A stretch of DNA of 64,000 nt from Daucus carota subsp. sativus. Its lineage: Eukaryota > Streptophyta > Magnoliopsida > Apiales > Apiaceae. The notes under the pieces were generated by a model. It did no database searches. It was not told the origin of the DNA and worked only from the letters and a program-made list of their open reading frames with translations. Below are positions 1 through 64,000 of the stretch, one piece after another. The stretch is from contig NC_030381.2 of NCBI RefSeq assembly GCF_001625215.2, positions 51,855,214-51,919,213 on the forward strand, in the 5' to 3' direction. Position numbers and translations under genes: made by a program. How positions within the stretch are numbered: position 1 is the first letter of the stretch; each line of letters starts with the position of its first letter.

Positions 1-1033
1 ATATTGTTGCGTTTTGAACTGTTAATTTCGTCCGCTTTAGATTTGTGATCAGGTTTAAGGAATGAACTTTTATGAAGCTCATTGGATTGATATTGGATTG
101 TGATTGTGATGTGTAGCAGTGGACTTCAATTTAAGTAGGAAATGCTTACCTTTCTCAAATGATGATCGTAATGCAAATAGGTCATTAACGTGGCAATATA
201 CTGCAGTTAGTTGAGTCTAGGAGATTTGATTTTTGTGTTTTTAATTATGCACATGTAGTTTTGCTAGGGTGCTGCGAGAATAATGGTGCAGATAGAGTAG
301 ATGGTAAATGTTTATTTGTACAAGTAAAGACTAAGACTATCAGATGATGTAATTTGGGCTGTTATTGCATGCTCACTGTTATGGGTTCTGAGTCCAACTT
401 CCAAGACCATGAATATGTTCAATGTAGCATGCCAAAGTTGATGCATAGGAGTAGTTGTGGAAGTAATCTTTCCTATATCAATATGAATACTTCTGGTACA
501 TTCACTACCTTTTATCGAAGAGGTAAAGTGGTTTCTATTAACTAATTCCTAATGAAAGAACTTTTAAATCAAGTGTTTGTCAAACTTTGCACCTGTATAT
601 TATGACATTATGGATGCAAAAGATATGTCATCTGTGAGATTATACATAATCAAAATTAGTATCACAATGATGTCCAAGCATGCGGAAGAACTCTATGAGG
701 CCATGTGATCTTGGAGAACTTCTACGATGCCATGTGATCTAGGAGAACTTCTATGATGCCATATTATATGTTTTTGTGGTATTGAAAGATATTAGTAATT
801 GTAGTGATCTTTCTTAATTTATGGATGACAAATTTGGTTTCAGTATACTTATACTGCTAGATGAGTAGCCTAGTTTTATTTCATCCTTTCAAAGTTTTTA
901 TTTTTGTTCCTGACTCCTGTTAGATTGCTGGACTGTATGCTTTTGTGCATGTTTTCATTTGAGCCTTTTTTTCTCTGAGTTTTTTTTTATGCATGTTCAA
1001 CCATAATTGCATACTAATGCTATTGACATTTAG
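1..1033 (+). other. Probable intron/upstream part of the GT47 gene
   Basis: No coding exon is recognisable here. The stretch is T-rich and ends in a pyrimidine-rich tract followed by a TAG acceptor at 1031-1033, directly before the first recognisable exon of the exostosin-type gene, so it is most likely intron, with earlier exons outside the window. A 63-codon open frame at 354-545 has no family resemblance that I recognise. Two near-identical phrases around 'ccatgtgatct(t/a)ggagaacttct' lie at about 700-755, a small local duplication. Confidence 0.5.
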
Positions 1034-2232
1034 GGAGGAAAAATTCGAGACATGCTTTTTAAATTACTTGAAAATGAAAGAGATATTGTTATAAAACATG
1101 GTGCACAATCAAGAGAGAGTCGGCGTATGGCTACACAAGGCATGCATACTTCAAGATTCTGTTTACATCCGGCTGGTGATACTCCATCGGCATGTCGACT
1201 CTTTGATGCTATTGTGAGCTTGTGTGTTCCAGTTATAATTAGTGACTATATTGAGTTACCTTTTGAAGATGTCATAGACTACAGGAAGATTGCTGTCTTT
1301 GTGGATACAAAATCTGCTGTAGAGCCAGGTTACTTGCTGAAGTTGCTCCGGAGTATTAATGCTGGGAGAATTTTGAAGTACCAAGAAGAGATGAAAAAGG
1401 TATGTCCTACATGTGGGTTTTTGTGTAGATATCAGTTTTTATGTATCTTCTGCCTGTTAGTTCTGTATGATGTAGTTAATTGTAGTTACACTTTTGAACA
1501 ATTGGGGGTTAAAAAAAAGTAAAGGTGTCTTGTAAAGGGGCTAAAAAACGGGCCTGTGCATTTTGTAATATTTTGTAAATAGGCAAAAGAGGTGTTTTAC
1601 CTTTTTATTTTGGAATTTCCAAGTGATGAACACAAGGTTTCATAGAAAATGGTACAACATGCACCATGTATAAATTAATGTTTAATTTCCAATTATGTAG
1701 ACCACTGCTTGCTTGGTGTATATAAATGTTCACCGCAACACATGTATGTTTGAATTGCATGATATAACTAACTATCTCAGTTGGCTCTCGCATATTTTTG
1801 GACTGCTTTCGGAGTACATCTACATGACCTTTAGTTTGTACTACATCTATTTAGGGATAAGCTTATAGTAAACAACACTTTTGATATTTAAGGAAAATGC
1901 ATATTGTCCCTCCCAAAACTGTTGATGCCTAATCTTTGATTAGTTTTGATTTTGTTGAATCAAAAGTCGGTATATTTTATTCCTGCAACTCACCATAGAG
2001 CGAACATATTCTGATCAACTCGATGACATTTTGTTTTGTAAATTAGGTGAAACATTACTTTGAGTACGAGGATCCAGATGGAACCGTCAACGAGATCTGG
2101 CGCCAAGTCTCCTCGAAACTCCCTCTGATTAAACTGATGATCAATCGTGACAAAAGGCTTGTAAAGAGGGAGTTGACTGAACCAGACTGCGCATGTATGT
2201 GCTCGAACCAGACAGGAATCCATACCACGTAA
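1034..2232 (+). CDS. GT47 / exostosin-family glycosyltransferase, 3' part (two exons)
   Basis: The last two exons of a plant exostosin-family (GT47) protein, a Golgi type II membrane glycosyltransferase family working on cell-wall polysaccharides or glycoproteins. Exons: 1034-1399 and 2047-2232 (stop TAA), intron 1400-2046 with GT and AG borders and the reading frame kept. The first exon opens with GGKIRD and contains [20 protein letters not shown] followed by [19 protein letters not shown], the conserved donor-binding core of the family. The second exon gives the C-terminus with [14 protein letters not shown]. The N-terminal part, including the membrane anchor, lies outside the window to the left. 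It resembles the ARAD-like/At1g67410-type clades, but acceptor and sugar donor cannot be told from this piece. Confidence 0.85.
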
Positions 2233-3396
2233 TGATGCTCCTGATATAAGAATATTCCACATTGCTCACAGACTATCAGTGAATTTTTTTAATATATCTG
2301 GTTGAGAGGGGTGTTCGTCGGAATCTTTCTTAATTACTCAAATCAGATGGGGTTGATGATTAAATCCTGTTATTCGCACTTATTCTTTGGGTACTTGCTG
2401 ATGCCCGACAGAGAGCAACTAATTAGTACACTCTACAGAGGTCTTTTTTGAAATTACATCCATTGTTGTTATGTAGTTCATGCTCCACCTGGAGATGTTT
2501 ATCTCATATCTGTAACCAATGTAGTTAAAAGTTTGCATTTATTTTTGTAACTATTACTCAGTTGTACATGGAAATAGAAAGTGAAAAATAATCCTCTTCT
2601 ACGGCCTCCTTGCTCCTTGATTGCAATACTATACATGTTAGTTAGAGCATCTCAAAAAATTAAATTTGTTGAGTTTGTAACATATTTTGTTTCGACGATA
2701 TGCTGTTTTAATATGGTTGAAGTGATATTTTTGATATGTCAAACTCATTTTCTAGTTAAAAAGTTTTTCATAGTTGAAGTTGATGATATTTGATCCAGCA
2801 GTCAAATGTCAAGTAGTCGAGATCTAAAAAAAAATCCAAATTTGAATTATTCAATTGACCAAAATTTCAATTCCAATATGATCTACGTCCAAATTACTAT
2901 TTATATATTATATTATATAAATAATTTATTTAATCTTAAATTTAATGTTTAACAATTATGGATTATTTTTATTATATTTGATAAATTAATTAAATTAAAA
3001 GATAAATTTTTCAATATACGTAAATAACATAAAAGTTTAATACCTAGTTACCGAGGACATATTCATTTCATTAATTAATAAATAATTGTTTAATTTATTA
3101 AAAAATTGATTAATGAATTAATGAATTGTTAAAAAAAATTTCTTTATTGATTAGAGGGGAAAATATAACATTAAATAATTTATTATAGCAATTATTGATG
3201 GAACCAAACCAGTTACTATATTATATACATATCCTTATAATCTGATAGAATCTTTAAACGATGCAGATGCAGTATATTGTTATAAATTATTTATTTCAAC
3301 TATACTAATGTAAAAGTTTACTGATCATCAAATCTATATAAAATTTAAAGCTGCATATATTTTAGTGCATCTTTTTCCGTAGTCACAAAAATAAAA
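2233..3396. other. Intergenic, AT-rich
   Basis: 3' flank of the GT47 gene followed by very AT-rich DNA (especially 2820-3230). No gene, RNA or transposon terminus recognised. A 70-codon open frame at 2581-2793 has no recognisable features. Confidence 0.6.
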
Positions 3397-3576
3397 GGAT
3401 TTGTCTAGTGTGTGCTCATGGGGATACGATAAGCATCAAATTCTATAATTTTGGTGGATTTTGATGAGTGTGGTTGGTGAATTTGCAGGCGTTCACCATT
3501 ATAAAGAAGGATGAGCCAATCAAAAGCCAGCATACTTATAAAATTTGGTGCTCAGTGTGTGCCCATAAAAAAACCT
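3397..3576. mobile_element. Mutator-type MITE, copy 1
   Basis: A 180-bp miniature element flanked by a perfect 9-bp direct repeat AAAATAAAA (3388-3396 and 3577-3585), although this is low-complexity sequence. Its ends are imperfect inverted repeats of the type GG.TTTGTCTAGTGTGTG, and the inner part carries GGTTGGTGAATTTGCA. A second copy of the same family lies at 21099-21285, also with a 9-bp duplication, which supports a Mutator-like origin. It sits about 300 bp upstream of the presumed LeuRS transcription start. Confidence 0.65.
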
Positions 3577-5322
3577 AAAATAAAAAATCATAAAAATCGG
3601 TTTGAAGGCTAGGACTTGACACAGAAAAAAAAGTAATAGGAAAATACATTTTCTTCTCGGTAAATATGTTTTGAGGCCCAAGAAAACTTAAAATCCACGC
3701 ATAGCACTATAGCAAACGAGTACATATAGAAAAATAGTAGAAAAGAAATACTAACAGTTAAAATCTTGGTAAATCTCATCTGGGTTTTGACTAGGGTTAT
3801 GAATTTATAGAATCTGCAGCCTATCCTATATCTCACCATCTCATTGTGGCGTCGCAGTGCTTGAGGCACTTCACTTTCTCAAAGGCATTTTCCAACACAT
3901 ATATATTTAATCGAAGGTATATATATTCAGCCCTTTTGCTTGTTCTTGATTAACAAGTAGTTGATTTTATTTGTGTTTTAGTGTTGTTAAATGTTCTTGG
4001 TGAGTTCTTGAATAAAGATTGGATTATTTTGCAAAACCCATGTTAAAGATTGTGTGTTTTTTGCTTGAATTGATGATTATATATGTGTTTTGATGTTATT
4101 AGTGAAGTATGCATCTACCCTGTTACCTGTTCTTTATAAAACAAGTAGTAGCTTCAATTTGTGTTTATTGTGTTCTTGTATGTCTTGGTGAGTTCTTGAA
4201 TAAAAAGTGGATCTTTTTAGCAAAACCCATGATAAGGATTGGGTCCTTTTTACTTGGATTGATGAATCAGATGTGTTTTGATGTCGGTGGTGATGTATAT
4301 ATCAACCCTTTTACTTGTTCTTTATTAAACAAGTAGTAGCTTTACTTTGTGTTTATGATCTTCTTGTATGTTCTTGAATTAAAATCTAGTATTTATACGA
4401 AACCCATGTTATCTTTTTTACTCAATTTACTGATTTTAATGTTTTAATGTTGTTAGTGATGTATGCATTTGGCTTTTCAGAATGTGTTTCCAAAGTTCTT
4501 GGATGTAGCAGTTTTTTGGTCTTTATAATTGTTTCTTTTGTATATTTGGTATTTATGTTTGCATTTTTTACAGAACTCAATAAAAAGATTGCATGTTATC
4601 TCTCATATTGTTGATTTATTGATGTGATTTGTTGTTGACAGTGATTTAAGAGGGTTCTCAGAATATGAGTATTTGTAGTTGTACTTAAACTCATTTATTT
4701 TTTAATCATCTAAGTAATAGGTTTTACTTGGTTCTTTTATGTTCTTGTTGAATTATACATCAAAACCTTTCTTGTGCAAAAACCGTCATGAAGATTGTAT
4801 TTTAACTTTTGTTACTGAATTTATATGTGCTTTTTCGAATTGGGCCAAGTATAATTTTGTCTTTGTATTTTTTTTGTATGCTCTCAACAAATCTTTGAAT
4901 ATAAAGTCAGCTTCCGTACCAAACACATGATTAAAATTACATTGTTCTGATGTTGTTTACCGATTTTTGATGTTATTACTGCTCAAATGGGTTTCTGGTT
5001 TCCAAATCTTTATAGCTTTCACAAAAAATTCTGACGTAAAAGCTTCACTTTGCCTTAGTTTCTTGTATATTTTAATTAAATTTTTGAGCAAAAATCAGTT
5101 ATAGTACAAAACCCATTGTAGTGATTATCCTTGACTCAAATTGCTGATTTTTGATTTGTTTTTGTGTTTATAGTGATGTGTACAAAATTTTTATAGTATT
5201 TGAATCTTTAAGCTAATGTATTAATTATAATTACTCAGAGTTGTGTAATTTTTAAATTGTAATTTTAATTTTATATTGCTATTAGGTTTTGTCAGCTTTC
5301 TGGTGAGACTCTGCTAAAAGAT
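3577..5322 (+). promoter_or_regulatory. LeuRS promoter, 5' leader and probable 5'-UTR intron
   Basis: The region before the LeuRS start codon. A plausible leader exon lies around 3800-3916 and ends in AAG followed by GTATAT (donor at 3917). The next good acceptor is TTAG at 5282-5285, 37 bp before the ATG. This would make a 1369-bp 5'-UTR intron (3917-5285), T-rich as leader introns of plant housekeeping genes often are. The exact transcription start is not visible. The intron contains the tandem repeat listed separately. Confidence 0.5.
3931..4640. repeat. ~187-bp degenerate tandem repeat in the LeuRS leader intron
   Basis: Units start at 3931, 4118, 4306 and, more decayed, about 4471. Each begins with CCCTTTTRCTTGTTCTT, goes on with AACAAGTAGT and GTGTTTAT, then GTTCTTGAATAAA, CAAAACCCATG and a block like GATGATGTGTTTTGATGTT. 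Spacing is 187, 188 and about 165 bp. Further faint echoes (for instance 'caaaaccg/caaaacccat' near 4780 and 5108) suggest that the array once ran to about 5200. Confidence 0.65.
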
Positions 5323-8300
5323 ATGGATTCTGGAAAGAGCTTTGCTAGGAGAGACAAACTTTTGGAAATTGAATCACAAGTTCGAAAGTTATGGGAAGAG
5401 AATGATGTTTTCCGGGCTGAAGCTGGAGCAGAACCACCCAAGGAGGGGGAAAAGTTTTTTGGTAACTTCCCTTTCCCCTATATGAATGGGAACTTGCATT
5501 TGGGCCATGCTTTTTCTCTCTCGAAACTTGAGTTTGCTGCTGCCTTTCATAGGCTAAGAGGTGCTAATGTCTTATTGCCATTTGCTTTTCACTGCACTGG
5601 AATGCCAATTAAGGCCTCAGCTGATAAACTTTGTAGAGAGGTTCAGAAATTTGGCAATCCACCTGTGTTTCCTGATGTAGCAGAGGAGGCGCCGAAGGAA
5701 GTGGCATTAAAACCCGAGGAAGTTGAGGGTGCACCTGATAAGTTTAAGGGTAAGAAGTCAAAAGCAGTGTCAAAAGCAGGCGGCGATAAGTATCAGTGGG
5801 AAATTATGAGAAGTTATGGGCTTTCTGATTCTGAAATTTTGAAGTTTCAGGATCCTTATTATTGGTTAACGTATTTCCCTCCTCTTGCTGTTGAAGACCT
5901 CAAGAGTTTTGGGTTGGGCTGTGATTGGAGGCGTACATTTATCACAACCGATATGAACCCATTTTTTGACTCCTTTGTTAGGTGGCAGTTGTTAAAATTG
6001 AAGGGCATGGGAAAAGTTGTGAAGGACTTGAGATACACTATTTACTCTCCATTTGATGGCCAGCCCTGTGCTGATCATGACCGAGCTTCAGGTGAAGGTG
6101 TTAATCCTCAGGAGTATACTCTTATCAAAATGGAGGTTGTGTCACCGTTCCCCCAGAAATTAGGAGCTTTGGAAGGTAAAAAAGTTTATCTTGCAGCAGC
6201 GACACTGAGACCGGAGACGATGTATGGGCAAACAAATTCTTGGGTGCTGCCTGATGGAAAGTATGGCGCATTTGAAATCAATGATGAAGAGGTGTTCATT
6301 TTAACTGAAAAGTCGGCCCGTAATTTAGCATATCAGAGATTGTCGCGAGTTCCACAGAAGCCGACTTGTTTGCTAGAGCTGACTGGTCATGATTTGATTG
6401 GTTTGCCTCTGAGGTCTCCATTGGCCTTTAATGACATCATATACTCTCTCCCCATGATGTCGGTTCTCACTGACAAGGGTACTGGAATAGTTACTAGTGT
6501 TCCAAGTGATTCTCCTGATGATTTTATGGCCTTGCAGGACTTGAAATCGAAACCAGCTTTTAGGGCCAAATTTGGTGTTAAAGATGAATGGGTTCTACCA
6601 TTTGAAATCATTCCTATAATCCACCACCCAGATTTCGGAGATAAATCTGCTGAGAAAATCTGTACGGATATGAAGATTCAGAGTCAGAATGATAGAGAAA
6701 AGCTTGATGCTGCAAAGAAGATTATCTATAAGGGTGGGTTTTATGAAGGAACTATGGTTGCCGGGGAATATGCTGGCTTGAAAGTCCAGGATGCTAAGAA
6801 TTTAATTAAAAACAAGCTGTTAGATATTGGTCAAGCTGTTATTTATAGCGAGCCGGAGAAGAAGGTGATGTCCAGATCAGGAGATGAATGTGTTGTTGCT
6901 TTGACTGATCAGTGGTACATTACTTATGGAGAAGAAAATTGGAAGAAGGATGCAGAAAGATGCTTGGAGGGGATGAATCTCTTTTATGATGAAACTCGTC
7001 ATGGTTTTGAGCACACACTGGGTTGGCTAAATCAGTGGGCTTGCTCTCGTAGTTTTGGTCTTGGGACTCGTATTCCTTGGGACGAGGAGTTTCTTGTGGA
7101 GTCTTTATCTGATTCAACGCTTTACATGGCATATTACACTGTATGCCATTTGTTACAGGGAGGGGATATGTATGGTGCTGATACATCTTCAGTAAAACCA
7201 GAGCAGCTGACATATGAGGTTTGGGATTTCTTGCTATGTGATGGGCCGTACCCTAGTTCATCAAGTTTATCACCATCTCTTCTTGATGAGATGAAGAAGG
7301 AGTTTAAGTATTGGTATCCATTTGATCTCAGAGTTTCAGGCAAGGATCTTATCCAAAATCATCTGACCTTTTGCATTTATAACCACACAGCACTCATGCC
7401 CAAAAATCACTGGCCTCGAGGTTTCAGATGCAATGGACACCTTATGCTGAATTCAGAGAAAATGTCAAAGTCCACCGGAAATTTTAGGACCTTGCGACAA
7501 GCAATCGAAGAGTTCTCAGCTGATGCTACCAGGTTCTCCCTTGCTGATGCTGGGGATGGGATGGACGATGCCAATTTTGTTTTCGAAACTGCTAATGCTG
7601 CTATTTTGAGGTTGACTAAAGAGATTACATGGATGGAAGAGGTTCTTGCTTCTGAATCAACATTGCGAGTTGGTCCTCCTTCTTGCTATGCAGACCATGT
7701 TTTTGCCAATGAGATCAATATTGCTGTGAATATGACTGAGAAGAACTACAAAGATTTAATGTTTCGTGAAGCTTTGAAAACTGGATTTTATGATCTTCAA
7801 GCTGCTAGAGATGAATATAGGCTTTCCTGTGGCTCGGCAGGAATGAACCGTGATTTGTTGTGGTGGTTTATGGATGTTCAAACAAGGCTGATCACTCCTA
7901 TTTGCCCGCATTATGGTGAATATGTGTGGAAGGAGCTGTTGAAAAAGAATGGGTTTATTATTAAAGCAGGATGGCCAGAAGCTGGGTTACCTGATCCAAC
8001 TCTTAAAAGGGCCAACAAATATTTGCAAGATTCTATTGTCACAATGAGAAAGCTTCTTCAGAAGCAAGCATCTGGTTCAAAGAAAGGTAAAGCAAATGCA
8101 TCAAGTCAAAATAAACCTACCGTTGGCCTAATATTTGTGAATGAGCAATATGATGGATGGAAAAGAGAATGTTTGAACATCCTTCGAGACAAGTTTGACA
8201 GCGGAACTTGTACTTTTGCTCCAGATCAAGAGATCTTGAAGGCATTGCAGGAGAGTTCTGTCGGCAAGGAAGGTAATTTTAAGCAGACTCAAAAGCTATG

Positions 8301-8559
8301 TATGCCTTTCATGCGATTCAAGAAGGATGAGGTTGCTGCTGTCGGTGTTCAGGCCCTTGACCTGAAGTTACCATTTGGTGAAATCAAGGTCCTTGTGGAG
8401 AATCTTGAGTTGATCAAACGACAATTAGGACTTGAAAAAGTTGAAGTCCTATCTCCTACAGATCCTGATGCTATTACAAGGGTTGGTCCAAATGCATCCT
8501 TGTTGAAGCAAAATCCGCCATCCCCTGGAAATCCGACTGCTATTTTCTTAAATGAGTGA
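5323..8559 (+). CDS. LeuRS: Leucyl-tRNA synthetase, cytosolic
   Basis: Class I aminoacyl-tRNA synthetase that charges tRNA-Leu with leucine in the cytosol. A single uninterrupted exon of 1078 codons, close to the ~1090 of the Arabidopsis cytosolic enzyme. The class I HIGH signature is HLGH at residues 59-62 within FPFPYMNGNLHLGHAFS; KMSKS is at 713-717. The CP1 editing insert lies between them: its Thr-rich strand TLRPETMYGQ starts at residue 294, and GTGIVTSVPSDSPDD ends at residue 400, with D399 the likely conserved editing-site Asp. An anticodon-binding region and the long eukaryote/archaeal-type C-terminal extension follow. The N-terminus (MDSGKSFARRDKLLEIE) aligns directly with cytosolic plant LeuRS and has no transit peptide, so the start at 5323 is well supported and organelle targeting is unlikely. 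Confidence 0.97.
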   Translation: MDSGKSFARRDKLLEIESQVRKLWEENDVFRAEAGAEPPKEGEKFFGNFPFPYMNGNLHLGHAFSLSKLEFAAAFHRLRGANVLLPFAFHCTGMPIKASADKLCREVQKFGNPPVFPDVAEEAPKEVALKPEEVEGAPDKFKGKKSKAVSKAGGDKYQWEIMRSYGLSDSEILKFQDPYYWLTYFPPLAVEDLKSFGLGCDWRRTFITTDMNPFFDSFVRWQLLKLKGMGKVVKDLRYTIYSPFDGQPCADHDRASGEGVNPQEYTLIKMEVVSPFPQKLGALEGKKVYLAAATLRPETMYGQTNSWVLPDGKYGAFEINDEEVFILTEKSARNLAYQRLSRVPQKPTCLLELTGHDLIGLPLRSPLAFNDIIYSLPMMSVLTDKGTGIVTSVPSDSPDDFMALQDLKSKPAFRAKFGVKDEWVLPFEIIPIIHHPDFGDKSAEKICTDMKIQSQNDREKLDAAKKIIYKGGFYEGTMVAGEYAGLKVQDAKNLIKNKLLDIGQAVIYSEPEKKVMSRSGDECVVALTDQWYITYGEENWKKDAERCLEGMNLFYDETRHGFEHTLGWLNQWACSRSFGLGTRIPWDEEFLVESLSDSTLYMAYYTVCHLLQGGDMYGADTSSVKPEQLTYEVWDFLLCDGPYPSSSSLSPSLLDEMKKEFKYWYPFDLRVSGKDLIQNHLTFCIYNHTALMPKNHWPRGFRCNGHLMLNSEKMSKSTGNFRTLRQAIEEFSADATRFSLADAGDGMDDANFVFETANAAILRLTKEITWMEEVLASESTLRVGPPSCYADHVFANEINIAVNMTEKNYKDLMFREALKTGFYDLQAARDEYRLSCGSAGMNRDLLWWFMDVQTRLITPICPHYGEYVWKELLKKNGFIIKAGWPEAGLPDPTLKRANKYLQDSIVTMRKLLQKQASGSKKGKANASSQNKPTVGLIFVNEQYDGWKRECLNILRDKFDSGTCTFAPDQEILKALQESSVGKEGNFKQTQKLCMPFMRFKKDEVAAVGVQALDLKLPFGEIKVLVENLELIKRQLGLEKVEVLSPTDPDAITRVGPNASLLKQNPPSPGNPTAIFLNE

Positions 8560-10735
8560 TGTTTAGAATTTTACATTTGTCTCTGATATCTAGACTTGAT
8601 TTCAGTTTCTTCTCAATTTAGCAAAAGTTCTGTTCTTGAACTTTTTGCGGTCTTGATATTGTAGATTGTTTCTAATCTATATGATAAACTGTGTTTTCTT
8701 ACTGGGGTTTACACTCAGTTTCTATTTTTGATGCAAAAGCGACTATATATAATTACAAAGTATTGAATGCTATATGAAATTGAAAATGGTGGTAGCAGCT
8801 TTATTTTTTATTCGTGAGAAAGTATTCTACTTGGGGGCTATTCAGGCTACAATTTACATCAGCAATGTCTAATCTCTCTCCAGACGAGAGTGATTTTCTT
8901 CTTCACAGATCCTACAAATGTCCAGCGGTGTTACGTGCATCTCTCTAAACATGGAAACAAGGTGCGTTACTTCTATGTTTGATTGTGTTAAATTACTGCT
9001 GTTTGATTAGATGTACTTCGTTTATGAATTTGGTACTATAGAAGTTTTGCTTTGTTATGAATTTAGTACCATGTCATTTAGTTTGGCCTATAATAAATGT
9101 TATGCATTATGGAGTTGGGATTTATATTTTATGTTGCTCTAGTAAGAATCTCCATTGTTATGATAACTGCTAAAAGTCAGATAGTTGTCCTGCTTAGCTT
9201 AGTTGGATATGCATCGGTTTCGTTGTTATGTTGTTCTGTCAGGACTGCTACTGTCATCACTCCAATATATCAGTTTTGCTATTTTAACTTGGCGTGTAAT
9301 TTCCGGAAATCGTTATATGAGAATGACATGAGTAAGTATAGGTAGATCATGATGTCTGTGTTTTGGTTGACTGAAGTTAACTGCATTGGCTCTCAGGTGC
9401 TGCAATTGTTGCATGCTGTATCTGTGTATCAGACTTATTTTATATATATAAATTTCACGTGTATGTAAGCAAGTGCGAGTTTAAAGTATATGGTATATGA
9501 ATACATAGGGAGAAAGGCAAGTCAGTTTTGACTATGATATATGAAATTGAGGAGAACTAGACAAGAATATATCTTTCTGTGATAATTATATTTTGAAAAC
9601 TTATCTTTATGTTTTTTACTTGCATTGCGATTAATAGGTTTATCTTTGAATTTTTTTTTTTTTTTTTTGTGGTTTTATCATGAGTGCTATTTTTATCATG
9701 AGTTCTATAATTTTGAAGAGAAGCCAATTGAGGAAAATGCAATAACCACGAGCTTTTTAGGAAGTGAAAATAGATTCACCGAAACCGCGTAACTGATTCC
9801 AATCAGATTACTTCTTTAAATATATGATTTTGCATTACACACAACTAAAGGGGTTTTACCATTTTGGCCAAATCTTCAAGTATGTTAATCTCTGTAGTAA
9901 ACCAGGCAGAGTTAACAGGCTAGCAGCTTAAGTTACCTTTAGTACAAATGGCATCTAAATGTTGCTTGTGCAGACAGCATTCTTCACCTTAAAGTTGCCC
10001 AAAGCAGTTCAACATCTTTTCGAAATTTATTCACTTCTTGTCTACTTTAGCTTCGTCAGATCACGATGATATATACTTGTTCTTTCGATACTGATCACAT
10101 GATTTCATACACAAGTTTCTGTTGTTTGTTAGTTCTTTACTTGGATCACAGATTTTTCCCAACCGTAGGATACCCTATTAGTAATGCTGCTCCTACTTTC
10201 TTCTGTTTGTAAGTTCTTTGCTTGGAGTTCTGTTTTTTGGTGCTGGCATGACTTTAACTAATGATACTAAATGTATGTAACATGTTTCATGTGAAACACA
10301 TGCATTTCTGTTTTCTCCTCTTAAACTGTTAATTTGTTAGTAATTATATTGATTAAAAATATCCGATTTATCCAAAAAATTTCCGATAAATCTCTGATAA
10401 ATCCTGAATCGGTAGGTCAACCGATTAGTTCCGATTCCTGATTTCTACCCCCATGCTTACAGCTAGAGTTTGACAGATAAATTGATAGGTAATCCTAATA
10501 AAATCAGGCAATAAGGTGCTCTGCTAAAATCAATTTTTCCCCCTAAATTGTAATAATCCTTCGAAAGAAAATTATACTTGGCTTCTAACATTCTCCTTAC
10601 CTTTATTCCTTTTCTTGCAGTCTATATGTAAGTTTATTTGTCATTTTTGGGAACAGGAGATCTTTCACATGCATATCGTTCAAGTACTGTGTCTCTAATA
10701 ATTGAATAAGATATATATTAGAAGCTTGTAGCACC
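8560..10735. other. Intergenic region between LeuRS and the ankyrin gene
   Basis: LeuRS 3' UTR at the left and the ankyrin-gene promoter at the right. A poly-T run at about 9651-9668 is the only low-complexity feature. Around 10345-10440 there are repeats of the type CGATAAATC / GATTCCTGAT that may be transposon debris. No gene recognised; a 28-codon open frame (8865-8948) followed by a donor-like GGTGCG is not convincing. Confidence 0.5.
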
Positions 10736-13728
10736 ATGCAAGAGATGGAAGAAGGTACCAGACAATCAAACAAGGCCTTACTTACACGGAGACTAAGCAA
10801 GGTTTACTCAAGTTTAACGAAGGATAGACCAGAGTCAGAAAAGGATCTTCGCGACTGCTGGAATGCAGCACCTGCAGCTCCCATAGATGGCCGGGGCAAC
10901 ACACTTCTTCATTTATTAGTCATCCGTGGAAATGAAGAGCGTTTGAAAAATCTAATGGGTGAAGTTAAGAGATATGAAAACCTCAAGAAGAAAAACATAA
11001 GAGGCGACACTGCGCTACATGAAGCCGCAAGGTGTGGCAATGTGAAAGCTGCTGCATTGTTGCTAGAAAAGGAAAAAGAGTTGATTTCAAATCTCCGCTG
11101 TGCAGTTGAGATGTGCAATTGTGAAAAGTGTGAAATGGCATCATTGGCAAAGAACAATAGTTTAGTTTTTGTCCGCAATGAGATGGGTGAAACCGCACTT
11201 TTCCTTGCAGCTGCATTTGGGCAAATGGCATTTTTTCGAACAATTCTGCAATATAACAACGATGATTGCAACAACACAAGAAACGATGGCTGTACTGTTC
11301 TTCATGCTGCTATCAGTGGTGAATATTATCGTAAGTTTTCTTTTTCTTCTGCTGCTTATTTTATTTAAGCAAAACATCCAGATGCCTAAATAAAATCTCT
11401 AGTCCAAAGCCAACTTTCTGTCTTTCTAAGACAGATTAATTGTAATACTTCCAACCAGAGCTTCTGGTTTTGAGTTTTGACCCCTGTCCTACAAAATGCA
11501 GGTACAGCTACAAAGATATTGAGTAAACTCCCTAAACTTGCTGGCAAACGTAACAATAGAGGGGAGACTGCTTTAAATCTGCTGGCCATCTCACCATCTT
11601 CCTTTGAAAGCAATTCTTTCTATGTATTTTCGAATATGGGCAAGACATCCTTCATTCCTCTCCAGGTTTTGAGGGTTTTATTCTACAAGTGTAAGAGTAC
11701 TAATCCTCTGTTCGCAAATGTATATTAAGACATATAATATTAAGCCTTCTGTTTCCTGCAAATGAAATGTATTTGTACTTGAATTCTACAGTACCTTCTG
11801 TTTGCTTGCGTAAGCGGGCTAATTTCGGATTATATTTCATTTAGCATTCATCTTGTTGTAACTTGTTAATTGAAAGTGCAGATTGAATTATGACTATGGT
11901 GGGATAATGTCTGCAATATCTAATTTAGTTTTAATGTTATGTATGAAGCAGGTTTACCATCCAAGTATGCTATCAAGATGATGAAAAGCGATGGTGATTC
12001 TGCTGCAGATACAAAAACCACTACCCATATCGAAGATATAGAAAGATTTTCCTTCTTCGACTATATTTTAGGTATAATCCATCTCTCTCAAGTGAAATTC
12101 ATCCAAATCTAAATATTCATGCGTGTACGAATGTATAATCAACTACTACACAGATGGCATCATGTGTGATTGAATTTCTGCAGTCGTCTGCACATCTGAC
12201 ATCTCTAATCAAGCTCGCGCCTACCTAAAGTTGGTATTTTAAATTTTTTAACAGAACTATTATTTGGACTATACGGGACAGTTGTTCAGTCCTCTAGAAA
12301 AACTCTGTAAATGTGATGTTGAGTAGCAATAAATTTGGATTCTCTAAGTTGCCACTCTTATTAATCTTTATCATTAGCAAGTTTACCTCTGAGAAGAAGC
12401 CAGGGGTGGCGATTTGAAGGGTCGGAAATGCCAAAAATCCATCTTTTATATAAAGAAGTTATATTTCAACAACTTATCAAATTAGTGATGTCTGAATATC
12501 TTTCCCAGGATTGCCTTGGATTCAACCAATAGATGATGCAAATCAGAAGAACAAGCTTGCAGTAGCACTTGCGCAACAATTGCTAGAGAAGGAGACAGAT
12601 TGGAGTAACTACACAGATCCAAAACATAAGTATGACGATGAGTCACCATCACGAGGAAAAAAGAAAGGAGAAGTACTAAACCCGCTTATACAAGCCATAC
12701 AGATGGGCATACCAGAGCTAGTCGATAGAATCCTTTATTATTTTCCTGATGCTGCAAACTCTTTTGATGAGGATCAAAAGAATGTATTTCACATTGCAGC
12801 CGAACATAGAAATGGTGACATTTATGAGATGCTGAAAAAATCTGCCATTAACAAGGACAGAATGTTGTTAGATGTTGATGATCAAGGAAACACAATATTG
12901 CATCATGCAACAAAATCCAAGATTATTACCAAGTTTTCTCTTGGAGTAGCAAACCTGATGGCCTGGGATATCTTTTGGTTTCAGGTATGTTCACTACTAG
13001 TATAATGTATTTGCATAACAATTATAAATGCATTTCCTCATTTGTTTTTATCTTATTTGTTATTTGGTCAATATAATAGTTTTTATGTATGTCTATGACA
13101 GCGTATAAGGCATGATTGTTCTCCACATTTGCTGCATATGCGAAATAAAGAAGGAAATACAGCAGAAGATCTACTTTTAAAAGATTACAAAAGCAAACGA
13201 GAAGCAGCTGAGAGTGCAGTTAAAGAAATGAACCAAGGCCTAATGGTTGTGGCAGCATTGATTGCCACTGTGAGTTTTGCAGCAGTTTTTACTATTCCTG
13301 GAGGTTTTGATCAAACTAAAGGGAATCCTATCTTCTACAACAAACCAAGTGATCCGAAACATAGTCATAAAAATGATTTAAGTCTGTTTCTAGGTTATGT
13401 TGGGCTTACCTTCTTTGCTTCTTTACTCGCACTGGCAACTCTTCTGTCTATTCAGCTGTCCAGATTTAGTATGGATGATTTGTACTTCTCATTGCCCCTA
13501 AAGTACTCGATTGCCATTTCTTTTCTCTTCCTCTCCTCCTGCTCTACAATCACCACATTTCTTCAGGCCTTAATTCTTGAGGATTACCTTTCACCGTATT
13601 ACCTCACTTGCCTCATTATTGGTTGCGTCGTCATGGGTCTTGTTTATGTGGACTCTATATACGACGTCTTGAGTTACTTAGTGGAGGTTTTACGGCATTC
13701 ACGCACTTACAGGACTCAAGAAGGGTAA
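10736..13728 (+). CDS. Ankyrin-repeat protein with PGG domain (ACD6/ITN1-like)
   Basis: Five exons join in frame to 668 codons: 10736-11330, 11502-11690, 11952-12071, 12509-12984, 13102-13728; every intron is GT-AG. The N-terminal half has ankyrin repeats (DGRGNTLLHLLVIRGN, NIRGDTALHEAARCGN, NEMGETALFLAAAFGQ, NDGCTVLHAAISGEY), then GLPWIQPIDD with KLAVALAQQLLEKETDW, and a further repeat pair (DQKNVFHIAAEHRNG, DDQGNTILHHA). The C-terminal exon holds the PGG (DUF3447-neighbour) domain: a membrane segment around VVAALIATVSFAAVF followed by PGGFDQ, then three more hydrophobic stretches. Family members are plasma-membrane proteins tied to defence, salicylate or salt responses; the exact role of this one is unknown. 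Start: first ATG (MQEMEEG), with another in-frame Met three codons later. Confidence 0.9.
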
Positions 13729-14252
13729 TAGCTAGGCAGCTAACTAGGGTCAGATAACATGTCTGAATAATATTAAAAACCAGTGCCAGGTATTGGTAAG
13801 AGACACATTGTACTCAACATCAGACCCTGTGTTTTTCTTGTTCTTTCTGATATCCCTTTCATTCCACATTTTACTTGTATTTTTCTTGAATAATTTTTTC
13901 AGAGCATGAATATTAGTATTTCATCAACTTTGTATTTGTTTTGGATTGATGATATTTTTTTAATAATTTTGCATATGTGAAGTTCGAAAGTCTGGCTCTA
14001 ATGTATTAAATATACATTGATAAATTTATAAATTTTAAGAGGGTTCTTAAAATCCCTCTTAGGCTCCTATTAGTTTATCATGCACCACTTAAATTTTGAA
14101 TGGCTAGCCGAAGATTTCAGGTCCTGCTGGTCAATTTGTAGATAGCGTTCGGTGCTTCTTTATTTTTCCTTCATGAACTCAGAGTCCTTCATATACAATT
14201 TTAGAGGCTGTTTGACGGTGATTAAAGCCGGGGCTCTAAGTCATTTTTAAGT
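13729..14252. other. 3' flank of the ankyrin gene
   Basis: Holds the ankyrin 3' UTR and unique sequence up to about 14252, where homology to the PP2 repeat units abruptly begins (the same sequence restarts at about 38978). A stretch at 13840-13990 resembles 27100-27310 (CTTTCTGATAWCCCTTTCATT), suggesting that a piece of the ankyrin 3' flank was copied into the array. Confidence 0.5.
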
Positions 14253-14396
14253 TGGAACACTCCTTACTTTAACTTTTTATATATTAAAAGCACCAACATA
14301 TTGGCGATTATTTCACACATTCCATATCAGCCACACCAGATAGTTGATGTTGGCAATTGGAAATTATTTAGTACATGATGATAATCAGATTCATGT

Positions 14397-15486
14397 TTAG
14401 CAGTTAACTGGGGCAATGACAGCACCAACGACAGTAAGGCCAGTCTTCCAGGTGGTTCCATCACATCCATTCATCGAGAACTTGACAGTATTCTCACAGC
14501 CGCAGGCGCCTGTGTTGCAGAATTCACCAACCTTAAGTCCCACCAATGCATTCGTTGGCTTGGTCTTCAAATCTTCCTTGTGCTCTTCAGTAGTGCCGTT
14601 GGGACGAGTAAGCTTAAGGGTCACTGGACCATTCATGCAAAGATTGTCGCTAAGCTCCACAGCAAGATACACTGCGTATTTCACTCCCTTGGTGAGGTTG
14701 TTGGCATTGTACTTTCCGTCAATTTGTAGCCAGCATACTGTGATCAGTTCAGCAACCTCCATAGGCTGGCAGCTGTGTGTACAAAAGTCCGAAAAACCAA
14801 ATATTATGTAAAAATTATCTCAAATCTTTGGTCTCGAAAAATGGAAGTCAATGGGATGTTTGGGTTAGCTGAAAAGAAGTGACTTTTTACTTAAATTAAA
14901 GAAGTGGAGTAGAAGTGAGAAGTAAATAAGTTAATAAAGAGTTTGGAAAAGAGGTAGAAGCTGTGAGAGAAAATCTAGTATCCTCAGCTTCTTAAAAGTG
15001 CTTCTACTTATTTACACAAACAGCTCAAGAAAAGCATAAGCCAACACCAACTTCTGTCCGGTCATTAAATTTGTAGTACAAAAACACCAAAAGCTTTCCA
15101 ACATGTGCTATACATACCTGATTGGGTATGTCTTAGAAACCCATTTCCAGTAGCGGCTGTCTGAACCCCAAACTATTGAGAGTTCCTTTGCACTGATCAC
15201 CGCAGCGAAGGACTGGACCAATTAATCAACATTAACGGAGATATATATATCGTACAAAATTATATGACTAATTAGACTATAATTAAGAACAAGTCACACG
15301 CAGGCAGGTGTGTGCATGGTGCATAACAATAATACTATTGCAGAATTATAATTTCATTAATTACCTAAATAAAAAAAGAAGTGAAAATTAAAAACCAAAA
15401 TAACTTACACTCTTGTCTTTCGCAGCCTGGACACCTTGAGTCCACAATGACACGATGTCATCACGCACACGCTGCACTTGAGCCAT
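14397..15486 (-). CDS. PP2-type phloem lectin, copy A
   Basis: Phloem protein 2-like lectin, a soluble sieve-element/companion-cell protein family that binds chitin-type or high-mannose glycans and is part of P-protein. Exons (- strand): 15409-15486, 15118-15212, 14397-14772; they join in frame to 182 residues with GT-AG introns of 196 and 345 bp. PP2 motifs: SAKELSIVWG (33-42) with YWKW (47-50), VAELITVCWLQIDGKY (64-79), GPVTLKLTRPNG, VGLKVGEF, and the C-terminal KFSMNGCDGTTWKTGL. There is no F-box or signal peptide, so it belongs to the short PP2-A type. Eight Cys, including the last residue. A TATA box (TATAAATA, 15564-15571) lies about 80 bp before the ATG. Virtually identical to copy F. 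Confidence 0.9.
14853..15055. mobile_element. hAT-type MITE in intron 2 of PP2 copy A
   Basis: Insertion beginning GGGATGTTTGGGTTAGC, placed between TCAAT and GTCCRGTCATT, which are almost adjacent in copies lacking it (E, G). Interior rich in AGAAGT/ACTTCT inverted segments. The right terminus (expected GCCAAAC..CCC) is worn. It enlarges intron 2; the same insertion is at 39578-39780 (copy F) and, with a nested insert, at 18503-18936 (copy B). Confidence 0.6.
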
Positions 15487-15563
15487 CCTCCTTGCTAGTT
15501 GAGAATAAGAAGTTCTTATGTAATTCTTGTGCTGTCGATGCCAATCCTCACTTCCTTGAGCTC

Positions 15564-15571
15564 TATTTATA
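15564..15571 (-). promoter_or_regulatory. TATA box of PP2 copy A
   Basis: GCTATAAATAGAG on the - strand, 78-85 bp upstream of the start codon. Equivalent boxes: B 19460-19467, E 36623-36630, F 40289-40296, G 43691-43698, H 45853-45860, I 48142-48149, J 55162-55169, K 57436-57443. Copy D has a changed box (28730-28737). Confidence 0.75.
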
Positions 15572-16063
15572 GCATTTCCGACGGTCCTATTTGTCCACTG
15601 ATTGATAGTTACACTTAACCTTATCTACGGTAGTAGGATGCTCTGTCCCGTTATTCTTTCTTTTTATAAAATAAGTGGAGCTTGGATAAGAGATTCATCA
15701 ATTATTTATGCCAATTGTGCGGTACAAGCCTCACTGGAATCTGGTGAATTTCGGTTTTGATTGAAATACTCATATAACGACGAAAGCGTGGAAGCATCCG
15801 ACTACGAGAAAAGAATTACAGTGACAGGACTACTTCTGTCAGAGCAGGACATTACTCAACTCGATTAACTCTGAAATTTAATATTGGCACACATGAACCA
15901 AACCACAAAAAACTGAGCTTCTCATGAATCATTAAACCAGAATATTTAGGAAACTGAACTAGAAAATTCGTCACAAGATCTGCCTGTATAAATAAACTTA
16001 TAATTACTTTTAAGGCTGTTAAATTTCATAATATATGTTTGTGAAAAAATATTTGAAATCCAG

Positions 16064-16685
16064 ACAACCGACTACCATAGGCTGTTTCTAACCTGGTAAC
16101 CTTTTTGCCCAGATACCGACCAAATTAAGTTATTTCTAAGTAAACACATAATTTAAGAAATGAACCTCACATTTCCGACCGCTAGTGTATGAAATCGGTC
16201 GGTAATGACTTGACGGTCGGAAATGAATTTAGTTTGTCGGTTTTTAAACAGAGAATCCCCAAATGATCCTGCAATACCTTCTGACTGACTCATTTCCGAC
16301 CAACTAAAATATTGGTCACTTTTATAATAGGGGCTCCCCAATTGAACCTTGAATTTCGTTCTGACCAAATCATTTCCGACCAACGTTATTGGTTGGTTTT
16401 AAAACAGGGCCCCGAATGAACCCTAAAATTTATTTCTGGCCGCCTCTAGTTGGTTTTAGGTCTATTCAAGTGTATGCCAGGTTCTAAGAAAATTTTAAAA
16501 CATTACCGACTAAAGATAGCGGTCGGTTGTCGATCGGTTATAAATATCATTTCCGATCTTTTATTTACAACCAGGTTTCAAAGGACCAACACAATCGGTC
16601 GGTCGGTGGTCGGTTACGAGGTGAAAACCGACCAACTCTCTTTATTTCCGGTCGGCGGTCGGAAATGCCCGCTTTTCTTGTAGTG
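16064..16685. mobile_element. CACTA-type remnant, copy 1
   Basis: Non-coding segment with many CCGACC/GGTCGG repeats in both orientations. On its right it ends in CTTTTCTTGTAGTG, the inverse of the CACTACAAGAAAAG terminus typical of plant CACTA elements. The left terminus is not recognisable, so the left limit is approximate. Copies at 29241-29864, 37131-37781 and 40789-41410 occupy the same place in other units, so it was inserted before the units duplicated. Confidence 0.6.
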
Positions 16686-17433
16686 ATAGCAATTTCTATC
16701 GGAACACAATATCTTACACCTTTAAGTCATAAATCACTGTTTTAAACTTTCCAAACAGCTTCCAAGTGTCATATTAAGCTTATCTGATGGCCCTTGTACT
16801 CGAAACAGTATAAACCATATACAAACGAACACCACCAGAGCAAGGGTGTAGCCAAAAAGCTCAGAAATTGCGTTAAAAACTTTTTAACATCTTTGTACGA
16901 GGGAGTAACTAAACAAAAGGTGATTAAAGCACTCTGCTTAAAGTGTCAACAAAACTAAGTTCGTGTTCACTTGAATGAAATAAAATGAAATGAAAAATTG
17001 TTTGTAAATTTAATGGAAAATGAACAAGTTACGAGCAGTGTTACGAAAATTGGACCTAATCAGTTAACCTACCCATTTAGGATTATGAGCAATCCGTGAT
17101 TAATCGGAAGGATTAATTGGAGTGAAAACCAGATATATTTTAATATTAAATAACATTTAATATTTTGTTATTATTGTATTAGTTATTTATTAACAAATAT
17201 ATATTTAGTATATCATAAATTCTACAGTTGTTCATATTTAAAGTAATATAATAGTTAATTTTAATAAATTTTATATATAATTTGATTAAGAAAAATTTAT
17301 AAGGATTAATCAGATTTTAAAAATCATATCGGTCGCCTACCTTGGGGGATTGATCGTTAAATCAAGGGATTTTTAGAACAATGGATACGAGGCAATAGTG
17401 ACTAAACACGGATGAGCCTAAATTTAGTGTACT

Positions 17434-17738
17434 CTTAGACTTTGTTCACTTGGATGGAATGAAATGCTGGGAGAATGAAATGATATTTGTATTATATTTT
17501 GGGGAGGTTGGAGTAAATGTTTATTATTTTCATTCCTTCTATCATTCTACACACCATTCTACACCATTTGAGTTAAAAAATCTAACCCACATATTTTCAA
17601 AGGAATGCTCGATTCCATTTCTTCTCTATCTTCCCCAACAATCCCCGTCATGCAAAATTCAGATTCTCAACCTCACTCACTATTGTCTCATACATTCTCC
17701 TTTCTCTTTTGTAGTTTTTCATTCCAAGTAAACGCAAC
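17434..17738. mobile_element. Foldback MITE, spacer copy 1
   Basis: Begins near TTTGTTCACTTGGATGGAATG and ends with CATTCCAAGTAAACGCAA, an imperfect inverted repeat. Flanked by direct repeats TTTAGTGTACT (17423-17433) and TTTAGTGTGCT (17739-17749), as expected of a Mutator-like insertion. A second copy with the same flanks is at 30622-30923; in the E and F spacers the left end is deleted. Confidence 0.55.
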
Positions 17739-18042
17739 TTTAGTGTGCTTAATTAAACAAACATCAGCAGACAACAATATACAGTTCCTCATTATGTTTA
17801 ACTTATCTTTTAGTCAGATCTTTAAGTTGAAAGTGCTAAAGTGACAGTAGAGACCTTGAAGCAATTACGAGCTAAACGTTATAATAGCTTGAACACTCCG
17901 TACTTTAACTTTTTATATATTATAACACCAACATATTGGCGATTATTTCACACATTCCATATCAGCCACACGTACCAGACAGGTGATGCTGGCAATTAAC
18001 TGGAAATTATTTAGTACATGATGATTATAATGAGATTCATGT

Positions 18043-19382
18043 TTAGCAGTTAACTGGGGCAATGACAGCACCAACGACAGTAAGGCCCGTCTTCCAGGTG
18101 GTTCCATCACATCCATTCATCGAGAACTTGACATCAGTATTCTCACAGCCACAGGCGCCTGTGTTGCAGAATTCACCAACCTTAAGTCCCACCAAAGTAT
18201 TCGTTGGCTTTGTCTTCAAATCTTCCTTGTGCTCTTCAGTAGTGCCGTTGGGACGAGTAAGCTTAAGGGTCACTGGTCCATTCATGCAAAGATTGTCGCT
18301 AAGCTCCACAGCAAGATACACTGCGTATTTCACTCCCTTGGTGAGGTTGTTGGCATTGTACTTTCCGTCAATTTGTAGCCAGCATACTGTGATCAGTTCA
18401 GCAACGTCCATAGGCTGGCAGCTGTGTGTACAAAAGTCCGAAAAACCAAATATTATGTAAAAATTTATCTCAAATCTTTGGTCTCGAAAAATGGAAGTCA
18501 ATGGGCTGTTTGGGTTAGCTGAAAAGAAGGGACTTTTTACTTAAATTAAAAAAGGGGAGTAGAAGTGAGAAGTAAATAAGTTAATAAAGAGTTTGGAAAA
18601 GAAGTAGAAGTTGTGAGAGAAAATCTAGTGTGCCTGTTTGTTTAGCAGAAGCAGGGGCTTCTGCTTCTGACTTCTGCTTCTTGACCCGTTTGTGTAAAGA
18701 AGTAGAAGCACTTTTAAGAAGCTGAGAATGCTAGCTTCTCTCTCACAGCTTCTACTTTTTTTCCAAACACTTTATTCACTTATTTACTTCTCACTTCTAA
18801 TTCACTTCTTTATTTTAAACAAAGAAGCACTTCTTTTAAGCTTAGCCAAACGGCCCCAGTATCTTCAGTTTCTTAAAAGTGCTTTTACTTATTTACACAA
18901 ACAGCTCAAGAAAAGCAGAAGCCAGAAGCAACTTCTGTCTCGTCATTAAATTTGTAGTACAAAAACACCAAAAGCTTTCCAACATGTGCTATACATACCT
19001 GATTGGGTATGTCTTAGAAACCCATTTCCAGTAGCGGCTGTCTGAACCCCAAACTATTGAGAGTTCCTTTGCACTGATAACCGCAGCGAAGGACTGGACC
19101 AATTAATCAACATTAACGGAGATATTTCCGAATCAAAATATATCGTACAAAATTTATATGACTAATTAGACTATAATTAAGAACAAGTCACACGCAGGCA
19201 TACTGGTGTGGGCATGGTGCATGACACTAATACTATTGCAGAATTATAATTTCATAATTACCTAAATAAAAAAATAGTGAAAATTAACAACCAAAATAAC
19301 TTACACTCTTGTCTTTCGCAGCCTGGACACCTTGAGTCCACAATGACACGATGTCATCACGCACACGCTGCACTTGAGCCAT
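18043..19382 (-). CDS. PP2-type phloem lectin, copy B
   Basis: Exons 19305-19382, 18999-19093 and 18043-18421 join to 183 residues. It differs from copy A by one extra residue (ENTDVKFS for ENTVKFS), by PMDVAEL in place of PMEVAEL, and by NTLVGL for NALVGL. Exon 1 carries the longer N-terminus MAQVQRVRDD shared with A and F. Intron 2 is 577 bp, the longest in the array, because a second MITE sits inside the first one. TATA box at 19460-19467. The coding frame is uninterrupted and all splice borders are canonical. Confidence 0.88.
18503..18936. mobile_element. hAT-type MITE with nested MITE, intron 2 of copy B
   Basis: The same insertion as at 14853-15055, beginning GGGCTGTTTGGGTTAGC, but split at about 18629 by a further ~230-bp element (18629-18857) that begins TGTGCCTGTTTGTTTAGC and ends TAGCCAAACGGCCCC. 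The inner element is a near-perfect foldback rich in AGAAGCAG/CTTCTGCTTC. Copy A shows the unsplit site (CTAGTATC). Confidence 0.6.
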
Positions 19383-19934
19383 CCTCCTTGCTAGTTGAGA
19401 ATAAGAAGTTCTTATGTAATTCTTGTGCTGTCGATGCCAATCCTCACTTCCTTGAGCTCTATTTATAGCGTTGCGTACGGTCCTATTTGTGCACTTATTG
19501 ATAGTTACACTTAAACTTATCTACGGTAGTCGGATGCTCTGTCCCGTTATTCTTTCTTTTTATAAAATAAGTGGAGCTTGGATAAGAGATTCATCAATTA
19601 TTTATGCCATTTGTGCGGTACAAGCCTCACTGGAATCTGGTAACTTTCGGTTTTGATTGAAATACTCATATAACGACGAAATCGTGGAAGCATCCGACTA
19701 TGAGAAAAGAAATACAGTGACAGGAGTACTTCTGTCAGATCTAGGAGCCTAGGACATTACTCAGCTCGATTAACTCTGAAATTTAATATTGGCACAGATG
19801 AACCAAACCACGAAACATTGAGCTTCTCAGTAATTGTTGAACCAGAATCTGGAAACTGAAGTAGAATATTCGTCACAAGATCTTCCTGTATAAATAAACT
19901 TATAATTACTTTCAAGGCTGTTACATTTGGTAAT

Positions 19935-21082
19935 GAGTAATGCTACGTACACAGAAACGGATACAGATTTGTGTACAGAATGACGTGGATTCCACCGACT
20001 TTCTCACTTCATTTATCATTCATACTCTGTCGTTGTTTTCTTTTCTTTTTTCAATACATCTCCGCTTCTTTTAGTTCTGTCTTCTACTTTTGAGTCTTTA
20101 TAGTATTTTGTTATATAGGCAGTTTATATGTTTAATCGATTTTTGATAATTTTATTATATAAACAAATATATTTTTTTTACATTTTGATATCTTTCTTTA
20201 CTTCTATTATTCAATATATTTATCATATATGTATTATTATCTTGAAATTTGACATTTTCTTCCATAATTTATTTACTGTATTTTGTAGTGGATTGATCTA
20301 TTTTATATTCCAAAACTCTTAAATATCTATTTTATCATTCATATTACCAACATATTTAACATATTCGTTATACATGAAATATTTTTGTGCGATTATAATA
20401 TCTTAAATGGCATTTACTACTTTTAAATTAAGATAATGAATATTCTAAATTTTAAAACTTTAAACGTTATTTAGAATTTTATATTCAGCGAGCACTTTTG
20501 TTATACATGTAGTTGTGATTTTTAAACATTTTTTGTTCAAATAAAATTTTGACAACTTTTAATTTAAAATATATATTTATATTTATTTTGTAGAAGTTTC
20601 TTTCTCTTAATTAGCTGATATATTTATACGAAACTTTTTTATTTTATATTCCAAAACAATCAAATATATATTTTATTTTTAGAATAGAAAATAAACAAGT
20701 CCTCTACAGAAGTACAATAAATAAATTATTATCTAATAGAAGGACAAATATATCAAATTATAAAATTATAAAGATAATAATAAAAAATGAATTAGATAAT
20801 ACAAGTAAAACAAATATATCAATGTATAATATAAATATATTTGTATAAAGAATAAAATGGTAAAAAACGATTAAAGCAGAGGGTGTGTATAATAAAAATA
20901 GCAGCATATAAAGACTCCAAGGCAATAGAAAAAAAATAAAGCAGAGGGTGGAAAGAAAAAATCAAAGCCGAGGGATGAAGAGTGAATAAAGATAATAAAT
21001 GAAAAGAGAATGATATTGGAATCCACGTCATTCTGACTCTGTACACAATTCTGTATCAGTTTCGGTGGACCTAGCATTATTC
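19935..21082. mobile_element. Non-autonomous Mutator-like element (1148 bp)
   Basis: Ends are ~60-bp inverted repeats: left AATGCTACGTACACAGAAAC.. to GAATGACGTGGATTCCA (about 19938-19996), right the reverse complement starting AATAATGCTAGGTCCACCG. Flanked by TTTGGTAAT (19926-19934) and TTTCGTAAT (21083-21091), a 9-bp target duplication with one mismatch. The interior is AT-rich with no recognisable transposase, so it depends on a helper. It interrupts the spacer sequence that in other units reads AAATTTCATAATATATG. Confidence 0.8.
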
Positions 21083-21098
21083 TTTCGTAATATATGTT

Positions 21099-21285
21099 GG
21101 GTTTGTCTGTGCCCATGGGTACATGCTAAGCACGAAATTTTATAAGTTTGGTGAATTTTAATTGGTGTGGTTGGTGAATTTGCAAGGGGTCCACCATTAT
21201 AAAGAAATAAGAGCCAATCAAAATCACTCAAACTTAAGAATTTTAGTGCTTAGTGTGTGCCCCTAGGCACACACTAGAAAAACCG
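21099..21285. mobile_element. Mutator-type MITE, copy 2
   Basis: 187-bp relative of the 3397-3576 element, flanked by a perfect 9-bp direct repeat ATATATGTT (21090-21098 and 21286-21294). Right end reads, inverted, GGTTTTTCTAGTGTGTGCC. It landed within a few bases of the right end of the Mutator-like element, so two related insertions hit the same short AATATATGTT target. Confidence 0.75.
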
Positions 21286-21322
21286 ATATATGTTTGTGAA
21301 TATATAATGAAGTAGTAGCCAA

Positions 21323-21768
21323 CACTACAAAAAACTGTCCTGTTTACGACGGAAATTAAGCCTGAAATCTGTCATAATTCCGAAGTTATGACAGAAAAAT
21401 TCCGCCGTTTTTTATCGATTAGTAAGTTTAAAACCATTCACAAATTTCGGTATACTTTGCAAGTTACATAAGGCGTCACAAGTTTCACTAGATGGCCTCC
21501 ATAATTTCACTATTATAATGGCAAACTTTACGACGCACAATTCATCGTAAGATAGCTTTTTATGACAGAATTTTCATTGTAAGTTGCGTATTATTCTATT
21601 GGCAGATGGGACCCACTTATATGAAATTTACGACGAAAATTTGAATTTGTGACCAATTTTTGAACTTTTGACTCGAGCAAAAAGACGGAAAAAATCCGTC
21701 GTAATTGGACCATTTACGACGGATTCAGTGTTAAAAATCCGTCATAAATGGGTTTATTTGTTGCAGTG
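21323..21768. mobile_element. CACTA-like MITE with GACGG/CCGTC repeats, copy 1
   Basis: 446 bp from CACTACAAAAAACTG to TTTGTTGCAGTG, with inner TTTACGACGG and CCGTCATAAATGGG inverted repeats. Related copies lie at 46295-46569, 48594-48867 and 55614-55888. No protein coding. A clear 3-bp target duplication could not be assigned. Confidence 0.6.
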
Positions 21769-22207
21769 AATATATAGTTGCCCATAAGGAGACTGATGAA
21801 AAAGGAGTGGTACATTTAGGTCCAAGATTTATATTCTTGATTGCTAGAAATAATTCGGATGCTATTTTATTTTTAATGAGTTAAGGTGGTGACCGATAAA
21901 ATTTAAATTCAAATACTTTGGGACGTGGAATAGTACTTTTTTTTTTTTTTATTAAAAGTTAATCCTTATTAAATCATCAAATGTTAGACAATAGTGTCTC
22001 CGACAAGCATAATGGAGGAGACGAAATAACAATGAAGCTACTAAGCTTATAAGAATTTTAGCCATCTAATTATCTGCTGCCTTATTTGAAGGATTTCTAA
22101 CATATCTGGGAGTCACTTTCTATAATATATTCAGCTATTAGTTCAGCAACCTCCAGAGCCTGGGAGCTGTGTGTACAAAAGTCCCAAAAACCAAATATTA
22201 TGTAAAA

Positions 22208-23467
22208 CTAGTTGAGAAGCCGCGTTGCGGCGGCCTATAAAAATTATATTAATGGCTCAATATTAATATTTGTAAAATAAAATAATTTTGTGTTTGTCTA
22301 TAAAAAGTATATTAATGTTTCAAAATTAATATTTGTAGGATAAAATAAATTTTATATTATAAAAATCTTGATGTAATACCAATACTAATAGATAAAATTG
22401 CAAAATTGGACTATAATTCATGATGAAAAAATGAAAATAAATTTATACACGTAATTAACAATTTAAAACACGGCGAATATTAATTTTATTTGTGTTTTTT
22501 TAAAAGTAATCATGTTCTTACATTGTCACTTTACTCCAATTTTTTTGGATTGATTGTGCACAAACACGTCTAACTTAAATCTGTGAGATAGCGGTGTATA
22601 ACTACCCTTGCTTGTAACAAACTTTAAATTTTAATACTGTATAAACAGTCTTACTTAAAAGTTGCTTGAATAGAGCAAACAGATAATGCATGAATAATTT
22701 TTTTTCAATGTATACAAAATAAATCATATAAAAATTAACAACATATTCGAAGAACAAAAACAAACGTTATAAAATAATAACCAACAAACATACATCACTA
22801 ACAGTTAATTTATTGATATCATCCATCAATATCATGTCAAGACTATATTCTTTTCCCGTGTTTTGATTTGTCGACTCCAACATAGCGGTCTATAACTACC
22901 TTTGCTTACAACAACCTTTATTTTTTTAATACTGTATAAACAGCCTTCACTTATCGTTGCTGAAGAACGGCACTACCGAGTTAGAAATCGAGCAAGAGAA
23001 TTATCACCAAAGAGAGGTAAGGTTGTGGTATTGAGAGAAAGAATGTTGTGTTTAGATGATCTAAAACCCTACAATCTATAGGGGATTTATAGGTGCAGAG
23101 AGACCTGTGTGCTACTCTTTTCCATAATTAAATAATATGAAACAAAATCAGATTAAAACTTTCAAGCTACTGTATTCCATAAATAATCTGAAACAAAATT
23201 AGATTCTGAAACTTGCTTCCAATATACCCGAAACTACTAATCTGAAACAAAATCAGATTAAAACTTTCAAGCTACTATATTCCATAAATAATCTGAAACA
23301 AAATCAGATTCTGAAACTTGCTTCTAATATACCCAAAACTAAAAAAGGTAGTTCTAGTTTTTGATATTTTTCATCCAAAAATTCCAGAAAATTAGAAAAA
23401 TAGAACGGAGCGATGTGAGAGACGCCACCTACACGCCCCTCGCTTCTCCTTTATATAAGTATATTGA
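22208..23467 (-). mobile_element. Non-autonomous Helitron (1260 bp)
   Basis: Read on the - strand it begins TCAATATACTTATATAAAGG and ends GCCGCCGCAACGCGGC-TTCTCAA-CTAG: a 5'-TC, a 5-bp-stem hairpin 7 bp before the 3'-CTAG, and insertion exactly between host A and T without target duplication. These are the defining Helitron features. The empty site is visible in the other PP2 introns (TATTATGTAAAA / TTTATCTCAAATC). No Rep/helicase coding. Inside are a ~104-bp tandem pair (23134-23341) and a dispersed ~85-bp repeat (22585-22665 and 22881-22960). Confidence 0.88.
23134..23341. repeat. Two-copy ~104-bp tandem repeat inside the Helitron
   Basis: Units of about 104 bp, each carrying TGAAACAAAATCAGATTAAA, TTCAAGCTACT.TATTCCAT and GATTCTGAAACTTGCTTC. 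They differ at a handful of bases. Confidence 0.75.
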
Positions 23468-23672
23468 TTTATCTCAAATCTTTGGTCTCGATAAATGGAA
23501 TTCAATGTCCAGTCATTAAATTCCAACATGTGCTATATATACAGACCTGATTGGGTATTTCTTAGAAACCCATTTCCAGTCATAACCGCAGCGCACCTTA
23601 CGCTCTTGTCTTTCACAGCCTGGACACCTTGAGTCCACAATGATAAGATGTCATCACGCTACACTTGAGCCA

Positions 23673-24690
23673 TCTTCTTGCTAGTTGGGAATAAGAAGTT
23701 CTTGTGCAATTCTTGTGCTGTCGATGCCAATACTCACTTCCTTGAGCTGTATTTATAGGGTTTCGGACGGTCCTATTTGTCCACTTATTGATAGGTACAC
23801 TTATCCTTATCTGCATGTGGTAGGAGGATGCTCTGTCTCATTATTCTTTCTTGTTATTAAATAAGTGGAGCTTGGACATTACTCAACTCGATCAACTCTG
23901 AAATTTGATATTGGCACAGATGAACAACCACGAAACATTGAGCTTCTCAGTAATTGTTGAACCAGAATTTTCTGGAAACTGAACTAGAAAATTCGCCACA
24001 AGATCTTCCTGTATAAATAAACTTATAATTACTTTCAAGTTTCAAGGCTGCTAATTAAATTTCATAATATATGTTTGTGAATAAATTATATTGAATTAGT
24101 AGCCAAGGAGAAGTTTAATTGATCATGGGGTGAAATGGGGTCTGGGTACATCCACTAATTTCAAATAACGGCTACAATGAGCCTACAACTTTAGACAAGA
24201 CTACAATGGAAGAATGAAATCTGTTACAAACGGAATTGCATGTGTCATTTTTCACGGATTTGGTACTTTTTTTTTGAGAAATTCACGGATTTAGTACTTG
24301 AAATCCGTCAAAAAAGAAGGATGTATAGTAGCGCAGCCGCAGAACTATTCATGCAACTACAATTAGAGAACACCGATTCTACAAGTCTATCACTCTTCTC
24401 GATTACTAGGTATATAGAGTTGTGTAGTTAACATAACTGCTGTATGAAATTTAACACCCTCCCTTGATCGGGTCGAAAAGAATTCCGTGCAAGATAAATT
24501 TTAAAAAAGGCGATATAATTCTAACGTCATTGAAAATACTTTTGCAGACACTCATTAGAGGAAATTAAATTTCAACGGTTTTTGGGTACTTGTAGTAGAA
24601 TTAGATGTACAGTACATGTTTTCTCGTAAGAATTTGTCCTGCAAACAGTCCCTTTTCACCGTTATTTCTATATGGTTTATTAACAAGTGA
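23673..24690. other. 5' flank of pseudogene C and unassigned spacer
   Basis: Retains the PP2 upstream sequence including a TATA-like GTATTTATAGG (23751-23761) and the stretch at 23870-24140, which matches the upstream of copy G. At 24180-24310 it parallels 44400-44490 (GAATGAAATCTGTYACAAA..GGAATTGCAT). From 24310 on nothing is recognised. Confidence 0.55.
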
Positions 24691-25880
24691 AATTTTTCAG
24701 TGGACTATGTATGGAATATCAAGATTTGGTTATTTTTACATAATTTTTTTATTTAAAAATAATTATTATTATACTAATATGAAAGGACTTCTATATTGAT
24801 ATAATGATTATCCCACCAACATAATTACATTGTCAACAAAAATATCCACTTTAAATTTTAAAACGCAAACAATTTAAATTATGAAACAACACCCTTATTT
24901 GGTTATCACAGTATTTTTTTATTTGATGATAATTATTATTATACCTTTATGAAAATATTTTCATATTGATGAGGATTTTTTAATATAATGATTATCCCAC
25001 TAACAGATTACATTGTTAACAAAATCAGTCCTTTATAATTTAAACGTTAAACAATTTTATTTATGAAATAACTTTATAAAATTTCTATCATGTTTCACAA
25101 TTCAATAAAATAGGGAGTCTATATTAATATTAATAAACCAAAATTTGGTTAACATAATTTTTTTATGAATAACAAAATAACTATTATTATACTATTATTA
25201 TTATAATAGTATCAGTAGACTAGTTTAAAAAAAAAAAAAGTATGAGTAGACTTTATATATTGACCAAAATTTTGGTATGTAACGATTAGGACACCGACAT
25301 AATTACATAATTATCTACAAAACTATTTATCTTAATTTTTTAAACTTAAATAGTTCAATTAACGAAACAAATCTAATTTAGTTATTGACATATATATATA
25401 TATATATATATATATTATTTAATATTAATAATTATTATATTACTATGAAAAGTCTTTCATATTGATCACAATTTTATAATATTTTTGATTTAATAATAAT
25501 AAATATTATACTATAAAAAAAACTTCCATGTTGATTAGAAGTTTATAATGTAATAATTATACTACAACAGGTTGCATTACCTATAAAAATATTAGTCTTA
25601 ATTTTTAAAACTCAAACAATTTAATTAATGAAATGACTCGAATTTAATTATCATGATATAATAATTATATAATATTACTATGCAAATATTTTCATATTGA
25701 TCGGTATTTTATAATGCAACAATTATCTCAACAACAGAATCACATTGCCAACAAATCTATTTATTTTAATTTTTTAAAACTCAAACAACTTAATTTATGA
25801 AAAAACTTTATAGAATTCTTATGACGTGTCATAATAAAAATGAATAAAGAGTCCATATTATATTATAAACCAAATTTATA
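24690..25880. repeat. Degenerate AT-rich tandem repeat array
   Basis: A phrase of the type ATATTGAT..ATAATGATTATCCCACYAACA..ATTACATTG.CAACAAA.., then TTTAAAACTCAAACAATTTAATTTATGAAA, recurs with its centre near 24804, 24990, 25283, 25552 and 25720. Spacing runs from about 170 to 290 bp and copies are much decayed. A TA microsatellite (about 25390-25415) lies between copies. It looks like an old local array; no coding potential. Confidence 0.55.
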
Positions 25881-26530
25881 TTAATATAAAATTTAATTCA
25901 ACACTTGTCTTTCGAAATATTGCAATAAAGACCAAAAAAGTTGGGGTAATAATGCGATGACTCCGTGGAGAAAAAAAAGGCACTAAACAATTGTCCATGT
26001 TATAGATTTATAGCCATACAATGCAAGGACAGAAAATCACAACATTGCTAAAAAAAAGAAGAGAACAAATTACTTTTGAATTAGATTTATTTAGCTTAAA
26101 CCCTCTCTTACAATTATATATTAATTTGTCAAATTCTAAAGGAACTCTAATTAATTAATATTACACACACGTCTAAAATAACTATGAATTAAAAAAATTT
26201 AAATTATACTACAGACTGAATACCTACAAACCACCTTATAATATACGTTGGTTCTGAATATATATTTCAACTCTTTAGAAATCATAAAACAACATAATGA
26301 TTTGTTAAAATAAAACACATAATTCTGAATTAAATTCATATCATAACTGTATGCGAGAATTATTTTTAGAAAAAAAATAATTTAAAATATGATCAAATGT
26401 TCATCACAGAAAATTATATATATAAAGATTAATAGTTTAAATATGTATATTAAAATCATTATATTTCTAATAAATTTCAAAATTTTAATTTTTGTATAAT
26501 TTTCACCAGTGCATATTTTTCTAGCAGGAT
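25880..26530. other. AT-rich unassigned sequence
   Basis: No gene, repeat terminus or transposon recognised; extremely AT-rich. Confidence 0.5.
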
Positions 26531-26587
26531 GGATCCATTTTATTTTCATGTTGTTAGGGAATATAAAGTGAATGTTGATTAATTCAT

Positions 26588-26827
26588 TTGAATAGTCATG
26601 TGGTAATATTGGTAAAGTGTGAAGAAATTGTTTTTGGCAAGAAACTGTTCGATAGAATGCCTATAACATGTGTTGTTTGGCCGAGTAAAAATTACGGGCC
26701 TGTAAAAGCACTGTATTTGAAGGAGGCGCTAAATGTTTTTATTGATAGGAAAAGAAGTGGGATGAGGTCTAATCAAGTTGGAAGAACTCCTGGAGTAGAA
26801 GCAGTGGAGTGTGGAAAACGTTTATAG
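26588..26827 (+). pseudogene. Fragment of a pentatricopeptide-repeat (PPR) gene
   Basis: An open stretch of 79 codons containing KLFDRMP..CVVW and, after a shifted region, ALYLKEALNVFIDRKRSGMRSNQVG. It matches the PPR pattern of a 'KCGEI..GKKLFDRMP..NVVSW' repeat followed by 'KEALNVFxDMKRSGMRPNQV'. The inter-repeat part is garbled (the usual SWTSMI..GY is lost) and the match ends at about 26790. It is surrounded by AT-rich repeat DNA, so it is a captured or transposed relic rather than a gene. Confidence 0.55.
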
Positions 26828-26849
26828 TGAAATTTTTAGAAAATATAAA

Positions 26850-27061
26850 GGGACTGTTTGGGTGACTTTAAAATTAAATGTTTTTTGTTTAAAGTAGAGA
26901 AGTGAAGTAGAAGTTAGAAGTAAATTAAGAGTTATGAGTGTTTGAAAAATAAGTAGAAGTCAGCTTCGATTCTTGACTTTTTACTTTTTACGTAAACTGT
27001 ACGAATAAGTGCTTCTAATTTATATCCCGAGCCGGACTTAAAAGTTATAGCCAAACACCCC
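26850..27061. mobile_element. hAT-type MITE (212 bp)
   Basis: Ends GGGACTGTTTGGGTGAC and, inverted, GGGGTGTTTGGCTATAAC. Flanked by AATATAAA (26842-26849) and AATATAAC (27062-27069), an 8-bp target duplication with one mismatch. Same family as the intron-2 MITEs of PP2 copies A, B and F and the one at 61837. Confidence 0.75.
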
Positions 27062-27366
27062 AATATAACGACGTCTTTGCTTCAAAATCGTATTTTTGTG
27101 ATACTTTCTGATAACCCTTTCATTCATCTAGTACTTCTATATGTTCCAGATTCTCTCACTGTCACTGTACTGTTGTAATTTTATTGATGATTTTTTCTAG
27201 ACATATTTATTTAATATTCATTTCCATTTTTGTTTGGTGATTTTTTATTTTTACAATTTGGGTCATGACAAGTTCGAGATTCTAGGGTCTAATGCATTGG
27301 ATGTTCATCATCTTTAATAAAATCCGTTCTCAAAGTCCCAGGTACTTGTTTATGGCGTATCACTTA
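27062..27366. other. Unit-derived 3' flank of PP2 copy D
   Basis: Shares CATCTAGTACTT.TATATGTT..CCAGATTCTCTC and the following ~120 bp with 44560-44680, and the CTTTCTGATAWCCCTTTCATT piece with the ankyrin 3' flank. No gene. Confidence 0.5.
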
Positions 27367-27679
27367 CTCTCTCCGTCCCAATCAATTCTATACAGTTTCC
27401 TTTTTGGGATGTCCCATCATTTCTATACATTCCCAAAATAGCAACTTTTTATAATATAAAACATTATTACACCCACTACATTCTCCCACTATCTCCATTA
27501 TATAATAATAAAAACACTATTACACCCACTACTTTACTCCACTATCTCAAATCTATTATTAAAAAATATATGGGTCCCACCACTTTACCAACTTTCCATA
27601 TAACTCTACTCATTTCTTACACTTTTTCTTGGTCTCCGTGTCCGATCCCAATGTATATAATTCATTGGGACGGAGGGAG
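27367..27679. mobile_element. Stowaway MITE (313 bp)
   Basis: Ends CTCTCTCCGTCCC and GGGACGGAGGGAG with TA on both sides (27365-27366 and 27680-27681). This is the classic Stowaway (Tc1/mariner) terminus and target. It sits just downstream of PP2 copy D. Confidence 0.9.
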
Positions 27680-27788
27680 TATATATTTAAACACCAACAT
27701 ATTGGCGATTATTTCACACATTCCACATCAGCCAAACCAGATAGGTGATGTTGGCAATTGGAAATTATTTAGTTTATCAGATGCATGT

Positions 27789-28649
27789 TTACCAGACTGG
27801 GGCAATGACAGCACCAATGACAGTAAGGCCAGTCTTCCAGGTGGTTCCATCACATCCATTCATCGAGAACTTGACAGTATTCTCACAGCCGCATGCTGAG
27901 TTGATGAATTCACCAACCTTAAGTCCCACCAATGTATTCTTTGGCTTGGTCTCCAAATCTTCCTTGTGCTCTTCAGTAGTGCGGTTGGGACGAGTAAGCT
28001 TAAGGGTCACTGGACCGTTCATGCAAAGATTGTCGCTAAGCTCCACAACAAAATACACTCCGTATTTCACTCCCTTTTTCAGGTTGCTGGTATCGTACTC
28101 TCCGTCAATTTGGAGCCAGCATACTGTAATTAGTTTAGCAACCTCCAGAGCCTCGCAGCTGTGTGTACAAAAGTCCCAAAAACCAAATATTACGTAAAAA
28201 TTTATCTCAAATCTTTGGTCTCGAAAAATGAAAGTCAATGTCCAGTCATTAAATTCTGTAGTATAAAAACACCTACGCGTTCCAACATGTGCTATATATA
28301 CATACCTGATTGGGTAGGTCTTAGAAACCCATTTCCAGTAGCGGCTGTCTGAACCCCAGACTATTGAGAGTTCCTTTGCGGTGATAACCGCAGCGCAGGA
28401 CTAAAACATTTAATTAACAACGGAGATATTTCAGAATTAAATTATATCATACAAAATTTATATGGCTAATTAGACTATAAGAACAAGTCACACGCATGAC
28501 AATAATACTATTGCAGAACTATAATTTCAGTAGCTTCCATAAAAAGGTACCGAATATTAACAGCCAAAACAACTTACACTCTTGTCTTTCACAGCCTGGA
28601 CACCTTGAGTCCACAACGACACGATGTCATCACGCTGCAATTGAGCCAT
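27789..28649 (-). CDS. PP2-type phloem lectin, copy D (variant C-terminus)
   Basis: Exons 28578-28649, 28306-28400 and 27789-28158 join to 178 residues with canonical introns. N-terminus MAQLQRDDIVSLW, lacking the two residues that A, B and F have after Arg. The most divergent of the type-1 copies: GEYDTSNLKKGVKYGVYFVVEL, PNRTTEE, and GEFINSACGCEN, which is two residues shorter than GEFCNTGACGCEN. The C-terminus is APVW followed by TAA instead of APVNC or APVIC, so the terminal Cys is lost. Exon 2 begins SCAAVITAKEL. Seven Cys in all. The TATA box is changed (28730-28737). The frame is intact, but reduced expression is possible. Confidence 0.85.
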
Positions 28650-28729
28650 CTTCCTTGCTAGTTGAGAATAAGCAGTACTTGTGTAATTCTTGTGCTGTCG
28701 ATGCCAATCCTCACAGCTTCCTTGAGCTC

Positions 28730-28737
28730 TATTTACA
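28730..28737 (-). promoter_or_regulatory. Altered TATA box of PP2 copy D
   Basis: Where all other copies read TATAAATA, D reads TGTAAATA on the - strand (TATTTACA on +). Position and flanks (GAGCTC on one side, CGCT on the other) are otherwise the same. Confidence 0.65.
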
Positions 28738-29240
28738 GCGTTGAGTACGGTCCTATTTGTGCACTTATTGATAGTTATACTTAACCTTATCTACGGTAGT
28801 AGGATGCTCTGTCCTGTTATTCTTTCTTTTTATTAAATAAGTGGAGCTTGGATAAGAGATTCATCAATTATTTATGCCATTTGTGCGGTAGAAGCCTCAC
28901 TGGAATCTGGTAACTTTCGGTTTTGATTGAAATACTCATATAACGATGAAATTGTGGAAGCATCCGACTATGAAAAAAGAAATACGTACAGTGACAGGAG
29001 TACTTCTGTCAGATCTCGGACATTGCTCAACTCGATTAACTCTAAAATTTAATATTGGCACACATGAACCAAACCACAAAAAACTGAGCCTCTGATGAAT
29101 CGTTGAACCAGAATATTCTTGAAACTGAACTAGAAAATTCGTCACAAGATCTGCCTGTATAAATAAACTTATAATTACTTTCAAGGCTGTTAAATTTCAT
29201 AATATATGTTTGTGAAAAAATATTCTAAATCCAGAAAATT

Positions 29241-29864
29241 GACTAGCACAGGCTATTTCCGACCATTATTGGTAACCTTTTTGCCAAGAAAACCGACCAA
29301 ATTAAGTTATTTCTGACTAAACACATAATTTAAGAAATGAACCACATTTCCGACCGCTAGTGTATGAAATCGGTCGGTAATGATTTCACGGTCGAAAATG
29401 AATTTTTAGTTTGTTGGTTTTAAAACAGAGAATCCCCAAATGAACCCTGAAATACCTTCCGACTGACTCATTTCCAACCAACTCAGTTGGTCGGTTTTAT
29501 AATAGGGGCTCCCCAATTGAACCCTGAATTTCGTTCAGACCTTATCATTTCCGACCAACTTTATTGGTTGGTTTTAAAACAAGCCCCCTGAATGAACCCT
29601 GAATTTATTTATGGCAACCTCCAGTCACTTTTAGGTCTATTCACATGTATGCCAAGTTCTAAGAAGATTTTAAAACATTACCGACTAAAGATAGCGGTCG
29701 GTCGTCGGTCGGTTATAAATATCATTTCCGACCGATCTGTTATTTACAACCAGGTTTTAAAGGACCAACACAATCGGTCGGTCGGTGGTCGGTTACGAGG
29801 TGAAAACCGACCAACTCTCTTTATTTTCGGTCGGCGGTCGGAAATGCCCGTTTTTCTTGTAGTT
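29241..29864. mobile_element. CACTA-type remnant, copy 2
   Basis: As at 16064-16685, with GGTCGG/CCGACC subterminal repeats; its right end is TTTTCTTGTAGTT, one base off the CACTA terminus. Confidence 0.55.
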
Positions 29865-30621
29865 ATATCAACTTCCATCGGAACACAATATCTTACACCT
29901 TTAAGTCATAAATCACTGTTTTAAACTTTCCAAACAGCTTCCAAGTATCATATTAAGATTATCCGATGGACCTACTCGAAACAGTATAAAACATATACAA
30001 ACGAACACCACCAGAGCAAGGGTGTAGCCAAAAAGCTCAGAAATTGCTCTAAAAACTTTACAACATCTCGTACAAGGGAGTAACTAAACAAAAGGTGATT
30101 AAAACACTGTGCTTAAAGTGTCAACGAAACAAAGATTGTGTACACTTGAATGAAATAAAATGAAAAAAAAGAATGAAATGGAAAATTGTAAATAAATTTA
30201 ATGGAAAATGAACAAGTTACGAGTAGAGTTACGAAAATCGGACCTACTCATTTAACCTACCGATTTAGGATTATCAGCAATCTGCGATTAATCGGAAGGA
30301 TTAATTGGAGTGAAAACTAGATATATTTTAATATTAAATAATAATAAATATTTTGTTATTATTATATTAGTTATTTATCAACAAATATATATTTACTATA
30401 TCATAAATTCTACAGTTGTTCATATTTATAGTAATATAATAGTTAATTTTAATAAATTTTATATATACTTTGATTAAGAAAATTTTATAAGGATTAATCA
30501 GGTTTAAAAAATCAAATTAGTCGCCTACCTTGGGGGATTGATCGTTAAGTCAAGGGATTTTTAGAACAATGGTTATGAGACAATAGTGACTAAACACGAA
30601 TGAGCCTAAATTTAGTGTGCT

Positions 30622-30923
30622 CTTAGACTTTGTTCACTTGGATGGAATGAAATGATGAGAAAATGAAATGAAATTTGTATTATATTTTGGGGAGGTTGGA
30701 GTAAATGTTTATAATTTTCATTCATTCAATCATTTACACACCATTCTACACCATTTGAGTTAAAAAATCTAACCACATATTTTGAAAGGAATGCTGATTC
30801 CATTTCTTCTATATTTTCCCAACAATCCCCGTCATGCGAAATTCAGATTCTCAACCTCACTCACTATTGTCTCATACATTCTCCTTTCTGTTTTTGTAGT
30901 TTTTCATTCCAAGTGAACGCAAC
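30622..30923. mobile_element. Foldback MITE, spacer copy 2
   Basis: Same element as 17434-17738, with direct repeats TTTAGTGTGCT on both sides (30611-30621 and 30924-30934). It keeps both inverted ends (TTCACTTGGATGGAATG and, inverted, TTCACTTGGAATG). Confidence 0.6.
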
Positions 30924-32030
30924 TTTAGTGTGCTTAATTAAACAAACATCAGCACAAAACAATATACAGTTCCTCATTATGTTTAACTAATCTTTTAGTA
31001 AGACCTTTAAGTTAAAAGTGCTAAAGTAACAGTAGAGACCTTGAAGCAATTACGAGCTAAACGTTATAATAGCCTGAACACTCCGTACTTTAACTTTTTA
31101 TATATTAAAACACCAAGATATTGGCGATTATTTCACACATTCCATATCAGCCACACGTACCAGACAGGTAATGTTGGCAATTAATTGGAAATTATTTAGT
31201 ACATGATGATTGTGAGCCACTACAAGAAAAACAGACTCAGACAACACCTTTCAGACAACACAACGAAAAAAAACCGTTGCGAAAAAAGAACACACAACGG
31301 TTGCTTTTTTGACCTCGACTATCCATTGTCTAAACCAGGACTCATACTACGGTTTTTAAAAGCGTTGTTAAAAAATATGTAAAAAAGTTTGTTTGACACA
31401 ACAGTTTATAAAGACCATTGTTTTTCAGAAATTCACACAATTGTCTATAAAACTGTTGTTAAATATTATACAACGGGTTTCCAAAACCATTGTTATTTGC
31501 AAAGTCAGACAATGTTGTCAAGTAACCGTTGTAATTAATAAACAACGGTTGGGGAAACAGTTGTGTTTGTACATATTACACAATATTCCACTAAACCGTT
31601 GTTAAAGAATGCACAACGATTTTAATAATGAGTTGTTGTATTCAAATTCACACAACCGTTTTTGGTAGCATTGTTCTTTAAACCTCGCACAACAGTTTGG
31701 CTTAATTATATGTATTGTATTGTTGTATCATTTTAACTCATACAACAGATGAGTATATAGAAACCGTTGTCTATTAGAGACACTAAAAGACAAAAATTAC
31801 CTTTTTATAATAAGACAAAATTTACAATTGACTATTTTTGTTAAAAAAACATATAAAACAAACATAAAAAAAATTAATTTTTTTTATACATGACTAATAT
31901 TGGTAGTTCTTAACATCCGTACGGTTAGATCATCAAAAAAAATATTTATAAATTATTACGGAACTAATCTTATAGATAACAAAATTTCTAACCAGTGCTT
32001 CCTAAATTGTAAACATAAAACACATACTAA

Positions 32031-32452
32031 GAGGGGTGTATTGGATTGGGATTTTAAAGATTTTTTTGCATTCATGAAATCCGAGGGTATTCGATTGGGA
32101 TTGTTTGAAATCCATTAAAATCTTGAGGTATTCAATTGGGATTTTAAATTATGCTTTAAAATCCGATGGTATTCAATTGGGATTGTTTAAAATCCATTAA
32201 AATCTGATGGTATTCAAATGCTGATGGATTTTTTTTCATTTCATAAAATGATGGATTTTGTGGCATTCTTCAGTGTATTTTAAGTTTTTTGAAATCCCAC
32301 CAAATTCAATGGGATTTTGAAGCATTGTACCTAAATCCTATCAACTCTGCGACATTTCATCAAGAATCCGCACAAAATCAAAATCTCATACAATCCATTA
32401 AAATCCATAGACTAAAAACAATGCATTAAAATCCCAATCGAATACACCCCCG
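32031..32452. mobile_element. Tourist/PIF-Harbinger-type MITE (422 bp), nested
   Basis: Inverted ends GAGGGGTGTATTGGATTGGG and CGGGGGTGTATTCGATTGGG (the latter on the opposite strand), flanked by TAA on both sides (32028-32030 and 32453-32455). Interior repeats of ATTCAATTGGGATT and AAATCCATTAAAATC. It sits inside the CACTA-type element. Confidence 0.85.
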
Positions 32453-33339
32453 TAATACTCACGTCCGAACTACAAAATTATCTTCTTGTTACAAATGAAC
32501 AATACAAATTTGCATATATGTTTAATACAAATATAATTTTTAGATAAAAAACATAAAAATAAGGATTTTTCAAGGATAAGAGAATCTTTAACTCTTAAAA
32601 AAAATAATTTATTAGACAACTGTTTTTTTCCAATAAATTGTTGTTTACACTACTTACATACAACGAGTTTTGTTGAAAACGTTGTTTGAGCTTATTTTGG
32701 ACAATAATTTCTCTTACAAAAATTCTCATGGGACAATAACCATTGTCTATTTACAAGAAAATGTGGCACCACCTGATTGGTGGAAAATATTTCACCTGGA
32801 TTGCTTACTTGGCAAAATGTCACCAATTGATTGACTTCACCTGGATCACTTAGTTGGCATAATAAGAGCCCTTGACTTTCTGAAGGTGTCACACAACGGT
32901 TTTTTAAGAAAACTGTTGTATAATATCTAATTCTTAAATTTTTTAATTTTATAATGACTTTGAAATTGATTTTTAAAATTTTTAAATTTGAATAATAAAA
33001 TAATATGACAGTCAAAATTTAATAAATTTTATCATTTAAAATTTGACCATGGCTATTAATCTACAAATATGAAGTATGATTCGAAAGTGTACGCCTCTTA
33101 TTTTTTTTTTCAAAAAAAAATAATATTCATTTTTTAATTTTAATTTTAATATTAATATAAAATCATTTAAATAAATTTATTCAATAAATAATTTGTATTA
33201 TATTTAATTATTTTTCTCTTTAATATAAAATGTATAATATATCACAAATGTAAATATGTTACATATAAATATAAATTTTAGTCAAAAATTTTATCTTAAA
33301 ATCAATTTCATTTATAATCTAAAAAGTGAAATAGATCAG

Positions 33340-33760
33340 GCCAAAAATAAGAGCGGCTACTGCTCCCCCAAAATTTTCATTAACCAGCTCTACGCCTCTA
33401 CCTCTCTAGAGAAACACATTCTCTGTCTCTTCTCTCTCAAACAAACTCTCTCATTTTCTTCACTGTGGAACAAATTCCAGATCTTTCTTCTCAGTCTCTT
33501 CGTCTCGTCGGCTGGGTCTGATGCTCCTAGGAGATCGAAGGCATTTATAAAAGTGCAAATGGGTTTCGATTTGGCCAATTTAATCTATGGAGAATAGATG
33601 ATGTTTAAATTTCTAAACCCTAGTCTGATATTCCATTTTGATATGTGTTTTATAGTTTCAGTTATATATGTCTTGTCTCCTAATTGTGACTTTGTTTTTT
33701 TGTATACAGGTTTTAGCACATCAAATTGAGGCTTCTAGATGCAGGTAATAGCATTGTCAT
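33340..33760 (+). other. Leader-like, possibly captured gene segment in the CACTA-type element
   Basis: A CT-rich block with CTCTCTC runs and TCGTCGGCTGGGTCTGATGC, then an ATG-containing stretch (33559-33597) ending in TAG. Next come what looks like an intron (T-rich, ending TATACAG at about 33709) and a short segment TTTTAGCACATC.. ending GATGCAG before GTAATA (33744). Its layout resembles the 5' end of a transcribed plant gene, but no protein family is recognised. Confidence 0.35.
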
Positions 33761-34532
33761 ATATAGTACATTTAATTTCTCATATGTTTTGGTTTTCATG
33801 TGTAGATTTTATTGAGTTAATTATCTTAAACTTTTGTTTTTGGACTGAGGGCAACATACATACTAAGTAAGAGATAAGGGAGAGAGACAAATAGAGAGAG
33901 AGCGACTGAGAGATAGTAACAGTCAGAGGGAGGGACAGAGTGAGAGAGGGAGACACATAGAGAGATCGGGAAATATATTCTAAGAGAGTGGAGATGGAGG
34001 GAAGGAGGGAGAGAGAGATTTTTAGGACATTCACTGAGAAAGCAATGTCTAAAATGTGAGTATTAATTTATGATGGGTCCTCATTAATGTCTGGGCTAAT
34101 ACATTTTGCCTTTAGAAAGCCTTTCCCCTTGCTGATTTATCTTTATTTGTATAACCCTGCAGTCATAATCTTTATTTTGGTGCGCATTATTAATTTTGGA
34201 GTTGCTTTCTGCGCTGACATTTTTATGATTGCAGTCAGAAACTCAATTTTCCTACTAGAGCTATGTTCTGTTTCATGACACAAAATAGCTTACAATTAGT
34301 GTATGAGGGCCTTCGATTTGGGTCCTTCGATTTGCAGTCTAGAGGGCCTGGTTGGCAAGTTGAGACTGGTAGAATGGACAACTTAACTACTAGCAAAACT
34401 ACAACAAACAATAACATTCCACCCCAACTTCCGATTATATCAGCACACGTATATGCCTATGTATTATTTTACCATAATGGCGAGTTCTCTCGATATTGCT
34501 TGATTAATTTGCATAACTTGTCTTTGCTGCAG

Positions 34533-34620
34533 GTATTACAATCTCGCACATGCAGTGAATGAAAGAGTTTTAAGGCAGCCCTCAATGCTACAAGCTGGAA
34601 TCTTGAGAGATTATCATATT
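34533..34620 (+). pseudogene. Captured exon of a BRAHMA-type SNF2 chromatin-remodelling ATPase
   Basis: Reads YYNLAHAVNERVLRQPSMLQ followed by AGILRDYHI between a CTGCAG acceptor (34527-34532) and a GTATGT donor (34621). This is the stretch just before the ATPase core in plant BRM proteins (known as YY.LAHAVNE.V.RQPSMLQAGTLRDYQLVGLQWML). Only this exon is recognisable, and the helicase motifs that should follow are absent, so it is a transduplicated fragment, not a gene. Substitutions seen relative to the family pattern: T to I and QL to HI near the end. Confidence 0.8.
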
Positions 34621-35640
34621 GTATGTTCCATTTTTCTGAGAGACTGATCTAAATAAAACTTATTCTTTGGTTTATTGTCTTATGTCATTGCGAGTAGCTC
34701 TTTCTTGTTAACATAGCAACAAGTAGATCCTTGCCAGCCATGTGTAGTATTATGGAACATTTGATTTTTGATTTGTTGATGCAGATAAGGACAACTACGT
34801 CAACTACCACAAGAGATTAATTGATTTAGTAAATATCAGACGGTTATGAGGACGACAACACCATGGGTAGTGCCCAGCCAGCTTATACTTCAATGAGAAA
34901 GTATGTAAGGTACTATAGAGACTTTGTGATTGGGCTTAACAAATCCTTGGTGGATGATTCCAGTATTGAGATATGCATGCTTGTACAAGGTTATTTGTAG
35001 CCATTTGAAATGTTATTAATTTAGTTTGTACAAATTATTTTAATCTTTTGTTAGGCAAAGATTTGACTTTCAGTTACTTGTATAAATTGTATAAGACAAT
35101 AGTTTGATTTCTAAAGTTTTTACCATCTCAACAATTGTACAAATAAAGTTCACACAACTGTTGACTCTATTAATGCAAGAAAACACATTATTTTATCGAA
35201 ATTGTTGTGGGGAGGGAAGAAAGACAATACTTTGTCTCAAGGGAACTATTGAATAACAAATTGTTTTAAAACATTCTTTTATAACTAAACCGTTGAATGG
35301 AGTAATTTCAAACAATATTTTTTTTTTTGGTATTATTGACTATAGGAAAGAAGGACAATCTTTCGTCTCAGGGGAACTATTGTCTGAAACATATCAGACA
35401 TGTGGTATGCATTTAAGAAACGCATGAATAACACAAGGTCTTACAACACTCTGTTACATCAAAACAGTTGTGTATACCAACCTTCCAACAACATTTTCTC
35501 GTATTTGCGTTGTTGTCTTGCAGTAAGACAGACAACGATTGCGTACCGTTGTCTCATCCCAGTATCAGACGGCATCTCAATACTCAACGGTATTTGAGGG
35601 TTTCAGACAACGGGTAATTTCCGTTGTCTGAGATTCATGT

Positions 35641-36545
35641 TTAGCAGTTAACTGGGGCAATGACAGCACCAACGACAGTAAGGCCCGTCTTCCAGGTGGT
35701 TCCATCACATCCATTCATCGAGAACTTGACAGTATTCTCACAGCCACAGGCGCCTGTGTTGCAGAATTCACCAACCTTAAGTCCCACCAAAGTATTCTTT
35801 GGCTTGGTCTTCAAATCTTCCTTGTGCTCTTCAGTAGTGCCGTTGGGACGAGTAAGCTTAAGTGTCACTGGACCGTTCATGCAAAGATTGTCGCTAAGCT
35901 CCACAGCCAAATACACTCCGTATTTCACTCCCTTGATGAGGTTGTTGGCATTGTACTTTCCGTCAATTTGTAGCCAGCATACTGTGATCAGTTCAGCAAC
36001 CTCCAGAGACTGGCAGCTGTGTGTACAAAAGTCCGAAAAACCAAATATTATGTAAAACTTTATCTCAAATCTTTGGTCTCGAAAAATGGAAGTCAATAAT
36101 GTCCAGTCATTAAATTTTGTAGTACAAAAACACCAAAAGCTTTCCAACATGTGCTATACATACCTGATTGGGTAGGTCTTAGAAACCCATTTCCAGTAGC
36201 GGCTGTCTGAACCCCAAACTATTGAGAGCTCCTTTGCACTGATAACCGCTGCGAAGGACTGGACCAATTCATCAACATTAACGGAGGTATTTCCGAATCA
36301 AAATATATCGTACAAAATTATATGACTAATTAGACTATAATTAAGAACAAGTCACACGCAGGTATACTGGTGTGTGCATGGTGCATGAAAATAATACTAT
36401 TGCAGAATTATAATTTCAATAGCTTAATTAGTATATAAAAAGGTACCGAAAATTAACAACCAAAACAACTTACACTCTTGTCTTTCACAGCCTGGACACC
36501 TTGAGTCCACAACGACACGATGTCATCACGCTGCAATTGAGCCAT
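35641..36545 (-). CDS. PP2-type phloem lectin, copy E
   Basis: Exons 36474-36545, 36164-36258 and 35641-36016 join to 180 residues, GT-AG introns. N-terminus MAQLQRDDIVSLW. Exon 2 is SFAAVISAKEL-type, as in A and B; exon 3 has SLEVAELITVCW and KGVKYGVYLAVEL, and ends APVNC. Intron 2 is only 147 bp and lacks the MITE of A, B and F, so it shows the pre-insertion state. TATA box 36623-36630. The stop codon lies only about 10 bp from the end of the CACTA-type insertion, so the normal 3' flank and polyadenylation region have been replaced by transposon DNA. Confidence 0.88.
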
Positions 36546-36630
36546 CTTCCTTGCTAGCTGAGAATAAGAAGTTCTTGTGTAATTCTTGTGCTGTCGATGC
36601 CAATCCTCACTTCCTTGAGCTGTATTTATA

Positions 36631-39000
36631 GCGTTTCAGACGGTCCTATTTGTGCACTTATTGATAGTTACACTTAACCTTATCTATGGTAGTAGGATGC
36701 TCTGTCCCGTTATTCTTTCTTTTTATTAAATAAGTGGAGCTTGAATAAGAGATTCATCAATTATTTATGCCATTTGTGCGGTAGAAGCCTCACTGGAATC
36801 TGGTAACTTTCGGTTTTGATTGAAATACTCATATAACGATGAAATTGTGGAAGCATCCTACTATGAAAAAAGAAATACATACAGTGACAGGAGTACTTCT
36901 GTCAGATCTCGGAAATTGCTCAACTCGATTAACTCTGAAATTAAATATTGGCACACATGAACCAAACCACAAAAAACTGAGCTTCTCATGAATCGTTGAA
37001 CAAGTATATTCTGGAAACTGAACTAGAAAATTCGTCACAAGATCTGCCTGTATAAATAAACTTATAATTACTTTCAAGGCTGTTAAATTTTATAATATAT
37101 GTTCGTGAAAAAATATTCCTAATCCAGAATACCAACTACCACAGGTTGTTTCTGACCATTATTGGTAACCTTTTTGCCCAGATACCGACCAAATTAAGTT
37201 ATTTCTAAGTAAACACATAATTTAAGAAATGAACCACATTTCCGACCGCTAGTGTATGAAATCCGGTCGGTAATGACTTCACGGTCGGAAATGAATTTAG
37301 TTTGTTGGATTTAAAACAGCGAATCCCCAAATGATCCTGCAATACCTTCTGACTGAATTTTTTTTAAAAAAAAACCCTTCTGACCGACTCATTTCCGACC
37401 AACTCAGTTGGTCGCTTTTATAATAGGGGCTCCCCAATTGAACCTTGAATTTCGTTTTGACCGAATCATTTCCGACCAACGTTATTGGTTGGTTTTAAAA
37501 CAGGGCCCCAAATGAACCCTAAAATTTATTTCCGACCGCCCCTAGTTGCTTTTAGGTCTATTCAAGTGTATGCCAGGTTCTAAGAAAATTTTAAAACATT
37601 ACCGACTAAAGATAGCGGTCGGTTGTCGGTCGGTTATAAATATCATTTCCGATCTTTTATTTACAACCAGGTTTTAAAGGACCAACACAATCGGTCGGTC
37701 GGTGGTCGGTTACGAGGTGAAAACCGACCAACTCTCTTTATTTCCGGTCGGCGGTCGGAAATGCCCGCTTTTCTTGTAGTGATAGCAACTTCCATCGGAA
37801 CACAATATCTTACACTTTTTAAGTCATAAATCACTGTTTTAAACTTTCCAAACAGCTTCCAAGTATCATATTAAGCTTATCTGATGGCCCTTGTACTCGA
37901 AACAGAATAAAACATATACAAACGAACACCACCAGAGCAAGGGTGTAGCCAAAAAGCTCAGAAATTGCGTTAAAACCTTTTTAACATCTTTGTGCGAGGG
38001 AGTAACTAAACAAAAGGTGATTAAAGCACTCTGCTTAAAGTGTCAACGAAACTAAGTTCGTGTACACTTGAATGAAATTGAAAAAAAGAATGAAATGGAA
38101 AATTGTTCGTAAATTTAATGGAAAATGAACAAGTTACGAGCAGTGTTACGAAAATTGGACCTAATCGGTTATCCTACCCATTCAGGATTATCGGCAATAC
38201 GTGATTAATCGGAAGGATTAATTGGAGTGAAAACCAGATATATTTTAATATTAAATAATATTTAATATTTTTTTATTATTATATTAGTTATTTATTATCA
38301 AATATATATATTTAGTATATCATAAATTCTACGGTTGTTCATATTTAAAGTAATATAATAGTTAATTTTAATAAATTTTATATATAATTTGATTAAGAAA
38401 AATTTATAAGGATTAATCAGATTTTAAAAATCATATCGGTCGCCTACCTTGGGGGATTGATCGTTAAATCAAGCGATTTTTAGAACAATGGATACGAGAC
38501 AATAGTGACTAAACACGGATGAGCCTAAATTTAGTGTACTCTTAGACTTTGCTGAGAGAATGAAATGAAAATTGTATTATATTTTGGGGAGGTTGGAGTA
38601 AATGTTTATAATTTTCATTACTTCTATCATTCTACACACCATTCTACGTACACCATTTGAGTTAAAAAAAATCTAACCCACATATTTTGAAAGGAATGCT
38701 CGATTCCATTTCTTCTCTATTTTCCAACAATCCCCGTCATGCAAAATTCAGATTCTCGAACTCACTCACTATTGTCTAATACATTCTCCTTTCTCTTTTG
38801 TAGTTTCTCATTCCAAGTGAACGCAACTTTAGTGTGCTTAATTAAACAAACATCAGCACACAACAATATACAGTTCCTCATTATGTTTAACTTATCTTTT
38901 AGTCAGATCTTTAAGTTGAAAGTGCTAAAGTGACAGTAGAGACCTTGAAGCAATTACGAGCTAAACGTTATAATAGCTTGAACACTCCTTACTTTAACTT
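36631..39000. other. Spacer between PP2 copies E and F
   Basis: Contains the CACTA-end remnant (37131-37781), with a short extra A/T-rich insert near 37360-37373, the AT-rich segment (38150-38420), and the foldback MITE lacking its left end (about 38541-38831). Nearly identical to the F-G spacer. Confidence 0.7.
37131..37781. mobile_element. CACTA-type remnant, copy 3
   Basis: Right end CTTTTCTTGTAGTG at 37768-37781; same content as the copy at 16064 plus a small insertion. Confidence 0.55.
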
Positions 39001-39121
39001 TTTATATATTAAAAGCACCAACATATTGGCGATTATTTCACACATTCCATATCAGCCACACCAGATAGTTGATGTTGGCAATTGGAAATTATTTAGTACA
39101 TGATGATAATCAGATTCATGT

Positions 39122-40211
39122 TTAGCAGTTAACTGGGGCAATGACAGCACCAACGACAGTAAGGCCAGTCTTCCAGGTGGTTCCATCACATCCATTCATC
39201 GAGAACTTGACAGTATTCTCACAGCCGCAGGCGCCTGTGTTGCAGAATTCACCAACCTTAAGTCCCACCAATGCATTCGTTGGCTTGGTCTTCAAATCTT
39301 CCTTGTGCTCTTCAGTAGTGCCGTTGGGACGAGTAAGCTTAAGGGTCACTGGACCATTCATGCAAAGATTGTCGCTAAGCTCCACAGCAAGATACACTGC
39401 GTATTTCACTCCCTTGGTGAGGTTGTTGGCATTGTACTTTCCGTCAATTTGTAGCCAGCATACTGTGATCAGTTCAGCAACCTCCATAGGCTGGCAGCTG
39501 TGTGTACAAAAGTCCGAAAAACCAAATATTATGTAAAAATTATCTCAAATCTTTGGTCTCGAAAAATGGAAGTCAATGGGATGTTTGGGTTAGCTGAAAA
39601 GAAGTGACTTTTTACTTAAATTAAAGAAGTGGAGTAGAAGTGAGAAGTAAATAAGTTAATAAAGAGTTTGGAAAAGAGGTAGAAGCTGTGAGAGAAAATC
39701 TAGTATCCTCAGCTTCTTAAAAGTGCTTCTACTTATTTACACAAACAGCTCAAGAAAAGCATAAGCCAACACCAACTTCTGTCCGGTCATTAAATTTGTA
39801 GTACAAAAACACCAAAAGCTTTCCAACATGTGCTATACATACCTGATTGGGTATGTCTTAGAAACCCATTTCCAGTAGCGGCTGTCTGAACCCCAAACTA
39901 TTGAGAGTTCCTTTGCACTGATCACCGCAGCGAAGGACTGGACCAATTAATCAACATTAACGGAGATATATATATCGTACAAAATTATATGACTAATTAG
40001 ACTATAATTAAGAACAAGTCACACGCAGGCAGGTGTGTGCATGGTGCATAACAATAATACTATTGCAGAATTATAATTTCATTAATTACCTAAATAAAAA
40101 AAGAAGTGAAAATTAAAAACCAAAATAACTTACACTCTTGTCTTTCGCAGCCTGGACACCTTGAGTCCACAATGACACGATGTCATCACGCACACGCTGC
40201 ACTTGAGCCAT
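39122..40211 (-). CDS. PP2-type phloem lectin, copy F
   Basis: Exons 40134-40211, 39843-39937 and 39122-39497 join to 182 residues. Every coordinate is copy A plus 24,725, and I found no difference in the gene itself, including the intron-2 MITE (39578-39780). Encoded protein as copy A. TATA box 40289-40296. Such identity over exons, introns and flanks means a very recent duplication or conversion, or less likely an assembly artefact. Confidence 0.9.
39578..39780. mobile_element. hAT-type MITE in intron 2 of PP2 copy F
   Basis: Same insertion and position as 14853-15055. Confidence 0.6.
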
Positions 40212-40296
40212 CCTCCTTGCTAGTTGAGAATAAGAAGTTCTTATGTAATTCTTGTGCTGTCGATGCCAATCCTCACTTCCTTGAGCTCTATTTATA

Positions 40297-42620
40297 GCAT
40301 TTCCGACGGTCCTATTTGTCCACTGATTGATAGTTACACTTAACCTTATCTACGGTAGTAGGATGCTCTGTCCCGTTATTCTTTCTTTTTATAAAATAAG
40401 TGGAGCTTGGATAAGAGATTCATCAATTATTTATGCCAATTGTGCGGTACAAGCCTCACTGGAATCTGGTGAATTTCGGTTTTGATTGAAATACTCATAT
40501 AACGACGAAAGCGTGGAAGCATCCGACTACGAGAAAAGAATTACAGTGACAGGACTACTTCTGTCAGAGCAGGACATTACTCAACTCGATTAACTCTGAA
40601 ATTTAATATTGGCACACATGAACCAAACCACAAAAAACTGAGCTTCTCATGAATCATTAAACCAGAATATTTAGGAAACTGAACTAGAAAATTCGTCACA
40701 AGATCTGCCTGTATAAATAAACTTATAATTACTTTTAAGGCTGTTAAATTTCATAATATATGTTTGTGAAAAAATATTTGAAATCCAGACAACCGACTAC
40801 CATAGGCTGTTTCTAACCTGGTAACCTTTTTGCCCAGATACCGACCAAATTAAGTTATTTCTAAGTAAACACATAATTTAAGAAATGAACCTCACATTTC
40901 CGACCGCTAGTGTATGAAATCGGTCGGTAATGACTTGACGGTCGGAAATGAATTTAGTTTGTCGGTTTTTAAACAGAGAATCCCCAAATGATCCTGCAAT
41001 ACCTTCTGACTGACTCATTTCCGACCAACTAAAATATTGGTCACTTTTATAATAGGGGCTCCCCAATTGAACCTTTAATTTCGTTCTGACCAAATCATTT
41101 CCGACCAACGTTATTGGTTGGTTTTAAAACAGGGCCCCGAATGAACCCTAAAATTTATTTCTGGCCGCCTCTAGTTGGTTTTAGGTCTATTCAAGTGTAT
41201 GCCAGGTTCTAAGAAAATTTTAAAACATTACCGACTAAAGATAGCGGTTGGTTGTCGATCGGTTATAAATATCATTTCCGATCTTTTATTTACAACCAGG
41301 TTTCAAACGACCAACACAATCGGTCGGTCGGTGGTCGGTTACGAGGTGAAAACCGACCAACTCTCTTTATTTCCGGTCGGCGGTCGGAAATGCCCGCTTT
41401 TCTTGTAGTGATAGCAATTTCTATCGGAACACAATATCTTACACCTTTAAGTCATAAATAACTGTTTTAAACTTTCCAAACAGCTTCCAAGTGTCATATT
41501 AAGCTTATCTGATGGCCCTTGTACTCGAAACAGTATAAACCATATACAAACGAACACCACCAGAGCAAGGGTGTAGCCAAAAAGCTCAGAAATTGCGTTA
41601 AAAACTTTTTAACATCTTTGTACGAGGGAGTAACTAAACAAAAGGTGATTAAAGCACTCTGCTTAAAGTGTCAACGAAACTAAGTTCGTGTACACTTGAA
41701 TGAAATTGAAAAAAAGAATGAAATGGAAAATTGTTCGTAAATTTAATGGAAAATGAACAAGTTACGAGCAGTGTTACGAAAATTGGACCTAATCGGTTAT
41801 CCTACCCATTCAGGATTATCGGCAATACGTGATTAATCGGAAGGATTGATTGGAGTGAAAACCAGATATATTTTAATATTAAATAATATTTAATATTTTT
41901 TTATTATTATATTAGTTATTTATTATCAAATATATATATATTTAGTATATCATAAATTCTACGGTTGTTCATATTTAAAGTAATATAATAGTTAATTTTA
42001 ATAAATTTTATATATAATTTGATTAAAAAAAATTTATAAGGATTAATCAGATTTTAAAAATCATATCGGTCGCCTACCTTGGGGGATTGATCGTTAAATC
42101 AAGCGATTTTTAGAACAATGGATACGAGACAATAGTGACTAAACACGGATGAGCCTAAATTTAGTGTACTCTTAGACTTTGCTGAGAGAATGAAATGAAA
42201 ATTGTATTATATTTTGGGGAGGTTGGAGTAAATGTTTATAATTTTCATTACTTCTATCATTCTACACACCATTCTACGTACACCATTTGAGTTAAAAAAA
42301 TCTAACCCACATATTTTGAAAGGAATGCTCGATTCCATTTCTTCTCTATTTTCCAACAATCCCCGTCATGCAAAATTCAGATTCTCGAACTCACTCACTA
42401 TTGTCTAATACATTCTCCTTTCTCTTTTGTAGTTTCTCATTCCAAGTGAACGCAACTTTAGTGTGCTTAATTAAACAAACATCAGCACACAACAATATAC
42501 AGTTCCTCATTATGTTTAACTTATCTTTTAGTCAGATCTTTAAGTTGAAAGTGCTAAAGTGACAGTAGAGACCTTGAAGCAATTACGAGCTAAACGTTAT
42601 AATAGCTTGAACACTCCTTA
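40297..42620. other. Spacer between PP2 copies F and G (mosaic)
   Basis: Up to about 41676 it follows the A-B spacer base for base apart from a few substitutions. From there on it follows the E-F spacer instead (GTACACTTGAATGAAATTG, shortened foldback MITE). The switch lies within about 30 bp near 41675-41690. Confidence 0.7.
40789..41410. mobile_element. CACTA-type remnant, copy 4
   Basis: Counterpart of 16064-16685 at the same 24,725 offset; right end CTTTTCTTGTAGTG. Confidence 0.55.
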
Positions 42621-42750
42621 CTTTAACTTTTTATATATTAAAAGCACCAACATATTGGCGATTATTTCACACATTCCATATCAGCCACACCAGATAGTTG
42701 ATGTTGGCAATTGGAAATTATTTAGTACATGATGATAATCAGATTCATGT

Positions 42751-43613
42751 TTAGCAGTTAACTGGGGCAATGACAGCACCAACGACAGTAAGGCCAGTCT
42801 TCCAGGTGGTTCCATCACATCCATTCATCGAGAACTTGACAATATTCTCACAGCCGCAGGGGGCTGTGTTGCAGAATTCACCAACCTTAAGCCCCACCAA
42901 TGTATTCTTTGGCTTGGTCGTCAAATCTTCCTTGTGCTCTTCAGTAGTGCCGTTGGGACGAGTAAGCTTAAGGGTCACTGGACCGTTCATGCAAAGATTG
43001 TCGCTAAGCTCCACAGCAAGATACACTCCGTATTTCACTCCCTTGATGAGGTTGGTGGCACTGTACTTTCCGTCAATTTGTAGCCAGCATACTGTGATGA
43101 GTTCAGCAACCTCCAGAGGCTGGGGACTGTGTGTACAAAAGTCCGAAAACCCAAATATCATGTAAAAATTTGTCTCAAATCTTTGGTCTCGAAAATTGGA
43201 AGTCAATGTCCAGTCATTAAATTCCAACATGTGCTATATATACATACCTGATTGGGTATTTCTTAGAAACCCATTTCCAGTAGCGGCAGTCTGAACCCCA
43301 AACTATTGAGAGTTCCTTTGCACAGATAACCGCAGCGAAGGACTGGACCATTTAATCAACATTAACGGAGATATTTCCGAATCAAAATATATCGTACAAA
43401 ATTATATGACTAATTAGACTATAATTAAGAACAAGTCACTGGTGTGTGCATGGTGCATGACAGTACTAATAATATTGCAGAATTATAATTTCATTACCTA
43501 AATAAAAAAAGTAGTGAAAATTAACAACCAAAATAACTTACACTCTTGTCTTTCGCAGCCTGGACACCTTGAGTCCACAACGACACGATGTCATCACGCT
43601 GCAATTGAGCCAT
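42751..43613 (-). CDS. PP2-type phloem lectin, copy G
   Basis: Exons 43542-43613, 43248-43342 and 42751-43126 join to 180 residues. Differences from the other copies: exon 2 carries two extra Cys (VICAKEL and GSDCRYWKW) and KKYPIS. The residue after the exon 2-3 junction is Pro (SPQPLEVAEL), where the others have Cys. NTAPCGCENIVKFS replaces NTGACGCENTVKFS. Intron 2 lacks the MITE. TATA box 43691-43698. Uninterrupted frame. Confidence 0.87.
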
Positions 43614-43699
43614 CTGCCTTGCGAGTTGAGAATAAGAAGTTGTTGTGTAATTCTTGTGCTGTCGATGCCAATCCTCACTTCCTTGAGCTGTATTTATAG

Positions 43700-44883
43700 C
43701 GTTTCAGACGGTCCTATTTGTCCACTTATTGATAGTTACACTTAACCTTATCTACGGTAGTAGGATGCTCTGTCCCGTTATTCTTTCTTTTTATAAAATA
43801 AGTGGAGCTTGGATAAGAGATTCATCAATTATTTATGCCATTTGTGCGGTAGAAGCCTCACTGGAATCTGGTAACTTTTGGTTTTGATTGAAATACTCAT
43901 ATAACGACGAAATTGTGGAAGCATCCTACTATGAGAAAAGAAATACAGTGACAGGAGTACTTCTGTCAGAGCTAGGAGCCTAGGACATTACTCAACTCGA
44001 GTAACTCTGAAATTTAATATTGGCACAGATGAACCAAACCACGAAACATTGAGCTTCTCAGTAATTGTTGAACCAGAATTTTCTGGCAACTGAACTAGAA
44101 AATTCGTCACAAGATCTTGCTGTATATATAAATAAACTTATAATTACTTTCAAGGCTGTTAAATTTCATAATATATGTTTGTGAATAAATATTGAATTAG
44201 TTGTTGAGTGAGTGTCAACCCTAGTCCCACGGAAAGATAAATAAGATTTGTCTTAAACTTTATTAGTATGAGGTCTTCTGGGAGGAGTTTAAAAACAAAT
44301 CCGTGCGGGCTTGTGGAGTTGACATGTGTTGCGCGGCCAATATTAGTAGCCAAGGAGAAGTTTAATTGATCATAGGTGAAATGGGGTCTGGGTACATCCA
44401 CTAATTTCAAGGACAAGCCTGCAATGGAAGAATGAAATCTGTCACAAATGGAATTGCATATGTCATTTTTGACGGTTAAATCCGTCAAAACTTTTCTCCA
44501 TTGCTAGGTTAAAGGGTTGTGTTACTTGTGTAGTTAACAGAACTGCCGCATGGAATTCATCTAGTACTTGTATATGTTCCAGATTCTCTCGCTGTCACTG
44601 TACTGTTGTAATTTTATTGATGATTTTTTCGAAACATATTTATTTAATATTCATTCACCATTTTTGTTTGGCCATATTTTCTTGGCTTAAAGCAAGTGCT
44701 AGAATAAAAGTAACAGTTACGACCCAAGCAGTAAAATTGAAGGAACACTCCTTACTTTAACTTATTATTCATTAAAACACCAACATATTGGCGATTATTT
44801 CACACATTCCACATCAGCCACACCAGATAAGTGATGTTGGAAATTAGAAATTATTTAGTACATGATGATTATCAGATTCATGT
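43700..44883. other. Spacer between PP2 copies G and H
   Basis: Promoter-proximal block shared with B and C up to about 44195, a 141-bp insertion (44201-44341), a stretch in common with 24100-24240, and the 44560-44690 piece shared with the D 3' flank. There is no CACTA-end remnant in this unit. Confidence 0.6.
44201..44341. mobile_element. Small insertion, possibly a solo terminal repeat of a TRIM-like element
   Basis: Flanked by the 5-bp direct repeat ATTAG (44196-44200 and 44342-44346). Pseudogene C's flank shows the empty site GAATTAGTAGCC. It begins TTGTTGAGTG, has AACCCTAGTCCCACGG near the left and GCGCGGCCAAT at the right, a composition common in short plant LTR-type repeats. No partner repeat is seen. 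Identity as an LTR is tentative. Confidence 0.4.
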
Positions 44884-45773
44884 TTAGCAGATAACTGGGG
44901 CAATGACAGCACCAATGACAGTAAGGCCAGTCTTCCAGGAGGTTCCATCACATCCATTCATCGAGAACTTGACGGTTTTCTCACAGCCGCAGGCCGGGTT
45001 GGTGAATTCACCCACCTTAAGTCCCACCCATGTATTTTTCGGCTTGGTATGCAAATCATCGTGTTGCTCTACAGTGCACCCGTCAGGACTAGTAAGCGTA
45101 AGGGTCACAGGACCGTTGATACTAAGGCTGTTGTTAAGCTCCACGACCAAATACACTCCGTATTTCACTCCTTTAGTGAGGTTGTTGACGCTGTACTTTC
45201 CATTGACTTGTAGCCAGCATACTTTAACCAGTTCAGCAACATCGAGAGCCTCGCAGCTGTGTGTACGTACATATATGGAATGAAATTTCTTTTGTAAGAA
45301 TATGAATAACAACAGTGTGAAAAACCAAATATTTTGCACAAAATCTCTCTCAAATCCTTGGTTTGGATAGTTATGGATGTAAATGTACAGTGATTACGTT
45401 CAATAGTAAAACCATCAAAAATTTTCCAACATTGTGCTATACGTACTTGATTGGGCTGGTCTTTGAAACCCATTTCCAGTAGCGAGAGTCTGAACCCCAA
45501 ACTATTGAGAGTTCCTTTGCCGAGAGAATGGCAGCGCAGGACTGGAGCATTTAATCAACCAAGGAGATATTTGGGAATTAAACATTTATAAGAACAAGTC
45601 ATATGGTGCATGATTTTGTTTTCCTCTTTTGCTGAAGTATAATTTCATTACCATGTAAATAAGATCGAATAATGTATATCAAACAACCAAAATTAACTTA
45701 CACTCTTGTCTTTCAGAGCCTGGAAACCTTGAGTCCACAATGACACGATGTCATCTCGCTTCACTTGAGCCAT
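44884..45773 (-). CDS. PP2-type phloem lectin, copy H (divergent)
   Basis: Exons 45702-45773, 45447-45541 and 44884-45256 join to 179 residues. The most divergent intact copy: MAQVKRDDIVSLWTQGFQAL, VNGKYSVNNLTKGVKYGVYL, ELNNSLSINGPVTLTLTSPD, GCTVEQHDDLHTKPKNTW, GEFTNPACGCEKTVKFS, end APVIC. The glycan-binding core motifs (AKELSIVWGSDSRYWKW, VAELVKVCWLQ, TSWKTGLTVIG) are kept. The intron-2 donor is AA/GTACGT rather than AG/GTATGT. TATA box 45853-45860. Its upstream flank is shared with I and J but not with A-G. Confidence 0.87.
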
Positions 45774-45860
45774 CTTCCTTGCAAGTAGAGAGACTAGAAA
45801 GTCCTTGTGTAATTCTTGTGCTGTTGATGCCAATTTTATTTTCCTTGAGCTGTATTTATA

Positions 45861-47060
45861 GCAAACAAGTAGTAACTTTTGCACCACAATTTACCCACTA
45901 GAAAATTCTCAAGATCTGGCAGTATTAATTAATTAATTAACTTGTATTTACTGTCCAGGCTGTAGAGTTTCACAGGATGTATTTGTGAAGAATTGAAGTA
46001 GCCTCCTAACTGGGCGGTGTCCATAAAATCGGTGCACGATAAACTTAAAGTCGCAATATATATCACAGTAAATTTCACTTAAGTTCTTTAGGTACAACCG
46101 TTGTAAATTCATCTGCTATATATGATCACTACACAAATTGAATGTCAGAGTCTTTATGGGTACTACAGATAATAATGGAATTTGATGCAGTACTGAACAT
46201 GATAATGAATTTGCCCTTCTCTACCAGTTCTTTGTTAATCTAGGTCGGAAACAGATTTACAGTGGAAATACACTGATGAAAAAGGAGAGGTATACACTAC
46301 AACAAATTAGGCCATTTACGACGGACAGTGCGTCGTAAGATAAAATTTATCCAGAGATCTGGGCCCACAACATACTTGCGACGGAAAATTCCATCGTAAA
46401 TTCTTCAACTTACGACAGTTTTGGTATTTACGACGTATGTTGGGAATTGTGACGTATTTTGCAACTTTTGACTTGAGCAAAAACGACGGAAAAAGTCCGT
46501 CGTAAAGTAGGAACTTACGACAGACTTGCGCCTTAACTTCCGTCGTAAAAACCCTATTTTGTTGTAGTGTTTATATATCGCCCAAGATATATTTTCTTCT
46601 TGATTGCTAGATATAATTTCGATGCTATTTTATTTTTAATAAGTTAAGGTGGTGACTGATAAATCCAATTAACAAAATATTTTGGGTCCAGTTCTTGTAT
46701 GTGTATTGAGTGATAGATCTAGCGATTAGGTTTTGCTATTTGATATTAATAATGGTTGAGATATCTGAAATAAAACAAATTTTATTGTTGTATTGTTTAT
46801 TATTTGCACCCAGTGAAACCTAATCTGCAGTCAATTAATATTTTTAGATGGGTTCAACGGAGTAGATAGAATTAGAATCTAGAATTTAGGAATTGTCGGT
46901 CATTCATAACTTAGTGAAATTTAGTATTTTCAATCATATTTAGTCGGTCATTGGCTTAATATCATCATGATTTCGATCTTCGGACATTAAAGATCTAATT
47001 TGTATAGTTTAGGATGTCATGCATGTCTCTAGCTAGGTTAGACGATAAATTAACTTTAAC
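45861..47060. other. Spacer between PP2 copies H and I
   Basis: Type-2 upstream region, shared with I and J: TTAATTAATTAATTAACTTG, GGGCGGTGTCCATAAAATCGG, then the CACTA-like MITE (46295-46569), then TTGATTGCTAGATATAATTTCGATGC and AT-rich sequence to the next unit. Confidence 0.65.
46295..46569. mobile_element. CACTA-like MITE with GACGG/CCGTC repeats, copy 2
   Basis: 275 bp, CACTACAACAAATTAGGCC to TTTTGTTGTAGTG, with TTTACGACGG / CCGTCGTAAA inverted repeats inside. The pseudogene-C flank (about 21800-21830) shows the corresponding site without the element. Confidence 0.7.
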
Positions 47061-47183
47061 TTTTTATATATTAAGATACCAACATATTGGCAATTATTTC
47101 ACACATTCCATATTAGCCAAACCAGATAGGTGATGTTGGCGAATTGGAAATTATTTAGTACATGATGATGGTCAGATGCATGT

Positions 47184-48062
47184 TTAGCAGATAACTGGGG
47201 CAATGACAGCACCAATGACAGTAAGGCCAGTCTTCCAGGTGGTTCCATCACATCCATTCATCGAGAACTTGACAGTATTCTCACAGCCACAGGCGGCTGT
47301 GTCGCAGAATTCACCAACCCTAAGTCCCACCAAAGTATTCTTTGGCATGGTCTCCAAATATTCCTTGTGCTCTTCAGTAGTGCCGTTGGGACAAGTCAGC
47401 TTAAGGGTCACTGGACCGTTCATGCAGAGATTGTCGCTAAGCTCCACAACAAAATACACTCCGTAATTCACTCCCTTGATGAGGTTGATGGCACTGTACT
47501 TTCCGTCGATTTCTAGCCAGCATACTTCAATTAGTTCAGCAACCTCCAGAGCCTCGCAGCTGTGTGTACAAAAGTCCAAAATACCAAATATTATGTACAA
47601 TTTATCTCAATCGATCTTTGGTCTCGGTAAAATGCAAGTCAATGTCCAGTCATTAAATTCCAACATGTGCTATACATACCTGATCATTGGGTAGGTCTTA
47701 AAAACCCATTTCCAGTAGCGGCTGTCTGAACCCCAAACGATTGAGAGTTCCTTTGCAGTGATAACCGCAGCGCAGGACTGGACCATTTAATTAACATTAA
47801 CGGAGATATTTCCCAATCAAAATATATCATACAAAATTTATATGGCTAATTAGACTATAAGAACAAGCCACACGCGGGCATACTATAGTCTATATGCATG
47901 GTGCATGACAATAATACTATTGCAGAATTAAAATTTCATTAGCTTAATTATATAAAAAAGTACCGAATATTAACAACGAATATAACTTACACTCTTGTCT
48001 TTCACAGCCTGGACACCTTGAGTCCACAATGACACGATGTCATCTCGCTTCACTTGAGCCAT
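47184..48062 (-). CDS. PP2-type phloem lectin, copy I
   Basis: Exons 47991-48062, 47680-47777 and 47184-47559 join to 181 residues. Exon 2 is three bases longer than in the other units (TYPMIS instead of TYPIS), the extra triplet lying just before the donor. EALEVAELIEVCWLEIDGKYSAINLIKGVNYGVYFVVEL is continuous with the PP2 core; end APVIC. TATA box 48142-48149. Same sequence as copy J at an offset of 7,020. Confidence 0.88.
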
Positions 48063-48149
48063 CTTCCTTGCAAGTAAAGAGACTAAGAAATCCTTGTGTA
48101 ATTCTTGTGCTGTTGATGCCAATTCTATTTTCCTTGAGCTGTATTTATA

Positions 48150-49377
48150 GCAAATAAGTAGTCACTTTTGTACCAGAATTTACCCACTAGAAAATTCTCA
48201 AGATCTGGCAGTATTAATTAATTAATTAACTTGTATTTACTGTCCAGGCTGTAGAGAGTTTCACAGGATGTATTTGTGAAGAATTGAAGTAGCTAGCTAG
48301 CCTCCTAACTGGGCGGTGTCCATAAAATCGGTGCACGATAAACTTAAAGTCGCTATATATATCACAGTAAATTTCCCTTAAGTTCTTTAGGTACAACCGT
48401 TGTAAATTCATCTGCTATATATGATCACTACACAAATTGAATGTCAGAGTCTTTATGGGTACTACTGATAATAATGGAATTTGATGCAGTACTGAACATG
48501 ATAATGAATTTGCCCTTCTCTACCAGTTCTTTGTTAATCTAGGTCGGAAACAGATTTACAGTGGAAATACACTGATGAAAAAGGAGAGGTATACACTACA
48601 ACAAACTAGGCCATTTACGACGGACAGTGTGTCGTAAGATAAAATTTATCCAGAGATCTGGGCCCACAACATACTTGCGACGGAAAATTCCGTCGTAAAC
48701 TCTTCAACTTACGACGGTTTTGGTACTTACGACGTATGTTGGGAATTGTGACGTATTTTGCAACTTTTGACTTGAGAAAAACGACGGAAAAAGTCCGTCG
48801 TAAAGTAGGAACTTACGACAGACTTGCGCCTTAACTTCCGTCGTAAAAACCCTATTTTGTTGTAGTGTTTATATATCGCCCAAGATATATTTTCTTCTTG
48901 ATTGCTAGATATAATTTCGATGCTATTTTATTTTTAATAAGTTAAGGTGGTGACTGATAAATCCAATTAACAAAATATTTTGGGTCCAGTTCTTGTATGT
49001 GTATTGAGTGATAGATCTAGCGATTAGGTTTTGCTATTTGATATTAATAATGGTTGAGATATCTGAAATAAAACAAATTTTATTGTTGTATTGTTTATTA
49101 TTTGCACCCAGTGAAACCTAATATGCAGTCAATTAATATTTTTAGATGGGTTCAACGGAGTAGATAGAATTAGAATCTAGAATTTAGGAATTGTCGGTCA
49201 TTCATAACTTAGTGAAATTTAGTATTTTCAATCATATTTAGTCGGTCATTGGCTTAATATCATCATGATTTCGATCTTCGGACATTAAAGATCTAATTTG
49301 TATAGTTTAGGATGTCATGCATGTCTCTAGCTAGGTTAGACGATAAATTAACTTTAACTTTTTATATATTAAGATAC
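48150..49377. other. Spacer upstream of PP2 copy I
   Basis: Type-2 upstream region with the CACTA-like MITE (48594-48867), running to TTAAGATAC at 49377, where the Copia element begins. Counterpart of 55170-56396. Confidence 0.7.
48594..48867. mobile_element. CACTA-like MITE, copy 3
   Basis: Counterpart of 46295-46569, shared by duplication rather than by a new insertion (same position in the unit). Confidence 0.7.
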
Positions 49378-49662
49378 TGTTGGTTTTATTTAATCTAAAC
49401 ATGATATTTTAAATAAAATTGTAGCTGTTGGAGCTATATTCTAGTGATAGAGACAGTAGCTTAGTAGTAGGAAATAGATAAAGATATTAGAATTGAGATA
49501 GAAGTTGGGAACTGATAGTAGAGTTGTGTTAGGAGTTTAATTTCTCTAGCTTGTACTGCACTATATATTTTCACGTCTGCTGCTTGAATTAATAAGAAGT
49601 TTTCTTTGCTTATTTCCATTTCTTATATCAGCTGTGTGTGTAAATCGTGAGTAGATTCTATA
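49378..49662 (+). repeat. 5' LTR of the Copia element
   Basis: Begins TGTTGGTTTTATTTAATC and ends GTAGATTCTATA; contains a TATATATTTTC-like promoter region near 49563. Confidence 0.9.
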
Positions 49663-49699
49663 CGTGGTATCAGAGCTTGAGTTTTCAATCAGTGCACCC

Positions 49700-52600
49700 A
49701 TGGAAGCAAACAAGTCAAAAGAGAATGGGATCGGGCTGAGCTACCCAATGCTGACCAAAACCAATTATGCTGCGTGGGCTCAGAAGATGATGGTGTTCAT
49801 GCAGGCACACGGCGTGTGGGACGCCATTGAACCCAAGGACCCGAAAACAGTAGTTGATGACAAGATGGACAAGCGCGCATTGGCTGTGATTTACCAGGGA
49901 ATTCCGGAGGATCTGCTCCTGGCACTCGCTGACAAGAAGACATCGAAGGAAGCTTGGAATGCTGTGAAAACAATGAGTCTGGGAGCTGATAAGGTGAAGA
50001 AGGCGAAGGCCCAGACTTTGAAAGGTGAATTTGAAAACTTGAGTATGAAAGATAGTGATCAGCTGGACGATTTTTACCTGAAGCTGCATGGTCTGGTTTC
50101 AAATATCAGAGCACTAGGGGAAAAAATGGAAGAAAGTTATGTAGTGAAGAAGCTTCTCAGGGCAGTTCCCTCGAAATTTCTCCAAATTGCGTCCGCTATT
50201 GAGCAGTTTGGAAAGTTGGAGGAGATGTCTGTAGAAGAGGTCGTTGGTTCTTTGAAGGCTCACGAGGAACGCATGCGTGGGTCAAGCGAAACAAACCAGG
50301 GGCACCTCTTGCTGACAGAGGAGGAGTGGAGGAAAAGAGACAGCAGTGAGGGACATCTGTTGTTAACTCGTGAAGAGTGGATGAAGAAAAACAGCGAAGG
50401 AACTCGTAACATTAACGAGAACCGGGGAAGAGAAGCAAATCGAGGAGGACGCGATAGAAGCAAACTGAGATGTTTTAATTGTCAAGGACTTGGACATTTT
50501 GCATACGAATGTCGCAAGCCTCGACGGGGAAGAGAGGTCCAAAAAGAAGTGAATCTCTCTCAAATTCAGGGAGACGAACCAGCATTGCTGATTGCTGAGG
50601 TTGACAAGGTTGAAAGAAAGAACATGATGTTACTGAATGAAGAGATGGTGGCTCCAAAATTAACAGACAAGGCCGAGGGACACAGAGACTCATTAATCTG
50701 GTATTTGGACAATGGTGCGAGCAATCACATGACTGGACAACGGGGAAAGTTTAAGGAGTTGGATGAGAGTGTAACTGGAAAAGTCAAGTTCGGTGATGGA
50801 TCCACGGTGAATATCAAAGGCAAGGGAGTGGTGGCATTTAAGTGCAAGAATGGGGAGGAGAAAATGCTAAATGAGGTATACTACATTCCTACTTTATGTA
50901 ACAATATCATATCTTTGGGTCAACTCTCAGAAGCGGGTAATAAAGTTATATTGGAAGGGGACTATCTGTGGGTGTATGAGGAGCAAGGTCGATTATTGAT
51001 GAAGGTGAAAAGAACTGAGAACCGTCTTTATAAGATAAGTCTCGAGGAGAGCAGTCAAATGTGTTTCTTTTCAAAAAATGAGGAAGATACGTGGATGTGG
51101 CACACAAGACTTGGACATGTAAATTTTCAAGCTCTGGAACTCATGTCAAGGGAAGGAATGGCACACGGAATTCCAAGAATGGTCCAACCGAAAGAAAAAT
51201 GCGAAGGATGTTTGATGACAAAGCTGGCTAGGACCTCTTTCCCATCTCATACGAGTTTTGAGACAACGACCCCCCTTGAACTTGTGTATGCAGACATATG
51301 TGGCCCTATCATGCCTGAGACTCCCGGAGGTAATCGTTATTTTTTATTATTCGTGGATGATTATAGCAGGAAAATGTGGGTATACTTGCTAAAAGAGAAA
51401 AGTGATGCATTTGGTATGTTCAAAAAATATAAGGCAGTGGTCGAAAAAGGTACAGGGAAAAGCATAAAGATGTTGAGAACGGATCGGGGGGGTGAGTTTT
51501 GTTCAAAAGAATTCACATCCTATTGTGAAGAAATGGGTATCGAGAGACAATACACTGCTCCGTATACTCCGCAGCAAAACGGGGAGGTCGAGAGGAGGAA
51601 TAGAACAGTAGCAGCGATGACCAGAAGTTTCTTGAGAGAATCAAAGTTGCCATCGTATATGTGGGGGGAGGCAGTAAGGCATTCCGTATACGTGCTAAAC
51701 CGTTTGCCAACAAGAGCTTTGAATGGAACAACCCCATATGAAGCTTGGGGAGGCAGGAAACCAAACCTGAAACACATCAGGTTGTTTGGCTGTATAGCTA
51801 TCATGAAGGTCCCATCTGTGCATGTAAGTAAGCTGGACGATAGAGGAAGAAGAGTTGTGTACCTTGGGCGAGAACCGGGAACGAAGGGCTGCAGACTATA
51901 TGATCCGGTTACAAAGAAACTACAAGTGAGTCGAGATGTGGTATTTCGAGAGAAAGAACATTGGTCGTGGGAGAAGAATGAACAAGACGTGAACATTCCT
52001 GGATTGATCACAATGATTGAAGATAATTCTGAGAAAGACAGTAGTACTGAGACTGGGGAAACTTGCTCAACCCCTGTGCGTATGATAGAAAACAGAGGCG
52101 CTGACATGTCTGTAGAGAGGTCTGCTGCAACACCTGCGAGTAAACCTCGGAAATACAGGGGATTAGACGAGTTGTATAGTGAGACTGAAGTCATAGAAAT
52201 GTTGGATGAACTTATGTTGTTAAAGGTCGAGGAACCAATGAACTATCAAGAAGCTAGCATGAAGAAGGAATGGAAGGACGCCATGAACATGGAGATGGAA
52301 ACTATCGAAAAGAATAACACCTGGGTGCTTATGGATCTTCCACCTGGGCACAAACCTATAGGACTAAAGTGGGTATTTAAATTGAAGAAGGATTCGGAAG
52401 GCAACGTGGTGAAGCACAAGGCTCGACTTGTCGCGAAGGGTTATGTGCAGCGAAAGGGAATTGACTACAACGAAGTGTTTGCACCTGTGGCTCGACTTGA
52501 AACAATACGTTTGTTGCTGGCATTATCTGCAAAAGAAGGTTGGGAGGTGCACCACTTGGACGTAAAATCAGCATTTCTAAATGGAGAACTACTTGAAGAA

Positions 52601-53767
52601 GTGTATGTTATGCAACCAGAGGGATTCGAGAAAAAGGGAGAGGAACGAAAGGTGTATAGGTTATTGAAGGCACTTTACGGGTTACGTCAAGCACCGAGGG
52701 CCTGGAACGCAAGGTTGGACAAATGCTTGAGAGACTTGGGATTTAGGAAGTGCCAACATGAGCAGGCTGTTTATACAAAGTGCCAGAATGGGAATGTTGT
52801 GATCATAGGTGTGTATGTAGACGACCTTTTGGTTGCAGGATCGGATCAAGAGGAGATCGAGTTATTTAAGAAGAAAATGAACGAGCAGTTTGAAATGAAT
52901 AATCTGGGTCTACTGTCATATTATCTTGGAATCGAAGTTCATCAAGGAAAAGCATGCACAACACTGAAACAGTCTGCTTATGCTAAAAAAATCTTAGAAA
53001 ATGCGGGAATGTGGAAGTGTAACTTAACCAGGAGTCCAATGGATCAGAAATTACAGTTAGATAAAGATGAAGACGGACAACCAGTGAATTCGACTGAGTA
53101 CAGGAGTGTTGTTGGCAGCCTGAGATATTTAACTCACACGCGACCGGATATAACATTTGCAGTTGGGGTTGTTAGTAGATTCATGGAGAGACCCACTGTC
53201 AAACATCAACAAGCAGTAAAGCAAATTCTGAGGTATGTAAAGGGTACTGTGAACCACGGGTTGGCATATGCAAGGAATGGAACCAAGAAAGTTATAACCG
53301 GTTACACAGACAGTGATCTAGCAGGTGACGTGGTTGATCGGCGCAGTACGGGCGGCATGTGTTTTTACTTGAATGGGAGCTTGATCTCATGGGCTTCACA
53401 AAAACAGAGGGTCATTGCACTTTCTTCATGCGAAGCGGAGTACATGGCTGCAACTACAGCAGCCTGTCAGAGTATTTGGCTTCGTGGGCTGCTGGGAGAG
53501 ATTTCTGGGCAACAAGTAGGAGCAGTGGTGTTGTGTATTGATAATAAATCTGCGATTGAGCTGATGAAGAACCCTGTGCTGCACGGAAGGAGTAAGCACA
53601 TAGATGTTCGTTTTCACTTCATTCGTGAGTGCATCGAGCGAGGAGAACTAGTGATTAAATATGTGGGCACGCAGGAGCAGAGGGCAGACATTTTAACTAA
53701 GGCACTGGGAAGAGTTAAGTTTGAAGAGATGAAGGCGTTGATTGGGGTTGAAAATCTTGCTGAATAA
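49700..53767 (+). CDS. Copia gag-pol polyprotein
   Basis: 1355-codon reading frame from the first ATG after the primer-binding site. Parts in order: gag domain (about 49730-50280), zinc knuckle (about 50470-50515), aspartic protease (about 50690-50900), integrase with its zinc-binding head (about 51070-51800), reverse transcriptase (about 52320-53050), RNase H (about 53290-53720). Integrase before reverse transcriptase places it in Ty1/Copia. One long frame without a gag/pol boundary is usual for plant Copia elements. Confidence 0.93.
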   Translation: MEANKSKENGIGLSYPMLTKTNYAAWAQKMMVFMQAHGVWDAIEPKDPKTVVDDKMDKRALAVIYQGIPEDLLLALADKKTSKEAWNAVKTMSLGADKVKKAKAQTLKGEFENLSMKDSDQLDDFYLKLHGLVSNIRALGEKMEESYVVKKLLRAVPSKFLQIASAIEQFGKLEEMSVEEVVGSLKAHEERMRGSSETNQGHLLLTEEEWRKRDSSEGHLLLTREEWMKKNSEGTRNINENRGREANRGGRDRSKLRCFNCQGLGHFAYECRKPRRGREVQKEVNLSQIQGDEPALLIAEVDKVERKNMMLLNEEMVAPKLTDKAEGHRDSLIWYLDNGASNHMTGQRGKFKELDESVTGKVKFGDGSTVNIKGKGVVAFKCKNGEEKMLNEVYYIPTLCNNIISLGQLSEAGNKVILEGDYLWVYEEQGRLLMKVKRTENRLYKISLEESSQMCFFSKNEEDTWMWHTRLGHVNFQALELMSREGMAHGIPRMVQPKEKCEGCLMTKLARTSFPSHTSFETTTPLELVYADICGPIMPETPGGNRYFLLFVDDYSRKMWVYLLKEKSDAFGMFKKYKAVVEKGTGKSIKMLRTDRGGEFCSKEFTSYCEEMGIERQYTAPYTPQQNGEVERRNRTVAAMTRSFLRESKLPSYMWGEAVRHSVYVLNRLPTRALNGTTPYEAWGGRKPNLKHIRLFGCIAIMKVPSVHVSKLDDRGRRVVYLGREPGTKGCRLYDPVTKKLQVSRDVVFREKEHWSWEKNEQDVNIPGLITMIEDNSEKDSSTETGETCSTPVRMIENRGADMSVERSAATPASKPRKYRGLDELYSETEVIEMLDELMLLKVEEPMNYQEASMKKEWKDAMNMEMETIEKNNTWVLMDLPPGHKPIGLKWVFKLKKDSEGNVVKHKARLVAKGYVQRKGIDYNEVFAPVARLETIRLLLALSAKEGWEVHHLDVKSAFLNGELLEEVYVMQPEGFEKKGEERKVYRLLKALYGLRQAPRAWNARLDKCLRDLGFRKCQHEQAVYTKCQNGNVVIIGVYVDDLLVAGSDQEEIELFKKKMNEQFEMNNLGLLSYYLGIEVHQGKACTTLKQSAYAKKILENAGMWKCNLTRSPMDQKLQLDKDEDGQPVNSTEYRSVVGSLRYLTHTRPDITFAVGVVSRFMERPTVKHQQAVKQILRYVKGTVNHGLAYARNGTKKVITGYTDSDLAGDVVDRRSTGGMCFYLNGSLISWASQKQRVIALSSCEAEYMAATTAACQSIWLRGLLGEISGQQVGAVVLCIDNKSAIELMKNPVLHGRSKHIDVRFHFIRECIERGELVIKYVGTQEQRADILTKALGRVKFEEMKALIGVENLAE

Positions 53768-53816
53768 AAGTCTGAGCGTATAGCAGCAGATAACATGTTT
53801 AGATTAGGAGGGAATG

Positions 53817-54101
53817 TGTTGGTTTTATTTAATCTAAACATGATATTTTAAATAAAATTGTAGCTGTTGGAGCTATATTCTAGTGATAGAGACAGTAGCT
53901 TAGTAGTAGGAAATAGATAAAGATATTAGAATTGAGATAGAAGTTGGGAACTGATAGTAGAGTTGTGTTAGGAGTTTAATTTCTCTAGCTTGTACTGCAC
54001 TATATATTTTCACGTCTGCTGCTTGAATTAATAAGAAGTTTTCTTTGCTTATTTCCATTTCTTATATCAGCTGTGTGTGTAAATCGTGAGTAGATTCTAT
54101 A
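53817..54101 (+). repeat. 3' LTR of the Copia element
   Basis: Same 285-bp sequence as the 5' LTR; followed directly by ACATATTGGCAATT of PP2 unit J. Confidence 0.9.
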
Positions 54102-54203
54102 ACATATTGGCAATTATTTCACACATTCCATATTAGCCAAACCAGATAGGTGATGTTGGCGAATTGGAAATTATTTAGTACATGATGATGGTCAGATGCA
54201 TGT

Positions 54204-55082
54204 TTAGCAGATAACTGGGGCAATGACAGCACCAATGACAGTAAGGCCAGTCTTCCAGGTGGTTCCATCACATCCATTCATCGAGAACTTGACAGTATTC
54301 TCACAGCCACAGGCGGCTGTGTCGCAGAATTCACCAACCCTAAGTCCCACCAAAGTATTCTTTGGCATGGTCTCCAAATATTCCTTGTGCTCTTCAGTAG
54401 TGCCGTTGGGACAAGTCAGCTTAAGGGTCACTGGACCGTTCATGCAGAGATTGTCGCTAAGCTCCACAACAAAATACACTCCGTAATTCACTCCCTTGAT
54501 GAGGTTGATGGCACTGTACTTTCCGTCGATTTCTAGCCAGCATACTTCAATTAGTTCAGCAACCTCCAGAGCCTCGCAGCTGTGTGTACAAAAGTCCAAA
54601 ATACCAAATATTATGTACAATTTATCTCAATCGATCTTTGGTCTCGGTAAAATGCAAGTCAATGTCCAGTCATTAAATTCCAACATGTGCTATACATACC
54701 TGATCATTGGGTAGGTCTTAAAAACCCATTTCCAGTAGCGGCTGTCTGAACCCCAAACGATTGAGAGTTCCTTTGCAGTGATAACCGCAGCGCAGGACTG
54801 GACCATTTAATTAACATTAACGGAGATATTTCCCAATCAAAATATATCATACAAAATTTATATGGCTAATTAGACTATAAGAACAAGCCACACGCGGGCA
54901 TACTATAGTCTATATGCATGGTGCATGACAATAATACTATTGCAGAATTAAAATTTCATTAGCTTAATTATATAAAAAAGTACCGAATATTAACAACGAA
55001 TATAACTTACACTCTTGTCTTTCACAGCCTGGACACCTTGAGTCCACAATGACACGATGTCATCTCGCTTCACTTGAGCCAT
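54204..55082 (-). CDS. PP2-type phloem lectin, copy J
   Basis: Exons 55011-55082, 54700-54797 and 54204-54579 join to 181 residues, the same protein as copy I. Gene, introns and proximal promoter show no difference from I that I could find. TATA box 55162-55169. Its 3' flank is cut short at 54102 by the Copia element, roughly 100 bp beyond the stop codon. Confidence 0.88.
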
Positions 55083-55169
55083 CTTCCTTGCAAGTAAAGA
55101 GACTAAGAAATCCTTGTGTAATTCTTGTGCTGTTGATGCCAATTCTATTTTCCTTGAGCTGTATTTATA

Positions 55170-56396
55170 GCAAATAAGTAGTCACTTTTGTACCAGAATT
55201 TACCCACTAGAAAATTCTCAAGATCTGGCAGTATTAATTAATTAATTAACTTGTATTTACTGTCCAGGCTGTAGAGAGTTTCACAGGATGTATTTGTGAA
55301 GAATTGAAGTAGCTAGCTAGCCTCCTAACTGGGCGGTGTCCATAAAATCGGTGCACGATAAACTTAAAGTCGCTATATATATCACAGTAAATTTCCCTTA
55401 AGTTCTTTAGGTACAACCGTTGTAAATTCATCTGCTATATATGATCACTACACAAATTGAATGTCAGAGTCTTTATGGGTACTACTGATAATAATGGAAT
55501 TTGATGCAGTACTGAACATGATAATGAATTTGCCCTTCTCTACCAGTTCTTTGTTAATCTAGGTCGGAAACAGATTTACAGTGGAAATACACTGATGAAA
55601 AAGGAGAGGTATACACTACAACAAACTAGGCCATTTACGACGGACAGTGCGTCGTAAGATAAAATTTATCCAGAGATCTGGGCCCACAACATACTTGCGA
55701 CGGAAAATTCCGTCGTAAACTCTTCAACTTACGACGGTTTTGGTACTTACGACGTATGTTGGGAATTGTGACGTATTTTGCAACTTTTGACTTGAGCAAA
55801 AACGACGGAAAAAGTCCGTCGTAAAGTAGGAACTTACGACAGACTTGCGCCTTAACTTCCGTCGTAAAAACCCTATTTTGTTGTAGTGTTTATATATCGC
55901 CCAAGATATATTTTCTTCTTGATTGCTAGATATAATTTCGATGCTATTTTATTTTTAATAAGTTAAGGTGGTGACTGATAAATCCAATTAACAAAATATT
56001 TTGGGTCCAGTTCTTGTATGTGTATTGAGTGATAGATCTGGCGATTAGGTTTTGCTATTTGATATTAATAATGGTTGAGATATCTGAAATAAAACAAATT
56101 TTATTGTTGTATTGTTTATTATTTGCACCCAGTGAAACCTAATCTGCAGTCAATTAATATTTTTAGATGGGTTCAACGGAGTAGATAGAATTAGAATCTA
56201 GAATTTAGGAATTGTCGGTCATTCATAACTTAGTGAAACTTAGTATTTCCAATCATATTTAGTCGGTCATTGGCTTAATATCATCATGATTTCGATCTTC
56301 GGACATTAAAGATCTAATATGTATAGTTTAGGATGTCATGCATGTCTCTAGCTAGGTTAGACGATAAATTAACTTTAACTTTTTATATATTAAGAT
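55170..56396. other. Spacer between PP2 copies J and K
   Basis: Type-2 upstream region with CACTA-like MITE (55614-55888). Differs from the I spacer at a few positions, all in the distal part. Its junction with unit K reads TTAAGATACCAACATATTGG, the unoccupied form of the Copia target. Confidence 0.7.
55614..55888. mobile_element. CACTA-like MITE, copy 4
   Basis: Counterpart of 48594-48867, offset 7,020. Confidence 0.7.
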
Positions 56397-56502
56397 ACCA
56401 ACATATTGGCAATTATTTCACACATTCCATATTAGCCAAACCAGATAGGTGATGTTGGCGAATTGGAAATTATTTAGTACATGATGATGGTCAGATGCAT
56501 GT

Positions 56503-57358
56503 TTAGCAGATAACTGGGGCAATGACAGCACCAATGACAGTAAGGCCAGTCTTCCAGGTGGTTCCATCACATCCATTCATCGAGAACTTGACAGTATTCT
56601 CACAGCCACAGGCGGCTGTGTTGCAGAATTCACCAACCCTAAGTCCCACCAAAGTATTCTTTGGCATGGTCTCCAAATATTCCTTGTGCTCTTCAGTAGT
56701 GCCGTTGGGACAAGTCAGCTTAAGGGTCACTGGACCGTTCATGCAGAGATTGTCGCTAAGCTCCACAACAAAATACACTCCGTAATTCACTCCCTTGATG
56801 AGGTTGATGGCACTGTACTTTCCGTCGATCTCTAGCCAGCATACTTTAATTAGTTGAGCAACCTCCAGAGCCTTGCAACTGTGTGTACAAAAGTCCAAAA
56901 TACCAAATATTATGTACAATTTATCTCAATCTTTGGTCTCGGTAAATGCAAGTCAATGTCCAGTTATTAAATTCCAACATGTGCTATACATACCTGATTG
57001 GGTATTTCTTAGAAACCCATTTCCAGTAGCGGCTGTCTGAACCCCAGACTATCGAGAGTTCCTTTGCAGTGATAATTGCAGCGCAGGACTATTAACGGAG
57101 ATATTTCCGAATCAAAATATATCGTACAAAATTTATATGGCTAATTAGACTATAATTAAGAACAAGTCACAGGCAGGCATACTGGTGTGTGCATGGTACA
57201 GTGCATGACACTAATACTATTGCAGAATTATAATTTCATTAGCTTATATAAAAATGTACTGAATATTAACAACCAAAATAACTTACACTCTTGTCTTTCA
57301 CAGCCTGGACACCTTGAGTCCACAACGACACGATGTCATCACGCTGCACTTGAGCCAT
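56503..57358 (-). CDS. PP2-type phloem lectin, copy K
   Basis: Exons 57287-57358, 56994-57088 and 56503-56878 join to 180 residues. Exon 3 is close to I/J (VNYGVYFVVEL, KEYLETMPKNTLVGLRVGEF, end APVIC) but reads CKALEVAQLIKVCWLEI, and exon 2 reads SCAAIITAKEL and KKYPIS. Its upstream flank is of the A-G type, so K is a hybrid of the two classes. Sequence just inside intron 1, next to the exon-2 acceptor, is shortened by about 16 bp (GGACTATTAACGG on +); the AG acceptor remains but its pyrimidine tract is poor. TATA box 57436-57443. Confidence 0.85.
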
Positions 57359-57443
57359 CTTCCTTGCTAGCTGAGAATAAGAAGTTGTTGTGTAATTCTT
57401 GTGCTGAGGATGCCAATCCTCACTTCCTTGAGCTGTATTTATA

Positions 57444-58332
57444 GCGTTTCAGACGGTCCTATTTGTCCACTTATTGATAGTTACACTTAACCTTATCTAC
57501 GGTATATAGGATGCTCTGTCCCGCTATTCTTTCTTCTTATAAAATAAGTGGAGCTTGGATAAGAGATTCATCAATTTTTATGCCAATATTTGTGCGGTAC
57601 AAGCCTCAGAGGAATCTCGTAACTTTCTGTTTTGATTGAAATACTCATATAACGACGAAAGTGTGGAAGCATCCGACTATAAAAAAAGTAATGCAGTGAC
57701 AGGAGTAGTGCTGTCAGAGCTAGGACAAACTGGAATCTCATGCCTTTTGATTGAAATGCTCAGCATCCAACTAGGGAAAAAGAATTACAGTGACAAGAGC
57801 AAAGCTCTAAGAGCTAGGACATGCATTATTAACTCCGGAATATAATATTGGTAGATTAGTCAAAACACAAACCATTGAGCTATTTAGTAATTGAAAGAAC
57901 TGAAATTTTCTTGTAAATGAACCGGAAATTTCACAATATCTAACTTAATTAACGAACTAATTCTATTTACAGTAGCTAAGGCAGTTGAATCTCACAGGAT
58001 ATGTTTTTGAGGATTTGAAGTAGCCTAGGAGAATTCAATTAATGAGTTAATTGCATTTCGCACTACTACAGTTGAGCTCAAAAACATTTTAGCATATAAA
58101 TTTTGAAAACTGCATTTCGCAACCCATTGATATTTAGCAGTGTACAAAATACCAATGGTTGGGAAATGGAATTTTCAAAAATTTGTATAAAATTAAGTAT
58201 CTCTTCAGCGTTAGTTAAGTGGTGTGTTATATATAAGAGACGTTAAAAGTATAGTTCATTTGGCGTCGGTTAACTTGACGACGGAGAAATGTTACATATG
58301 CGTCAGTGTTAAGGAATGCCAACTCTGTTGGT
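57444..58332. other. Upstream region of PP2 copy K, end of the array
   Basis: PP2-type upstream block in which a segment is duplicated imperfectly (about 57630-57727 and 57738-57835; TTTTGATTGAAAT.CTCA, AATTACAGTGACA, GAGCTAGGACA). Then decayed type-2 flank (TCACAGGATATGTTTTTGAGG at about 57990-58012) to about 58060. Beyond that nothing is recognised until the 43-bp repeat. Confidence 0.55.
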
Positions 58333-58541
58333 ATGACCAATTGCGTCGGTTTTGAGAAATACCGACGTTATTGGTATGCCCTACTGCGCCGGTTCTTGGA
58401 AATGCAGATGCTTTTGATCTGACCTAATGCGTTGGTTCTAGAAAATGCTGACGCTTTTTGTCTGGCCTACTGCGTTGGTTCTGAAAAATGTTGTCATTAT
58501 TGATCTGACCAACTACGTCGGTTTTGTTAGATGCCGACACC
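58333..58541. repeat. 43-bp tandem repeat, five units
   Basis: Units at 58333, 58376, 58419, 58462 and 58505 (last one 37 bp), pattern CTGACCTAMTGCGTYGGTTCT, then GAAAATGCYGACGCTTTTGAT. A sixth, irregular unit lies just before (GGCGTCGGTTAACTTGACG). GCGTCGGT/CCGACG motifs of this kind are typical of CACTA subterminal regions, but no terminus is visible. Confidence 0.75.
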
Positions 58542-58838
58542 TAAAGTTATATTTTTTTGAAAAAATTTCTTTTTTTATTGTTGTCCTGCTTTCACAATAA
58601 CAAAAATCTTACAAAAATAACTATAACAATCATTCAGAAACAAATAACACTTTCCTTTAAATAAGAACGCTACTTTGAATGAGCTTATAATTTAAGCCAA
58701 AAGATACAACCAAGTGAGAAGATTACTCTTAGGTCCAATAAAAGATTTCTTAGAACACGCTCCAAGAAACACCACAAAAGAAATAAGTGCAAATAAAATT
58801 ACAAGTATAAAAAATGATAAAATAAACTCTGCTAAAAC
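58542..58838. other. Unassigned AT-rich sequence
   Basis: Nothing recognised; ends with the left target copy (GCTAAAAC) of the hAT-type element. Confidence 0.5.
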
Positions 58839-59797
58839 TAGGGATGTGCGTGGTGCGGTTTGCACCTAAAACCGCAACCGGAACCACATAGGTGCGGTTT
58901 CTAAAATTTAAAACCGAAACCAAATCAAGTATCATTGGTGCGGTTCGGTTTTATATATATGCGGTTTCGGTTTTATATGGTGCGGTTCGGTTCTCAAACC
59001 GAACTTTTTATATGGTAGGCCAAGAGATATTAGGTTGTGTTAGAAAGTTGCATGCATCACAAGAAGATTTTATGACATGGTTATTTACAAATTACTGTGA
59101 CACTAACTACAACAAGCAAACTTTAGGATGCACTGGTCCAGTTTTCTGGTCTCTGCTCAGTGTCTTATCTTATGCATAAAATGGCAAATGCTTGGTCATT
59201 AGACATACCTGTTCTTTTGCATAATTGTTTTTTGCATAATTGTTTGAATTCTGCAACTGTATTGATAAAACTAATTGCAACTATATTAGATATGCAAATA
59301 TTACTCACTTAAGCATAAAAAAGTACATAACTATATCAAAAGAACAGATCTGTGCAACATTTCAGAATCTCAGATACATTTTCGAATTCAAAATACACTG
59401 AATCAAATTAAAATATGCAGAATTACAAAATCTTACTTAACAGTGAATACTTCAGAATTAAAATATGCAAATAAATGGGCTGGCAGCCGGGCCTAAATAG
59501 AATCACTGGGCACTGGACAGGGCAGTTTACCAAAACTCACATAGCTAATTATATATTATATTATACATATAATTTATATATTATATATAAATATATAAAA
59601 TAAATAATTAAATAAATATAAATATTATTGCGGTTCGGTTCGGTTTGTATTCGGTTTTAAAAATTTTAAAACCAAAACCAAAACCAAAATATCGGTGCGG
59701 TTTTTATTCGGTTCGGTTTTTATTCGGTGCGGTTTCGTGCGGTTTTTGCGGTTTTCGGTTCGGTTTCGGTTCTCGGTTCGGTTTCTGCTCATCCCTA
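58839..59797. mobile_element. Non-autonomous hAT-type element (959 bp)
   Basis: Terminal inverted repeats TAGGGATGTGC and TAGGGATGAGC (the latter inverted at the right), flanked by a perfect 8-bp duplication GCTAAAAC (58831-58838 and 59798-59805). The subterminal parts are filled with GGTGCGGTTCGGTTT / AAACCGAACC motifs in both orientations. The middle is AT-rich without transposase. Confidence 0.9.
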
Positions 59798-59805
59798 GCT
59801 AAAAC

Positions 59806-60047
59806 CATCAGCAGTACTCCTAGCAAGACACTGCACCCCTTGTTGGAGATGTTCTTGCAAATTCATATGAGCAAGCGCCAAGCTGTATACTTGTAGAGTT
59901 GTAGTCGATTCTTATCATTTCAACCCTGTACGCTCAAAAGTTATTTTTGTGACCACCCTGTAGTATATTTATTCTGGGGTATGCCCTCTCATACTGATTC
60001 CATTTACTGACAAACACTAGTATGCATAAACAGAATGTGACATCACA
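59806..60047. other. 3' flank of the BAHD gene
   Basis: Contains the presumed 3' UTR of the acyltransferase; no other feature. Confidence 0.5.
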
Positions 60048-61397
60048 CTAGTTACAATCCTTGATTTCTCTGACATCGCTCTGCATTATGAATTTTTGCA
60101 TGTCACTCTCATCCAAACTCACCCAGGCTTCAATCCCTCCCCCGGATTTCTCATCAATCAAGACTACTGTATTTCTCATGGGGATGTTGGCAGCACTGAC
60201 CCACACGGGTTTTCCCCAGCCAAAATCAGCCTCATAAAGCGGAAACTTACACCAGCTGCTAAACGTCCCGGCAAAATAAATTTCAGGACTAGAAAGACTT
60301 TGAAGCATCTCCCCCAATTTCTGACTTAACAACGTCTGTCCTTCCTTTCCCGATGATAGTACCACACCACAGTCATCGACGGCTCTCTTGACAGAGTTGG
60401 AAAGGTTATCAACATAGCACGGAAGCTCCACTCCTCCCTGACCTGCAACTGATTGAACACAGGCAACTAGGTAGAGATTTCCGAATTGATTTTTGGGAAG
60501 AGGTGGAATTGTTCTCTCTCTCATATTCACTGCCTGGATTACCATATAGCCCTTGGGATTTTCCGGGTTGGCTACATGAATATCAATAATAGCCTTGCCT
60601 ATGATACCGAATACAGACTGTACCCTAGTAGGTGAGCTCTTGCTGGAGCCGTCTCCTTTGGCTCTTTCGCGGATGCTTGAAATCTTGCTTTCGGTGAAGG
60701 TGAAAATTTTTGTGACCAGCTTATGAATTTCAATATTTTCTTTTTCCCGCGTAAGTCCAGAAGGGAGACAAGGTGAGTTTTGTCCTGGCAACAGTAAGGC
60801 TGAGTCGAAATTCCAGGGGATTGGCAGGTCATTTTCGTCAACGTGCTCGAGTTCTTGCTTTGCAGCATTAGCCCATGCATTGACAAATGATATCGTCGTT
60901 GTCATGTCAGCAATTCTGTGTGAACTACAGACTGCAACAGCAAATCCACCGCAACTGAAGGCATTCACTTGAATTGCAAGTAAGGGATCCTTGTACTCAT
61001 CAACTGCACCTAATGGGCACGGAAGTAACTCGTTGAGCAGCTCAATTTTCAAGTCCTTCTTTTGGTTGAGAAGATCATCGAGCCGAACATCAACCTTGGC
61101 TTCCACAAACTCAGCACCCTGATCGCTGCAATCAACAGACCGGCTCTCGATACAGTATCTTCCAGCGAAGGGATGAAAACTAGTTAGCACTTTTGATAGT
61201 GAATTCTTCAAGTGCTTTTGCACTAATGGAATACTAGTAGTGATATGTTGATCAGTAGCAGCTGAGTAATAGAAAATGGTGGGAACATTCAAATTCGGAG
61301 ATAATTCATCTATTAATGAGATGTTGTGGTTCTTAAAGCTAGGCGGAGTGGCAGTATATGGCTTTATGAGCTCTCTAGATATGATCTCAACTTTCAT
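60048..61397 (-). CDS. BAHD acyltransferase (vinorine synthase-like clade)
   Basis: Cytosolic acyl-CoA-dependent O- or N-acyltransferase of specialised metabolism. A single exon of 449 residues from ATG at 61397; an open frame extends two codons further but only with TTG. The catalytic HXXXD motif is HRIAD at 160-164, and the structural DFGWG is at 391-395 within YEADFGWGKPVW. The N-terminus MKVEIISRELIKPYTATPP and the LPKNQFGNLY region are typical of the clade containing vinorine synthase and related acetyltransferases. Substrate cannot be inferred. Length and motifs are complete. A TATATATATA stretch at about 61471-61480 may serve as TATA box. Confidence 0.92.
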   Translation of the reverse strand: MKVEIISRELIKPYTATPPSFKNHNISLIDELSPNLNVPTIFYYSAATDQHITTSIPLVQKHLKNSLSKVLTSFHPFAGRYCIESRSVDCSDQGAEFVEAKVDVRLDDLLNQKKDLKIELLNELLPCPLGAVDEYKDPLLAIQVNAFSCGGFAVAVCSSHRIADMTTTISFVNAWANAAKQELEHVDENDLPIPWNFDSALLLPGQNSPCLPSGLTREKENIEIHKLVTKIFTFTESKISSIRERAKGDGSSKSSPTRVQSVFGIIGKAIIDIHVANPENPKGYMVIQAVNMRERTIPPLPKNQFGNLYLVACVQSVAGQGGVELPCYVDNLSNSVKRAVDDCGVVLSSGKEGQTLLSQKLGEMLQSLSSPEIYFAGTFSSWCKFPLYEADFGWGKPVWVSAANIPMRNTVVLIDEKSGGGIEAWVSLDESDMQKFIMQSDVREIKDCN

Positions 61398-61836
61398 CTT
61401 CAACGACAGAGTACAAGTAATTATGTTTTAGATCACAACTCTGCTATATCTGAAAACAAAAGGAACATATATATATAAGACTTTCAAAGTTAACTTTTGA
61501 TGCATGCAAATGCATAATATTTGCAGCACTCACTGTGGCCGCCGCACATTAATTTGTGAAAATCATTTAACTTCTGTTGCCAGCTCCATTCTGTTGAAAC
61601 ATGAGGTTGTGGACAACTTTTGTGCTTCGCAATAGCTAGGATAATATATAAAAATGCATCAATAAGTTAGGTAATACCTCATAGATAGACATGATAATTT
61701 TGTTATCTAAATTGTCTAATATCATTTTACATATTATAAATTTTCTTAAATAATTTATTTCGACATAATACATTTACATATATCCAAATGAGAACACAAA
61801 ATTTCTTTCTTATATCCAAGTGAGAAATGAATACAT
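61398..61836. other. Promoter region of the BAHD gene
   Basis: 5' leader and TATA-like TATATATATA near 61475; AT-rich beyond. No other feature. Confidence 0.4.
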
Positions 61837-62081
61837 GGCCGTTTGGGTGAGTTTAATATAAGTGTTTTTTGCTTAAAGTAAAAATAATGAAATAGAAGTT
61901 AAAAGTAAACTGTTAAGACTATTGTTCGGGAAAAAGTAGCAGTTATGAAATAAAAGTTAGTACTCTCAGTTTTTTATAAGTATTTCTTCACTTTTTACAC
62001 AAATAATACGAATAATACGAATAAGTGATTTTAACTTATAAACCCAGAAGCCCGTCTTTTAAACCCGGCTAAACACAGCTC
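61837..62081. mobile_element. hAT-type MITE upstream of the BAHD gene
   Basis: Begins GGCCGTTTGGGTGAG, has the same AGAAGT/GAAATAGAAGTTAAAAGT interior style as the 26850 copy, and ends near CCCGGCTAAACACAGCTC. Ends are worn and no target duplication could be assigned. Confidence 0.5.
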
Positions 62082-62627
62082 TGTAGCTGCCGGGAAAAAT
62101 GAGTAAATTTCTGAAAATTGGTGTTGTGTGTAGCTTGATTCAAGAAAGAAAAGTCTATTTGACATGAACCATAATTTAGGTATCTCTTTACTATTTTAAT
62201 TTTAATTTTATATAATATATTTTGGTAAAAGTTATTTTTTTGCAAATGCTTGTTTTAGATATTATTAACTATGTACTTTGGATGCCTGCTCTCGATCATT
62301 TACATGTTTTTGACATTAAACTTTGTCCATGTATTTTTATTATAAAAAATTGTTCATGTATTTTAATTATAAAAAAATGTTATATATTATGATTTCCGTT
62401 TAAAAGTTTTAAAACAATATATGTTTTATACAATTGAAAGTACATCAGAACAATAAAAGGGGCTTTCAAGAATGGCGTACATTAAAGAACTCTAAAAATG
62501 AGCAACAATAATCTCAGATTAACTGTCAGTTGATCATTAAAACGTGGAAAATGACATCAACACAGAATTAGGCGCAAATTATTGTTAACCAAAGCACCCA
62601 CTTGAAATACATTAATCATAAAATACC
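62082..62627. other. Unassigned sequence
   Basis: AT-rich, without gene or repeat terminus that I recognise. Confidence 0.5.
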
Positions 62628-62708
62628 TTAGCAGAATTTCTTGATCAAATTCATATGTTTTAACAAAATAAATAAACCTATTTTATTTACTATTAATTTC
62701 GGTTTTAT

Positions 62709-62843
62709 TCTATTTAGTATCACATGATAAATATTCGTTTTTGGGGACAACTTATCCCATAATGATATTTTGTAGTTGCGCAAACTAGGCGGAGTTGCAG
62801 TGTATGGTTTTATCAGTTCTTTGGATAAAATTTCAACTTTCAT
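62709..62843 (-). pseudogene. N-terminal fragment of a second BAHD acyltransferase
   Basis: From ATG 62843 it reads MKVEILSKELIKPYTATPPS, then LRNYKISLWDKLSPK.NIYHVIL, closely matching the first ~42 residues of the intact neighbour at 60048-61397. Similarity then stops in AT-rich DNA, so the HXXXD and DFGWG parts are absent. It has the same orientation and lies about 1.4 kb upstream, hence a broken tandem duplicate. Confidence 0.85.
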
Positions 62844-64000
62844 CTTGCCTCAACTGGTACAAGAGTGAACTCTGTTGATTCAAATGTTCATACAATACCT
62901 TCAGGATATGTGTTATCTTATAACAACACAAGATATTCCACAAGTCATTGGCTTGCATATGAATATTTCACTGATGGCCCATAAGACCGTAGAGTACCCC
63001 CAAACATTGTCTACGGCTCCTCCTGAAGCAGACCTCCGGAAATCCGAACAACCTAAAATCCCTCTCCAAAATCTAAAGACTTTGTACAAGCAGGTGACAA
63101 TTAGGCAGATTGTAAACCCCATGTCAGACCTCTTAACAAGCAGGTGACGAAGCAACTCATTAGCTCTCTACTAGTCGTCCTTGAGCAGCTGGACACGTGA
63201 CAGGAAAACAAAGACAAATATTCTCGATAGTGTTTTTATTTCCTTTTATCTATAAATCACTCGTTGAGTTCACGTACAGGAAAACAACTACAGTACTCAT
63301 GTCGTGGATCATCGATCAAAGACAAAAATATTCTCGATAGACAAGAGATGATTTCATGGAAAATCAAGGTAAGTTGACTTATTTGAACATAAGAAGATAG
63401 GAACATACCATTGTTAATTCTTAACTTATGATGTGGACGTAAAAGAATCATATTACCTGGGTACTGTCAGCCTAAAACACCCGGTGTCCAGCACTTTTTT
63501 CCTATGCTACTAATATTCGTATGTTCTGGATCCACTTGTGGCCTCATATTATATGTTTACCATTACTGGGAAAAAGTTTCAGTATTTGAAACAGCGGTAA
63601 CATCACCTTTCAATTCTTTTAAACCATGAATCAGTAAACCCAGAAATTATCAATATAGTATTGCTTTGCTCTATAAACGCGGCTCTGTTGGAAAAACTGG
63701 TAGATATATATTTGGTTCAGATGGGTGACCACTAAAAGTAACCCGTACGTGCAAAGCACACACTGTTGGTATATATAAAAAAACCGAGCACTGGAAAAAA
63801 GATTAATTTGGTCCTAATCAATCTCCTCCTGGATATGCTAGGCACATTTGAGTGGAGCAAGTAATTCCTTCTTTGTGCTAAACTTCAAACAAAACATCGG
63901 CAGAACAGATCACCAGAAGGCAGAAGCTAGCTAGCAATACAATCCACGAACCTCCCTCCAAAATCAGTTAAAAATACCCAAGGGCTAGAAGCAGTGTTCT
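62844..64000. other. Right end of window, no recognised gene
   Basis: Open stretches exist on both strands at 62875-63155. One + frame (from about 62862) reads VNSVDSNVHTIPSGYVLSY, then NNTRYSTSHWLAYEYFTDGP before a stop. It looks protein-like, but I do not recognise the family. The rest shows nothing. Confidence 0.4.

Follow-up and report, generated by a model that had tools for sequence, protein, structure and literature searches.

A tandem array of ten PP2 phloem-lectin-type genes and one wreck on a single strand in carrot

Layout of the array

We searched a 64,000-nucleotide stretch of the carrot (Daucus carota subsp. sativus) genome (NC_030381.2, positions 51,855,214 to 51,919,213; here called the window) by blastn, by tblastn, and with the Pfam PP2 model, and recovered ten PP2 (Nictaba-domain) genes and one wreck, all on the minus strand (Table 1). 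Within the window the array is complete as far as the search shows. Its homology stops near 57.7 kb, short of the end at 58,332 given in the initial annotation. The gene-model search required GT-AG introns and an open frame; all ten copies yielded such a model, and the best model followed one common three-exon splice layout, with GT-AG borders at 20 of 20 introns and products of 178 to 183 residues. The ten genes encode eight distinct proteins, as A is identical to F and I to J. The ten full-frame copies, their strand and exon design, their canonical splice sites and lengths, and the marker peptides at the end of D and within G were thus all as initially annotated. The count of eleven copies of one design was too high, since copy C is partial: what remains is exon 1, interrupted by an in-frame stop, a portion of exon 2, and a piece of ~70 bp spanning the edge of intron 2 and exon 3, split off by ~1.26 kb of other DNA. 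A TATA-like element is found in each of the ten copies (TGTAAATA in D) and is still present in the wreck.

Table 1 Features of the PP2 array, in positions of the window
Feature	Span	Strand	Exons or pieces	Product or remark
PP2 copy A	14397..15486	-	15409-15486, 15118-15212, 14397-14772	182 aa
PP2 copy B	18043..19382	-	19305-19382, 18999-19093, 18043-18421	183 aa
Copy C, wreck	22137..23812	-	23467-23812, 22137-22209 (the ~70-bp piece)	
PP2 copy D	27789..28649	-	28578-28649, 28306-28400, 27789-28158	178 aa, C-terminal APVW
PP2 copy E	35641..36545	-	36474-36545, 36164-36258, 35641-36016	180 aa
PP2 copy F	39122..40211	-	40134-40211, 39843-39937, 39122-39497	182 aa, identical to A
PP2 copy G	42751..43613	-	43542-43613, 43248-43342, 42751-43126	180 aa, VICAKEL
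PP2 copy H	44884..45773	-	45702-45773, 45447-45541, 44884-45256	179 aa
PP2 copy I	47184..48062	-	47991-48062, 47680-47777, 47184-47559	181 aa
PP2 copy J	54204..55082	-	55011-55082, 54700-54797, 54204-54579	181 aa, identical to I
PP2 copy K	56503..57358	-	57287-57358, 56994-57088, 56503-56878	180 aa
Insertion between E stop codon and E 3' UTR remnant	31215..35630 (ends approximate)	.		~4.4 kb
Retrotransposon	49378..54101	+		Two identical 285-bp LTRs
Identical tract spanning gene A/F	14255..16350	.		2,096 bp, identical to 38980-41075
Second promoter class	45682..49377	.		Upstream regions of H and I

The description of all ten genes as intact holds for the reading frames, which are open throughout, but E and J carry insertions close behind their stop codons. 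In copy E, the 3' UTR homology breaks off ~12 nt past the stop codon, and a 3' UTR remnant (31076-31210) lies beyond the insertion. The left end of this insertion starts CACTACAAGAAAAA, which we take to be a CACTA-like terminus; no terminus matching it was seen at the right end. The retrotransposon, presumably Copia-type from its open frame, sits in the 3' UTR of copy J, ~100 bp behind the stop codon, and a clean target-site duplication was looked for at this element and not found. Both insertions are transposon-like.

Protein family and fold

The main exon scored above the Pfam PP2 cutoff in all ten copies; for copy A, the match to PF14299 had an E value of 2.2e-28 and 99.5 bits against a curated cutoff of 25. 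The domain scan of copy A found PP2 as the sole domain, preceded by ~30 residues and without an F-box, and the other nine copies are nearly equal to copy A in length and N terminus. The PP2-B type of Arabidopsis carries an F-box, whereas the carrot genes are short and have the PP2 domain alone (Pfam, copy A). The array is predicted to be of the short PP2-A type, without F-box, and not PP2-B, an assignment made from the missing F-box of copy A.

Sequence searches matched Nictaba and the cucumber 17-kDa phloem lectin (E values of 1.1e-13 and 1.4e-13 for the lectins), as well as the alpha subunit of hinokiresinol synthase (E value of 1.2e-10). A fold model was built for copy D only, from exon 2, intron 2 (which is open and in frame in this copy), and exon 3, with a mean pLDDT of 70.5. 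Its first fold match was the cucumber phloem lectin (E value of 6.5e-13), and its top 12 PDB matches comprised cucumber phloem lectin, hinokiresinol synthase, and Nictaba, with synthase chains at ranks 3, 5, 7, and 12 and Nictaba at ranks 9 and 10. TM-scores by query length were 0.65 to 0.67 for hinokiresinol synthase, 0.62 to 0.65 for the cucumber lectin, and 0.58 to 0.59 for Nictaba. Judged by the copy D model, the array genes probably share the beta-sandwich PP2 fold, and a fold search on this model does not separate enzyme from lectin. The family identity first proposed is borne out by both the Pfam match of copy A and the first fold match.

Sugar pocket and protein diversity

The GlcNAc-pocket residues of Nictaba are known from a crystal structure (PMC12355970), following earlier modeling and mutation work (PMC5767604); in the text of these papers available to us, Trp22 is implicated by mutation, Glu138 and Glu145 were proposed by the older modeling, and Ala40 and Asp148 take part through their main-chain atoms (PMC12355970). 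We mapped these residues through a sequence alignment to Nictaba, in which the number used in the papers is the chain position minus 1. At ten pocket-related positions, all ten copies carry the same residue. The pocket aromatics Trp15, Tyr21, Trp41, and Trp151 are kept in every copy, as is Trp22. Among the nine crystallographic pocket residues, five are kept, Val39 included, and four are changed in type throughout the array (Thr14 to Val, Ala40 to Cys, Asp148 to Gly, and Lys149 to Thr). The Glu138 column holds Thr (Ile in G) and the Glu145 column holds Gly. Because these two columns and four of the nine pocket residues differ from Nictaba, sugar binding is unproven. The invariance of the matched positions argues against the copies forming a diversified glycan-binding set; it fits a single specificity present in several copies.

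Highly conserved residues of PP2 motifs A to D are listed in the accessible text of PMC6048116. Our mapping covered motifs A, C, and D and found Ile, Tyr, Trp, Leu, and Trp of motif A, Gly and Phe of motif C, and Lys, Gly, and Leu of motif D to be kept. The Trp of motif C is Leu in nine of ten copies and Trp in H only. This Trp is also variable among other PP2 genes of the carrot genome. Each protein has 7 to 10 cysteines, and by cysteine fraction the array members rank 2 to 9, 11, and 15 among the 52 family rows.

Selection on the coding sequence

For the coding sequence of the array, omega was 0.474, significantly below 1 (2dlnL of 18.4, P = 1.8e-5). Gene conversion breaks the single-tree assumption of such fits and can disturb M2a; constraint held in three subsets, namely, without H (omega of 0.461, P = 4.4e-4), in A, B, E, and G (omega of 0.28, P = 3e-4), and in D, H, I, and K (omega of 0.48, P = 5e-4). 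IQ-TREE codon runs supplied a tree, and omega was fitted with our own code, whose log-likelihood equaled the IQ-TREE value of -1613.12. Positive selection was not detected in the comparison of M2a with M1a (2dlnL of 1.5), the M2a class with an omega of about 1.6 being not significant. Constraint on the coding sequence is partial, because 38% of sites fit an omega of 1 under M1a. In a rough neutral simulation, limited to substitutions on one tree, premature stops arose in a mean of 5.9 of the 8 distinct copies, and a single run in 2,000 stayed free of them. Chance as an explanation of the open frames was rejected on this simulation. The dN/dS check proposed with the initial annotation came out as not neutral throughout, and selection to keep the frames is upheld. 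Its further suggestion that an array of such size is kept by selection was overstated: the frames are constrained, but A and F, like I and J, are too alike to be informative, and E and J carry their insertions.

Origin, exchange between copies, and promoters

In a tree of 52 rows, the ten copies form one side of a branch (support of 93/85), with H as the first branch within the array. The closest relatives outside the array in the same genome are two PP2 genes distant on the same chromosome, at C1:5.036 and 5.048 Mb (60% and 57% identical); the match at 5.048 Mb has a stop within the matched stretch, which may be an intron. Identical tracts join A to F (2,096 bp) and I to J (1,549 bp). The A/F tract forms the end of a more extended block, the remainder of which differs by 0.5 to 7% per 200-bp step, and the tract is the product of recent gene conversion or duplication. 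Along the genes, the nearest copy switches segment by segment, a pattern of mosaic ancestry. Upstream regions fall into two unrelated classes, those of H, I, and J and those of the other seven copies. From -500 to -110, the regions of H and I (J being the same as I) are 99% alike, so that I and J have a K-like coding sequence behind the upstream region of H.

Interpretation and competing explanations

We consider it probable that this is a local PP2 lectin array derived from one founder, levelled by conversion and with its frames kept, in which one specificity is retained and dose is added. One founder gene would have multiplied by unequal crossing-over, and gene conversion would have levelled the copies while purifying selection kept their frames. 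The products would be cytosolic lectins of small size (about 20 kDa), rich in cysteine and sharing a common specificity for GlcNAc oligomers. They may accumulate in phloem and serve as wound or defense proteins through glycan binding and cross-linking. Extra copies would add dose, and it would be the promoter, the charge, and the cysteines, not the sugar site, that diverge. A bolder version, which we think unlikely, is a promoter-shuffling, dose-building system in which conversion holds one pocket while two transcription programs and charge and cysteine drift vary expression and cross-linking.

The recent copies might instead be by-products of unequal crossing-over, few of them expressed or needed, so that array size would carry no function. 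We regard such birth-and-death noise as a serious possibility, if not the probable one: A and F, and I and J, differ too little for selection to be seen, one copy is a wreck, insertions lie behind the stops of E and J, and over a third of sites evolve as if neutral, yet constraint persists in the three subsets and the neutral simulation placed stops in about six of eight copies. It shares its history with the favored reading, which adds a use for the copies. That the copies recognize different glycans is very unlikely. Some diversity exists, as 59 of 151 domain columns vary, predicted pI ranges from 4.94 (I and J) to 8.08, the Glu138 column differs in G, and the M2a class has an omega above 1; with all ten pocket-related positions invariant and M2a no better than M1a, however, we rejected diversified glycan binding, one of the two roles initially proposed, as the main reading. 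It stays alive as a rival because a variable column (T, K, or E, at residue 67 of E) directly adjoins pocket residue Val68.

The similarity to hinokiresinol synthase raises the prospect that the array encodes PP2-fold enzyme subunits rather than lectins. Three of the four synthase chains rank above Nictaba by fold, the TM-scores do not favor lectins, and the alpha subunit is a sequence match; the lectins nevertheless match better by sequence and the aromatic residues of the sugar pocket are kept, which makes this highly improbable. Still more doubtful is an assembly artifact in which a single stretch of DNA was entered twice to give the identical copies. The identity of A/F and of I/J does extend over kilobases, but we rejected this reading, since the identical tracts end inside longer diverged blocks with different neighbors. 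Furthermore, the Copia-type element lies between I and J, and the carrot DH1 v3 assembly, according to the accessible text of PMC10581907, combines PacBio, Nanopore, and Hi-C data.

Relation to known PP2 systems and significance

The size of the array is not unprecedented, as a ten-copy PP2 array has already been reported in Arabidopsis. There, AtPP2-B1 to B10 are ten tandem genes in 30 kb (cited in PMC8999561), and the rapeseed BnaA02 cluster has seven PP2 genes in 55 kb (PMC8999561); both are similar to the carrot array in tandem number and span, as far as the available text of that source goes. Among Apiaceae, the celery genes AgPP2-1 and AgPP2-2 are described as predominantly expressed in phloem (PMC6048116) and are likely relatives of the carrot array; an array is not mentioned in the accessible text of that paper. 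The cucumber 17-kDa phloem lectin (PDB 7vs6 and related entries) and tobacco Nictaba (8ad2) have the same domain and fold, with 21 to 22% identity to copy D in fold alignments; the Nictaba pocket aromatics are retained in the array, whereas four of nine pocket residues differ in type. Hinokiresinol synthase alpha/beta (8jmq) is no more distant in fold than the lectins but a weaker sequence match; in the accessible text of PMC12141560, it is a heterodimeric enzyme whose alpha subunit binds substrate through Met89, Lys164, Asp165, and Arg169. In the text available from a carrot degradome study (PMC10700493), two "phloem protein 2-like A1-like" genes appear with dca-miR397b. No prior description of the carrot array was found among the papers listed by the literature searches, judged by title or the start of the abstract, a scope that left out most subscription journals.

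The array leaves knowledge of PP2 lectins unchanged; with such arrays already described from other plants, it serves as a good illustration and comes as no surprise. It offers a clean case of a young lectin array in a crop plant in which dose and diversification are separable, because the copies share one matched sugar pocket but differ in promoter, charge, and cysteines, and it supplies copy-specific markers for work on carrot phloem.

Gene models, insertions and fold

The same ten minus-strand copies (A, B and D to K) were recovered by blastn with copy A, by tblastn with the exons of copy A and by the Pfam PP2 model, and the array also contains a wreck, C. Gene models give each readable copy three exons and 178 to 183 residues, with GT-AG borders at 20 of 20 introns; the model search demanded GT-AG borders and an open frame, and all ten copies have both. 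The initial annotation had called these ten genes intact, which holds for their reading frames but not for the 3′ ends of E and J. A 4.4-kb insertion starts ~12 nt past the stop codon of E, its left end being CACTACAAGAAAAA, which we take to be the start of CACTA elements, and a Copia-type element lies behind J (see table). The latter inserted recently, since its long terminal repeats (LTRs) are identical and it carries a single long open frame; a clean target-site duplication was looked for at its ends and not found. Frames are thus whole in ten genes, but 3′ ends are altered in two. Ankyrin and PGG exons border the array on one side, and a PF02458 transferase gene of the BAHD type borders it on the other; a GT47 piece and a gene for leucyl-tRNA synthetase lie farther to the left.

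Assignment to the PP2 lectin family was borne out: PP2 is the sole Pfam domain in copy A, and among solved structures the tobacco lectin Nictaba and the cucumber phloem lectin match best by sequence, followed by hinokiresinol synthase. For copy D, an AlphaFold model running from exon 2 through exon 3 with intron 2 included (mean pLDDT 70.5, with residues 30-82 under 50) has cucumber lectin as its top fold match, with hinokiresinol synthase chains interspersed among the lectins, and for this predicted fold TM-score cannot tell such an enzyme from a lectin. Intron 2 of copy D (147 nt) is in frame and stop-free, so that it forms one open frame with the exons on either side, and its retention would insert 49 residues. 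The entire stretch that it encodes lies within the low-confidence residues, and the intron call fits because that stretch models poorly.

Coordinates of features in and around the PP2 array (window positions unless prefixed C1, the chromosome sequence carrying the window at 51855214-51919213)
Feature	Position	Strand	Detail
Ankyrin and PGG exons	10706-13728	+	flank of array
PF02458 transferase gene	60048-61427	-	flank of array
A/F identity tract	14255-16350 vs 38980-41075
Repeat-rich spacer	16090-16690
Related spacers	from 29455, 37376, 41002
Copy D open frame, exon 2 to exon 3	27789-28400	-
Common upstream region of H, I and J	45682-49377, 54101-56398
Copia-type element	49378-54101		two identical 285-bp LTRs; one long open frame; ~100 bp behind J stop codon
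Nearest relatives outside array	C1:5.036 and 5.048 Mb
Second PP2 cluster (L032, L033, L041, L042)	C1:5.03-5.16 Mb
PP2 genes left of window (L023)	C1:51.813-51.817 Mb	opposite to array	~40 kb from window

Selection on the coding sequence

The proteins of A and F, and of I and J, are identical, leaving eight distinct sequences. Over these eight, omega was 0.474, and omega = 1 was rejected (2ΔlnL 18.4, p 1.8e-5). Values below 1 were also obtained without H (0.461, p 4.4e-4), in the subset A, B, E and G (0.284, p 3e-4) and in the subset D, H, I and K (0.478, p 5e-4); the proposal that selection keeps the array in frame thus survives, dN/dS not being neutral throughout. Under model M1a, 62% of sites have an omega of 0.13 and the other 38% an omega of 1, and M2a brought no significant gain over it for the eight sequences (2ΔlnL 1.5). 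In a rough neutral simulation, a mean of 5.9 of eight copies acquired a stop, and stop-free runs amounted to 1 in 2000. The A/F and I/J pairs are uninformative on selection acting on the newest copies.

Origin of the array and exchange among copies

Among the matches listed in a protein search of the genome (at least 50 at E up to 0.001), main-exon matches with at least 74% identity were confined to the window, and the nearest outside the array were 60% and 57% identical. In a tree built from 52 rows of the family, a single branch (support 93/85, below the program's star) sets the array apart from all other rows, and H is the first to branch off within the array. The 42 rows from outside the array are main-exon matches from a 67-match genome search; the tree omits 15 of the 67, namely short N-terminal exon pieces (including exon 2 of H) and the partials at C1:5163277, 47880352 and 47880446, as well as weaker matches found by protein search alone. 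Elsewhere on C1, a second PP2 cluster contains the closest relatives of the array, and the more distant PP2 genes left of the window are 39 to 43% identical to the array.

The identity tract shared by A and F spans 2,096 bp, while the remainder of their block has diverged by 0.5 to 7% per 200-bp step; that of I and J spans 1,549 bp, and their whole 2.3-kb unit differs by six substitutions and one gap. Which copy is closest also depends on the segment compared: G resembles B far upstream and in intron 1, yet its 3′ UTR is identical to that of A/F over the initial 100 bp, and I and J are mosaic, resembling K in exon 3 (98%) and H from -500 to -110 (99%). Unequal crossing-over and gene conversion leave such tracts and segment-wise mosaic ancestry. 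The outcome is two promoter classes, one comprising A, B, D, E, F, G, K and the wreck C, the other H, I and J, whose common upstream region bears no relation to the one found in the remaining seven copies. K-like coding sequence behind an H-type upstream region in I and J represents a natural promoter swap. Directly ahead of the start codon, a 110-bp stretch that includes a TATA-like element is discernible in all ten copies and 76 to 79% identical between classes (best pairs). Spacer DNA at one site and at three related ones is rich in TTTCCGACCG-like repeats, ends near TTTTCTTGTAGTG, which we take to be CACTA-like, and was apparently copied together with array units.

Predicted sugar pocket, charge and cysteines

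The Nictaba pocket is reported to comprise Thr14, Trp15, Tyr21, Val39, Ala40, Trp41, Asp148, Lys149 and Trp151, with Ala40 and Asp148 acting via the main chain (PMC12355970). The corresponding residues in the array are Val, Trp, Tyr, Val, Cys, Trp, Gly, Thr and Trp, invariant in all ten copies, so the Nictaba residue is retained at five of nine positions and replaced at four. With 59 of 151 domain columns variable, the chance that none of the nine would vary is 0.0098 if variable columns are random, a value that partly reflects general conservation of such residues. Earlier modelling had proposed Glu138 and Glu145 for the Nictaba site, and mutation showed that the tryptophans matter (PMC5767604); aligned with Nictaba, the first column is Thr (Ile in G) and the second Gly. 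A variable column (T, K or E; residue 67 of E) immediately precedes pocket residue Val68. The four differing residues, the replaced glutamates and this adjoining column count against a uniform and functional sugar site. The array proteins are likely, by prediction, to bind sugar, and the pocket may be shifted at its edge.

Isoelectric points are 4.94 (I, J), 6.58 (D) and 7.4 to 8.1 (other copies). Each protein has 7 to 10 cysteines, and by cysteine fraction array members rank 2 to 9, 11 and 15 among the 52 family rows, rank 1 being another PP2 piece of the same genome, flagged for its make-up. One row of the second cluster has 12 cysteines in 115 residues. PP2 and phloem protein 1 are said to be cross-linked to form filaments (PMC11081511), a role that a short cysteine-rich lectin would suit.

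Comparison with known PP2 families

In roughly half of the species that one study chose, PP2 families are described as having grown mainly by tandem duplication (PMC10439568); in sweet orange, where two tandem pairs are reported, segmental duplication is named as the primary driver (PMC12966013). Ten AtPP2-B genes are reported within 30 kb in Arabidopsis and seven within 55 kb in rapeseed (PMC8999561). The carrot array resembles both clusters in size, but its genes are short and without an F-box. PP2 arrays of such size are already known, and that of carrot adds another.
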